NCBI GenBank assembly: GCA_029959085.1
Contig: JARWIR010000011.1
Span: 8,247,840 to 8,311,839, forward strand
DNA length: 64,000 bases
Direction of reading: 5' to 3'
DNA from: Nemophila menziesii
Lineage: Eukaryota > Streptophyta > Magnoliopsida > Boraginales > Hydrophyllaceae
Shown: positions 1 through 64,000 of the stretch, piece after piece
Position numbering within the stretch: position 1 is the first letter of the stretch
How the letters are laid out: each line of letters starts with the position of its first letter
Notes under the pieces: generated by a model
The model's database searches: none
Told to the model about the DNA's origin: nothing
Seen by the model: only the letters and a program-made list of their open reading frames with translations
Program-made: the position numbers and the translations under genes

Positions 1-59
1 GTTCGTCCTTTTGTGTAGCTTTCTTCCATTTATTTATTTTAACATTCCTCATTATCGAC

Positions 60-2125
60 CCCAAAGTGAAAACTCAATAGATTTTTCTTTGTTCTACCAC
101 CCGTTCAACCTTATTGCACCCATCTACCTATTCACCTTCCATCATTGAATCACATGTTTGGGTAACTACTTTATTCAGTGTTTCTTCCTCTATAGTTGTT
201 AGTCCCTTGCCTTCACCATCTTCCTCGTTTTCAGCTTGTGCATCGTCTAAGATCAACTTTATACTAGCTACCAGGTTTTAATTCTAATCTTTATTAATCT
301 TGAGATTCTCCAATAATCTCTCATACAATTCAGTAAAATTATCTATCTATTTTTTTTGGATTTCCAGCTTCCTTTGTTGATCCCTCATCACATTCTCAAC
401 CATTTCTTTCTCCACGAATAATCGCTTCATTTCCTCTCATATCTCCAATAACTTTTCGTCGGCCTCCATCGCCTTCATTTTGGCGACATGGAATTTTCAG
501 CTCAATGACTTCACATTATTAGGAAGTTTCTCATTTTTCACTTTTAACCTAGCGTTTGGAACATAGCCTTGATGCACCAGTCTCATAACGCAGGATCCTT
601 CCTTGGTAGAATTTTTTGGACTCTACTAGTTTCTCGATCTCGATCACCAACTCGTTTTTTATTAGTAGATTTGTCTAATCGATCCAGAAGTATTACAACT
701 AACATGTCCTTTGACCCCTCTCCATCCTTGTTTAAACCTATAAATCTATATTTGCTCGGTTATGGCTCATGGAATATGTGTTGTTAATCCTCCCCCCTCC
801 CCCGGCGATTTTGCAAACGTGCTTTTTGATGTCGCTTCTTTCCCACTATTAACCTTAACCCCTTTTAACCGCATTTATCATCTAAATCATTCCCCCTCAT
901 GGTGGATCATCATCTATGGAACCTTCGAACATTATCTCTTTTTATTGACTGCGCCCATCCGACACTCCAAGACTTACATTTCTTGTCTGGTTTACATCAT
1001 CTTCATCAGCATCCACACCTTCACCATTATCATTTAACTAGTCATTTATCACATCATCATCCAACCCCTCTTCACTCTCCCTTTCTCACTCTAAATCACC
1101 CTTATCATTTTCCTTTTCACCCTCTTCTTTGTCCGTTCTTTGTTATTCTAAACCTTCAACATCCTAAATAGCATTTACTAACAAATATATTCTTTCGGCT
1201 AAATTTTCCCCTTCATTTCCACTGCTCTTATCAACATTAACCTCCCTGGCTCCTCCCAGCCACTCCTACTCGGCAAAATATGGCACCAGTTCTTTGTGTT
1301 TAACCTAAAATGCAAATAATAGGTTAGGAAAAGTAATTATAATACAATATTCATTACAATATGTCGATTAAGTTACTGAGTTTGACGCCACTACCTGACA
1401 TTTTTTCACCCGATTATTCTGGTTGCGCGAATGAGATAGTGCCATCTTATAAAACTAGTTATTGCGCTAAGTACTCGCTCCTTTCCAACGGATACATGTT
1501 CATAAAACTAAAATTGCATTTGTACAAGTTGAAAAATATCCAGTATATAATATTACAGTTAGAATTCGTTTGCACTAAGGCTAAAAATACTTACGAGCAA
1601 CACGAACACATATCCTACTATAGATTCAATATTCTCGTAACTCTTCATTGAATTTGTCATGAAATTGAGCATCTCAAATGCCCAAATATAGTGCTTCAAC
1701 CAATCTAAGTCTTCGCACACATCAAATTGCCAACCCTCCACTCGATAGTTCTGTTTTGTGACGCACACTATCGTAAGGATCATTATTGACATCGGTTTTG
1801 CAAAATCAACTTTTCTTTCCATGGTCTGATCACCCTTAAGTATCTTTTATGTCTGTCTTTCTATATTCGTTGTCGTCACCTTGCTTATATAACTGTACTG
1901 TTGAATAAACCAATCACTATTTAGTCGTGCCTTCAAAACATTCTTTGGAAATTCTTCTTCACCACACTCAAACCCAAGTATTATCATTATTTCCCTCTAG
2001 GTAATCTTCAATGGCTTCCTTCGAGTTGTAAATTTGTCCGTCTCACCCGAATACCACTCTAGTATATCTCTAACTACCTAGTTAGATTTATAGAAATTTG
2101 GATAATCATTCCTTCATTAAAGAGT
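60..2125 (-). pseudogene. Decayed DUF1985-like transposon-associated protein gene
   Basis: Read on the minus strand, a broken reading frame runs almost the whole length. From about 2110 it gives an N-terminal block ending in the motif ILGFECGEEEFPK, which resembles the 'Ef.ivtGL.cg' core of DUF1985 proteins. These proteins are often carried by Ulp1-protease Mutator-like elements. The block 1822-1595 follows (CEDLDWLKHYIWAFEML). A GTAAGT donor closes it at 1594/1593, and a pyrimidine-rich CAATTTTAG acceptor at 1509/1508 implies an 87-bp intron. Downstream come an acidic segment (about 1140-950) and a Lys/Glu-rich probable coiled coil (about 520-330, for example MKAMEADEKLLEI). Several in-frame stops show it is dead. 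The assignment to DUF1985 rests on motif memory, not a search. It could be another transposon-associated family. Confidence 0.4.
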
Positions 2126-2129
2126 CTCC

Positions 2130-4400
2130 AGACATCTTGATTCAATTACCGTATTCTCAATTAATTATATGTAAAAAAAAATTCTAGGTGGGCTGAATTC
2201 CCTCTTGACAAAGCATGAGTTCTCCCCTAACCTCATATCATAACGATACTCTTCTCATTTTGTAGAATGTGGTACAGTATCACAGATTTTGGGAATTTAA
2301 AGACCATGAACGAATATTTTTATCATACTATTTAGATAATAAAAATAATGCATACTACATAAGGTGTGAAATTAATATTTTTTAGTTGAGGTGCGAAAAA
2401 TCTTCGAGAATTAAAAATATTATCGAGCATAGAAAATTAGAATCTTAAGGATTTTATATCCATAAAAATTTGAGATTAATTTTTTGATATTTTTTTAATG
2501 TGATTTTTCCATTTGTAGGTTAATATGAGGATTGTAAGCTCTTTTGAATATGTCACCTCCCTTCTTGTATAAATAAATGACAAATATGTTAAAGTAAGAG
2601 GTACATGGTTCGAATCCCCTCCCCGAATATGAGTAACCTAATTCTGCTTTACCTTAGGAATATGTACAAGAAGTTGTGTATATTTTTCATAGGATTAGTC
2701 GTGGTGTAAGAAAACTTGCCCATACACCCATGTTTTAAAAAAATTGCGGATATGTCGCAACCTCACATTTTATTATAATATTACATAAAAAATACAATAT
2801 TTTTTTAATTATATAGTACTTTATTTTTATTTTTAATCTATTTAGTGGTAAACTACTGATACTTCTGTCCAAAAATCTTCTATGAAAATTGGGAAAGGAT
2901 GCTAATAAATTTGTTTTTAATTATTTTATTTGTATATAAATGTGTTTCATTTGAATGTGAGTGGAAGGGGATACCAATGAGTTTCTTTGTTTCTTCTTTT
3001 ATTTGAATATTTATGAAGATACGTGTTTCATCTTTCAATGGGAATGAGAGGGGATGACAATGATTTTCAAATTTTTGCTCGAGATGGAAATCATATAGTG
3101 TATCTTTTACTTCCATATTTGAAAAAAACATATAAACACAGAGGATTTTTTTACTTTGAGTATTCATATGTACTTTCAATTGTAATTGAAAAAGCATATA
3201 AATGGAGATGGAATTCCTGCTGTTGGAGTGAGTTATTTGCTACGCATTTTTTGAATTTAAGTATTCTTGCTTGTGAAGAGAAGAGTTTGGGTCTTTGTAG
3301 AAGATGATTTAGGGGTAAAAGACCACGCCAATAAAAAGTAAAAATTTGAAAGAAAAATACCCACCTATCCATTTTTGGGCGAGTGCCGTCTATTTTTTGA
3401 TAGAAGGGGTTTTAGCAAAGACATTGTGTTTGTTCCCCATTTCTTAGTGTTGATTTTCATGACAATGGTAAATGTCTCCACCTCTACTATTGAGCCCATT
3501 TGACTAACATCCAAGGTAATATAACTAATGAGCGTATCTTATATCTGAAGCAGATATAATTTGGGTTATAAATCAGGTTCAAATTTGTATTTCCGTGGTG
3601 AAATTCTGCCCTTAAAAGTTGTTTCCGGGACCCGATTCCACGTAAATAGTTTGACATATTGGACCCCCGAATTTTGTATATTTTTCATCTATGTGAGCCT
3701 GCTAGTTGAAGTTTATAGTTCAGCCCCTAGCTTTGCAATTTTGATGTTGTACAAAAGTTACAACCTTTTTAAATCCAAATTCAGGGGCTTATTTGTTGTT
3801 ATTGCACGAAAAGTCCCTTGCGCTTTTTTGTAAATGGCTATTAGCATCGCCACCATTGAGAACCGATCTAACATCCCCTATATTTTCTAGAATTGTCACA
3901 TTGATCCATGTAATCTTGTAGCCATCATCTGAAGTCCCTAATACTTCTTAGTCTCACATATACCATATACCGGTATTAAACACAAATCTTGTAGAAATCA
4001 CCTGAAGTCCCTATATTCTTCCTAGCCTCACTTGTACCAGTATTAAACACAACTACAACCCCACTATTTTTGAGTATTGACTCATAAGTAAAACTTGCAA
4101 CCCCTATGGCATGGTCTTTATCTTAAATGATCAGTAGCGTGCAAGAGAATAATATTTAAATTCTCTTAGGGAACTAGCATATGGACGAGGATAAGATCGA
4201 TGTTGAACAACCATAAACTATAGTATCAAATTTACTACTTTCATAAAAAATTTAATACTATAACCAACAAACGAGAAAGATGGCCAGAAATGGTCTCCTA
4301 CACACTCTTTTCCATCTCAGGGCTGTTGAAAGCTTCAATAGCTGATTCAATAAAAATTCCAAACCTGAAAATATATAAAAAAATAATTATAAGACCAATT
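2130..4400. other. Non-coding AT-rich stretch
   Basis: No supported gene is seen. Short ORFs on both strands around 2880-3830 have no recognisable domains and overlap one another in antisense, so I treat them as chance. The only clear structure is the tandem duplication at 3912-4050. A GGTTCGAATCC box-B-like string at 2608-2618 has no partner box A. Confidence 0.5.
3912..4050. repeat. Two-copy tandem duplication, about 70 bp
   Basis: Two adjacent copies (3912-3983 and 3984-4050) both begin near AATCTTGTAG, contain CTGAAGTCCCTA and end in AGTATTAAACAC or GGTATTAAACAC. They differ by several substitutions and small indels, so the duplication is not recent. Confidence 0.75.
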
Positions 4401-6460
4401 TTGCACTGGCAAACTGAGACCAATTCAGAATTGGCATGTAATCAAAAGATAAATTTCTAAATTTATGATTGGCCTCAACCAAAAGACAAAATAGCTCTCT
4501 AAAAGACGACTGAAGCCTCCTCCAAAGCCAATTTTATCTTCGTAAATCTGAAAGAATAATTTCACTCCTTAATTTTTCTTCTGTATCTACACACAAAACA
4601 CACTCTATAAGTCTCTTATCAATACAACCAGATATTTAGTTACTAATAGTAAAACGAATTGAAAAAGGTAATTGGCTAATTAATTGTACTTCTGTATATT
4701 TTTGATCAATTTTAACCGAATTTTATTATACATGTAATTGAGTATTCTCTTAAAGTAATGATACGCTAACCATTTTTTGAATCATTAAAGTTTAGCAACC
4801 AAAAAATCAATATCGTTTTACACTCGAACTAATTGTTTTTTTAAATTAAACTAATTAGTTTTAATTTTTTTACACATGACCATAAGATATGCCCTTTGGA
4901 TATCGGATTACCAAATAATAGAATGAGAAGATAGTTAGTCATGGCATTTCAGTCCTTATGGTAAGAATTACTTGTTAGGGTATTAAGATAGAATTCCTTA
5001 GATTGCTGTTATGTTTGATGAATTTGAATTTTATTGAGATAGTTCAGTTATAAGTTTTTTAAGTCTCACTAATTATGATTTTCAAAATTAGTTGTTGTCC
5101 CTTAGCTTTTATAAATGCATATAGCCATAGTATAGTAAAATCTATAGTCTTGCTGTGAAATCCATAGTCTTGTTGTAATATTCATCTAAAAGTTCATGAA
5201 ATATTCAATTGTCAGGAAATTAATTATCCATCTTCTCATAGCTTTATATTTCACATCACTTATGCTAATTCATAAGTAATGAAATTTAGAAAAATAATTA
5301 GAAAATATCTAAGACATAAATTTATTACTAAACTTGTATATTTTCATAAAAACACCTTAGATTGTTCGTATATTTGATGGATTTGATCTTCATTAAGATA
5401 ATTTGGTTTGGTAATTATGTAAGACTGTTATGTGTCACTGATTATGATTTTTAAAATTAGTTATTGTCAATTAGCTTTTATAAATGCATATCTTCGTGAT
5501 GTAGTTGCTGTAAAAACTTTCGTCTAGCTGTAAAATTCATCTAAAAGTTAAATTTTTGATGTTCTTGCTATTAATTATTCATATTCTTGTGCCTAAATAT
5601 TTCATATATTCTAATTCATAAGCGAGAAGATTTAGAAAAATACATAAAAAATATCCAAGAGATGAGTTTATTACCTAACTTGTATGTTTGCGATTGTAAT
5701 ACACACTTTTATATAAGCGCATTCAAGAAAAGTGATTGTTATTTTGTGTTTCGTGATAAAATTTTACTGTTTTTGGTATTTGATCTCATGCTTATGATTT
5801 TCTTATTTTCTTTTTTCTAGGAAGAATAGTAATTTTATGAGGTCTCTGAACATGCTTCTGGAAGGTGTAAAATAGGAGTTTCAAATTGAAAAGATTTGTT
5901 GATGTTAGACATCAATAGTGCATGCAAAATCTGATGATGCGGTCTACTCTATGAAAAACTCCTTTCCCTGTTGACAATATCTGCGCCGCTCAAACATGGC
6001 AGCTTTTTCCTTGTCAGCAAATTTTTCCTTGTCATCAATCTGGATTTCATTCCTGTTTCACTGCATAAATCGTATAAAGCGCTCAAGTATGGTTTTATGA
6101 ATATTCCTAAATCTAAGCTTATCGTTCATAGCTTTATCGAGATAAGGAAGAGTTCAAGCTGCAAACATTGTAAAACATGATAGTGGAACTTTTTTTATAG
6201 AGAAGAACATAGTGGAGAGATTGAATATAGTGGAGGCTATGCAATAACAAAAAAGGAAAAGGATATCCATTGAAGGAGCTCCATTTGAATTGAGTGAAAT
6301 GTTGATACCTTCTTGAGTACTAGAGCTAATATGCTCTACATTGGATGACTCATTAATAATCAGTAGTTTTTGCTTCTTCGGAGTTAAATCCAAAAGGTTC
6401 TTGGCCATGGAATTTCAACAAGGAGGATATTTTGTGTAATTCACGATGAAAGAATTTTCC
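4400..6460 (+). repeat. Copy 0: diverged, truncated relative of the array unit's right end
   Basis: The order of blocks matches 13980-15540 of U1. They are: the Ctctctaaaagacgac/cacacaaaac leader near 4500-4620, a block ending TTTTATAAATGCATAT (5105 and 5475), a TTTTTTCTAG acceptor at 5820, a GAGGCTATGCAATAACAAAA block at 6232, and an AATTTCAACAAGGAGGATAT block at 6411. Identity is clearly lower than among U1-U4. It lacks the hairpin, carrier and amylase parts. It also carries its own internal duplication of about 350 bp, seen as the repeated stretches near 5000-5120 and 5353-5490. I read it as an older, partial copy in the same orientation. Confidence 0.6.
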
Positions 6461-8195
6461 GTTTCGTTTTCCTTCTGTTGTTTATGTAAATGTGCTTTTT
6501 GTTATATTGTTGGTGATCTGTATGAAATAATTTTTGAGTGACACATGATTTAGTGATTTTTTCATTTCTTGTACCATTTAAATTACAGAATTTTTATTTA
6601 TTTATGTTTGTTGTTACTTATGTACAAACTGCTTAATTGCATGGTTGACTATAGCCTAATATAATGCATTACCACCACATCGTGTTAGAACCTTCAAGAA
6701 TCTGATAATTGTAGGACTACATGGCTTTGTATGACAGTCTCTCTTATATAAAACCTTTAGTTCAAGTCTTTAAACCAAGTTATCTCACGAGTAACTATTA
6801 TCTAGTTCAAATACCATTTTGACTAGGGTGTGTGGCATTCCTTAGAAAGAGTCTCTTTACTATACTTCATTTAGGCCAATAGTACTTCATTTTTGTCATA
6901 TTTTTTGCGAAAACAAAAGAGTCTCTCGACACTTACTATATGTGAGCTCATATGGACATTTATGAAAGCCTTCTTTTGAAAAATAAGTCTCGATTTGACT
7001 ATACCAAGGTCATGGGAGAAATTCTTGTGCAGACCCGAGTTTTGTGTTGTACACTACTTTGATTCACAGTCGGTTTTATGAGAAAAATATTGGGAGGCGA
7101 TGGCTGTTTTATGGGAAATGGACAGTTAAGAGTGCTTACTTGATCTTCCGGGGTATTGTTTGTTGATAAAGATTTTTGTTGTGTTGAATTATTTTACAAG
7201 GACTGTGTGTTATTTTGCGAAATTAAGGATACATGTCTTGCACCCACTTTTGGTATATATAGGTATGTGATTAAGATTTATGCGGCTTTTGGGAGACTAG
7301 CTAAGTGTAGGGATGTTTGACAAGAGGCAGAGATGGCTGGATTTAAGTTGGATAAGTATGCAAGAATAGGTAAATAAATCATGGGTTCAGTTATATGGAT
7401 TTAATTTAGGCATTTATTATCTTAACTCTATGCTAGGAAATTTGTATGTTTACACTTGACTCGTTATTCTTAACTACTGAGTGGGAATGCGTCCAACCCA
7501 GTCTTTTGAGATTATCCATGATATAATAGTCAATTTGTGATCATTTTTTATAAAATATTGGTCTATTGGGAACCCACTTTGATAAACTAATGATCAATTT
7601 AAATCCATCTTGATATATCAATATCCGATCATATCATATCCTGAAATTTATTTTGTTGTTGTTCTATTGAAGAATAGGTAAGACCATTGGTTCTATTGTT
7701 GTTAATTCTAATGGCTACTACTTATTCTTTGTGTTAGCTGTCTCTCATGAAGCATTCTACTCCCTTCCCATTTCTCGTCACAACCTCACCCACCACCACC
7801 ACCATATCTTAACGCCCTTACGTAACCTCTCACTCTCCACCTATTCTTTCAACTCCAATTTATATTACATTTTAAACTTATTACTCCATGTTACAGCTCA
7901 TAGGAAGAAAAAAATCAAGGCTGGAGAAACTATTCAGACCGCCGTTCATCCATTGACCACCCGCAGCAATGGTCTTTTCATTTGTTTAGCAACAATTTAC
8001 TTATATTGAGACCATAATTCTCGGATCGTGAATGTATCGTGAATCAAAATGATACTTTTTTAAATCGTTTATAGTATCAAATTATGAATCATAACGCTTC
8101 AGATATTATATTTAAATATATAATATATTCAATATGTATTATATTTGATATTTTTTATAAATATAAATATAAAAAATAATGTAAAATATTTTTTA
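6460..8195. other. Spacer between copy 0 and the array
   Basis: Mostly non-coding. One plus-strand stretch at about 7270-7375 reads IYAAFGRLAKCRDV, a stop, then EAEMAGFKLDKY. This has the look of a pentatricopeptide-repeat (PPR) protein helix pair. No array of such repeats surrounds it, so it is only a possible relic. About 8040-8190 is a very AT-rich segment with short palindromes. Short ORFs elsewhere have no recognisable content. Confidence 0.35.
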
Positions 8196-8598
8196 TTAAT
8201 ATGCTTGGCATATAAATTATGATTTTATATTTTTTGAAATTTAAATTATACTTTTTGAATAATGCTAATTAATGAATTTATTTTAACCACACTTAGAAAA
8301 ACTATATATACATATATATTTTAATTCATCAATTTTAAAAAAAAAACAATATTAGTAATTCATTAACAATTTTCACCTCCACTAAATAATTACATAAATT
8401 GTAATAAAAATAACTAATTGCAAACACTCCGCACGTTGCATCACAAGAGAAGAAGAAAAAAAGTAACTATAAAACTAAATCAATAAGGACAAAAAGGAAA
8501 AAAGACACAAATTAGTAAACTATATAAAATTCATCTACGGTAAAAAAAACTTTCATATGGATGAATAAGTATAACCAAACAAATCCAAGAGACAAAAA

Positions 8599-8647
8599 AT
8601 GAAGAAACAAAAAGGAAATTTGAAAGCCCAGCACAACAGATTTGAAG
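8599..8647 (+). other. Candidate first exon, conserved in all four units (U1 copy)
   Basis: An ATG opens 16 codons (MKKQKGNLKAQHNRFE). A strong donor, GAAG|GTAAGTT, follows. The same block recurs at 16139-16182, 30590-30638 and 37535-37582. Those versions begin MNKQKENLKAQQ, MKKQKDKLKAQQSRFE and MKKQKKKLKAQHSRF then stop. The U2 version has a 5-bp deletion that changes the phase, and the U4 version ends in TAA and has a weakened donor (GTATGT). I do not recognise the peptide. It could instead be a non-coding stretch that happens to carry an ATG and donor. Confidence 0.3.
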
Positions 8648-9046
8648 GTAAGTTAAACATAGAAGATAAGTAAGGGTTTTGATTAGGATTATTATATCAG
8701 GGTTGGATTTTAATTTCGTAATTGTGTAATTAAACATATAAGTTCGGTGAGGTTTGTTTTATTTTTTTATTTCTGAATAGCAACGATTTGGGTTTTTGAT
8801 AGTATGATTCAGTCCGATATAGAATCGCCTTCACTTTCGATACAAAGGCATATATGTATCAATCGTATTGTACCATAAGGTGAACAAAGATGGGCTCAAA
8901 AAATTTCACAGCCTTGGGTAAAATCATAGAACAGATCAATTTCTAATTTCAAGTAATGGTATGATGTATATGTAAACAGAGATATACCTGGAGCTATTAT
9001 GTAAATATGTTGTGGAATAACTCTACATGAAAGCACTAGTTAGGGG

Positions 9047-10004
9047 GTAATTAATTTTTAATATATTTCTCAATTCATTCAAGCTCAAAAACATAGATCT
9101 TCCATTCTAAATATAGTCTATTTTAAAGCTATTGTATAAGAAATTTTAACACTCATTGTTAATTTTGATAAAGTTTAATGGATTTCGAAGTATAGAAGAA
9201 TACAAATAATTATTGTCTCAGTTGGTTCAAGCATCATTTTAGGCGTTTATATCTCACTATAGAAACAATGGGACATGATTAGGCTCTTGGTATGGAAATA
9301 GAAAAACTAATTATTACAAAAAACATTTTTGGTAAATTAAGAGTTTATATCATATGTCAATTGTACTTTTTTTTACAGAATTTTGAATTAGATTTTGCCA
9401 ACTAAAAGTAATTACAATTTTCAGTTCAGCCGCTCAACAATGAAAAAGGGGTCATGTCGTCACTGTGGCACTGATATTAAGTGTCCTATTTCATATCTCA
9501 GCCATAATATATTAATTGCCAAAAAAACTTAGCAATTAATAGATTACGACCGAGATATGAAATAAGACGCTTACTATCAGAGCCACATTGACAACATGAC
9601 CCCTTTTTCATTGTTGAACGGCTGAATTGAAAATTGTAATTACTCTTGAATTGGCAAAATCTAATTCAAAATTCTACAAAAGAAGTACAATTGAAATATT
9701 AGTTAAACTTTCAATTTTCCAAAAATGTTGGCTGTAATAATTATTTTTTCTATTTCCATAGCAAGAGCCTAATCATGTCTCATTGTTTCTATATTGAGAT
9801 ATAAGCGTCTAAAATGATGCTTGAACCAACTGAGACAATAATGATTTGTATTCTTCTATACTTCAAAATAAATTAAGCTTTTTCAAAATTAACAATGACT
9901 GTTAAAGTTTATTATACAATAGTTTCAAAATAGACTACATTTAGAAAAGAAAAGCTATGATTTTGAGTTTGAATAAATCGAGAAATAGATCAGAAATTAA
10001 TTAC
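9047..10004. repeat. Long inverted repeat (hairpin), U1
   Basis: Arm 9047-9519 pairs with arm 9532-10004 around a 12-base loop (CAAAAAAACTTA). The tip reads ATTAATTGC...GCAATTAAT. The base reads GTAATTAATT...AATTAATTAC. The arms carry matching landmarks such as AAAAAGGGGTCATGTCGTCA against its complement TGACAACATGACCCCTTTTT, and they look about 90% identical by eye. No ORF is seen. It may be a foldback or MITE-type element, or a source of double-stranded RNA if transcribed. I found no clear target duplication beside it. Confidence 0.85.
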
Positions 10005-10850
10005 GCGTGTAACACTGTAGAAAGATCCTTTCGTTGAAACCAAGGTGAAATTGTAGAAAATGAAATGTTGAGGCGCTCTTTTCGAAAGAATGAAATGGAT
10101 ACACGCTATACGCGATCATGTTTTCTCAGTGATATGACCAAAAATTGTTTACGGGTTTACTGAATAAAAAAGGCTCAAATTTCACACATGAACTTTTAGA
10201 GATTATCCTAATTAGTGTGAGACTCATGTTCCTGAAGATCAACAATTCTCTACATTGACGCATCTTTCATGTGGAGCTCTTGCTGGTTTATTCAGACAAA
10301 CTATAATAAAATGATGCTTGAACCAACTGAGACAATAATGATTTGTATTCTTCTATACATCGAAATCAATTAAACTTTTTCAAAATTAACAGTGAGTGTT
10401 AAAATTTCTTATACCATAGCTTCAAAATAGACTACATTTAGAAAAGAAGAGCTATAATTTTGAGTTTGAATGAATTGAGAAATATATTAGAAATTAATTA
10501 CGCGTGCAACACTGTAGAAAGATTTTTACGTTGAAACCAAGGTGAAATTGTAGAAAATAAAATGTTGAGGCGCTCTTTACGAAAGAATGAAATGGATACA
10601 CGTTATACGCGATCATGTTTTCTCAGTGATATGGCCAAAAATTGTGTACTGGTTTACTGAATAAAAAAGACTCAAATTTCACACATGAACTTTTAGAGAT
10701 TATCCTAATTAGTGTGTTTACTAAAAACTCAAAGACTCATGTTCCTGAAGATCAACAATTCTCTACATTGACACATCTTTCATGTGGAGCTCTTGATGGT
10801 TTATTCAGACAAACTATAACGTATCCTTAAGATGTTGTTAGTAGTCAAAG
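9811..10850 (+). repeat. Tandem duplication with 497-bp period, U1 only
   Basis: The string AAAATGATGCTTGAACCAAC starts at 9811 and again at 10308. Each copy runs from the outer part of the hairpin's right arm into the first carrier exon. The first copy stops after CAGACAAACTATAA, and the second continues through the exon's donor. The first copy has also lost the segment reading TGTTTACTAAAAACTCAA, which the second retains. U2-U4 lack this duplication. Confidence 0.85.
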
Positions 10851-11283
10851 GTAGGTAGGTTAATTATTTAATTATTAACCTTTTAAGCATGTTGAATTGT
10901 AGAAATTATGGATAATATGTCTTTTTGGTTAAGGTTGAGCATTTTTTATCTTTGGCTAAAAGTGAGCTTTATTTCCGAAACTCAATTCATGATCAAGGGT
11001 GGAGACAAATATTTACTAGACTGAGTATTAATTACTTTAAGGTAAAGAAGGGTGGAGATAAAACATTTGTTGGATTGAGTATTAATAACATTAAGGTAAA
11101 GGATCATAATTATTAGAGATTGATTAATATTTTTTGTTGTTTTGATAGTGTGACTAAAAGTAACATGTTTGTAGAGTTTTGGTTATAGATTGTTCCTTTT
11201 ATGGCGATTGGATTTACAACATATGAAATGATAATGTGTTGGCTCAGTGTTTCCGCTAGAAAAATATCAAAGACAGTGAGTAA
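10652..11283 (+). pseudogene. Mitochondrial carrier gene fragment, three exons (U1)
   Basis: The first exon (10652-10850) ends in a block matching HVPED...LSCGALAGLFGQT.TYPLDVV, the signature of plant mitochondrial substrate carriers of the CoA/adenine-nucleotide type. A GTAGGT donor follows. Here the P-L-D motif is broken by a stop (TATCCTTAAGAT). The second exon (10934-11042) gives DQGWRQIFTRLSINYFK, matching the carrier's penultimate matrix-helix region. The third (11189-11283) gives IVPFMAIGFTTYEM. Membrane carriers of this family have six helices, and only parts of the last two or three are present. The upstream half of the gene is not in the unit. U1 has lost the first exon's AG acceptor. 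Confidence 0.75.
10997..11099 (+). repeat. 51-bp duplication of the carrier exon-2/intron boundary (U1)
   Basis: Two adjacent copies of GGTGGAGACAAATATTT...CATTAAGGTAAAG-type sequence lie at 10997-11047 and 11048-11099. Each includes a potential AAG|GTAAAG donor. Equivalent pairs occur near 24172-24270, 32488-32590 and 46998-47097, so the duplication predates amplification of the unit. Confidence 0.75.
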
Positions 11284-12223
11284 TATTTGTAGTTGTTAGG
11301 GTGTTAATTGTTTAGTTTCAGTTAAGTAATATTTGTAGGCATTGACTTAATATTTATAAGTCATGGATTGAACTTGATTTATGTAGGGAAAATGACTTTT
11401 CCATCACCACCCAACAGTTCACTATTTCACAAATGATCTTTGGTTCAATGGATGAGCGTTCTAGAGCTAGAGTTAAACGAGAATAATGAAATTTTTTCTT
11501 GATATCCATAAACCAGTCGTATTAGCGTTAGATGAAAGAGTTTTTTGGAATGTAATTTATTGTTAAAAGCAAATAATAACACTTAAAATTAAGAATTCGC
11601 CTAATATTTGACAAAATATTATCAATAGTGTAACTTTCAAGCAGGTCGTGCCTTTTTTTAATATTGTCCGGACAAGTTATGTCGTTTAAAAATAATGTTT
11701 TACCATTGCTTGGCCAAAGTCTTAGCAACATCATGTATTGTACCTTTTCCAGCCAAAAGATGTCTAGTAAACTACATAGTTTGTTATTCACTAAACTGCT
11801 ATCGCATCATTTGTTTCTGCAAGTGAAAAAAAAATTATTCAATACTAAAGGTTGATCTAGAATAGTTAAAATCAAAATCAGTTTCATATTTTGATCTAAA
11901 GATATCCACCAAACCAAAGGTAAGCAATATTATATCTAGACTTGGGAATGATGTTACCCATAAAGCTTATGTTGGAGCTCCGTCACTTCCTATCTGGTAT
12001 ATTTTTATATACAATGTTCAAATTTGTTTAAATTTATAAGATTTTAGATGATAAACCGTGTGTATGTGAATTCATGGGATTTGTGTAGAGTTTGAGGATC
12101 TGTGTGTGTAGAGTTTAGGTGATACTTATTGTAAACTTAAAAAGTTCATCTCTAGTTCACCATGTATTATTGATTTATTACTTTTTCCACAGTTACAACC
12201 TATTAAATTAACAATTTTTTCAG

Positions 12224-12336
12224 CTAATGGATCCTAAGGTGTTAAAAAAAATTACTAACATCTAAAATCTTTAAATGTAGATTAAGTTGTTGTAAATTGT
12301 TGGTGGGCTATAGTTGAAGGATGGATAGCTCAGAAA
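12224..12336 (+). pseudogene. Beta-amylase exon fragment (U1)
   Basis: After a TTTTTTCAG acceptor, the exon encodes a degraded version of [16 protein letters not shown], then [17 protein letters not shown] in a shifted frame. The second block is the N-terminal signature of plant beta-amylases (glycoside hydrolase family 14). The adjoining DPEGV..EL motif suits the BAM7/BAM8-type subgroup. The frameshift sits at TTTAAATGTA between the two motifs. In U1 the VDGV motif is further damaged (GTAGATTAAGTTG). No other amylase exon was recognised in the unit. Confidence 0.75.
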
Positions 12337-14959
12337 TTGTTTTTTGTCTCCTTATAGGTTTCTCCAAAATTGCTTCAAATTTTTTTGTTTATCACTGATA
12401 TAGTATGTTATGATGCGACTATTAATTGAGCATCACTTTGATTATTCAGGTTATTACTCGGTGTATTGATCTTATATTTTTCACTTGCAGATGGAAATAA
12501 AATATTTTTATAAAAACGTTAGGGGTGTAAAGAGAATTCTGTAAAGTATAGGGGTTTTATGATGGCCATAATGCATTATTTGGTTTTCTTGCAGTTCAAA
12601 CCTTGGAAAATTCAATTCCAGCACCTCCTTCACACTTTAAGCTGTAAGATGATAATTAAGTTGGAAGTTCATTGAAAAATTATCTATCATAGTTGGTGTA
12701 AATTTACATAATGGTCGTTTATTTTTTTACTACTTTTCTAAAAAAACATCATCAAATAAAAACGAAATTGAGAAATAAATTAAATTAGTATATGCTTCTA
12801 TACCATTGGTCCCCGTTTCTCCAAGCCGTCACATTCGTTTCGGTATGTGTATTATATACCATTTTTTCTTTATTGTAATTTATTTAGAATGTTGGATTGC
12901 CTAAATAGAGTAGTGGTCTAACAAGGAATAGAATTGAAGATTAAGTAATTAATTTTTCACTCAATTCTTCATATTACTTAGTTTCAAGAGCATAATATGA
13001 CGTGTTGGATAAACCGTTAAAAGAAAATGTTGTGTGAGTAACTGAGTTAAAAGGTCTTATTTTGAACAAGTTGGAGATTCCCTAATCTAAATATTACAAA
13101 CTTTATTTCAGTATGTATCTTTTGTACAAATCTACTATTACTTAGTGTGTTTTCTCCACATTTTTTTGAGGAGTTTAAGATGTCAAGAGATGATGCAAGA
13201 GAATAATTAGTTTAGGGACCATGCTGGACTTAAACGTGGCAAAAATTCTCTCAGGCTCTCTAGTGGTAACTGAGCATTACAAAAAACAGACATGTTAACA
13301 CCCGAGATGGTAACAATGCTAAAATAAAAATATTAGCAGTTAAATGTTGTCAATAACTAAATCTTTAAAAGAACCTCACAATGAAAATCTCCAACTACAA
13401 TGGAACTAGGAAACTCAAAACCAACAAACAGATTAAAACTACCAAAGACCCATCCACTAAACCAAAATAATATTTTGGTAAACCGAAGTCAAAACAACGC
13501 TAGTTATTTCAGAAACATAAAATCCTACATAAGCACACAATCTAAAAAAATCGAAGTGATTTTATCCACCAAATAAATCAAAGCTGACAAGCATCCATCA
13601 ATTAACCCACAAAATTGACCTTAGAAACCAAAACTGAAAAAGAAACACAAGAAATTCACTTAACAAATTATTTAACTAATAAAGCCCACAACAATTTTAA
13701 ACTGTTACACATGCATAAAATCCAGTAAAAATACACACAACTCATTTAAAACCCACACCCGACCAATTAAGAAAACATGCAACCTATTTTAAAAAATAGA
13801 AAATTCATTAAAAAATACAAACCCATTAAGAAGTAGCTCATAGGAGAAAGCACTACTAAAACCTTGAAGGTCACCCAAAACTAATTCTTAAAACATTAGA
13901 CTACTTGTTCACATTAGTCCGAGATATTCTACTTGTTCAAATAAAAATTAAAAATTTTTGGATCATCATCCCCAAAAACAACTAAATAAGTTCTTTGAAA
14001 GATGACTGGCCCTCCTCAAACCCATATATATCGTCAATCTACAAGTATAAGTTCACTCTTTACATTTTTCTTCTCTATCTACACATAAAACATAAACTAA
14101 TAGTTAAGTGAATAAAAAATAGTAATTTTTCTAATTAATTATTATACATTAAGTGTTTTGTATATATATTTTTTCAATTCTATCAGGATTATTTAATACA
14201 TATAATTGAGTAATATCTTGATGTTTAATATTTAAAAAAATTATGATAGGCTATGCTTTGAAAAAATGATGTTTCGAGACTAGGGATTGGTTGATTTTTC
14301 TAGACCTCTGAAGTTTCTTTACATGTATCAAAACATAAACAACATGTACAATGATGTTTAGCTAACCAAATAATCAACACTGTTTTACATTCAAACAAAA
14401 TAGTATATCAGCATAGAGGTAGACCAAATTCAAACTAATTAGTTTTATATTTTTCACATTATGTACACATGTCTATTTTTCACTTTTAATTAATTAAGAT
14501 ATAGTGTAATGCCATATCAAGATACCTAATAAAATGATAAGCTCATTAGCCATGACATTTTAGTCAAATTCATTTCATTCTCACTTGTCATGATAAGACT
14601 TACTTGACACATATTAAGATAAAAATAAATTTGAGTTTTAACGAGATAATTTAGTTTTGAAAGTATGTAAGTTTGTTAAGTCTCACTAATTAGGATTTTC
14701 AAAGAGTTGTGTCAATCAACTTTTATAAATGCATATCGGCATAATGTAGCTACTAAATATTTCATATCATAATTCATAAGAGAATAAATTTAGAGATATC
14801 TTTATTTATTAATTTCTATGTTTTTTATGGTGATACAAGCATTTTAATAAGTGTATATAAAGAAATTTATTGTTTTAATGCTCCGTGATGAAATTTTACT
14901 GTTTTGGTACTTGTTACCATAAGATATTCGCTTATGATTTTATTATTTTCTTTTTTCTA

Positions 14960-15540
14960 GATAGAAAATGAATGTCCAATACTTTGATGGTGGTGGAACT
15001 AACAGTGGTCCTTATTGGACTCAAGGACTGAATTGTTGAAGTAGCTATTATCAATTCGTTGATTGTGGTAAGATGAAGGAATACAATCCTCAATAATTGG
15101 TTATAAATATTGCGTCAAAGTTGGAGAGACGGAAAATAATAGAGGCTATGCAATAACAAAATAGTAAACTTCTGGACTTTCTATTCAAGCCAACCAAAAT
15201 AGTTGTCATGAGAAAACAGATGGTCCTCATAAAACATGACTCGTGAGGCAACACTTGAGGCAAATATATGCTATTTAAAGAAAAAAAATGAGAGGATGCA
15301 AGTACATTTGGTGAAACTTTGCATTTTACTTTATTTGGTTAGAGATTGTCACCTTAGAGGTGACTCGAGATTTTATGTTTCTTCTCATTTAACTGATTCT
15401 CTATATAACTTATTCTGTTACTTATTTTGTACATTTTGACAGTTTAATCCTTTGTTTAAAGGTCTTGGACCATATCTTCCATCTCAAGAAAAAGGCCGTC
15501 ATGCATAGCATTTCAACAAAGGAGGACATATCGTGTAATT
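14960..15540 (+). pseudogene. Unrecognised two-exon gene-like remnant at unit end (U1)
   Basis: After a TTTTTTCTAG acceptor, the frame reads HFDGGGTNSGPYWTQGL-like residues (here QYFDGGGTNSGPYWTQGL). It continues through stops to SKLERR..EAM, LLDFLFKPTKI and EANICYLKKKNE. A second block after AG at about 15461 reads GLGPYLPSQ, then HFNKGGHIV and a stop. The same pair occurs in U3 (36425-36967) and U4 (50883-51460). U2 keeps only the first part. The periodic open stretches suggest a captured gene fragment, but I do not recognise the family. Confidence 0.4.
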
Positions 15541-16175
15541 CACTTGTTTAGTCTAAACCCCTCTAATCTAATAATAGTATGCTTGTTTACCATACTTTAC
15601 AAACACGGGAAAGAGTGTGTAGTCATACTTCTTTATATGATTTTTATGGATTGATTACAAAATGTTAAATTTAATCTTTTATGTTTTTCTTGATGTACAT
15701 CTGCCCATTTTTATTTCCATTTAGATGAATATTTAACATGCTAATCATATATGCTTGCCATGTAATGATTTTATATTTTTTAAAATTTAAATTATAATTT
15801 TGACTAACGTTATATTAATGAATATATTTTAACCACACTTTAAAATTTTTCTATATACTTATATGTTTTGATTTATCAAATTTAAAAAAAAATAGTAATT
15901 CATTTTTAATTTTCACCTCCACTAACTAATTACATAGATTGTAATAAAAATAACAAACTGCAAACATCCACACGTTGCATCATAGGAGAAGATGAAAAAA
16001 AGTAACTATAAAACTAAATCAATACCGACAAAAAAGAAAAATCACACATATCAGTAAACTATATAAAATTCATCTACATTCAAAAAAAACTTTCATATGG
16101 ATGAATAAGTATAACCAAACAACTCCAAGCTAAAAAAAATGAATAAACAAAAAGAAAATTTGAAAGCACAGCAGA

Positions 16176-16189
16176 TTCGAAGGTAAGTT
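16176..16189. repeat. LINE target-site duplication, left copy
   Basis: TTCGAAGGTAAGTT here matches 22398-22411 exactly (14 bp) on the other side of the LINE. The duplicated target is the exon/donor junction of the candidate first exon, so the insertion separated that exon from the rest of the unit. Confidence 0.9.
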
Positions 16190-16288
16190 TTTTTTTTATC
16201 AAACCTACAATTTTATATTCACAAAATGACAAGTACAAATCAAACCCCTACTTGTTTTTTACTCAAAAACAAGCATGGCTAGGAAAAC

Positions 16289-16435
16289 AAACCCTATACA
16301 ACATTTACTAGAAAGTAAACCTATCAACTTGCAAGACAACCTATACAACCATTGCTAGAAAAATAAATCAAAGTAGAAGCACCCTATACAACTATTGCTA
16401 GGAAATTAAACCCTATACAACAATTGCTAAAGTCT
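16289..16435 (-). repeat. Minisatellite-like repeats in LINE 3' UTR
   Basis: Four imperfect copies of a CCTATACAACNATTGCTAG-type string, spaced about 30-60 bp apart, lie between the last coding block and the poly-A tail of the LINE. Confidence 0.7.
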
Positions 16436-16508
16436 TATACTAGGTCCAAGCTCCAAGCTATCTTCCTTGATCTTCTTGTTCTCCTCCCTTGAGTACTCCA
16501 TGTAGCTT

Positions 16509-19500
16509 CTATAATGCTATCAATCTCATATTCTCAACACTCCTTTTAAATAACTTTCTATTCCAAAGTGTGTATTGAACATCTTTCACAACTATTTTCA
16601 CAATATGCTCATATTTAGGATCCATCTTCTTAAACTCTTTTTTATTCCTCACATCCCAAATACAATAAAGAAAGCTAAGCAAAGTAATGTTTGATATGGT
16701 ATCTTTTAAGGTGTTACTATCAGACTTAAGCATAAAATCAAGCCTTTCCTCCCAAGTATTACCCGAGTTGTGTCAATTATGAAGAGCACAAATCTTCTTC
16801 CAAGCCAAAGTAGTGAATTTGCAATTCACAAATAAGTGATCCCTAGATTCATGTTCTTCAAAGCAAAGGTATCACATCTTGTCTACTTCCATTCCCCACT
16901 TCCTAAGCCTATCTTTAGTGCTTAATCTATCCTTACAAATTAACCAAGCATAAAACTTGTGCTTTGGCATACTCCATTTATGCCACACCACACTATACCA
17001 TTATGTTTTCTCATTAGGACCCCTTAGGTCATACATAACATCCGAGGTCCTAAAGCCTTTATCTCGCCATCTTATAGTGTCATGCTTATCATTAAGCACC
17101 ATATCTTTTACCACCTCATACACCTTGTTAAACCTAAGTGGAAATCTCCACCTCTTCCCCACATAATAGTCCATCACCTTTTTGTTAATATTATAATTAC
17201 GCAAAGAAATAGCATCCTTTTGTTCACAAATATAACATACACACTTTCCTTTTATCCATCTATCATCTAACATATAGGTTCTCTTTCCATTTCCAATATC
17301 ATGTATAATATATTTAAAATCAAGGTACCTCACATTTAGCACAGCTCTCCATGTCCAAGGAAGTTTATTATCATATGTAATGCTTCATATACTCTTGTTC
17401 CATAGCCAATTCGAGTAGACCCATTGAGACCAAATATTATCTTAATATCCATACATTCTCTAAAAAGGTTTAATAATAGCAACTTGATTAATATGGAGAA
17501 GATTAGGTATGCCTAGTCCTCCATTTTCTTTACTTTGACATAATTCTTTCCAAGCCACTTTAGCACCATGAAAATCATAAGTATTACCCTTCCAAAGAAA
17601 CCTACTCAAGAGTGATTCTATCTCATGAATAACTCCCATTGGAAGGATCATTACATTACACCAATATCTAGATTTACTTTGCAAAACACTCTTGATTAAA
17701 TGAAGCCTTCCAGCAAATGTAAGAAATCTATGCATCCACCCTTCAACACTTCCAACTATATTATTAATAAGGGTAGCACACATTAAGCTATTAGGGCCTT
17801 TTGTAGTTAAAGGAGCCCCAAGATATCTAACATGAAGTTTACCCTTCTTAACATTGATAATACTACTCAAATCATCATGAAGGTCTTTGTTACAACCTCC
17901 CATATATAGCTCTCTCTTTTCAGAATTATTTTAAGGCCAGAAAGTCTAGAGAAGAGATCAAGGCCTTGTTTAAGTCTCATAGCCGAGTCTTTATCACCAT
18001 TAAAGAAAACTAAACAATCATCAACAAATATAAGGTGGTTCAGATCCATTCTAGCACAATTAGGGTGATACGTAAAAGCTTTATTATTTGCCACTTTCTT
18101 AAGAATAGAAGAGAAACCTTGCATACATATAACAAATAGATAATGAGATAAAGGATCACATTGTCTTAATCCTCTTTCTCCTTTGAAATAACCACACACA
18201 CTCCATTTAATGCACAAAGAGAACATAGGTGTTGAAATACACATCTTGATCCAAGATATAAGCTTTTTATTAAATCACATAGTTTGAATTAGTTGGAAAA
18301 GGTACCTCCAATTAATTGTATAAAAAGCCTTTTGAAGATCAATATTTAATGTACATCTTGGACTCAAGTCCTTCCTATCATAATCTGCCACAACAGTTTG
18401 AGCAACCAATATATTGTCCGAAATACTTCCTTCTCCCACAAAAGCAGCTTGATTTTTAGATATAAGCTCCTCAAGGCTTTTCTTCATCCTACTAGCAATT
18501 ATTTTAGATATAGCTTTATAGAGGATATTACAACAAGAAATGGGCCTAAAACTCTTCACTGAAGTGGGGTTTTTAACCTTGGGAATAAGAACAAGATTAG
18601 TAGCATTAATTTGCTTCAAGATTTGTCTATTCTTGAAAGTTTCCTTTATAGCATACAAACATCATCCCCAATAATATTCCAAGTAGCTTTGAATAAATCA
18701 CTATTCAAACAATCTGGACCTGGAGCTTTTGAGATATCAATAGAGAAAATAGCTTCTTTAATCTCCTTACTATTAATGTCTTTCACCATTTCTTTTGCTT
18801 CTTCCTTAGTGATAGCTTTATCAACAAGCTTGTTTAAACAACTAGAGCTAACACTTTCTTCATAAACATCCTTAGTACCAATTAAGCTAGTGTAGTACTT
18901 GATAAATTCATCATTAATAGCCTCATCTTCAACAACAATGTCACCATTTTCAGTCACAATAGAGGCAACTCGGTTTTGAGTGATTCTTGCCTTGATGCTC
19001 TTATGATAAAGGGTAGTGCTACAATCACCCTTTTGAGCCCAAGTAATTCCAGATTTTTGCTTTAAGATCTCCTCTTGAATATTAAGAAGATGCATAAGTT
19101 TATCTCTTAGCTCCTTCTCAATGATGAGCATAGATTGATCACCATTCATAAGATTTGTTTGTACCTTCTCAAGCTCCTCTTTGAGCTCCATTATTTCTTT
19201 AGTAGAGTGATGAAAATATTTCCTATTGAAGATCTTCAAATATTTCTTTACTTCCTTCAATTTATTCACCACTTCATACATCATACTCCCTTTAACTTCA
19301 TATTTCCACACCTTTTCAATCAAAGGTAGAAACTCATCATGATCAATCCAAACATTAAAAAATTTAAATGATGAAGGTTTAGTATTTGAACTCCCCTGAA
19401 TTTTGAGGATAAGAATAGAGTGATCTGAAATTCCAGGAGCTTCAATCATCAAATGAGACTTGAAACAAGTGAACCAAGTATCATTTATAAAAAAATTGTC

Positions 19501-20120
19501 AATTTTACTAGATATAAACCCTTCTATTCTTCTATTAGTCCAAGTGTAATAATATCCTTGGTTAGGATGTTCAACCATCCCATTATCATTAATACAATCC
19601 ACAAATTCATGAGAACTCTTATGAAGGCTAGTGCAACCCATTCTTTCATCAACTTTAGTAATTTCATTATAATCCCCACACCAAATACAAGGAGAGTCCC
19701 CATTATTAACCATCCATTCACCAAGTGTTTCCCAAAGAAGCACCCTTTTATCATCATCATTTTCTGCATACCATCACACAATTAAATGTTTTCTTATTAT
19801 ATTTATCATGTATATCAAGGAAGATGGCTTTGCTAGTTGAATTAAGACACTTTACATCCAAAACATTCTTATCCACTTTACACATATTCTCCCTCTTTCA
19901 TCCTTATCATGATTAGTTATAGTATCCCAATTGCTCGAATAAGTATTGTGAAACTTATTGTAGCTTTGTAGAGTCATTTTAGTCTCCAATAAACCAACTA
20001 GATCAACTTTTTTATCTTGTATAACATGAATAACTTCTTTTTGTTTGAGGCTTTGATTCAAACTCTTACATTCCAAGAGAGAGTTATCATTTAAATCGGT
20101 AGGTTCTCCTTCACTATGGG
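16509..20120 (-). pseudogene. LINE ORF2 region: endonuclease, reverse transcriptase, zf-RVT
   Basis: The endonuclease begins in the same frame as the end of the ORF1 region (SLNQSLKQKEV..., VDLVGLLETKM near 20080-19970). It shows GDYNE (19663-19677) and the catalytic SDHS (about 19418-19429). The reverse transcriptase starts at KAPGPD (about 18725) and has LIPKVKNP, FRPISCCN, IDLQKAF (usual form IDLRKAYD), GLRQCDPLS (about 18140-18172) and the active site FVDD (about 18018-18028). Downstream are VRYLGAPL, GRLHLIKSVL and VAWKELCQSKENGGLGIP, then a zf-RVT-like region (about 16975-16770) and a C-terminal block to 16509. QCDP for QGDP and several frameshifts indicate loss of activity. Confidence 0.88.
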
Positions 20121-21741
20121 TACTTCCCACAAACCTATTCAAAGCCTTTTCAAGGTTTTCATTAGCCATATTTAAAGCACAAAATGAGTTACTTAACCCC
20201 CCTTCAAAAATATTAGAATTATAAGCACTTCCCCTAGGTGTACTAGGGGTATTTTCTTTCCCCTTTGCATTACTACTTACCACACTTTGAGATGGAGTTG
20301 TAGGCGTATTTTTGGTGTTAGGAATCTGAACTTCATCATCCTTATTCTCTTTTTTCTTTCTTTGCACTACCCTCCATTCTTCAACTCTCTTTTGAACTTT
20401 GTATTGGTTTGGTTGGTGATTAGCTTGGTTTGGGTTAGGTTGGTGGTTTACTTGGTTTGGTTTAGATTGGTTGTAGGCTTGGTTTTGTTTAGGTCTAGGC
20501 TCTCTCCTTCCTTGACTACAATTAATCTCCTTATGCCCCAAAGCCTTGAATTAGAACATCTTGGAGGTAACCACTCATAGTAAGCCTCCACCACATGAAT
20601 CTCATCCTCCTCAAGATCAACCATCACCCTTTTAACTAGCTCCTTTGTCATATCTACTTCAACACATACTCTAGCAAAGCTTAGCCTATTTTTTGTCTTA
20701 GTAATAGGGTCCATTTGGAGTGTAATACCCAATGCACTACTAATGTAGCTTAACCCATCAATAGTCCATAATTGTAATCGTACCTTTCTCAATTTAACCC
20801 ATAGTGGAACCTTAGTCAAATCAAGCTTATCAAATTTCATGTTAGGTTCCCACTTTCTCAAAATCATAATTCTACCATTAACATGACAAACTTGCTCTAG
20901 TATATTGTTACATTCTTGCTCACCTTTGAATTTGAATAGAACACTTCCATATCGGTACGCTTTATTTCAACTTGACCACAATTTCTCCATTGAGCATTAA
21001 CCATACTTCTAACCATGTGATATTCAGGAGCTTCTCCGAAGAATTGTCCAACTAAGCAATTATCCCACTCCTCAACTCCACTCTTCACTATATCTCTAGG
21101 TGGTTTAACCATGAGCTTATCTTATACTTGACTAGGAGCATAGTATTATAGCTTCAAATCTTGATCACTTTTCTTGAATAATTCTGTCCATTTACCTTGC
21201 TTCCCATTGTTTTCCTCAATAATTTCTACCTCAGATCCATCCTCATCCTCCACACTTTGACCTTGTGCTACTCCCAAGAGGGTACTTTCACTAGGTGGAG
21301 AAATTATCCCAATTCCTGCACCTAAAGTGGAGTAATCCTCCTTGTGACTCACACTCAAGCTATTCTCAAGAGGATAGGAGCCTCACCCTCAATTAGGACA
21401 CCATCTTGGCCATTCATCCCCTCAACCATTGTACACTCAATGATTTGAGTAGCTTGGATACTTTCACTGGAGCTAAGTAAGGTTAAATCAGCTAGTACAA
21501 TTTCTGTTCCTCTCTTGGAACTTTTATTAAACAGGTTATCAACACCTCTTGAAATACCTTCCTCCATACTGGAATCATACCCCACACCCTCCTCAGTAGC
21601 TTTATTCATCATATTAACTCGTTTTGCTGCTTGGATTACAGGGGTTGCAGGTATGTATTTCCCTTTTATAAGTGCTCTAGGTTCCTTTGTTTCAGAATTA
21701 CCCTTTGTTTCCTTGTTACCAAAATTCTTTCTCGGCGCCAT
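20120..21741 (-). pseudogene. LINE ORF1 region (DUF4283, zinc knuckle)
   Basis: ATG at 21741 (MAPRKNFGNKETKG) opens a polar N-terminal region. A frameshift near 21355 leads to a DUF4283-type nucleic-acid-binding segment (WDNCLVGQFFGEAP, about 21070). A further segment at 20867-20600 reads VPLWVKLRKV, ALGITLQMDPIT and FARVCVEVD. The zinc knuckle is degenerate and split by a frameshift at about 20520: PPRCSNS in one frame, GHKEINC in the next. A Pro/Asn/Gln-rich linker of NQ.N..NQ repeats follows (20480-20390). There is no stop between this linker and the endonuclease, so ORF1 and ORF2 may have been one polyprotein. Confidence 0.8.
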
Positions 21742-21749
21742 TGGATCAA

Positions 21750-22397
21750 GCTTGCAAATAGAAAATCAGTAAAAAAAGAATCACTTAAAACGGTGAAGAA
21801 TTCAGCAAGAAAACAGCAAAAAAGGGGCTCAACTCGGATATTGAAAGCACAGAAATCGGAATTGATTTTGCACAAATATAATTGTTGATTCGAGCATAGA
21901 ATTAAATGCAGATTCCCCCACTTTATTGCAATTATTACGTGATTATTACTAAATGATTACCCATTTTCCAACTTTATTTTCCAAACAAATCGGATTAATC
22001 AACTCCCCGTGCGTAAACCTCACGCCCACTTATCAAACGCGTTTCTTACACTCAACCTTCCTTACCTTCACAATCCGTCCTACTCAGCTTTCCACTATCT
22101 TCTAATTGATTTAATTTCCAGCTCCAATCAGATTGTACCAAAAGGGAATTAAAACCAATGAGATTAAAAAAAATAGGATATGAAGAATTTTCAACTCCGG
22201 TCAACTGTGGTCAAACCACCTGTCAATCGTCGGTCAAACTCCAACCATAGCATCAGAAAGTCATCGGTGATGGTGGGGTCAACTTTGGTCAACGGGAGTC
22301 AAATCTTAGTCAAACATTAACTAAAACTTCAAAACCCTAGAGACAAAAAGAAGAGAGAAGGGAGAGGATTGTGTGTTTTAGGTGTGTGTGTGTGTTT
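21750..22397 (-). promoter_or_regulatory. LINE 5' UTR
   Basis: About 650 bp lie between the ORF1 start codon and the element's 5' end. The segment is richer in G+C than its flanks, contains several GGTCAA/GTCAAAC repeats on the plus strand (22198-22312) and ends in a (GT)n tract at 22382-22396. Internal LINE promoters usually lie here, but I see no specific promoter motif. Confidence 0.5.
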
Positions 22398-22816
22398 TTC
22401 GAAGGTAAGTTAAAGATAGAAGATAAGTAAGGGTTTTGATTAGGATTATTAGATCAGGGTTGGATTTCAATTTTGTAATTGTGTAATTAAACATATAATT
22501 TAGGTGAATTTTTTTTATATTTTTATTTCTGAATGACAATGATTTGGAATATTGATACATTCAGTCCCATCAAGAATCAATTAAGCCTTCACTTCAATAC
22601 AAAGGCCTATATGTATCAATCATATTGTACCATACCATGAATAGAGACTGCGACGTGCTTAAAAACTTCACTTAGGTAAAATTATAGCACAAATAAATTT
22701 TAATTTCAAGTAATGGTATGACGTATATGTATACTGAAACTAAAAATAGAGATATGCCTGGAGCTACTGTGCAAATATTATGTCGCATAGCTACACATGA
22801 ATGCACTAATTAGGGG

Positions 22817-23611
22817 GTTATTAATTTATGATATATTTCTCAATTCATTCAAACTCAAAAACATAGCTCTTCCATTCTAAATGTAGTCTATTTTGAAGTT
22901 ATTGTATAAGAAATTTTAACACTCATTGTTAATTTTGAAAAAGCTTAATTGATTTTGAAGTATAGAAGAAATACAAATCATTATTGTCTGGTTCAAACTT
23001 AATTTTAGGCGCTTATATCTCAATATAGAAACAATGAAACAGATTAGGCTCTTGCTATGGAAATAGAAAAAATAATTATTGCAAACAACATTTTTGGTAA
23101 ATTGAGAGTTTACCTCATATGTCAATTGTACTTGTTTTGTAGAATTTTGAATTAGATTTTGCTAATTCACGAGTAATTACAATTAGATTTTTCCAATTCA
23201 CGAGTAATTACAATTTTCAATTTAGCCGCTCAACAATGATAGTAATTGCTCGTGAATTGGCAAAATCTAATTCAAAATTCTACAAAACAAGTACAATTGA
23301 CATATGAGTTAAACTCTCAATTTACCAAAAATGTTGTTTGCAATAATTATTTTTTCTATTTTCATAGCAAGAGCCTAATCATGTCTCATTGTTTCTATAT
23401 TGATATATAAGCGCCTAAAATTAAGTTTGAACCAACCGAGACAATAATGATTTGTATTTCTTCTATACTTCAAAATCAATTAAGCTTTTTCAAAATTAAC
23501 CATGAGTGTTAAATTTTCTTATACAATAGCTTTAAAATAGACTACATTTAGAAAGGAAGAGCTATGGTATTATGTTTGAATGATTTGAGAAATAGATCAG
23601 AAATTAATTAC
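22817..23611. repeat. Long inverted repeat (hairpin), U2, centre deleted
   Basis: The outer arms match those of U1 and U3 (base TTATTAATTT...AAATTAATTAC). The tip sequence and about 150-200 bp of each arm near it are missing, so the arms now meet at about 23218 and 23242. A duplicated CACGAGTAATTACAATT (about 23167 and 23200) lies at the deletion point. Confidence 0.75.
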
Positions 23612-23814
23612 CCGTGCAACACTATAAAAGGATCCTTTTGTTGAAACCAAGGTAAAATTGTAGAAAATGAAAACTTGATGCGCTATTTTTGAAGGAATGA
23701 AATGAATACACGCTTTTAATTTGGTATGTCCACTATCTCTTGATTTTTATTGGGCTTTTTGAACTTGAATACGCAATCATATTTTCTTAATGATATGACC
23801 CAAAATTGTTTACG

Positions 23815-24452
23815 GGTCTACTGAATGGAAAAGAGTCAAATTTAACACTTGAACTTTTAGAGACTATCCTAATTAGTGTGTTTACTAAAATCTAAAAGAC
23901 TCATGTTCCTGAAGATCAATGATGCCTCTACGCGTCTTTCATGTGGAGCTCTTGCTGGTTTATTCAGACAAACTATAATGTATCCTTTAGATGTTGTTAG
24001 TCGGCAAAGGTAGGTATGTTAATTCTTTAATTATTAACCTTTTAAGCATGATGACTTGTATAAATTTTGGATAATATGTCTCTTTGGTTAAGTTTGAGCA
24101 TTTTTTACCTTTGGCTAAAAGTGGGCTCTATTTCCGAAAGTCAATTGATGGCCTTGCTAATCTTATTCGTGGTGGAGACAAATATTTGTTGGACTGAGTA
24201 TTAATTACATTAAGGTAAAGAAGGGTGGAGACAAAAATTTGTTGGATTGAGTATTAATTACATTAAGGTAAAGGATCATAAGTATTAGAGATTGATTAAT
24301 TTTGGTGTTGTTTTTATAGTGTGAATAAAAGTAACATGTTTGTGCAGTTTTGGTTATAGATTGTTCCTTATGTGGCGATTAGATTTATAACATATCAAAT
24401 GATAATGTGTTGGCTCAATGTTTCTGCTAGGCAAATATCAAAGACAGTGAGT
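23815..24452 (+). pseudogene. Mitochondrial carrier gene fragment, three exons (U2)
   Basis: The first exon (about 23815-24009) ends in GALAGLFRQTIMYPLDVV-like residues with an intact GTAGGT donor, but lacks a good AG acceptor. The second (about 24093-24213) carries a garbled DGLANLIRGGDKYLLD stretch in place of the usual DQGWRQIF. The third (24360-24452) reads IVPYVAIRFITYQM. Exon order and the internal 51-bp duplication match the other units. Confidence 0.7.
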
Positions 24453-25409
24453 AATATTTGTAGCTGTTAGGATGTTAATTGTTTAGTTTCAATTAAGTAA
24501 TATTGGTAGGTGTTGACTTAATATTTATGAGTCATGGCTTGGACTTGATTTATGTAGGGAAAATGACTGTTCCATCACCACCCAAGAGTTCACTATTTCA
24601 CAAATGATCTTTGGTTCAATGGATGAGCTTTCTAGAGCTAGAGTTAAACGAGAATGATGAAATTTTTGCTTGATATCCATAAAAAAATTCTATCAGCGCT
24701 AAAGGAAAGAGTTTTTTGGCATGTGAAAGAGTTTTTTGGCATGTAATTTACTGTTAAAATCAAAGAATAACACTTAAAAATAAGAATTCGCCTAATATTT
24801 AACAAAATATTATCAACAGTGTAACTTTCAAGAAGGTCATGCCTTATTTTAATATTGTCTGGACAAGTTATGTCGTTAAAAAATTATGTTTTACCATTGC
24901 TTGGCCAAAGTCTTAGGACCATCATGTATTGTTCCTTTTCCAGCCAAAAGACGTATAGTAAACTACATAATCTGTTATTCATTAAACTGTTATCACATCA
25001 TTTGTTTCTGTAAGTGGAAAAACAACATATTTTCCATTATTAAAGGTTGATCTAGAATAGTTAAAATCAAAATCAGTTTCATTATTTGATCTACAGATAT
25101 CCACCTAATTGGAGGTCAACAATATTATATTCAAAGATGGGGAAGATGTTACCAATAAAGCTTATATTGGAGCTCCGTCACTTCCTATTTTTATATACGA
25201 TGTTCAAATTTGTTTAAATTTATAAGATTTTAGATGATAAACTGTGTGCGTGCAAATTCATGTGATTTGTGCAGAGTTTAAGGATCTGTGTGTAGAGTTT
25301 ACATGATACTTATTGTAAACTTAGAAAGTTCAACTCCAGTTCACCATATTATTACTGATTTATTATTTTTTCCATTGTTACAAGCTGTTAAATTAACAAT
25401 CTTTTTCAG

Positions 25410-25520
25410 CCAATGGATCCTGAAGGTGTTAAACAAGAATTACTAACATCTAAAATCTTTAAATGTAGATGGAGTTGTTGTAAATTGTTGGTGGGGTATA
25501 GTTGAAGGATGGACAACTCA
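25410..25520 (+). pseudogene. Beta-amylase exon fragment (U2)
   Basis: The best-kept amylase copy. CTTTTTCAG acceptor, [16 protein letters not shown], the shared frameshift, then [17 protein letters not shown]. Family: glycoside hydrolase 14. Only this exon is recognisable. Confidence 0.78.
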
Positions 25521-28481
25521 GAAAATTTTTTTTGTCTCCATATAGGTTTCTCCAAAATCACATCAGATTTGTTTGTTTATCAGTGATATAGTATGTTATG
25601 ATACGAATATTAATTGAGCATCAGTTTGATTATTCAGGTTATTACTCAGTCTATTGAAGTTATATTTTTCACATGCAGATGGAAATAAAATATTTTTATA
25701 AAAACGTTAGGTGTGTAAAGAGAATTCTGTAAATTTTAGGGGATTTAAGATGGACATAATGCACTATTTGGTTTTTTTGCAGTTCAAACCAGGGAAAAGT
25801 CAATACCAGCACCTCCTTCACACTTTAAGCTGAAAGATGATCATTTAGCTGGAAGTTCATTGAAAGATCGATCTTAGTTTGTGTAAATTTACATAATGGT
25901 CGTTTATTTTTTACTACTTTTCTAAAAAAACATCATCAAATAAAAACGAAATTGAGAAATAAATGAAATCAGTATATGCTTCTATACCATAGGTCCCCGT
26001 TTCTCCAAGCTGTCACATTTGTTTCGGTATGTAAATTATATACCATTTTTTCTTTATTGTAAGTTATTTAGAATGTTGGATTGCCTAAATAGAGTAGTCG
26101 TCTAACAAGGAATAGAATTGAAGATTAAATAATTAATTTTTCACTCAATGCTTCATATTATTTAGTTTCTGGAGCATAATGTGAGGTGCTAGATGAACTA
26201 TTAAAATAAAATTTTGTGTGAGTAACAGAGTTGCAAGGTCTTATTTTGAACAACTTGGAGATTCCCTAATCTGAATATTTAAAAACTTTATTTCGGTATG
26301 TATCTTTTGTACAAAACTACTATTACTTCAATGTGTTTTCTCCACATATTTTTGAGGAGTTTATGTAGTCAAGAGATTATGCAAGAGATAATTAGTTTAG
26401 GGACCATGCTAGGCTTAAATGTGGCAAGAACTTTCCAAGTTCTCTAGTGGTAACTAAGCATCACAAAAAGCAGACATGTTATCACCCTAGATGGTAACAA
26501 TGCTAAAATAACAATATTAGTAGTTAGATGTGGTCGATACCTAAATCTTTAAAAGAACCTCATAATAAAATTCTCCAACTGCAATGGAACTAAGGAAACT
26601 CAACACCAACAAATAGATTAAAACTACCAATGACCCATCCACTAAACCAAAATAATTTTTTGGTGAATCGAAGTCAAAACAACGCTAGTTATTTCAGAGA
26701 AAAAAATATCCTACATGAGCACACAATCTAAAAAAATCGAGGAGATTTTGTCCACCAAATAAATCAAAGCTGACAAGAATCCATCAATTGACCAACAAAA
26801 TTGACATTAAAAACCAAAACTGAAAAAGGAACACAAGAGATTCACTTAACAAATGATTTAACTAATAAATCCCACAACAATTTTAGACTGTTACACATGC
26901 ATAAAATCCATTACAAATACACACAACTAATTAAAAAAACACAACCGACCAATTAAGAAAACATGCAACCTATTTAAAAAAATAGATAACCTATTTTAAA
27001 AAAAAATAGGAAACTCATTAAAACTACAGACCCATTAACAAGTACCTTTTGTATTTTTAGGTAAAAAAATATATTCGGCTCATAGAAGAAAGCACTAGTA
27101 AAACCTTGAAGGTCCCCCGAAACTAATTCTTACAATATTAGACTACTTATTCACATTAGTCCGAGATATCATACTTGTTCAAATCAAAATTATAAATTTT
27201 TGGATCATCTTTCCCAAACACACCTAAAGAAGTTCTTTGAAAGACGACTTCCCCTCCTCAAACCCAAATATATCATCGATCTACAAGTACAAGTTCACTC
27301 CTTAAGTTTTTCTTCTCTATCTACACATAAAACATAAACTAATAGTTAAGCGAATAAAAAATAGTAAGTATTATATATAAAGTATTTTGTTTAAATATTT
27401 GTTCAATTCTAACCGGATTATTTTATACATATAATTGAGTAATATCTTGATGTTTAATATTTTAAAAAATTATGATAGGGTATGCCTTGAATCAATGATG
27501 TTCTGAGACTAGTAATTGGTTGATTTTACGAGACATCTGAAGTTTCTTTAAACGTAACAAAACATAAACAACATGTACAATGATGTTTAGCTGACCAAAT
27601 AATCAACATCGTTTTACATTCAAACTATTTAGTATAGCAGCATAGAGGTATAACAAATTCAAACTAATTACTTTTATATTTTTCACATTATGTACACATG
27701 TCTATTTTCACTTTTCACAAATTAAGATATAGTGTAATGCCTTATCGAGATACCCAATAAAATGATACGCTCATTGCCATGACATTTTAGTCAAATTACT
27801 TTTAGTCGAATGCATTTCATTCTCATTTGTCATGATAAGACTTACGTGACACATATTAAGATAAAAATAAATTTGAGTTTTAATGAGATAATTTAGTTTT
27901 GAAAGTATGTAAGTTTGTTAAGTCTCACTAATTAGGATTTTCAAAGAGTTTTGTCATTCAACTTTTATAAATGCATATTGCCATAATGTAGCTGCTAAAT
28001 ATTTCATATCATAATTCATAAGAGAAGAGATTTAGAGATATCTTTATTTATTAAATTGTATGTTTTTAATGGTGATACAAGCCTTTTAATAATTGTATAT
28101 AAAGAAATTTATTTTTTTTGTGCTCCGTGATGAAATTTTACAGTTTTGGTACTTGTTTGTCATAAGATATTCGCTTATGATTTTAATGTTTTCTTTATTC
28201 TAGAGTGAAAATGGATGTCCAACAATTTGATTGTGATGGAACTAACAGTGGTCCTTATTGGACTCAAGGACTGATTTGTTGAAGTAGCTCTTATCAATTG
28301 GTTGATTATGGTGAAATGAAGGATCGGAGATGATGGCTCAAGATCCTTGAAGAGACTCCTTCGCATACACCAAACCTAAAAACCTGAAAAAGATGAACAA
28401 ACAAAAAGTGTAGAACTGATAAAAATAAAAAATAAATGCAACTAGTCACTAAAGGATAAACACTGTGGTCACACGCTACCG

Positions 28482-28499
28482 TCCCCGGCAGCGGCGCCA
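28482..28499 (-). promoter_or_regulatory. Primer-binding site, Asp-tRNA type
   Basis: The minus strand reads TGGCGCCGCTGCCGGGGA a few bases after the LTR end. This resembles the complement of the 3' end of plant tRNA-Asp, as used by many Athila/Tat elements, and fixes the LTR orientation. Confidence 0.75.
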
Positions 28500-28905
28500 A
28501 AAACATGGTGGTCCTTTGTGTGTTCTAAAATAATGCAATAAGTAAAGAGAACCACAACCGCAAGTGTATGGTTGTCCAAAAACTTTGTGGTCCTTTGTGT
28601 GTTCTAAAATAATGCAGTAAGTAATGAGAACCACAACCGCAAGTGTACGGTTATCCCAAGTTATAATAGTGATAACAGATTCGTTCTCAGGGACGGATTG
28701 GTTGACTCCAATGCTTATTAAGTAGTGTTTAATTGCACGTAAAAGCAAATAAATGATTTTAAGTTTGTTTGTTGGTTTTCTAAGAACTAAGACAATAATT
28801 AAAAAGTACTCGAGTAACGCTAGGATTTCACCTAAATCAAATCATTCCATGTAGTTTAAGGATAAATTCGGTAATTACTATTGGTCGGGATTCAATTATC
28901 TCCTT

Positions 28906-29100
28906 ACCCCCGTCAGGGTGGACTAAGGAGCTCTTCTTAGGTGCTACAAACCCCGTCAGGGTGAATATAGTCCACCTTCGAAAGGTTCAAGTCTAATTAC
29001 CCAATTGGCCGTAAGATTAATCAAGCCTGTCAAGGTCAAATAATTTATATCTTTCTTTCATTAACTAGTTCCGTACCTAGACCCCCCGTCAAGGTGGTCT
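28906..29100 (-). repeat. Repeated CCCCGTCA(G/A)GGTGG motif in LTR
   Basis: Four copies of a CCCCGTCAGGGTGG-like string, two of them weaker, lie at about 28910, 28953, 29026 and 29087. Counterparts are found in the other LTR at about 59607-59800 in the opposite orientation. The surrounding LTR is more diverged than the motif. Confidence 0.65.
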
Positions 29101-30959
29101 AATTGCCACTAATTGGAATAGCCTAAGTACTAATTCCTAAAATTGATTCATGACTTCAATAATAGTCAATAGGTGTAAATTAAAGAAAATTAATAAGTAC
29201 CCAATTTGAATTAAATTAAAATAATCCCAAATTCAATAACATAGAATGAAATAATTCATGGTTCAATCCATTACGCGTTCTCAAGTACTAAATGAAATTT
29301 AGCTCATAATTAGAAAAACTAAGAAAATAAATAAAAAGGAATTCATAATTTTTTTACAGAAAGGAGATTTAGAAACCTAATTAGGATGTTGATTCGGCTG
29401 AAAGATGGGGATATAGACAGTCTCCAGCTCCAAGTTTCTTCTCTTCCTTGCTTCTGCTTCTTTTCTTCTTGTCTGACTTTGTAAATAATGAATTGTGTGA
29501 AAAATATAAGTCAAAAGCCCTTAATAAAATCGGACTTGGACCTTAGCCTATGATTAAATAAAATAATAAAGGCCAAGTCCATTATCTTAGCCCAAAATCC
29601 CGTAACTCTGCACCACCTCCACTAAAACAGCTCTAACCGACTCGTTTCAACTCCGATTGACCCAATTCCAGTTGCTAAAGTTCCGTAACTCAATGGGGCA
29701 CGTTTTCTTTTCACAAGTCAGCGGCTAAATCTACTCTTAGGTGGCTCGTAATCAAAAATCTTTGACAACTTTCCAGATTTACAGCTCTAAAATCTCAATT
29801 CTTTCGGGATTTGTCTTCATGCTTTGACTCCGTATCACGATCTTTGACTTTATTCTCGACTTCCTATCCTATCTAGTATTCAAAACCTACAAACTTTTCA
29901 CTAAAATACACAATATTACGCGCAAAAGCTTTATAAATCAGAAATACTAAAATCACAAGAGAGAAATTGGAATATTGCATATTATTACTAAAGGTCTATT
30001 AAAGTAGCCAGATAATCACCTAATTTGATGTTTCCAAAGCATATAAATATAGAACAAAAGAGGAGAAATCAGTAATCACTTGGTAAGTCTAAACCCCTCT
30101 AATCTAATGATACTATGCTTGTTTACCATACATTACAAACACGGGAAAGAGTGTGTAATCATACTTCTTTAAATTGTTTTTATGGATTGATTACAAAATG
30201 TTAAATTTCATATTTTATGTTTTTCTCGATGTATGCCTATTTTTATTTCCATTTAGATGAAAATTTAACATGCTAATCATATTTAATTGCCATGTAAATT
30301 ATGATTTTATATTTTTTGAAATTTAAATTATACCTTTTGAACAATGTTATATTAATGAATTTATTTTAACCACACTTTAAAATTTATCTATATACCTATA
30401 TATTTTGATTCATCAATATATTTTTTTTAAGAATATTAGTAATTCATTAAAAAATTTCACCTCCACTAACTAATTACATAAATTGTAATAAAAATAACTA
30501 ATTGCAAACACTCCACACATTGCATCATAGACAAAAAAAACTTTCATATGGATGAATAAGTATAACAAAACAACTCCAATCGCCAAAAAATGAAGAAACA
30601 AAAAGATAAATTGAAAGCCCAGCAGAGCAGATTCGAAGGTAAGCTAAAGATAGAAGATAAGTAAAGGTGTTGCTTTGGATTATTAGTTCAGGGTTGGATT
30701 TTAATTTTGTAATTGTATAATTGAACGTATAATTTCGATGAAGATTATTTTATTTTTTTATTTCTGAATGACAACTATTCGGCCTTTTGATATCAGTCTG
30801 ATCTAGAGAATAGAAATTTCATTGCATTAGGTAAAATCCTAGCACAGATCAATTTCTAATTTCAAGTAATAATATGAAGTGAAACTGGAAACAGAGATAT
30901 ACCTGGAGCCATTGTGCAAATGTGCTGTCTCATAGCTCCACATGAATTCACTAATTAGG

Positions 30960-31924
30960 GGATAAATAATTTCTGATCTATTTCTCAATTCATTCAAACT
31001 CAAAAACATAGTTCTTCGATTTTAAATGTAGTCTATTTTGAAGCTATTGTATAAGAAATTTTAACACTCATTTTTTATTTTGAAAAAGCTTAATTGATTT
31101 AGAAGTATAGAAAAATACAAATCATTATTGTCTCCATTGGTTAAAGCTTCATTTTAGGCGCTTATATCTCAATATAGAAACAATGAGACATGATTAGGAT
31201 CTTGGTATGGAAATAGAAAAACTAATTATTACAAACAACATTTTTGATAAATTGAGAGTTTAACTCGTGTGTCAATTCTATTTTATTTCTAGAATTTTGA
31301 ATTCGAATTTGCTAATTCACGAGTAATTACAATTTTTAATTAGTCCCTCAACAATGAAAAAGGGGTCATGTCATCACTGTGGCATTGATAGTAAATGTCC
31401 TATTTCATATCTCAACCATAATCTATTAATTGCTAAAAAATGACACAAACATAGCAATGAATAGATTACAGCCTAGATATGAAATAAGACACTTACTATC
31501 AGTGCCACAGTGACGACATGACCCCTTTTTCATTGTTGAACGATTGAATTGAAAATTGTAATTACTTAGTGAATTTGCAAAATCTAATTCAAAATTCTAG
31601 AAATAAAATACAATTGACATACGAGTTAAACTCTCATTTTACCAAAAATTTTGTTTGTAATAATTAGTTTTTCAATTTCTATAGCAAGAGCCTAATCATG
31701 TCTCATTGTTTCTATATTGAGATATAAGCCCATAAAATGAAGTTTGAACCAACCAGACAATAATGATTTGTATTCTTCTATATTTTGAAATCAAATAAGC
31801 TTTTTCAAAATTAACAATGAGTGTTAAAAATTTTATACAATAGCTTCAAAATAGACTACATTTAGAAAAGAAGGGCTATGCTTTTGAGTTTGAATGAATT
31901 GAGAAATAGATCAACAATTAATTA
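30960..31924. repeat. Long inverted repeat (hairpin), U3
   Basis: Arm 30960-31433 pairs with arm 31454-31924 around a loop of about 20 bases. The arms share GGGGTCATGTCATCACTGTG and its complement. The structure is the same as in U1 with independent substitutions. Confidence 0.85.
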
Positions 31925-32123
31925 CCGGTGCAACATTATAGAAGGATCTTTTCGTTGTTATCAAGGTGAAATTGTAGAAAATTAAAAGCTGAGACGCTAT
32001 TTTCAAAAGAATGAAATGAATACACGATTTTAATTTGTTATGTCCACTATCTCTTGCTTTTTATTGGGCTTTTTGAACTTGAATATGCGTTTTCTCAGTG
32101 ATATGACCCAAAATTGTTTACAG

Positions 32124-32770
32124 GTTTACTAAATCGAAAAGGCTCAAATTTCACACCTGAACATTTAGAGATTATCCTAATTAGGGCTTTTACTAAAAAC
32201 TCAAAGATTCATGTTCCTGAAGATCAACAATACTCTACATTGACGCGTCTTTCATGTGGAGCTCTTGCTGGTTTATTTGGACAAACTATAACGTATCCTT
32301 TAGATGTTGTTAGTCGGCAAAGGTAGGTACGTTAATTCGTAAATTATCAACCTTTTAAGCATGTTGAATTGTAGAAATTATGGATAATATGTCTTTTTGG
32401 TTAGGGTTAAGCACTTTTTACCTTTGGCAAAAAGTGGGCTCCATTTCTGAAACTCAATTGATGGGCTTACTAATCTTATTCGTGATCAAGGGCGGAGACA
32501 AGTATTTGTTGGAGTGAGTATTAATTACATTAAGGTAAAGAAGGGTGGAGACAAATATTTGCTGGACTGAGTATTAATTACATTAAGGTAAAAGATCATA
32601 ATTATTAGAAATTGATTAATATTTGGTGTTGTTTTGATAGCGTGACTAAAAGTAACATGTTTGTGCAGTTTTGGTTATAGATTGTTCCTTCTGTGGCGAT
32701 TAGATTTACAACATATGAAATGATAATGTGTTGGCTCAGTGTTTTTGCAAGACAAAGATCAAAGACAGTG
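32124..32770 (+). pseudogene. Mitochondrial carrier gene fragment, three exons (U3)
   Basis: The first exon (32124-32322) has an intact TTTACAG acceptor and GTAGGT donor. It is open throughout, with HVPEDQQYSTLTRLSCG followed by ALAGLFGQTITYPLDVV. This is the conserved PX(D/E) carrier-signature region. The second exon (about 32406-32541) gives LIRDQG then RRQVFVG. The third (32691-32770) gives IVPSVAIRFTTYEM. The family moves nucleotides, CoA or other small solutes across the inner mitochondrial membrane. A functional protein cannot come from this fragment, because the first helices and the gene start are absent. Confidence 0.8.
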
Positions 32771-33622
32771 AGTAATATTTATATTTGTTACGGTGTTAAT
32801 TGTTTAGTTTCAATTAAGTAATATTTGTAGGTGTTGACTTAGTATTTATGAGTAATGGATGAAACTTGATTTATGTAGGGAAAATGACGTTCCATCACCA
32901 CCCAACAGTTCACTATTTCACAAATGATCTTTGGTTCAATGGATGAGACTTCTAGAACTAGAGTTAAACGAGAATGATGAAATATTTGCTTGATTTCCAT
33001 AAAACAATCCTATCAACGCTAGAGGATAGAATTTTTTGGCATGTAAATTACTGTTAAAAGCAAAGAATAACACTCAAAAATTAGAATTTGCCTGATATTT
33101 GATAAAATATTATCAACAGTGTAACTTTCAAGCAGATTATGGCTTTTTTTTTAATATTGTTCGGACAAGTTATATCGTTTAAGAATAATGTTTTACCATT
33201 GCTTGGCCAATGTCTTAGCAACATCATTTATTGTTCCTTTTCCAGCCAAAAGATGTTTGGTAAACTACATAATTTGTTATTCACTAAACTGATATCGAAT
33301 CATTTGTTTCTGCATGTGAAAACAACATATTTTCCATTACTAAAGGTTGATCTAATATAGTTAAAATCAAAATCAGTTTCATTTTTTGATCTAGACATAT
33401 CCACCCAATCGGACGTCAACAATATTCTATTCAGAAACGGGGAAGATGATAAACTGTGTGCGTGTGACTTCATGTTATTTGTGTAGAGTTTGAGGATCTG
33501 TGTATGTAGAGTTTATGTCATACTTATTGTAAGCTTTAAAAGTTCAACTCTAGTTCACCATGTATTACTGATTTATTACTTTTCCCATTGTTACAACCTG
33601 TTAAAATTAACAATTTTTTTAG

Positions 33623-33737
33623 CTAATAGATCCTGAAGGTGTTAAAAAAGAATTAATAACATCTGAAAACATTAAATGTAGATGGAGTTGTTGTAAATTG
33701 TTGGTGGGGTATAGTTGAACGATGGACAGCTCATAAA
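33623..33737 (+). pseudogene. Beta-amylase exon fragment (U3)
   Basis: An acceptor TTTTTTTAG is followed by a degraded [11 protein letters not shown] block, the shared frameshift and [15 protein letters not shown]. Private changes include ATG to ATA at the start of the block and GAAGG to GAACG after WGIVE. Confidence 0.75.
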
Positions 33738-36424
33738 TTGTTTTTTGTCTCCTTATAGGTTTCTCCAAAATCACTTCAAATTTGTTTATTTATCACTGTT
33801 ATAGTATGTTATAATACGACTATTAATTGAGCATCACTTTGATTATCCAGGTTATTACTCGGTGTATATCTTATATTTTTCACTTGCAGATGGAAATAAA
33901 ATATTTTTATAAAAACGTTAGGGGTGTAAAGAGAATTCTGTAAAGTTTAGGGGTTTTAAGATGGCCTTAATGTATTATTTGGTTTTTTTGCAGTTCAAAC
34001 CTTGGAAAATTCAATTCCAGCACCTCCTTCACACTTTAAGCTGAAAGTTAATCATTTGGGTGGAAGTTCATTGAAAGATCATCTATCTTAATTTGTGTAA
34101 ATTTACATAATGGTCTTTAATTTTTGTACTACTTATCTAAAAAAACATCATCAAATAAAAACAAAATTCATAAATAAATTAAATTATAATTATTATATGC
34201 TTATAGACCATTGGTCCCCGTTTCTCCAAATCGTCACATTCTTTTCGGTATGTATATTATATACAATTTTTTCTTTATTGTAATTTATTTTAGAATGTTG
34301 GATTTCCTAAATAGAGTAGTCGTCAAACAAGGAATAGAATTGAAGATTAAGTAATTAATTTGTCACTCAATGCTTCATATTACATAGTTTCTAGATCATA
34401 ACGTGTCGTGCTGGATGAACCATTAAAAGAAAATTTTGTGTGAGTAACAGAGTTGAAAGGTCTCATTTGAACAACTTGGAGATTCCTTAATTTGAATATT
34501 TACAAACTTTATTTCGGTATGTATCTTTTGTACAAAACTACTATTATTTCAATGTGTTTCCTCCACATATTTTTGAGGAGTTTAAGCAGTCAAGAGATGA
34601 TGTAAGAGAATAATAGGCTTAGGGACCATGCTGGACTTAAACGTGGCAAGAATTCTCTTAAGTTCTCTAGTGGTAATTGAGCATCACAAAAAGCAGACAT
34701 GTTATCACCCGAGATGGTAACAATGCTAAAATAACAATATTAGCAGTTAGATGTGGTCGATAATTAAATCTTTAAAAGAACCTCAAAATGAAAATCTCCA
34801 ACTGTGCAATGGAACTAAGGAAATTCAAAACCAACAAACAGATTAAAACTACCAAAGACCCACCCACTAAATCAAAATAATTTTTTGGTGAACCGAAGTC
34901 AAAACAACGCTAGTTATTCCAGAGTCAAAAAAATCCTACATGAGCACACAATCTAAAAAATCGAGGAGAATTTATCCACCAAATAAATCAAAGCTGACAA
35001 ACATCCATCAATTGATCCACAAAATTGACCTTCGAAACCAAAACTGAAAAAGGAACACTAGAGATTCATTTAACAAATGATTAAACTAATAGATACCAGA
35101 ACAATTTTAGACTGTTATACATGTATAAAATCCATTATAAATACACACAACTCATTAAAAAACCACACCCGACCAATTAAGAAAACATGCAACCTATTTT
35201 AAGAAAGAGATAACCAATTTTAAAAATAGGAAACTCATTAAAAAATAAAAACCCATTAAGAAGTAACTTTTGGATTTTTGGGTAAAAAAATAATTCGGCT
35301 CATAGGAGAAAGCACTACAAAAACCTTGAAGGTCACCCAAAACTAAATCTTAAAACATTAGAGTACTTGTTCACATTATTCCGAGATATCCTACTTGTTC
35401 AAATCAAAATTATAAATTTTTGGATCATCTTCCCCAAACACAACTAAAGAAGTTCTTTGAAGACGACCTCAAACCCAAATATATCGTCAATCTAGAAGTA
35501 CAAGTTCACTCCTTACGTTTTTCTTCCAAATCTACACATAAAACATAAACTAATAGTTAAGCGAATAAGAAAATAGTAATTTGGCTAATTAAGTATTATA
35601 TATTAAGTATTTCGTTTATATATTTGTTCAATTCTAACCAGATTATATTATACATATACTTGAGTAATATCTTGATTTAATATTTAAAAATAATTATCAT
35701 AGACTATGTTTTGAAAAAAATGTTTCAAGAGTAAAAATTGGTTGATTTTCCGAGACCTCTGAAGTTTGGTTACATGTAACAAAACATAAAAAAAATGTAC
35801 AATGATGTTTAGCTAACAAAATAATCAACACCATTTTACATTCAAACTAAATAGTATATCAGCATAGAAGTAGACCAAATTCAAACTAATTAATGTTATA
35901 TTTTTCACATTATGTAGACATGTCTATTTTCACTTTTCACTAATTAAGATATAGTATAATGTCATATCAAGATATCCAATAAAATGATAAGCTCATTAGC
36001 CATGACATTTTAGTCAAATTCATTTTAGACAATTCTTTTCATTCTCATTTGTCATGATAAGACTTACTTGACACATATTAAGATAAAGATAAATTTGAGT
36101 TTTAATGAGATAATTTAGTTTTGAAAGTATGTAAGTTTGTTAAGTCTCACTAATTAGGATTTTCAAAGAGTTGTGTCAATCAACTTTTATTAATGCATAT
36201 CGCCGTAATGTAGCTGCTAAATATTTCATATCATAATTCATACGAGAAGAAATTTAGAGATATCTTTATTTATGGATTTGTATGTTTTTAATGGTGATAC
36301 GAGCATTTTAATGAGTGTATATAAATCAATTTATTGGTTTGGTGCTTCAAGATGAAATTTTACTATTTTGGTATGTGTTTACCATGAGATATTCGCTTAT
36401 GATTTTATTATTTTATTTTTTCTA

Positions 36425-36967
36425 GAGAGAAAATGAATGTCTCGTGATGGTGGTGGAACTAACAGTGGTCCTTATTGGACCCAAGGATTGAGCTATTGAA
36501 GTAGTTCTTATAAATTGGTTGATTTTAGTGAAATGAACGAATACAATACTCAAACATTGTTTATAAATATTGTGTCAAAGTTGGAGAGACGGAATATAAC
36601 AAAGGCTATGCAATAACAAAAAAGTAAACTTCTAGACTTTCTCTTCAAGCCAACCAAAATAATTGTCATGAGAAAATAGAGTGTCCTCGTAAAACATGAC
36701 TCATGAGGCAAATATATGGTATTTAAGTAAAAAAATGAGAGGATCCAAGTACATTTGGTAAGACTTTTCATTTTACTTTATTTGGATTGAGATTGTCACC
36801 TTAGAGGTGACTCGAGATTTTATGTTTCTTCCTATATAACTTATTACGTTACTTATTTTGTACATTTTGACAGTTTAATCTTTGTTTAAAGGTCTTGGAC
36901 CATATCTCCCATCTCAGGAAAAAGGTATCCATGTATGGCATTTTAACAGGAAGGACATATTGTGTAA
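36425..36967 (+). pseudogene. Unrecognised two-exon gene-like remnant at unit end (U3)
   Basis: Same layout as in U1: a TTTTTTCTAG acceptor, a GGGTNSGPYWTQGL-type block, NIVSKLERRN, LLDFLFKPTKI, then a second block GLGPYLPSQEKG from about 36893. The first exon has lost the HF residues, and stops interrupt the frame. The family is unknown. Confidence 0.38.
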
Positions 36968-38019
36968 TTCACTTGGTAAGTCTAAACCCCTCTAATCTAA
37001 TAAAAGTATGCTTGTTTAACATGCTTTACAAACACGGAAAAAAGTGTGTAATCATACTTCTTTATATTCTTTTTATGGATTGATTACAAAATGTTAAATT
37101 TCATCTTTTACTTTTTCTCGATGTACATCTGCCTATTTTTATTTCCATTTAGAAGAATATTTAACATGCTAATCATATATGATTGCCATGTAAATTATGA
37201 ATTTATATTTTTTGAAATTTAAATTATACTTTTTGAACAATGCTATATTAATGAATTTATTTTAACCACACTTTACAGTTTATCTATATACCTATATATT
37301 TTTATTCATCAACTTTTAAAAAAAAAATATTAGTAATTCATTAAAAAATTTCACCTCCACTAACTAATTACATAAATTGTAATAAAAATAACTAATTACA
37401 AACACTCCACATGTTGCATCACAGACAAAAAGGAAAAATAACACAAATCAGTAAACTATAATAAATTCATCTACTGTCAAAAAAACTTTCATATGGATGA
37501 ATAAGTATAACTAAACAACTCCAATCACCAAAAAATGAAGAAACAAAAAAAAAATTGAAAGCCCAGCACAGCAGATTCTAAGGTATGTTAAAGATAGAAG
37601 ATAAGTAAAGGTGTTAATTAGGATTATTAAATCAGGGTTGGATTTTAATTTTGTAATTGTGTAATTAAATTAATAATTTCGGTGAAGTTTATTTTATTTT
37701 TTTATTCCTGAATAGCAACTGTTTGGGCTTTTAATACGAATTATCATACATTTAGTCCGATCTAGAATGCTTCAGCATTCACTTAGATACAAAGGCCTAT
37801 ATGTATCAATCGTATAGTGAGATAGTGAAAGAGACTAGGACGTGCTTAAAAATTTCACTGCCTTAGGTAAAATCCTAGCACATATCAATTTCTAATTTCA
37901 TGTAACGATATGACGTGTATGTATACTGAAACTGGAAACATAGATATACCTGGAGCTATTGTGCAAATGTGATGTCTCATAGCTCCACATGAATGCACTA
38001 ATTAGGGGGTAATTAATTT

Positions 38020-38024
38020 CTGAT
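38020..38024. repeat. Copia target-site duplication, left copy
   Basis: CTGAT here and CTGAT at 46173-46177 flank the element. The uninterrupted target is visible in U3 as AATTTCTGATCTATTTCTC near 30968. Confidence 0.92.
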
Positions 38025-38399
38025 TGTAAGAAAATTAAAGGTTACAGACAAACCTTTTAGGCGGAATTAAGAATCGAAATACTTCCCGGTGTTGAATCTA
38101 CTTACGTGACAAAGAAGATTACTATTCCACAACATAAATGCCTTTGGATATCGAGTGATATGTTAATGAGATCTTGAAAGAATTTCTATTGAGTTTTGTT
38201 TCTTTAAAGTATAAGACAAGAGCAGAAAGAATGAAAAAGAAACGGAAGTCTGCAAATTGATTTCTAATTTTCTCATTGTGAAATAACTTCCTAAATTTAT
38301 TTATATATTATTTATTCAAATAATAACTACCACAATATGGGCCGGGCTAACCTATCACGGGCACCACAATATGGGCCAGGCCCAAACCAATTTCTTTCA
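38025..38399 (-). repeat. Copia 3' LTR
   Basis: On the minus strand it begins TGAAAGAAATTGG and ends CTTACA, the canonical TG...CA form. It contains two GGGCC-type copies (AATATGGGCC) near its start. Confidence 0.92.
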
Positions 38400-38410
38400 T
38401 TCTCCCACTT
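38400..38410 (-). promoter_or_regulatory. Copia polypurine tract
   Basis: The minus strand reads AAGTGGGAGAA directly before the 3' LTR. This is the typical plus-strand primer of plant copia elements. Confidence 0.8.
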
Positions 38411-40399
38411 GCACATGATGGGTCTACTCCCATACCCATGTTATATGCATCAAGGTACTCTTTCTCTTATATCAAAACATATCCACATAAAATCCATCAT
38501 ACTTGGCAAATAGGTCGTGCGACCGGCAAGCATACGAGCATTCCTTTTGCTATAAACCTGTTAGGGTAGATAGCTACTCGAACGATTCATAAATCCTTTC
38601 ATATCTTGCAGTTCCCTAGACTAAAAATTATAATATCAATATCATAGTAACTCTGACCCCTCAGATTCATATCACATCATCTTTGTGATTGAAAGAGTTC
38701 ACTAGCATAACATCGTGTGTCTCACTATCATGTCATAGTCCTAGATGACATACATGATTGGTCGACCTGCAAGCACACACTTTGATATCTATTTTAGTCT
38801 TCCTTTTGCACTTGAATCTTTCTATAATGACCCAGCTGCTTTCCCAGACGTATCCCGTTAGGTCGAATCATTCATGACCATCGGTAATATGCTAAAGTAG
38901 CAAACACCAGATCAAAACATCAAAATTAAGTCAAAAGTAATAAGGGTACTATTCAAAGGTCTCACACAATGAAGAAACGGGGATCAATTCTTCACTTCCT
39001 TTTGGTCACATGCACACGCGGTATGACTCGCGTGCTACGATATTATTCATTTATTCATGTCATATGTCATTTATTCATTAATATCGTACAGATATATAAT
39101 TAGACATTCCTCGTTGTCTAAAAACGAATCCTTCAATTGATCAACCCTCTCTGAAATCAATTAAGAATTGCATATCTGGCTTTCATAGACTAAGTAGATA
39201 GTGGGGATCTACTTCGATCACAAATTAAAATTAACATGTTGCGCTACATGTTTGTGATCTCATCTTAACATGTGTTAAGGCGACTTTCGTAACTCACGTT
39301 ATTTACATGAAGGGTTACTCTTTAACATGAGTTAGTCTCATCCTTGCGCATCCTCTAATGCCAAAGGCGATTGCCCGTGTGAGAAGGCCAATCATAGTCT
39401 ATTGGACATACTTATCCACACGTATATATTACCACTCAATAATGGAAATATAGCATTGCACATTATTTTGCAGTATACATAACAATATAGATCCAACATG
39501 ATCTAGAATTGCATAACTTGCAATTTGTTCCAAAAATATATTCACAAGAATATCACGTGTGGATTTTAACTGCAAATTCTCATAATCTTTTGTGCAATAA
39601 TGTCTCTTATCACGATATACTTTATATCAATATGTTTGGTTATACTGTAATACTATGTTCCCATCACATAAGTCATTGCCATTTCTTTATTACAGTATTT
39701 CAAAACTGAACTCCCACTATCACTTGAGAATCATAAAAAGTACAAACAAACTTTTTAAACCAAACAAATATTTTGAATTTTAGTTGAGTAAGCTCAACAT
39801 TCACAATGGACATAGCAATATATAGGTTTATTTCTTGCTACTCCATGGATATAACACAATATTTCAGCAAGAATACACAACCTAAAGACATTTACACTCA
39901 TCCATTTTGTTTAACCAATTAACATATGGATATACTTTAGGTGTAAATGTTATATTTGAAAACATATAGCATGAACCCTAATCCTTTTAAGACATCTCAT
40001 TGCTCATATTTCAGGTTTTCAATACTTATGTCCATAATTCAATTTAAAATGGACTAATTAAACCCACGACATAACTAATGTCTGGTCTAGCAAACATCAC
40101 TGACAAATGGATAACTAAACCCAAAGCATAACAAAATGCATGGCATAGTACAACACATCATGACATACATAATACTATCATCGGTATGTAATTACTAATA
40201 TGACATTGTTTACCTTTTTTTTTTTTTTTTGATAGAGTACTAGGACACATAAGAAGATTAGAGCTTATTCTCTCATCTATTTGGAGTGTTAATGACATTA
40301 AAGTCTGACATGTAAAAGCGCTCACATCTCTTCTTGATGTATAATTATTTAGACAGGGACTATGGAAATTCAAACATTCTCAATGAATCATAACATAAA

Positions 40400-42150
40400 G
40401 AATAGAGCTCGTATTTCACATACCTTTCACATCAACAAAGATTTGAAAGATAACAACTCCTTAATTTTGACAAATCAAGTGTCATTCCTAACTTGTAGGA
40501 TATCATCTACATAGAGAATAAATTCATAAACTTCCCTTGTGGAACTTTTGATATGTAGACAAAGTGATATTCACATATCATTTTAAAAAAAATTATTGAA
40601 ATGACTCGTGAATCTCAAAAAAAATCATTGTCTTTGGGCTTGTGTGAGACCATAGATTGTCTTATTCAATCTACACATTGTATTTTCTTGGTCTTTAACA
40701 TCATATTCTAAATATTGTTCCAATGAATTTACTCTATTCTTTTATTCTCCATTGAGAAAAATCGTTTTGAAATCCTCTAGTGCAAATCATAATCAAGATG
40801 CACCACAACAGCTAGTATATAACCAAATGAGGTAAATCTCTCAACTATAGGAAAAATGTTTATTCCAAAAAAAAATTATTCCATATAATATAGCCTTTTT
40901 GCCATTAGACGAGATTCGTACCTCTCAAATGAAGTGTCTAGTTTTCTTCTCATTTCAAGAATCTATTTATTCTCAATCACTTGTGTCCTTCGGAAGATCA
41001 ACCAACTTTCTGAATTGATTTCTCTTCATTGGCTCCATCTTTCCTAGTAGGATATAAAGAGTTCATGTACTCTCTGAGGTTCTTCTTTGTCTTATGGACA
41101 AATCATACAGATTTATCCATGGATCTTAAATCGGCAACAAAAAATATCCCTCGATGACTCCCTCTAGGTGAAGTTATTGTGAAACAGATTCATTATGTGA
41201 TGCAATAATTTCTTTCGAGTCAAATTCGAGGCAATCTTGCCTTCCTCGTGCATGTGGTACCTTATCTAGTAACATGTTTAATTGCATACATCTTCATCAA
41301 CCTCATTTAATTCATGTAAAATGAGATTTTCAATAACCACACCTTTATTTAGGAAAAACATTACTATCCAAATGAAATATCGTGTAACTCAGTCTTAACA
41401 AATTCCATCATTATTTTCATCCTTGAACACATATCCTTTAGAGTCTTTGAAAATCTTCCAAAGAAATCATTCTTACCTTTTTGTGAACAAACTTTCCATA
41501 CTCATTGGATAAGTCACAAACATACCAACTCCCAGGAGATCAAGTATGAAAGGTGATATTTCTTTTATCCATAGTTCGTACAAAGTTTATGGAATTAAAT
41601 TTGTGGGTAAACGAATAAGTATATGAGTAGCAATAAAAAACTTATCTCCCAACCATATATTGAGAGATTTATTTGAGCTATCATACACCTTAATCAGGAG
41701 AGTTACATTCCTCCTTTTACCTACTATTCCATACCGTGGCATGTGAAAAATCATAAACTTATTTATGATCTCATTCTCATCACAACCTTCTTAAAAAAAT
41801 CCCTCAAATAGATATTCGTGATCATGGTTTCTTCTCAAGGTTTTACCCTTCCTCTCTATCTGATTCTTAAATTTCTAATTCACAAATTTGTGAAGCATCT
41901 CAGTGCTTCTAATTTGCGAGAAATCTGATAGTAATCACGAAACCATGTAAAATCATCTTAAGGTGATGAAATAGTATACCCCACATTTTGTTAATTAACG
42001 AGTCTACATATGTTAGCATGAATCAGTTCCAACGGATATTGAAATGAAGCTTTCAAAAAAAATCATATTACTTTCGTTACTAGGCAGTATCCACAGTTTG
42101 GCTAAAGAATTTTATCAAGTAAATAAAATGAATATCCTTCACCAACAATG
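40400..42150 (-). pseudogene. Copia pol remnant: integrase and reverse transcriptase
   Basis: Minus-strand pieces follow the usual copia order. Integrase: VYYFIT and KGKTLRRNHDHEYLFEGFF (about 42000-41820), then GIVGKRRNVTLLIKV (about 41735-41690), which matches the GVAERRNRTLL region. Reverse transcriptase: NQFRKLVDLPKD (about 41030), DYDLH (about 40790) and YVDDILQVRND with the catalytic YVDD at 40513-40502. Many stops and frameshifts separate these motifs, so no functional protein is encoded. Confidence 0.75.
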
Positions 42151-43056
42151 TGGTTCAGGTCATAACTATTATGACATAGCCTAACATTTTATAAAATTTT
42201 CCAATATCTTTAGTAATATAAAATCATAGAAAATCAACTACTATTAAAATAATAGCTCTTGTACTCAATCTTTTTCAAATACCAAAGAACCATTGTTCTA
42301 AAGATAGTTTCATATTATGTAGAACACTTATTGTTTGTCATGAACATGTGTACTGGATTTAATCACAGAAGAACAATGATTGAGACCAAGTTGTGCCAAA
42401 AGTTTGCACACCTAAGATATCATGTAGATACAAGGTTTGACCACTTCACAAGCTTAACTACTTATGCCAAAACCATTGACTTCAACATTATTGTTATCAT
42501 CTACATATATCCATCTTATACCAACTCAAATTTTCATTCATGGTACACTATATATAGGTCTCTCAATCTCTTGTCATAAGGTCTATTGATCCTAAGTCCA
42601 TAATCCACATAGGAAAAGATCAAATTAGCAACATGTGCTAGCGATAGATAAAAAAAGAAAATCATAAGAAAAAGATAATGCTACCATCTTTAGCTCGTAA
42701 GCTAAGTGACACAACTTGTCATAGATGTAGTATCTCATCTTACTCTTTTATTTCTTATGATCATACTTTATTTCCTTGTGACTAATTATCTTGATCTTCT
42801 TAGAGCCAGATATATCATCCTTTTTCTTTCAATCCTCTGGCTCTACACTGCATTTTCGTATGAGAGATAGACTCAGTAATATATGTTCAAGTATGAAGTC
42901 AAGAAACCTCAAATATACTCATTCTTGAGTACAACACAAGTAGCATCATCAAACATATTGATGTTATTACGAGTCACTCACTTTCTAATACTCTCAACTA
43001 TTTGAAAGAGATCGATGATTACTTGAATTTGTTGTTCTTAATTGAGGATATCACCA

Positions 43057-43128
43057 GATGTCTAGACTGCCCTAGTCACTTTAAAAACATCTGATGTCTA
43101 GACTGTCTTAGTCACTTTAAAACATCAC
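43057..43128. repeat. 36-bp tandem duplication in copia internal region
   Basis: GATGTCTAGACTG(CC/TC)... is repeated at 43057 and 43093 with three small differences. Confidence 0.8.
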
Positions 43129-43831
43129 TCTTAGGTGTATTAAATGACATGACTAGGTGTCCTTTTATGAGTATAATCTTTCATGTCATCTAACGCAACA
43201 CCGACATGGTAGTACCCTTGATCATCTCCTTAAGAGTATACACACATATCATAAGTGGTAGGATACTTGTGATACTCATAAACTAAACCATCCATATAAC
43301 TTATCACTATTTCTAAAATAATAGAGTCTGTATACCTCAAAAACTTGATAAGTCCATATGCTTCTCATGTGATGAATTGGAAGCCTTCCTCAAGCTCAAG
43401 CATCACATTATTAACAACCTCAAATTCTAGTACTCAATGTAATTCAAGTCATCTTAGGGTATAGTTATATCACCATTCATCTTTGTCCTTCTTTAAACGT
43501 CTAAAAGATGTTACTCATAGCCATTTTCTAGTATATCTAGAGACTTTCATTAATATATATAAAATATATTCAATGATACTATTCTCTCAAAATGCAAATT
43601 AAACTCGTAAATAGAAAACAAAAGAAGTGAAACAGAAAGTTCACTATGTTCCCAATCATGAATCACCATACTTTTTTTTATCTAATTATAATTCAATTTC
43701 ATCAAGACAAAATGATAAGTTCTCTACAGAACTCCCACTATTCTAATACAATCAATCAAGATTGAATACATTAGACCCGTATGATCTAGTGGTTATGGAA
43801 TCAAACTTATCCATAAAATAACTGAAGTTTC

Positions 43832-43852
43832 AATATATATATATATATACAT
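43832..43852. repeat. (AT)n microsatellite
   Basis: A run of alternating A and T, ending in ACATAT, inside the copia element. Confidence 0.8.
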
Positions 43853-44553
43853 ATGCAATTGACAAAATATATTATATTAACTAACAAGTAATGTATCAAA
43901 CGCATTTAAGATACACTAATTAACTCATACAAAATATCTAGAGTTTCACATTTATTGGGTTATGTGAAAACATGGTTAACTCATTCTATACACAAATATC
44001 AAATTCATGTTTAACATAATAAGATCATAAGTACACATACTTATAAGTTAAACATATAGGTATATACATCAAAACATGATAAAATAACCTATTGTTCATA
44101 TTACATTACTCTCATATATAAGTCTCAGTCATATAGTAAAAAAAATATATCCAAATAATAAAACCAATGGTGAATTTAAACAAAATATATGATTTAGGGG
44201 TTAAAGACAAAACCAAAAAAAATTGTCCTATTTGTACAATATAACTAGTTAAAAAACTAGTGTAACAGTAGGATGTTTTTATCTTTATCTTTGATCAGGT
44301 AGGATAAAAAACAAAACAAATGTGGTCCACATCATCTACCAACAGATGCAATAAAGAACTAAAACCAACTCCTAGCCAAACGGTTAGTCAATCACATGCT
44401 TTGCTTTGAGGTCAATAGTTCGTACCACATAACTGTCAAAATATTTTTCATTTTCAGAACAAATCTTTCAACAAAATGTGGCATTGCGCCATGTAGACCA
44501 GAAAATGGTTGCAGCGCAACGGAATGCACTACTAACTTCTCGTTGACCAACGG

Positions 44554-45281
44554 GTCTCAAGTAGGGGTGTGCGCGGGTCGGTTTTGTATGAAAAATGTTC
44601 AACCCACAAACCGCCCGTTCTTGTGCGGATTTTGAAAAATAAGACCCGCACCCGCCCAATACTTTACTTAAACCATTGAGTTTCGGGTTAGGTGGGTTGC
44701 GGGTGTATTGCGGGTGATTTAGTTCGATAAAGAAGACGAATTTGTATTCATATTCATTTGGCGAGTCAAATTTATATTACAAATTAGAATTATAACGAAA
44801 TATATTGTTTAGGATACGCATACGCATTTCAAATCATCTATGATTAAAAGATATAAAATGAGATTTTAGGAAACTAAATATATTAATTGAACAAAGAGTA
44901 CAGATAATATCATAATTGAAATGAAAAATGTATTCATTAGATAAAATAATATTGAAATATTGAGGGATTTCAAAATATTTTTAGAAAAGGGGGAGGAATA
45001 AAAAAAATGTAGAGTGTAAAGCACATGATCCCCACTATTTTATTTGAATAAAATGAGTAATACGGATTTTTCTAATTTTTATACTACAAGGTAATCGAGT
45101 ATATGCGGGTTTGCGGGTTTCAAGTTTACAATCCACAACCCGCAAAAATGTGTATATTTTTTCAAAAATGTAAACCGCAACCCATCCAATTAAAAACTAA
45201 CCCGTATAATTTCGGGTTAGTGTGAGCGGGTTGGTCGGGTTATGCGGGTTTTCTAACCCGATGCACACCCCTAGTCTCAAG
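44554..45281. mobile_element. hAT-type non-autonomous element nested in copia (712 bp core)
   Basis: The core 44562-45273 starts TAGGGGTGTGC and ends GCACACCCCTA. The direct repeat GTCTCAAG flanks it at 44554-44561 and 45274-45281. An 8-bp duplication and a TAGGGGTG terminus are typical of hAT elements. The subterminal regions are rich in CGGGTT/AACCCG repeats in both orientations. No transposase frame is seen, so the element would have depended on one supplied elsewhere. The 8-bp duplication is intact. Confidence 0.88.
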
Positions 45282-45385
45282 TTCAATACACGGCAGTTGC
45301 ACATATTTTGACCTTTTTTTTTTTTTTTTTAAAAAAACAGATCAGTAAACAAAGTAAGGTAGTGCGCCTATCAGATAGAAAGTTT

Positions 45386-45492
45386 AAAGGAGCGCAGCGG
45401 AGTAATAGTTTATTATGGACTGAGAGGTCTACGGTTCGATCCATGGCAGTCACTTTGCCGCTCAGTTCCCTTTTTTTTTTTTTTTTTTTTTT
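45386..45492 (+). repeat. Probable tRNA-derived SINE fragment
   Basis: A box-A-like GCGCAGCGGAGT (about 45392) and an exact box B GGTTCGATCC (45433-45442) lie about 43 bp apart, as in tRNA genes and SINEs. A T-run follows at 45471-45492, as in some plant SINEs. Clear target duplications were not found, and no tRNA cloverleaf is evident. Confidence 0.4.
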
Positions 45493-45778
45493 AATTTTTC
45501 TAAAATCCGAATGCAAAAAACGACGGCGTTTTTAACCGTCTTCTCCACCAGTCCAGAATCCGAGAACCCCATGAAAAAACTTCAAAAAATCGTATCTTTT
45601 TCGTTTTAAATCCAAATTTAACGAAATTTTCACCATTAAATTCCTTATTTCGAATAGAATATAAATCTATAACTTTAATTTAATTTTAAGACTCTCATAA
45701 AATTAAATACATATCAGATCAAATATATAGACATGTATTAAACATTTACGGCATAAAAAAGCATTTCGAAAAACGAAC

Positions 45779-45796
45779 ACAAAGCTCTGATACCAT
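45779..45796 (-). promoter_or_regulatory. Copia primer-binding site, initiator-Met-tRNA type
   Basis: The minus strand reads TGGTATCAGAGCTTTGTG beside the 5' LTR. TGGTATCAGAGC is complementary to the 3' end of plant initiator tRNA-Met, which fixes the element's orientation. Confidence 0.92.
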
Positions 45797-45797
45797 T

Positions 45798-46172
45798 TGT
45801 AAGAAAATTAAAGGTTACAGACAAACCTTTTAGGCGGAATTAAGAATCGAAATGCTTTCCGGTGTTGAATCTACTTACATGACGAAGAAGATTACTATTC
45901 AACAACATAAATGCCTTTGGATATCGAGTGATATGTTAATGAGATCTTGAAAGAATTTCTATTGAGTTTTGTTTCTTTAAAGTATAAGACAAGAGCAGAA
46001 AGAATGAAAAAGAAACGGAAGTCTGCAAATTGATTTCTAATTTTCTCATTGTGAAATAACTTCCTAAATTTATTTATATATTATTTATTCAAATAATAAC
46101 TACCACAATATGGGCCGGGCTAAACTATCATGGGCACCACAATATGGGCCAGGCCCAAACCAATTTCTTTCA
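45798..46172 (-). repeat. Copia 5' LTR
   Basis: Same length as the left LTR, with 7 differences from it. It should carry the element's promoter, but I see no decisive TATA box to point to. Confidence 0.92.
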
Positions 46173-46613
46173 CTGATCTATTTGTCAATTCATTCAAAGT
46201 CACAAAGCATAGTTCTTCCATTCAAAATGTAGTCTATTTTGAAGAGTATAAGAAATTTTAACACTCATTGTTAATTTTGAAAGATCTTAATTGATTTTGA
46301 AGTATAGAAGAATACAAATCATTATTGTCTCGGTTGGTTCAAACTTCATTTTAGGCGCTTATATCTCAATATAAAAACTATACGACATGATTAGGCTCTT
46401 GGTATGGAAATAGAAAAACTAATTATTACAAATAACATTAAACTATCAATTTACCAAAAATGTTGTTTGCAATAGTTAATGTTTCTATTTCCATACCAAG
46501 AGCCTAACACGCTTTTAATTTGGTATGTCCACTATATCTTGCTTTTTATTGTGGTTTTTGAACTTAAATACGCGATCATGTTTTCTCAGTGATATGATCC
46601 AAAATTGTTTACG

Positions 46614-47277
46614 GGTTTAGTGAATCGAAAAGGCTCAAATTTCATACTTTAACTTTTATAGATTATCCTAATTAGTGCGTTTACTAAAAACTCAAAGACT
46701 CATGTTCCTGAAGATCAACAATGCTCTACATTGACGCGTCTTTCATGTGGAGCTCTTGTTGGTTTATTCAGACAAACCATTGCTGGTTTATTCAGACAAA
46801 CTATAACGTATCCTTTAATTGTTGTTAGTAGGCAAAGGTAGGTATGTTAATTCTTTAATTATTAACCTTTTAAGCATGTTGAATTGTAGAAATTATGGAT
46901 AATATGTGTTTTTGGTTAAACTTGAGCATTTTTTACCTTTGGCTAAAAGTGGGCTCCATTTAGGAAACTCAATTCATGGCTTACTAATCTTATTCGTGAT
47001 CAAGGGTTGAGACAAATATTTCCTAGACTGAGTACTAATAAGGTAAAGAAGGGTGGAGACAAATATTTGCTGGACTGAGTATTAATTATATTAAGGTAAA
47101 AGATCATAATTGTTAGAGATTTATTAATATTTGGTGTTGTTTTGATAGTGTTCCTAAAAGTAACATGTTTGTGCAGTTTTGGTTATAGATTGTTCTTTTG
47201 TGGCGATTGGATTTACAACATATGAAATGATAATGTATTGGCTCAGTGTTACTACTAGAAAAAGATCAAAGACAGTG
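46614..47277 (+). pseudogene. Mitochondrial carrier gene fragment, three exons (U4)
   Basis: The first exon (46614-46837) contains a private duplication of about 36 bp (GGTTTATTCAGACAAAC occurs twice, near 46760 and 46785) within the GLFGQT region. The second (about 46920-47045) keeps LIRDQG. The third (47189-47277) has lost a base, which shifts the IVP.VAIGF frame. The acceptor of the first exon is mutated (TTTACGGG). Confidence 0.7.
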
Positions 47278-48222
47278 AGTAATATTAGTAGATGTTAGGG
47301 TGTTAATTGTTTAGTGTCAATTAAGTAATATTTTTAGGTGTTGACTAAATATTTATGAGTTATGGATTGAACTTGATTTATGTAGAGAAAATGACTGTTC
47401 CATCACCACCCAAGAGTTCACTATTTCACAAATTATCTTTGGTTCAATGGATGAGTCTTTTAGAGTTAAACGAGAATGATGAAATTTTTACTTTATATCC
47501 ATAAAACAATTCTATCAGCACTAAAGGAAAGTTTTTTTTTGGAATGTAATTTACTATTAAAAGCAAATAATAACACTTAAAAATAAGAATTTTCCTGATA
47601 TTTGACAAAGTATTATCAATAATGTAACTTTCAAGCAGGTAATGCTTTTTTTTAATATTGTCCGGACAAGTTATGTCGTTTAAATATAATGTTTTACCAT
47701 TGCTTGTCCAAAGTCTTAGCAACATCGTGTATTGTTCCTTTTCCAGCCAAAAGATGTCTAGTAAACTACATAATTTGTTATTCACTAAACTGCTATAGCA
47801 TCATTTGTTTCTGCAAGTGAAAAACAACATATTTTCCATTACTAAAGGTCGATCTAGAATATTTAAAATCAAAATCAGTTTCATTTTTTTATCTAGAGAT
47901 ATCCACCCAACTGGAGGTCAACAGTATTATATTCAGAGATGGGTAAGATGTTACCAATAAAGCTTATGTTGGAGCTCCGTCACTTCGTATCTGGTATATT
48001 TTTTATATACGATGTTCAAATTTGTTTAAATTTATAATATTTTAGGTGATAAACTGTGTGCGTGTCTGTTCATGTGATTTGTGTTGAGTTTGAGGATCTG
48101 TGTGTGTAGAGGTTACGTTATACTTATTGTAAGCTTTAAAAGCTCAACTCTAGTTCACCATGTATTACTGATTTATTACTTTTTCCATTGTTACAATCTG
48201 TTAAATTAACAAAAAAATTCAG

Positions 48223-48337
48223 TAAATGGATCCTGAAGGTGTTAAACAAGAATTACTAACATCTAATATCTTTAAATGTAGATGGAGTTGTTGTAAATTG
48301 ATGGTGGGGTATAGTTGAAGGATGGACACTTCAGAAA
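48223..48337 (+). pseudogene. Beta-amylase exon fragment (U4)
   Basis: It contains [13 protein letters not shown], the shared frameshift, then VDGVVVN with a TGA replacing the Cys codon of NCWWG, and WGIVEGW. Confidence 0.75.
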
Positions 48338-50882
48338 TTGTTTTTTGTCTCTTTATAGGTTTCTCCAAAATCACTTCAGATTTGTTTGTTTATCACTGAT
48401 ATAGTATGTTATGATACGACTATTAATTGAGCATCACTTTGATTATCCAGTTTATTAGTCGGTGTATTGATCTTATATTTTTCACCTGCAGGTGGAAATA
48501 AAATATTTTTATAAAAACGTTAGGGTAGTAAAGAAAATTCTTTAAAGTTTAGGGGTTTTAAGATGGCAGTAATGCATTATTTGGTTTTTTTGCAGTTCAA
48601 ACCTTGAAAAATTCAATTCCAGCACCTGTGTCACACTTTAAGCTGAAAGATGATCATTTAGCTAGAAGTTCATTGAAAGATCATCTATCTATCTTAGTTT
48701 GTGTAAATTTACATAATGTTCGTTTATTTTTTTTCTACTTTTCTAAAAAAAATCATCAAATAAAAACGAAACTAAGAAATAAATTAAATTATTATATGTT
48801 TATATACCATTGGTCCCTGTTTCTCCAAGATGTTACATTTGTTTCGGTATGTACAGTATATATAATTTTTTCTTTATTTTAATTTATTTTAGAATGTTGG
48901 ATTGCCTAAATAGAGTAGTCGAACAAGGAATAGAATTGAAGATTAAGTAATTTATTTGTCACTCAATGCTTCATTTACTTAGTTTCTGGAGCATAATGTG
49001 AAAGTGCTGGATGAACCATTAAAATAAAATTATGTGTGAGTAATAGAGTTGAAATTTCTTATTTTGAACAACTTGGAGATTCCCTAATCTGAATATTTAC
49101 AAAATTATTTCGGTATGTATTTTTGTACAAAACTACTGTTACTTCAATGTGTATTCTCCATCTCGTTTTCAGAAGTTTAAGCAGTCAAGAGATGATGCAA
49201 GAGAATAATTAGACATGTTATCACCCGAGATGGTAACAATGCTAAAACTAACAATATTAGCAGTTAGGTATGGTCGATAAATAAATCTTTAAAAGAACCT
49301 CACAATGAATATCTCCAACTGCAATGGAACTAAGGAAACTCAAAACCAACAAAATGATTAAAACTACCAAAGATCCATCCACTAAACCAAAACAATTTTT
49401 TGTGAACCGAAGTCAAAATAACACTAGGTATTTTAGAGACAAAAAAAATCCTACATGAGCACACAATCTATAAAAATCGAGGGGATTTTATCCACCAAAT
49501 AAATCAAAGCTGACAAGCATCCATCAATTAACCTACAAAATTGACCTTAGAAACCAAAACTGAAAAAGGAACACAAGAGATTCAGTTAACAAATGATTTA
49601 ACTAGTAAACACATGCATAAAATCCATTATAAATACACATAAATCATTAAAAAACCACACCCGACCAATTAAGAAAACATGCAACCTATTTTAAAAAATA
49701 GATAACCTATTTTTGGAAATAGGAAAATCAATAAAAAATACAAACCCATTAACAAGTACCTTTTGGTTTTATGGGTAAAAAATATAATTTGGCTCATAGG
49801 AGAAAGCACTACTAAAACCTTGAAGGTTACCCAAAACTAATTCTTAAAACATTAGACTACTTGTTCATATTAGTCCGAGATATCCTACTTGTTCAAATCA
49901 AAATTGTAAATGTTTGGATCATCTTCCCCAAACACAACTAAAGAAGTTCTTTGAAAGACTACTAGCCCTCCTCAAACCCTAATATATCGTAAATCTACAA
50001 GTACAAGTTCACTTCTTACATTTTTCTTCTCTATCTACACATAAAACATAAACAAATAGTTAAGCGAATAAAAAATAGTAATTTTTTATGTTATTTATAT
50101 ATTTGTTCAATTCTAACCAGATTATTTTATACATATAATTAAGTATCTTGATGTTTAATATTTTAAAAAAAATTATGATAGGCTATGCTTTGAAAAAATG
50201 ATGTTTCGGGACTAGGGATTGGTTGATTTTTTTTGGGGACCTCTGAAGTTTCTTTACATGTAACAAAACATAAACAACATGTACAGTGATGTTTGCTGAC
50301 CAAATAATCAAAACCGTTTTACATTCAAACTAAATAGTATATCAGCATAAGGGTAGACCGAATTCAAACTAACTACTTTTATATTTTTCACATTATGTAC
50401 ACATGTCTATTTTCATTTTCACTAATTAAGATATAGTTTAATGCCATATCAAGATACCCAATAAAATGATAAGCTTATTAGCCATGACATTTAGTCAAAT
50501 TCCTTTTAGTCGAATTCATTTCATTCTCACTTGTCATGATAGGACTTACTCGACACATATTTAGATATAAAGAAATTTGAGTTTTAATGAGATAATTTAG
50601 TTTTGAAAGTATGTAATTTTGTTAAGTCTCACTAATTAGAACTATCAAAGTGTTGTGTTAATCATCTTTTATAAATACATATCGCCATAATGTAGCTGCT
50701 AAATATTTCATATCATAATTCATAATAGAAGAAATTTAGAGATATATTTATTTATTTATTTGTATCATTTTAATGGTGATACAAGCATTTTATTGTTTTG
50801 GTGCTCGTGATAAAATTCTACTATATTGGTACTTGTTTACCATATAATATTCGCTTATGATTTTATTATTTTCTTTTTTCTA

Positions 50883-51460
50883 GAGATAAAATAAGGGTCC
50901 AACACTTTGATGGTGGTGGAACTAACAGTGGTCCTTATTGGACTCAAGGACTGAGCAATTGAAGTAGCTCTAATCAGTTGGTTGATTCTGGTGAAATGAA
51001 GGAATACAATCCTCAACCATTGGTTATAAATATTGTGTCAAAGTTCGAGAGACAGAATATAACAGAGGCTATGGAATAAAAAAAAAGTAAACTTCTAGAC
51101 TTTCTCTTCAAGCCAAACAAAATAATTGTCATGATAAAACAGAGGGTTCTCGTAAAACATGCTCATGAGGCAACACTTGAGGCAAATATATGCTATTTAA
51201 AGAAAAAAAACGAGGATCCAAGTACATTTGGTGAAACTTTGCATTTTTTCTTTATTTGGATTGAGATTGTCACCTTAGAGATGACTCGAGATTTTATGTG
51301 TCTTCCCGTTTAACTGATTCACTATATAACTTACTTCATTACTTATTTTGTACATTTTGACAGTTTAATTTTTTGTTTAAAGGTCTTGGACCATATCTCC
51401 CATCTCAGGAAAATGGTCTCCATGCATGGCATTTCAACAAAGGAGGACATATTGTGTAAT
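50883..51460 (+). pseudogene. Unrecognised two-exon gene-like remnant at unit end (U4)
   Basis: A TTTTTTCTAG acceptor, HFDGGGTNSGPYWTQGL, then EMKEYNPQPLVINIVSK and LLDFLFKPNKIIV. The second block from about 51385 carries GLGPYLPSQENG and HFNKGGHIV, followed by a stop. This is the most readable copy of the block, but stops remain. I do not recognise it. Confidence 0.4.
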
Positions 51461-51569
51461 CCACTTGGTAAGTCTTAACCCCTCCAATCTAATAATAGTA
51501 TGCTTGTTTACCATACTTTACAAACACGGGCAAGAGTGTGTAATCATACTTCTTCATATTCTTTTTATA

Positions 51570-52270
51570 ATAGTATGCTATGTTACTTGTTAAAGTAGGC
51601 TCTATGTATATAGATCCATATGAAGACAAGATAAATCATTCAAAAAATAATTGTTGTCTTTAATTGTTGTACATAAATCAGATCAATAAAATTTGTGCAT
51701 TCATCCAAATTTATTATAAATTTTGTTCTTTTATTCATTGAGTTTCTATGGTGGATGGTACTCTATTCAAGTGGATGTATGAGGCTCTTAAAAAGTTTCA
51801 AGATGAGACGTCGCAAATATTCAGACTCACGACCCTAGAAAATACAAATTAAAAATTAGAAAATACAATAGAAAAGTATTGGAAGTTTATCGGAAAAAGT
51901 TTATGTTTGTCTAAAAACCAACAAAGGTTTATTCTATGGTGGTGTCTAATTTGTTAATAGCCCTCACACTGTTTTGGAGAATCTAAATATTTTAGAACCT
52001 TTTGTTTAAAAGAATGAACAATCATTCACAGGTGAAGACACAATTTGTTTCAAAATATTGAGATAAAGAAATCTAGTAACTATATGAAAAAAATGTTTGA
52101 AACCATCATTTATAAGAGTTATGATGGATATAGAGGTTGAAAATATAGAATCATTCATGAAAGAAGAAGATGAATTGTTTCACACTTTGTGTGGTTGCAT
52201 TCATAGCAGTTTATTACAACATAATATTACTTTATAATCTTATATAAAAGATAATTAAAATTTAAATTAT
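51570..52270. other. Spacer right of the array
   Basis: AT-rich sequence with no recognised gene or repeat. Homology to the other units stops at its left edge, and copia-like coding begins at its right edge. Confidence 0.5.
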
Positions 52271-54650
52271 AACTGTAAATCTACAATGAATTTATTTTCT
52301 TGATCCGTGAATACCCCCTATAATTTGATGGGATTGAAACGAGAGATAACTTGTCGCGAATGATTTCGAACCTCGGTTGGCATAGCGGTTCGGTGAAAAT
52401 ATTAGCTTTTTTTGCATCTGTGTTGATGTATTTGAGTTTGAAGATACCGTTGCTGGTCTATTCTCTAATGAAGTGAATATCGATTTCAATATGTGCTTTG
52501 ATGAATAATTGGATTTATTTCCATGTAAATGGAACTTACATAATCAGAAAATATCATTGGAGGTCCTTTATATGATATGTTGTGAAATTTTAAAATGTGA
52601 AGGACCCATTGATTTCTGTTCCAAGCAATGCGAGTCTCTATATTCAACTTCAAAATTTGACTTTGAAATAGTTTGTTGATTCTTCAAACCCCAGGCAACT
52701 AAGTTTGGACCAAAATAAATTTTGCATAACCTAAAGTAAATCTTTATTTGTCCTAGCAACCAATCAGCATCGCTGAAACTAGTAGGAGAGAAGTTTGTAC
52801 ATGAGGAATATCATAAACTATGATGAATTGTGTGTTTAACATAACGAAGGATCTGTTTAGCTGCAACATGATGCGGAATTTGTGGTTGATGCATATATTT
52901 AGAAACCGAATTCACATCATATCAATATTTGGATAGGTGATGCACAAATTTTGAAGAGCTCCAACTAATTTGCATTACTCGGTAGGATCATTGAGCAATT
53001 GACCGTCTCGTGAGGAAGTTGTGAACTTTGCATTCAAGTAGTCACAGATTTTGCACCATCTAAACCAATCTGAGTGGGCAATTTAATTGAATAATGTGTC
53101 TGGCTAAGAAGCAATCCATTTTGTTGAGTGTGACCTCTATACCAAGGAAACAATTAAGCTGTCCAAGATCCTTCGTTTCAAATTCCTGAGACAACCGATC
53201 AATAAATATAGAAATATGAACTTTAGAATCACCTGTAACGATAATATCAAGCCACGTAAATGATTAAACTATTAAATGATTCTCATATTTTCTTGCAAAT
53301 AATGATGCATCGTGGTGAGAATGACGAAAACCATGCTATAAAATGAAACTGCTAAACTTATGATACCTGGCACGAGGTGCTTGTTTCAACCCATAAAGAG
53401 ATTTTTCCAACTTGCAAACATAATCTGGACGATCAGAATCACAAAATCATTGAGGGTGGCACATATATATAGTTTTAGATAAGTCTCCATGTAAAAATGT
53501 AGTTTTTACATCTAGTTGGCGAAGTCTCCAATTTTGAGAAATTGCTAAATAGAGAATAATTATGATTGTTCCAAGACACACCACCAGACTAAAAGTATCA
53601 CCATAATCAACACCAGTTTGTTGTGAATAACCTTTTTCTAAAAGTTGAGCTTTGTATCGTTCAAGAGACCTGCATTTTTTTTAACCCTGAAAATCCATTT
53701 ACATCCAATAATATTCATATTTAGCAATACCATCACAAGTTTCCAAGTATTATTTTTTATGAGAGAATAAAAATTTTCGTCCATACCTGCACTCTACTAT
53801 TTTCATTAACAACTTGGGAATAACATGTACTTTCAAAAGGCAACATTGTTGTTTTAGAAAGAAGGCATGTTGGTAAAGGGTGGCAGGTTGCAAAGGGTGG
53901 CAGGTGGCAAAGGAAGATTTCGGTACTCTGGTTCTATCTAATTTTCATGTGATCATATAAGTTGTACATATAGGTTGTGTAGATGGAATAGAAATAAGGT
54001 TTAATCGGTTGAATGATATCTTGATGAGGGTGACTTTCAATGTTGGTGGAAGGTGCCAAAAGACTTATATTTAAAGTGATTTGATTGGAGTTTGGTTGAT
54101 AGATAGTAGGAAATATAATATTTTTCAACTGGAGTATGTATTTATGTATTATTCAGGATTTGAGACAAACGTTGTGATGGGAATGGATCAGCTGATTCTT
54201 TTTCAAGAGTCTGTATGTTAGGCGAAGAATAAACAATGGATATGATTGATTTTCTTGTAGAAGGATTGAAACACTTGTAACCTTTATATGATTTACTAGA
54301 AAATTAGCCATAGAAATTGGTAACAAGTAGATCCAATCACACAAAGTGAGGAATACTCTTTCTTCGACCCAAAAAATATTTCCAATGGTGATTTCCTCTT
54401 TCCAATTTATTTTGGTATTTTGTTTATCAAAAACACAGTCATAACAAAAGTATGATTCCAAAAAATATTTGACAACTTAGAGACTCAACGATGTGCCAAT
54501 GTTTTTGTTCATCATAACCATTATTTGTGGAGTTCCTGGAAAAGATATATGATGCATAATACCATGTAAATTAAATAGATCCTTGACATTTTGATTAATA
54601 AACTCTCCTCCGCCATCACTTTGAAAAATTTATTTTTTGTGTTGCATATA
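52270..54650 (-). pseudogene. Old copia pol fragment
   Basis: Minus-strand pieces in copia order. Late integrase and linker: RVFLTLCDW (about 54360) and VTSVSILLQENQSYPLF (about 54280). Reverse transcriptase: the frame near 53430-53290 reads a decayed KLEKSLYGLKQAPRAWYHK region and HHDASLFA. RNase H: LVGALQNL.ITYPNI (about 52960), SAMLIGC (about 52770) and HIEIDIHFIRE (about 52500-52465), then a TDAKKANIFTEPL-like tail. LTRs and a primer site were not found. It is more decayed than the copia element at 38025-46172 and unrelated to it by position. Confidence 0.72.
53870..53915. repeat. Short GGTGGCA-type tandem repeat
   Basis: Three imperfect copies of GTTGCAAAGGGTGGCAGGT-like sequence in the decayed copia fragment. 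Confidence 0.6.
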
Positions 54651-55160
54651 TTCTAAAGTGTTTAGTCCCAAAATTATCCCTGAACTATATGTCATTTCCC
54701 AGTTTAATCCTCAAGATTTAAAATTAACAAAATAGTCTGCCAACTTTATTTTTTATCCTCAACTTTATGTATTTATTATTATATGATGAGCCACCTTAAA
54801 ATTTTACTCTAGTCCTCAAAATTAAATGGTCCAATAACGTGAAGATTTTGGTTCGTTTGTATCATTTAAACACTCTGAAAACCGTTTCCAAGATTTTTGA
54901 AGTTTCCGGGAGTGTTTTTGCTAACTTTTGCTACTTTCTTAAGATGGGGCAAAAAATATGTCTTCTGGGACCAGCAGATGGCTTCGCCATCTAAGATCGT
55001 CCATTTTACGTTTTGAGATTTATTTAGTTGACTTTTAGGTTGTTTTTTATATTTTTTACAGGGTGTCATATTTTGGGTCCGTTAGGGTTTTACCTACCAT
55101 AACATTATACCCTAATTTCTAAAATCTCTAACATTATACCCTAAACCATAAACACAAAAC
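54650..55160. other. Spacer between copia fragment and Athila fragment
   Basis: No gene recognised. It contains TTTAGTCCCAAAATTATCCC and CCTCAACTTTATG strings of the kind found in dispersed plant repeats, and a duplicated TAACATTATACCCTAA (about 55097 and 55127) that only superficially resembles telomeric repeats. Confidence 0.4.
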
Positions 55161-55348
55161 CTTAAACCTATAATCAGGTATGCATCTTCTTACCATTTGG
55201 TCACCACATACTTTGTAGAGGAAAAGGATCCTCCCAAAAGAACTGTTTAGCACGACTGATTAATCTCTTCTTGTCTTGTGAAGTAGCCCCTTCAGGAAAA
55301 GAACCACTCACCACAAGATTTGCAATACCTGCATACCAAGGAGCTCCA

Positions 55349-56575
55349 TTATATATAGCAAATAAACTCTGGGAACTCCTCTTTGACTAACTCCGGACTA
55401 CTATTCGATTCAGAACCTTCAAGACGAGACAAATGATCTGCAATCTGATTATCACAACCCTTACGATATCGAATCTCTAAATCAAAATCTTGAAGAAATA
55501 AAACCCATCTAATTAACCTTAGCTTAGCATCTTTTTTCTCCATAAGGTACTTTATAGTGGAATGATCGGTGAATACAACAATTTTCGCCCCCAGAAGATA
55601 GGAACGAAATTTGTCAAAAGCATAAACAACCACTAAAAGTTCCTTCTCAGCCACTGTATAATTAACTTGATCACTAGTGAAGGTCTTACTCGCATAATAG
55701 ATAGAGTGAAATACCTTGTTCTTTCTTTGACCCCACACAGCACTCATAGATAAATCACTAGCATCACATATAACTTCAAAAGAAATCTTCCAATCAGGAG
55801 GTAATACAATAGGTACAGTGATAAGCTTCTCCTTCAACTCTTGAAATGCCTTCATGCAAGCTTCATCAAAAAGGAATTTGGTGTCCTTTTCGAGTAAGTT
55901 ACACAAAGGTTTTGTAATCTTGGAAAAATCTTTGATGAAACAGCGATAAAATCCAGCATGGCCTAAAAAACTTCTTACCCCTTTTACAGAATTGGGAGGG
56001 GGATGAGTTTTTATTACCTCAATCTTAGCACGATCAACTTCTAAACCTGCACTCGAAACCTTGTGACCCAACACTATACCTTCACGAACCATAAAATGAC
56101 ACTTTTTCCAATTTAACACCAAATCTGTTTCCTTGCATCTAATTAACACCTTCTCCAAGTTCTGTAAACACTCATCAAAGTTATCACCAAACACAGAAAA
56201 GTCATCCATAAATACCTCAAGGAAATTATTGATCATTTCCCAGAAAATTGTCATCATACATCTCTGAAAAGTCGCACGTGCATTACACAATCCAAATGGC
56301 ATCTTCAGATAGGCAAAGGTACCAAAAGGACATGTAAAGGTGGTTTTGTGTTGGTCAACTGGATCTACATAGATTTGATTATACCCTGAATAACCATCCA
56401 AGAAGCAATAATACTCCCTACTAGCCAATTTATCTAACATCTGATCTATGAAAGGAAGAGGGAAGTGGTCTTTTCTAGTCGCCTTGTTCAACTTACGATA
56501 ATCCATACACACTTTCCAACCAACAACGGTTCTCGTGGAAATGACTTCATTCTGAGCATTGAGGACGGCATTCAT
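55349..56575 (-). pseudogene. Athila reverse transcriptase / RNase H
   Basis: A 408-codon open stretch. Reverse transcriptase: [32 protein letters not shown] (first catalytic Asp), [16 protein letters not shown] and FMDDFSVFG (the YVDD-box equivalent). A thumb/connection region follows: [17 protein letters not shown]. RNase [46 protein letters not shown] and ADHLSRLE. After the stop at 55349, the frame continues to a degraded integrase zinc-binding start (CGDQMVRRCIP, about 55200). In-frame stops upstream at 56642, 56993, 57179 and 57506 interrupt the polyprotein, but the catalytic motifs here are intact. Confidence 0.9.
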
Positions 56576-56641
56576 ACCTCCCTTCTTTGGTACGCATTGA
56601 ACTGGACTTACCCACTCACTACTAGCTATGGGATAGATGAT

Positions 56642-58452
56642 TCATGTATCTAGTAGCTTAATAACTTCTTTCTTCACCACTTTTTTCATCGCTGGCATTA
56701 GTTTCCTTTGGCCTTCAACTGAGCATGCACTATCATCTTCAAGAATGATTTTGTGTTGGAAATATAAAGGACTAATACCTTTGATGTCAGCAATAGTCCA
56801 ACTAATCTCCTCTTTCTTCGCCCTTAGTACACGCAACAGTTTATCTTCTTGAGGACCTGTCAAATTTGTTGAAACAATAAAAGGTAAAGTATCATTAGTA
56901 CCCAAATACGCATACCTCAAGTGTGATGGAAATGGTTTTTCTTCTAAATTCGGAGGAGATCCAATGGATGGTTTATTTTTAATGACCATCTCTCACGGTT
57001 CTCTCACAAGTTCATAGGCAGGACGCCTGTATTTTGGATTCTCAGAAGTAAGAGCTGCCACTGTTTCGGCAAGCTCTTCCATCAGCTCAGGTAAGTCAAG
57101 TATCAAAGCAGCCTGTAAGATATCATCATAATTAAAACAATCAAATACCTCTTGCGTGGCATGTTTTGCTACATCCATTCAAAAACAATCTCGTGGAACA
57201 TCGGGGAACTTCATAGCTCTGAACACATTGAACTTTACCTCCTCGTCTTGGATTCTCGTGGTTAATTCTCTGTTTTCAACATCAATTAAAGTATGCTCCG
57301 TGGCTAGGAATGGTCGTCCCAAAATGATGGGGACATTCCTATCCGCGTCATATTCAAGAATAACAAAATCAACAGGAAAAACTAAAGTACCTGCCTTGAC
57401 GAGGACATCTTCGTTTCGTCCCTCAGGATGTACGAGGGATCGATTAGCCATTTGTAAGACCATAGAGGTAGGTCTCAGATATCCCATCTTCAACTTATCA
57501 AAAATTTATTTGGGAATAAGATTGATACTTGCACCCAAATCACATAGAGCTTTTCCTTGCAACTCATTACCAATTGAAATCGGAATTGTAAAACTCACAA
57601 GGTCAAGCAACTTAGGTGGAAACTTACTTTGACAAATGGCGCTACACTCTTTAGGCAACCCAATCATCTCATTATAACAATATGGTCTCTTCTTGGTGAG
57701 GGCTCTCTTCGAAAACTTCACGTACTTTGGTATATTTTCAATAGCTTCTAACAACGGAATGTTAATGTTAAGACCTCTCATTCTATTCAAAAATCTTTGA
57801 TACTCAGCCATATCTCCTTTTTTCTGAACTCTTGAGGGAAAAGGTGGAGGAGGACGGGGTTCTACAGCATCTTTCTTTTTCTGAACTTCCAGAATTTTCT
57901 CAACTTCTACCACTTCAGGTTCATCTTCTTTCTCTTCCACCTCTACCACTGGTTTCTCTTTATTTTTATCTTCTTTCTCTTTCATAACTGGAAAAGGAGG
58001 TGGAGAAAGCTTCTTACCACATCTTAACGCGATAGCATTACAATCTTCGGTTTGTCTTGGGACTTCAGTATCACTAGGGAGTCGTCCTTGCGGGCGCTGA
58101 TTTATCTGTTTTGATATCTAATCAATTTGATTCCCCAGTAATTTAAGTGAAACTTAATTAGCTTTCTGACTCTGAATAGATTGTGCCTGAAGTGCCATTA
58201 ATCTTTCTACGGTTCGATGAAGATCTTCTGTACCTTCTTGAGGTTGAGAAGGTAAGGTTTTTTAATTCATGGTGTCATTATAATTATTTTGAGGAGGTTG
58301 TCTCTGAGCATGGTTTCCATAATTTTGTCCTCCCTGATAATTTTTTTGTGGTCTAGGTTGATAAGTGTTACCTTGGGGACGCGGTTGATAAGCATAAGTA
58401 AGATTAGTTGCCCCATTAGGATTCGAATATTGGAAACCCGGATGGTTTCTGT
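56642..58452 (-). pseudogene. Athila gag C-terminus, protease and linker
   Basis: From 58452 the frame gives an Asn/Gln/Pro-rich gag tail (NPNGATNLTYAYQPRPQG). The conserved block INQRPQGRLPSDTEVPR and ALRCGKK (about 58100-58000) follows. An acidic linker at 57985-57800 is next (EKEDEPEVVEVEKI), then the protease core ALCDLGASINLIPK (about 57548-57509) and IILGRPFLATEHTLIDV (about 57340-57280). The LCDLGASIN motif is typical of Athila/Tat proteases. The pre-RT region ends in [20 protein letters not shown]. Stops at 57506, 57179, 56993 and 56642 are in the same frame, and there are two more near 58230 and 58120. Confidence 0.85.
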
Positions 58453-58459
58453 TGGGTTG

Positions 58460-60184
58460 GTATGTGTATATTAGTTTCTAGAGTTTGCTATATGAGATTT
58501 ATCTTAAGAATTGCTTTAGGTGTATTTGCTAGCTTCTATTTGTTCTTGCGTTCACTTCTACCCCTTGTTTTATTTAGTTTTGCTTTGTCGGGACGACAAA
58601 GGTTTGAGTTGTGGGTCTTGATGTCTCCTTAATTGTTCTTATTTTCGACCCTTAGGAGACATCATTTTTTATGTTTAATTGAATATTTTGATAGACTTTT
58701 GAGTTAAAAATGCAATAATCCGGAATTCAAATTTTATTTCTAATATTTTTGATTTTATTAAACTTTTGCGCGTAATCTTGTGTATTTTAGTGAAAATTTT
58801 GTAGGTTTTGAATATTAGCTAGGAATGGAGTCCGAGAGAAGAGTCAAAGATCACGAGATAGAGTCAAGACTTAAAGATAAATCCCGAAAGAATTCGATTT
58901 TAGAGCTGCAAATCTGTTTTCCAGGCCAAAGATTGCTGATTTCAAGGTGCTTAAGAGAAGATTTAGCCGCTGACCTTTGAAGAGAAAACATTCCTTATCG
59001 AGTTAAGGAACTTTAGCATCTGGAATCAAGGCAATCGGAGTCATAACGAAGCGGGAAAAGCCGTTTTAGTGAAGGTGTATCGGCAGTTACGGGATTTTGG
59101 GCTTAGAATTTGGGCTTGGACATTTAATTAGTGTTATATTATTAGGTCCAAGCCCTAATCCGTTTTTCTACTTATAAAAGGAGGCCTTGACTTCTATTTT
59201 TCATACAATTCATTCTTTACAATTAAAAACATCAGAGAGAAGCAACAGAAGGAAGAAAGAAGAAGCTGCAAGAGCTGGAGAGGTTCTATATCGCCGTTCT
59301 CAGTCATTCCTATTCCGGAAATTAGGTTTCTTTTATCTTTTATTTGTAAGACAATATGAATTCCTTTACATTTAATTTAGTTTTTGTTTTAATTAGTATG
59401 AGCTAAACATTTATTAGTGCTTGAGAATGCTTTATGGGTGAATCCCAATTCCATTGAATTCCATGTCCTGAATTTGGGTTTCTGTTAATTAAATCGAATT
59501 GGGTCTTTTACATTTTTCTTTAATTTGTGCTTATTTACTATTATTGACCTGATCAATTAATAATAGGGTTTAGTATCTAGGCTATTCCAATTAGTGGCGA
59601 TTGGATCACCTTGACGGGGGGTTTAGGTACGAAATAATTACAGAATATAAAATATAAACTATTTGACTTTGACGAGCGTAGTTAATTTTATGGCCAATGA
59701 GGTAATTTAGCTTAATCATTCGAAAGTGGATCATATTTATGCTGACGGGACTAGTGACACTCTAGAATAGCCTTTTAGTCCACCCTGACAGGGGTACAAG
59801 GATTATTGAATCCCGACCAATGTCAATTGACCAATTTGACCCTTAAACAGAATAGGTTATGAAATAGAATTCGGAGGATCCCTTGTGTTCTCAAGTGCTA
59901 TCTTCTCATACTTGCGTTTTACATTCATTTACTTGCGTCTTAGCTTTTAATTTCATTTTCCATTTAGTCTTTTATCACTTAGAATTAATAAAAACAATCA
60001 ATCAAACATTATATCTTTATTTGCTTTCATAAGTGCAATCATTCATTAGTGGATAAGCATTGTGATTAACCAAACCGTCCCTGCGAACGATCCTAGATCA
60101 TTATTACTACTTGGGACAACCGTACACTTGCGGTTGTGGTTCGATTACATTTGCATTTATTTTAGAACACACAAAGGACCACCA
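58460..60184 (+). repeat. Athila/Tat-type LTR (left copy)
   Basis: It starts near TGTGTATATTAG at 58463 and ends GGACCACCA at 60184. The same sequence restarts at about 63360 in the same orientation, and a diverged relative lies at 28507-30076 on the minus strand. It carries the CCTTGACGGGG/CCCTGACAGGGG motif copies at about 59607-59800. After the end, the sequence differs from that of the 28.5-kb copy, and I do not see a TGGCGCC primer site here. A TATA-like CTTATAAAAGGAGG at about 59171 could be the LTR promoter. Confidence 0.8.
59168..59186 (+). promoter_or_regulatory. Candidate TATA box of the LTR promoter
   Basis: CTACTTATAAAAGGAGGCC is a strong TATA-type match, within the LTR and in the direction of the internal region. 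The downstream sequence is purine-rich, as in many plant 5' leaders. There is no direct evidence of use. Confidence 0.5.
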
Positions 60185-60728
60185 GTACCCGGTTTCGAAG
60201 GGTAAAAGTTCTGACCCAGCGTTTTGGGGTCCAGCCTTTCCTTGCGTTTTGAGGTAAAAAAATTCAATTAAGTAATTTTCCGCACCAACACAGCGACGCG
60301 GAACTGGGTACCCGGATTTCAAAAACCGGGAACCCGGTTTTCACGTGTGAGAGGCGGTTTTGACTCTTTTAACCTAGTTTCTTTAGCCTCTTCTGCAAGT
60401 TTTTACCTAAATCACACCACACACTTCCCATGTCCTAAAATCATCATTAAATCCTATATATATCATCAAATCCTACCCTCTTTCACCACAAAAACACAAG
60501 ATCAACTCACCTCCTCTCCAAAATATCATCAAATCGTTAGTTTTTCACCAAGATTTTTCTTCACCCAATCCTTAAATTAAACCCAATTCTTTCTTCTCCC
60601 AGACAAATTAAACATTACCCATCTCATATTCCACCTTATTCTTCCGTTCCTAAGCCTCAAAACATCAAAGTTCTAAACTTTTCTCTAGTTTCTCACTATT
60701 TGAAGTTTTGAGTTTGGGGTGGAAAGAG
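60185..60728 (+). other. Leader of the LTR unit with palindromic CCGGG motifs
   Basis: Non-coding leader between the LTR and the ATG at 60729. It contains GTACCCGGTTTC (60185) and AACCGGGAACCCGGTT (60324-60339), an inverted repeat of AACCGGG around AA. The same module occurs twice at 62846-62884. A CT-rich stretch follows (60360-60700). Confidence 0.55.
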
Positions 60729-62049
60729 ATGACTAACAAAACTGGTGATTTCCGAAGAACTGCTCCTAGAAATAAGACCACCATTGGTGGTACTCAAGAA
60801 CAAGCTATTGAGATTCCTGATTCGCGTTCTAAACGCAAGATTGAAGAGGTTAAGCTTGCTCCCAAGAGAAAAGAAATCACAGGTCAGAAGAGAAGATTAA
60901 TTGATGAACCAGAAAGTGAGGAAGAACATGAAGAAGAGATTGAGAAAGAAATTGAGGATGAAAACGAACAAGAAGTTTCGGAAGTACCAGTTCAACAGAA
61001 ACCCCGTGAAGAAAGATGATTGCTCACAAACCAAAGAGGGTTTATACTTCTTGGAATGACCAGGTTCGTGAAAGAATTGAATTTTTGAAGTTTGGTGAGG
61101 AGACGGATTTTCCTAAGGGTATTATGAGTAGTGCTCACAAAGAATATGAGGTGGCTTGTGACAAGTTTGGTTGGAAAGAATTCCGAGAAAGGAAGCTTGA
61201 GTTCATTCCTACTTTTGTGCGAGAATTTTATGAAGGTTTAGCTATTTCCCGTGAAGCAATTGAAATTCGCAAAAAGGTAGTTCCTTTCTCCATTAAACTT
61301 ATTCGGAAATCTTTGAAGTTACCCAACTTTACAGGGTTATGTCCGTTCCAAGAATCCCTTAATTATCCATCCTTTGATTATGAATCCCTTTGGGGAACTG
61401 TGCTTATTAATGGGGCTAGCCCAATTCCAGAAGGAGAAAGGTATCCTGGACAGTTTATAGCAGTAATTTGACACCTCGTGCGAAGGTTTGGTCTCGTTTC
61501 ATAATCCCTACTTTCTTTGGAATTAAACACACATCCGAGTTGAAGAAAGAACATATAATTTTTATCCAGTGTGTTATGGAGGAGAAACCGATGAACGTTG
61601 CTAAAATTATTTATGACACCATCATGGAATTCGCGAGAGCTCCGATGAAACAACAAAATCTCAAGTTTCCTTGTACTATTACTACTTTGTGCCTAGACGC
61701 AAAAATTCCGCGTAGGAACGCAGATATTGACGGTGTTTCAGTTGAAGTGAGCATGGAATTGAGTACGATTCAGAATATCCATGATGAAGCAACACGAGCT
61801 ACGAAGACTCCTAGAGCACCTCCATCAAAGAAAGCAAAGACTATTCCTGAGTTGGAATAAAAAATTAGGGTGTTGGAAGAGAATCAAGAGAAGATGATTG
61901 CTACCTTAGGAAAAGTTACAAGAGAGCAGCTGGACCTTATTCGAAACTTAATCCTTGGCGTGAACACACTTCAAAACGCGGTTTATAATGTTCTCACGCA
62001 AGATAAAGGTCCGGAACGCAACACCGGTAACCAGCCACGCGCTGGTTAA
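60729..62049 (+). pseudogene. Athila-type accessory (env-position-like) ORF, two frameshifts
   Basis: ATG at 60729 (MTNKTGDFRRTAPRN) opens a basic then acidic N-terminal region (EEEHEEEIEKEIEDENEQE). A frameshift near 61016 leads to a middle domain: RVYTSWNDQVRERIEF, VREFYEGL and VVPFSIKLIRKSLKLP. A second frameshift near 61470 leads to WSRFIIPTFFGIKHTSELKK. The pattern matches the 'putative plant transposon protein' domain found in Athila-like elements. A stop at 61858 is followed by an in-frame coiled-coil-like tail (VLEENQEKMIATLGKV...) to 62049. I saw no signal peptide or membrane segment, so an envelope role is not supported by the sequence. Confidence 0.65.
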
Positions 62050-63355
62050 GATACGTTTTCTAATCCTTCCTTTTTAGTCTAGATTAGTTTACTTGCTTTG
62101 AGTCTTTTTCGAGTCGTGGGGACACGGCTCATTTTTGAGTTTGGGGTGGGGTTCGTTGCCTCATCCCAGTTTTTATGTGTTTTTTTTATTTGCTTTCAAT
62201 AAAAGAATTTTCGGAGTTGCGTTTGACTGTAGAAAATTTTAAATATCCCTTTAAGCATACTTTTGATGAATCTATGATAGTAAATAGTGGACTTTAGGGA
62301 ATGATATAAAACGCATTTAGAATTGCATGCAAACATAGGTAATTGATAGGAAAAATTCATGAACAATGCAAATGAAGTAAGCTTGTACTCAAAGAATATG
62401 TTTGGTGTGTAGAACGTGAAATCCTAATTAGTAGAGAACCCACCTAGATATGAACTAAAGACAAGCTATGTACTTAGGAAAATGATAGGGGCGGTTCTTT
62501 GTTAGCGATTTGTAACTTTTTAGCCTTCTATCCCTTGTATTAATTATTATCCGTCTTAGCCCACTTTGAGCCTTTAGCCTTTTCTTTGTAGCCACGATAT
62601 AAGCCATTATCCCTTAGATTATTAGGCATGACCATATGACCCGCACTTGAATCAAAATCCTGAGACAAGTCTCGAGCTTGAGTTTGGGGTGGTGGGTCCA
62701 CTTATGGGGAATTCAATGGGTAGGGATTGATGTGCTTTGTATTATAGCACAATTGCAGATGATATATACTTGTAACCCTTTGCCGGGAATGAGAAAAAAT
62801 GAAAAAGAAAGAAAAAATAAAAATTCGATAATCCAATACAGTAGATACCGGGAACCCGGTTTCGCAAAACCGGGAACCCGGTTTGCAACTGTACAAAAAA
62901 AAAAGAGAAAACAAAAGAAAAGAAAAATATGAAATAAATAACATCCGGCAAAGTGGAATTTTCTGAAAATCATCTTAATTGTAATGGTTAGACATGGGAT
63001 GCTAAATTATTGCGTAAATGGGTGAGTGAGAACAATTATGAGTGTAAACTCAAGCTCGAGGACAATTGTTGATGGTAAGTGAAGAGAGGGCCAAAAGCTC
63101 ACTTCAAATTTACCAAATATACATCCACACTATCCTTAAGCCAATATCAAAACCATAAAGACCTCGTGATTCCTAAGTACATAGTGAATTTATAATTCTG
63201 TTGATAGGAAATATACTAGGTGGAGCGTTCAAAGCAATTTAGGATTGAGGAACACCCTATAGCCATCATACAGAGATGAGTACAAGTGTAATCTTCAAGC
63301 ATTGCGAAGTTAATTTTAGGATTGAGATTATTTGTGTTTGATTTTGCATTATAGA
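62050..63355 (+). other. 3' part of the LTR unit, non-coding
   Basis: No supported gene. The string GAGTTTGGGGTGG occurs at about 62136 and 62681, and also at 60709 before the ORF. This G-rich motif is common in Athila-type internal regions and could be a polypurine-like site. The CCGGG palindromes lie at 62846-62884 in an A-rich setting. Overlapping short ORFs at 62678-62973 are low-complexity and I do not count them. Confidence 0.5.
62846..62884. repeat. Double CCGGGAACCCGG module
   Basis: Two copies of ACCGGGAACCCGGTTT lie about 23 bp apart, separated by CGCAAA. It matches the module at 60306-60340. Confidence 0.8.
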
Positions 63356-64000
63356 TGTATGTGTATATTAGTTTCTAGAGTTTTCTATATGAGATTTATC
63401 TTGAGAATTGCTTTAGGTGTATTTGCTAGTTTCTATTTGTTCTTACGTTTACTTCTACCCCTTTGTTTTGTTTTGTTTTACTTTGTCGGGACGACAAAGG
63501 TTTGAGTCGGGGGTCTTGATGTCTGCCTAATTTTTCTTATTTTCGACCCTTGGGAGACATCATTTTTGATGTTTAATTGAATATTTTGATAGACTTTTGA
63601 GTTAAAAATGCAATAATCCGGAATTCCTATTTTACTTCTAGTATTTTTGATTTATTAAACTTTTGCGCGTAATCTTGTGTATTTTAGTGAAAAGTTTGTA
63701 GGTTTTGAATATTAGCTAGGAAAGGAATCCGAGAAGAGAGTCAAAAATCGTGATATGGAGTCAAAGCTTGAAGATAAATCCCGAAAGAATTATATTTTGG
63801 GAGTTGCAAATCTAGAAAACAGGCCAAATATTGCTGATTTCGAGGCACTTACGAGTTGATTTAGCCGCTGACCATTGAAGAGAATATGTTCCTTATCGAG
63901 TTACGGAAATTTAGCAAGTGATTTCAGGTAAATCGGAGTTATAGCGAATCGGATAGAGCTGTTTTAGTGGAGGTGGTGCAGCAGTTACGGGATTTTGGGC
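63356..64000 (+). repeat. Athila/Tat-type LTR (right copy, cut by window end)
   Basis: The first 640 or so bases of a second copy of the LTR at 58460-60184, from TGTGTATATTAG (63360) through TTTGCGCGTAATC to CAGTTACGGGATTTTGGGC at the window edge. By eye it is over 90% identical to the left copy. The rest lies outside the window. Confidence 0.85.

What the first reader, a model, noticed from the sequence alone, without database searches (positions are those of the whole stretch)
8195..51570. Tandemly amplified unit that joins fragments of two unrelated genes to a long hairpin
Seen: the same order (ATG/donor block, hairpin, three carrier exons, amylase exon, unrecognised exon blocks) is repeated four times in one direction. 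A fifth, older partial copy lies at 4400-6460. Known: mitochondrial carriers and beta-amylases (GH14) are unrelated genes and are not normally neighbours; Helitrons and Pack-MULEs pick up and join gene fragments. Inference: an element captured pieces of both genes, and the result was then amplified in tandem, possibly by unequal crossing-over. I did not find Helitron termini (TC...CTRR with hairpin) or MULE terminal repeats with 9-bp duplications at the unit edges, so the capture agent is unknown.
Basis: partly seen in the sequence, partly recalled or inferred. Interest (0 to 1): 0.8.

Follow-up and report, generated by a model that had tools for sequence, protein, structure and literature searches.

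The report
Decayed tandem array of gene fragments
A stretch of what looks like plant DNA holds four decayed head-to-tail copies of a 7-kb patchwork containing a piece of a mitochondrial carrier gene, one exon of a beta-amylase gene and a long hairpin; it looks like ordinary non-coding debris that was duplicated in a burst rather than a new kind of element.

Summary
Four direct units of about 7 kb lie at 8199-51568, 89-91% identical pairwise and almost equidistant. A LINE, a solo-LTR-like insert and an 8.1-kb LTR element interrupt them. Each unit carries three exons, with introns, for the C-terminal third of a CoAc1-type mitochondrial carrier, and one exon of beta-amylase 8 (BAM8). A palindrome (0.94 kb in the consensus) is present in U1-U3; U4 keeps a remnant. 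The "fifth copy" (4445-6444) is real, but matches only the unit's last quarter and is much older.

In 6 of 6 species that could be compared, the two source genes are not neighbours. Capture by a single element is not supported: no Helitron-type junction, no terminal inverted repeats. The carrier piece is far more decayed than the BAM8 piece, which suggests separate acquisitions. The BAM8 frame was already broken before amplification.

Best reading: a stepwise patchwork made by repair-linked insertions at one locus, amplified in a short burst of tandem duplication, then decaying without visible selection. The host genome could not be searched, so the capture agent stays open. New member of a known kind; modest interest.

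The parts
8199..15534 (+). Unit U1 (lacks about the first 210 bp present at the start of U2-U4; carries a private ~500-bp local duplication 9810-10306 / 10307-10819)
15535..30071 (+). Unit U2, split by a LINE (16190-22397) and ended by a 1.73-kb insert (28324-30052) that replaces about 400 bp of the unit's end
30072..36963 (+). Unit U3, the least interrupted copy
36964..51455 (+). Unit U4, split by an 8.1-kb LTR element (38025-46172); palindrome reduced to a remnant
51456..51568 (+). First ~113 bp of a further unit; right edge of the array
4445..6444 (+). Older, diverged copy of only the last ~1.6 kb of the unit
9047..10004 (.). Palindrome in U1 (outer arms 327 nt, 88% complementary)
22815..23613 (.). 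Palindrome in U2 (arm pairs 93 and 96% complementary, part deleted)
30963..31924 (.). Palindrome in U3 (folds at -372 kcal/mol as DNA)
46173..46506 (.). Remnant of the palindrome in U4; the LTR element sits at its left end
32204..32773 (+). Three carrier exons in U3 (about 32204-32320, 32400-32537, 32681-32773), matching residues ~225-339 of a 341-aa CoAc1, with two intron-like gaps
10732..11281 (+). Carrier exons in U1 (in-frame stop in the first)
23933..24452 (+). Carrier exons in U2
46695..47280 (+). Carrier exons in U4
33579..33737 (+). BAM8 exon fragment in U3 (clear from 33660)
12238..12336 (+). BAM8 exon fragment in U1 (in-frame stops)
25392..25524 (+). BAM8 exon fragment in U2
48205..48337 (+). 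BAM8 exon fragment in U4 (in-frame stops)

Best explanation
This is a dead tandem segmental array in what looks like a plant nuclear genome. Step 1 (inferred): at one locus, intron-bearing genomic pieces from unlinked places were laid side by side: the 3' part of a CoAc1-type carrier gene, later one exon of a BAM8 gene, plus pieces without coding matches. The likeliest route is filler DNA or template switching during repair of double-strand breaks, not capture by one transposon. Step 2 (structure shown, agent inferred): a ~0.94-kb palindrome, probably a fold-back or MITE-like insertion, was in the unit before it multiplied. Step 3 (copies and near-star divergence shown, process inferred): one such unit became four head-to-tail units in a short time, by tandem duplication or unequal crossing-over. 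Step 4 (shown): the units have since diverged independently, and were hit by a LINE, an LTR-like insert and an LTR element. I see no sign of a protein or RNA function.
For: Pairwise identity is 0.89-0.91 for all six pairs. Of 5187 four-way sites, 810 are changes private to one unit; splits 12|34, 13|24 and 14|23 have 37, 13 and 19. All four units share an extra base, relative to BAM8 proteins, in the amylase exon (alignment, frame change), so it was broken before amplification. The carrier piece is further from the listed carriers than these typically are from each other (exon A median 0.737, lowest reference median 0.789; exon C 0.516 against 0.613; 118 references), while the BAM8 piece sits at ordinary ortholog distance (26 residues: 0.808 and 0.808; 50 references). 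Carrier exons are separated by intron-like gaps with splice-like borders (by eye), so the source was DNA, not mRNA. No Helitron-type junction and no inverted repeats at the unit's ends. The internal unit starts carry ~100 bp (37077-37176 in U4) found at neither outer edge, as filler at a duplication junction would be. Palindrome arms in U1 and U3 are no more alike within a unit (0.877, 0.887) than the same arm between units (0.846-0.923).
Against: No genome-wide search was possible (genome search did not answer in 10 tries), so dispersed copies with sharp common ends cannot be excluded. The ~100 bp missing at both edges could also come from erosion of the array ends. U2's palindrome arms are more alike (0.936, 374 sites) than arms between units, which could mean some upkeep or chance. 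The age contrast rests on 38 BAM8 residues, on references that include many near-identical tomato entries, and leaves out the poorly aligned carrier exon B. 80 of 132 translated segments were not scanned with Pfam. No donor breakpoints were seen.
Confidence: 0.6

Rival explanations
1. A non-autonomous DNA transposon (Pack-MULE, Pack-hAT/CACTA or Helitron type) captured both gene pieces and was then duplicated in tandem; its ends have since been lost or were never kept inside the array.
For: Such elements are known to carry captured host gene sequences (passages of PMC13317346 and PMC8277862 seen). The unit contains a long palindrome with matching ends (consensus 1016-1957).
Against: No CTRR-TC type junction with an upstream exact stem at any phase on either strand, and only AT-rich 9-mers as inverted repeats at the array edges. 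In U3 plus the next junction, inverted repeats outside the palindrome are at most 21 nt and 81-85%. Only a 7-bp T/A repeat is shared by the two edges. No transposase domain in the 52 of 132 segments scanned. The two pieces differ in decay.
Confidence: 0.2
2. The palindrome is itself the driver: a fold-back element that stalls replication, so that template switching both pulled in the gene pieces and produced the tandem copies (as proposed for Ssk-FB4 fold-back elements in flies).
For: Palindrome present in three units and as a remnant in the fourth, so it predates the amplification. PMC8277862 links fold-back repeats with template switching and reports tandem duplications in them (passages).
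Against: The palindrome lies inside the unit, about 800 bp from its left edge, not at the duplication junction. No breakpoint was traced to it. Its arms show no upkeep in U1 and U3, though they are more alike in U2.
Confidence: 0.12
3. Simple segmental duplication of a region where the carrier and amylase genes were neighbours in an ancestor of this host.
For: Both pieces are in the same orientation about 800-900 bp apart in U3, and the carrier piece runs nearly to its C-terminal end.
Against: In 6 of 6 species with both proteins in the lists (120 of 303 listed; 50) the genes are on contigs of different length (5) or on contigs of equal length with locus tags 558 numbers apart (1). The pieces differ in decay.
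Confidence: 0.08

Closest known systems
Pack-type TIR transposons (Pack-MULE, Pack-CACTA) and gene-carrying Helitrons of plants
   Same: Joins pieces of unrelated host genes in one unit (passages of PMC13317346).
   Different: No terminal inverted repeats at unit or array ends, no Helitron-type junction, no convincing target-site duplication; copies are seen only in tandem in this window, and the genome could not be searched.
Filler-DNA / synthesis-dependent strand annealing insertions of genes in plant genomes (described in PMC3445842)
   Same: Gene sequence from a non-collinear place used as filler in break repair; no element ends needed (passages seen).
   Different: Here the patchwork was afterwards amplified four-fold in tandem. 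In that paper the process accompanies transposon insertion, which was not shown here.
Fold-back linked template switching (FoSTeST, Ssk-FB4 in Drosophila; PMC8277862)
   Same: A fold-back repeat together with a captured gene piece and tandem duplications (passages seen).
   Different: There the chimera moved by transposition; here the copies are in tandem and the palindrome is internal to the unit.
Tandem pseudogene arrays from unequal crossing-over (recalled, no paper seen)
   Same: Head-to-tail units, no apparent function, similar decay in all copies.
   Different: The unit is a chimera of fragments, not one gene.

Membership tests
Helitron (tandem Helitron array) | 5' TC, 3' CTRR with hairpin just upstream, joined end to end in tandem | tested here: not met
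   Scan of the circularised consensus unit, both strands, exact stems of 6 or more with at least 3 G/C: none.
Helitron (tandem Helitron array) | Insertion between A and T without target-site duplication | not testable with these tools
Pack-MULE / Pack-TIR element | Terminal inverted repeats at the unit ends | tested here: not met
   Array edges: only AT-rich exact 9-mers. U3 plus next junction (30072-37176): outside the palindrome only three pairs of 19-21 nt at 81-85%.
Pack-MULE / Pack-TIR element | 8-11 bp target-site duplication | tested here: inconclusive
   Near the two edges the longest exact direct repeat is TTTTTAT (7 bp, 8190 and 51562), T/A only; a 9-bp one lies about 40 bp off the left edge. 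The edges may be eroded.
Pack-MULE / Pack-TIR element | Dispersed copies in the genome | not testable with these tools
   The genome search did not complete (10 tries).
Fold-back / MITE element (the palindrome alone) | Long inverted arms with short or no spacer | tested here: met
   942-bp palindrome in the consensus, arms 0.94 alike; arm pairs in U1-U3.
Fold-back / MITE element (the palindrome alone) | Target-site duplication | tested here: inconclusive
   By eye: AATTAATT flanks TCTGATC...GATCAGA, but it is itself palindromic and the symmetry runs 4 bases further out.
Tandem segmental duplication of neighbouring genes | The two genes adjacent in relatives | tested here: not met

The most novel reading that the evidence does not exclude
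A palindrome-driven patchwork: the internal fold-back acted as a replication fork barrier that first let template switching stitch in pieces of unlinked genes and then drove head-to-tail amplification, giving a gene-fragment amplifier that needs no transposon ends.
Probability: 0.12. Interest if true: 0.55.

Novelty: new member of a known kind. Interest (0 to 1): 0.25.

Why it matters
It is a datable example of how a plant genome can turn pieces of unlinked genes into a repeated unit without an identifiable transposon. The four copies and the internal palindrome make the order of events partly readable. If the palindrome drove the process, it would be a transposon-free route to gene-fragment amplification. 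If not, it is ordinary genomic debris, and annotation pipelines should not call carrier or amylase genes here.

Tried and rejected
Other coding content in the unit: 52 of the 132 stop-free segments (28 aa or longer) of the consensus gave no Pfam match at E up to 1; the other 80 were not scanned as such. The block QTLENSIP..., after a splice-like acceptor, gave no protein with E up to 10 among 5 candidates. Three ORFs of the older copy gave no Pfam match. Rfam: 0 matches in the window at gathering scores. A weak NET2A_C match (E 0.0012) turned out to lie in the LINE and was discarded. Does U1 continue left of 8195? The local alignment score of 23 was reached by 84 of 300 shuffles, so there is no evidence for it. 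Helitron and inverted-repeat scans: negative; no direct repeat over 7 bp close to both edges.

Papers: searches for a carrier/amylase pseudogene array, BAM8 with BZR1 and long inverted repeat with gene fragment and tandem duplication returned 0 papers each; some searches gave listings from which I read passages of four papers. The library lacks most subscription journals, so this says little about novelty.

The host was not identified. Carrier matches are spread over flowering plants, with many Lamiales near the top, but the fragment is too decayed to place it.

Full report
Observation. The window is AT-rich, and its genes match plant proteins, so I take it as plant nuclear DNA. Self-BLAST shows four direct copies of a unit of about 7 kb between 8199 and 51568. 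In the phase I chose, U1 is 8199-15534, U2 starts at 15535, U3 is 30072-36963, U4 starts at 36964, and 113 bp of a further unit end at 51568. U2 is split by a LINE at 16190-22397 with a 14-bp target-site duplication TTCGAAGGTAAGTT, and is ended by a 1.73-kb insert at 28324-30052. U4 is split by an LTR element at 38025-46172 with a 5-bp duplication CTGAT and LTR copies 98.1% identical over 376 bp. With the LINE and the LTR element left out, the six pairwise identities between units are 0.892-0.906.

What the unit contains. (a) A palindrome of 942 bp in the consensus, arms 0.94 alike. It is present in U1, U2 and U3 and reduced to 282 + 69 nt in U4. U3's copy folds far better than 20 shuffles. 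(b) Three exons matching residues of about 225-339 of the mitochondrial carrier CoAc1, with short intron-like gaps between them. The best-scoring protein is an unnamed partial Brassica cretica protein; all 120 listed of 303 carry the carrier domain, and many are named CoAc1 or Graves disease carrier protein. (c) One exon of beta-amylase 8: 50 of 58 candidates at E up to 0.001, best 2.3e-13. (d) Several kilobases without a recognised match: 52 of 132 translated segments scanned with Pfam, none matched.

Dead before amplification. Relative to BAM8 proteins, the amylase exon has one extra base at the same place in all four units (alignment; the frame change shows directly in U2 and U4, while U1 has further private deletions), so the break predates the copies. 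A tandem repeat of about 52 bp at the end of the second carrier exon is also shared by all four, though it might lie in the intron. Further stops differ between units, e.g. in U1's first carrier exon and inside the BAM8 exons of U1 and U4. The carrier piece lacks the first two thirds of the protein.

Separate ages of the two pieces. The consensus carrier exon A has a median identity of 0.737 to 118 listed carriers (P0003-P0120), which have a median of 0.895 among themselves (986 sampled pairs). For exon C the values are 0.516 and 0.806 (953 pairs). Exon B was left out because it aligns poorly. The main BAM8 piece (26 residues) has 0.808 to 50 BAM8 proteins against 0.808 among them (1000 pairs); the 12-residue first part has 0.833 against 0.667. 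The carrier piece had thus decayed, or came from a decayed or divergent source, before the BAM8 piece began to decay. This speaks for stepwise assembly, with the caution that the BAM8 piece is only 38 residues and its references include many near-identical tomato entries.

Not neighbours elsewhere. Six species appear in both protein lists (120 of 303 listed). In Lonicera macranthoides, Malania oleifera, Pistacia vera, Henckelia pumila and Magnolia sinica the contig lengths given for the two proteins differ. In Cinchona calisaya they are equal, but the locus tags differ by 558 numbers. This is 6 of 6 against adjacency, judged from contig length and tag alone.

Amplification. Of 5187 sites readable in all four units, changes private to one unit number 215, 202, 204 and 189, while the three possible groupings have 37 (U1+U2 against U3+U4), 13 and 19 sites. 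The copies therefore arose within a short time, with slight support for U1+U2 against U3+U4. With substitution rates of 7e-9 to 1.3e-8 per site and year (recalled, from no call), 0.10-0.11 substitutions per site would mean roughly 4-8 million years. Identity per 300-column block is mostly 0.85-0.94; four blocks between columns 601 and 2400, in and around the palindrome and U1's local duplication, hold values of 0.74-0.84. The palindrome arms are not kept alike in U1 and U3 (0.877 and 0.887 within the unit, 0.846-0.923 between units), while U2 has 0.936 within. I see no clear sign of selection.

Edges. The left edge of the array lies at unit phase ~214, the right edge at ~113. The 100 bp in between are present at the internal unit starts but at neither outer edge, and there is no evidence that the left flank continues the unit (84 of 300 shuffles do as well). 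This fits filler DNA at the first duplication junction, or erosion of the ends. No Helitron-type junction was found at any phase and no inverted repeats beyond AT-rich 9-mers at the edges. Across U3 and the next junction, all inverted repeats over 21 nt belong to the palindrome. The longest direct repeat close to both edges is a 7-bp T/A word.

The older copy. 4445-6444 matches only the last 1.6 kb of the unit, at 59-85% in pieces, well above shuffles. Its right end falls near the phase where I start the unit. It shows that this part was duplicated at the locus long before the four-fold amplification. It gives no evidence that the gene pieces or the hairpin were there then.

Mechanism. The sequence shows joined genomic pieces, a palindrome older than the copies, a fast tandem amplification and later independent divergence. 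I infer that the pieces came in by repair-linked filler insertion or template switching. Passages in PMC3445842, PMC13317346, PMC8277862 and PMC4683698 describe known routes of gene capture; I read passages only, not whole papers. PMC8277862 connects fold-back repeats with template switching and tandem duplication in flies. That is the boldest reading open here, but nothing in this window ties a breakpoint to the palindrome.

Limits. The agent of capture therefore remains open.

Noticed in passing
window 38025-46172: LTR element, apparently on the minus strand: LTRs 98.1% identical over 376 bp, 5-bp duplication CTGAT, and a stretch beside the right LTR that looks complementary to initiator-Met tRNA (recalled). 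None of its 22 ORFs of 55 aa or more matched Pfam at E 0.01: all matches are assigned to ORFs outside it. Probably non-autonomous.
   Followed up: partly
window 16190-22397: LINE on the minus strand (reverse transcriptase pieces at 17870-18661, DUF4283 at 20451-20966) with a 14-bp target-site duplication inside U2.
   Followed up: partly
window 28324-30052: 1.73-kb insert that replaces ~400 bp of U2's end; part is 74% similar, inverted, to 58619-59848, which lies near a reverse transcriptase/RNase H ORF at 55352-56641; looks like a solo LTR.
   Followed up: partly
window 9810-10819: Private ~500-bp tandem duplication in U1 that copies part of the right hairpin arm and the first carrier exon.
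   Followed up: no
window 4996-5343 and 5355-5689: Diverged (71%) tandem duplication inside the older copy.
   Followed up: no
window 58460-59102 and 63357-64000: Direct repeat of about 645 bp at 88%, possibly LTRs, with a weak Transposase_32 match (E 0.00012, below its cut-off) at 61010-61468 between them.
   Followed up: no
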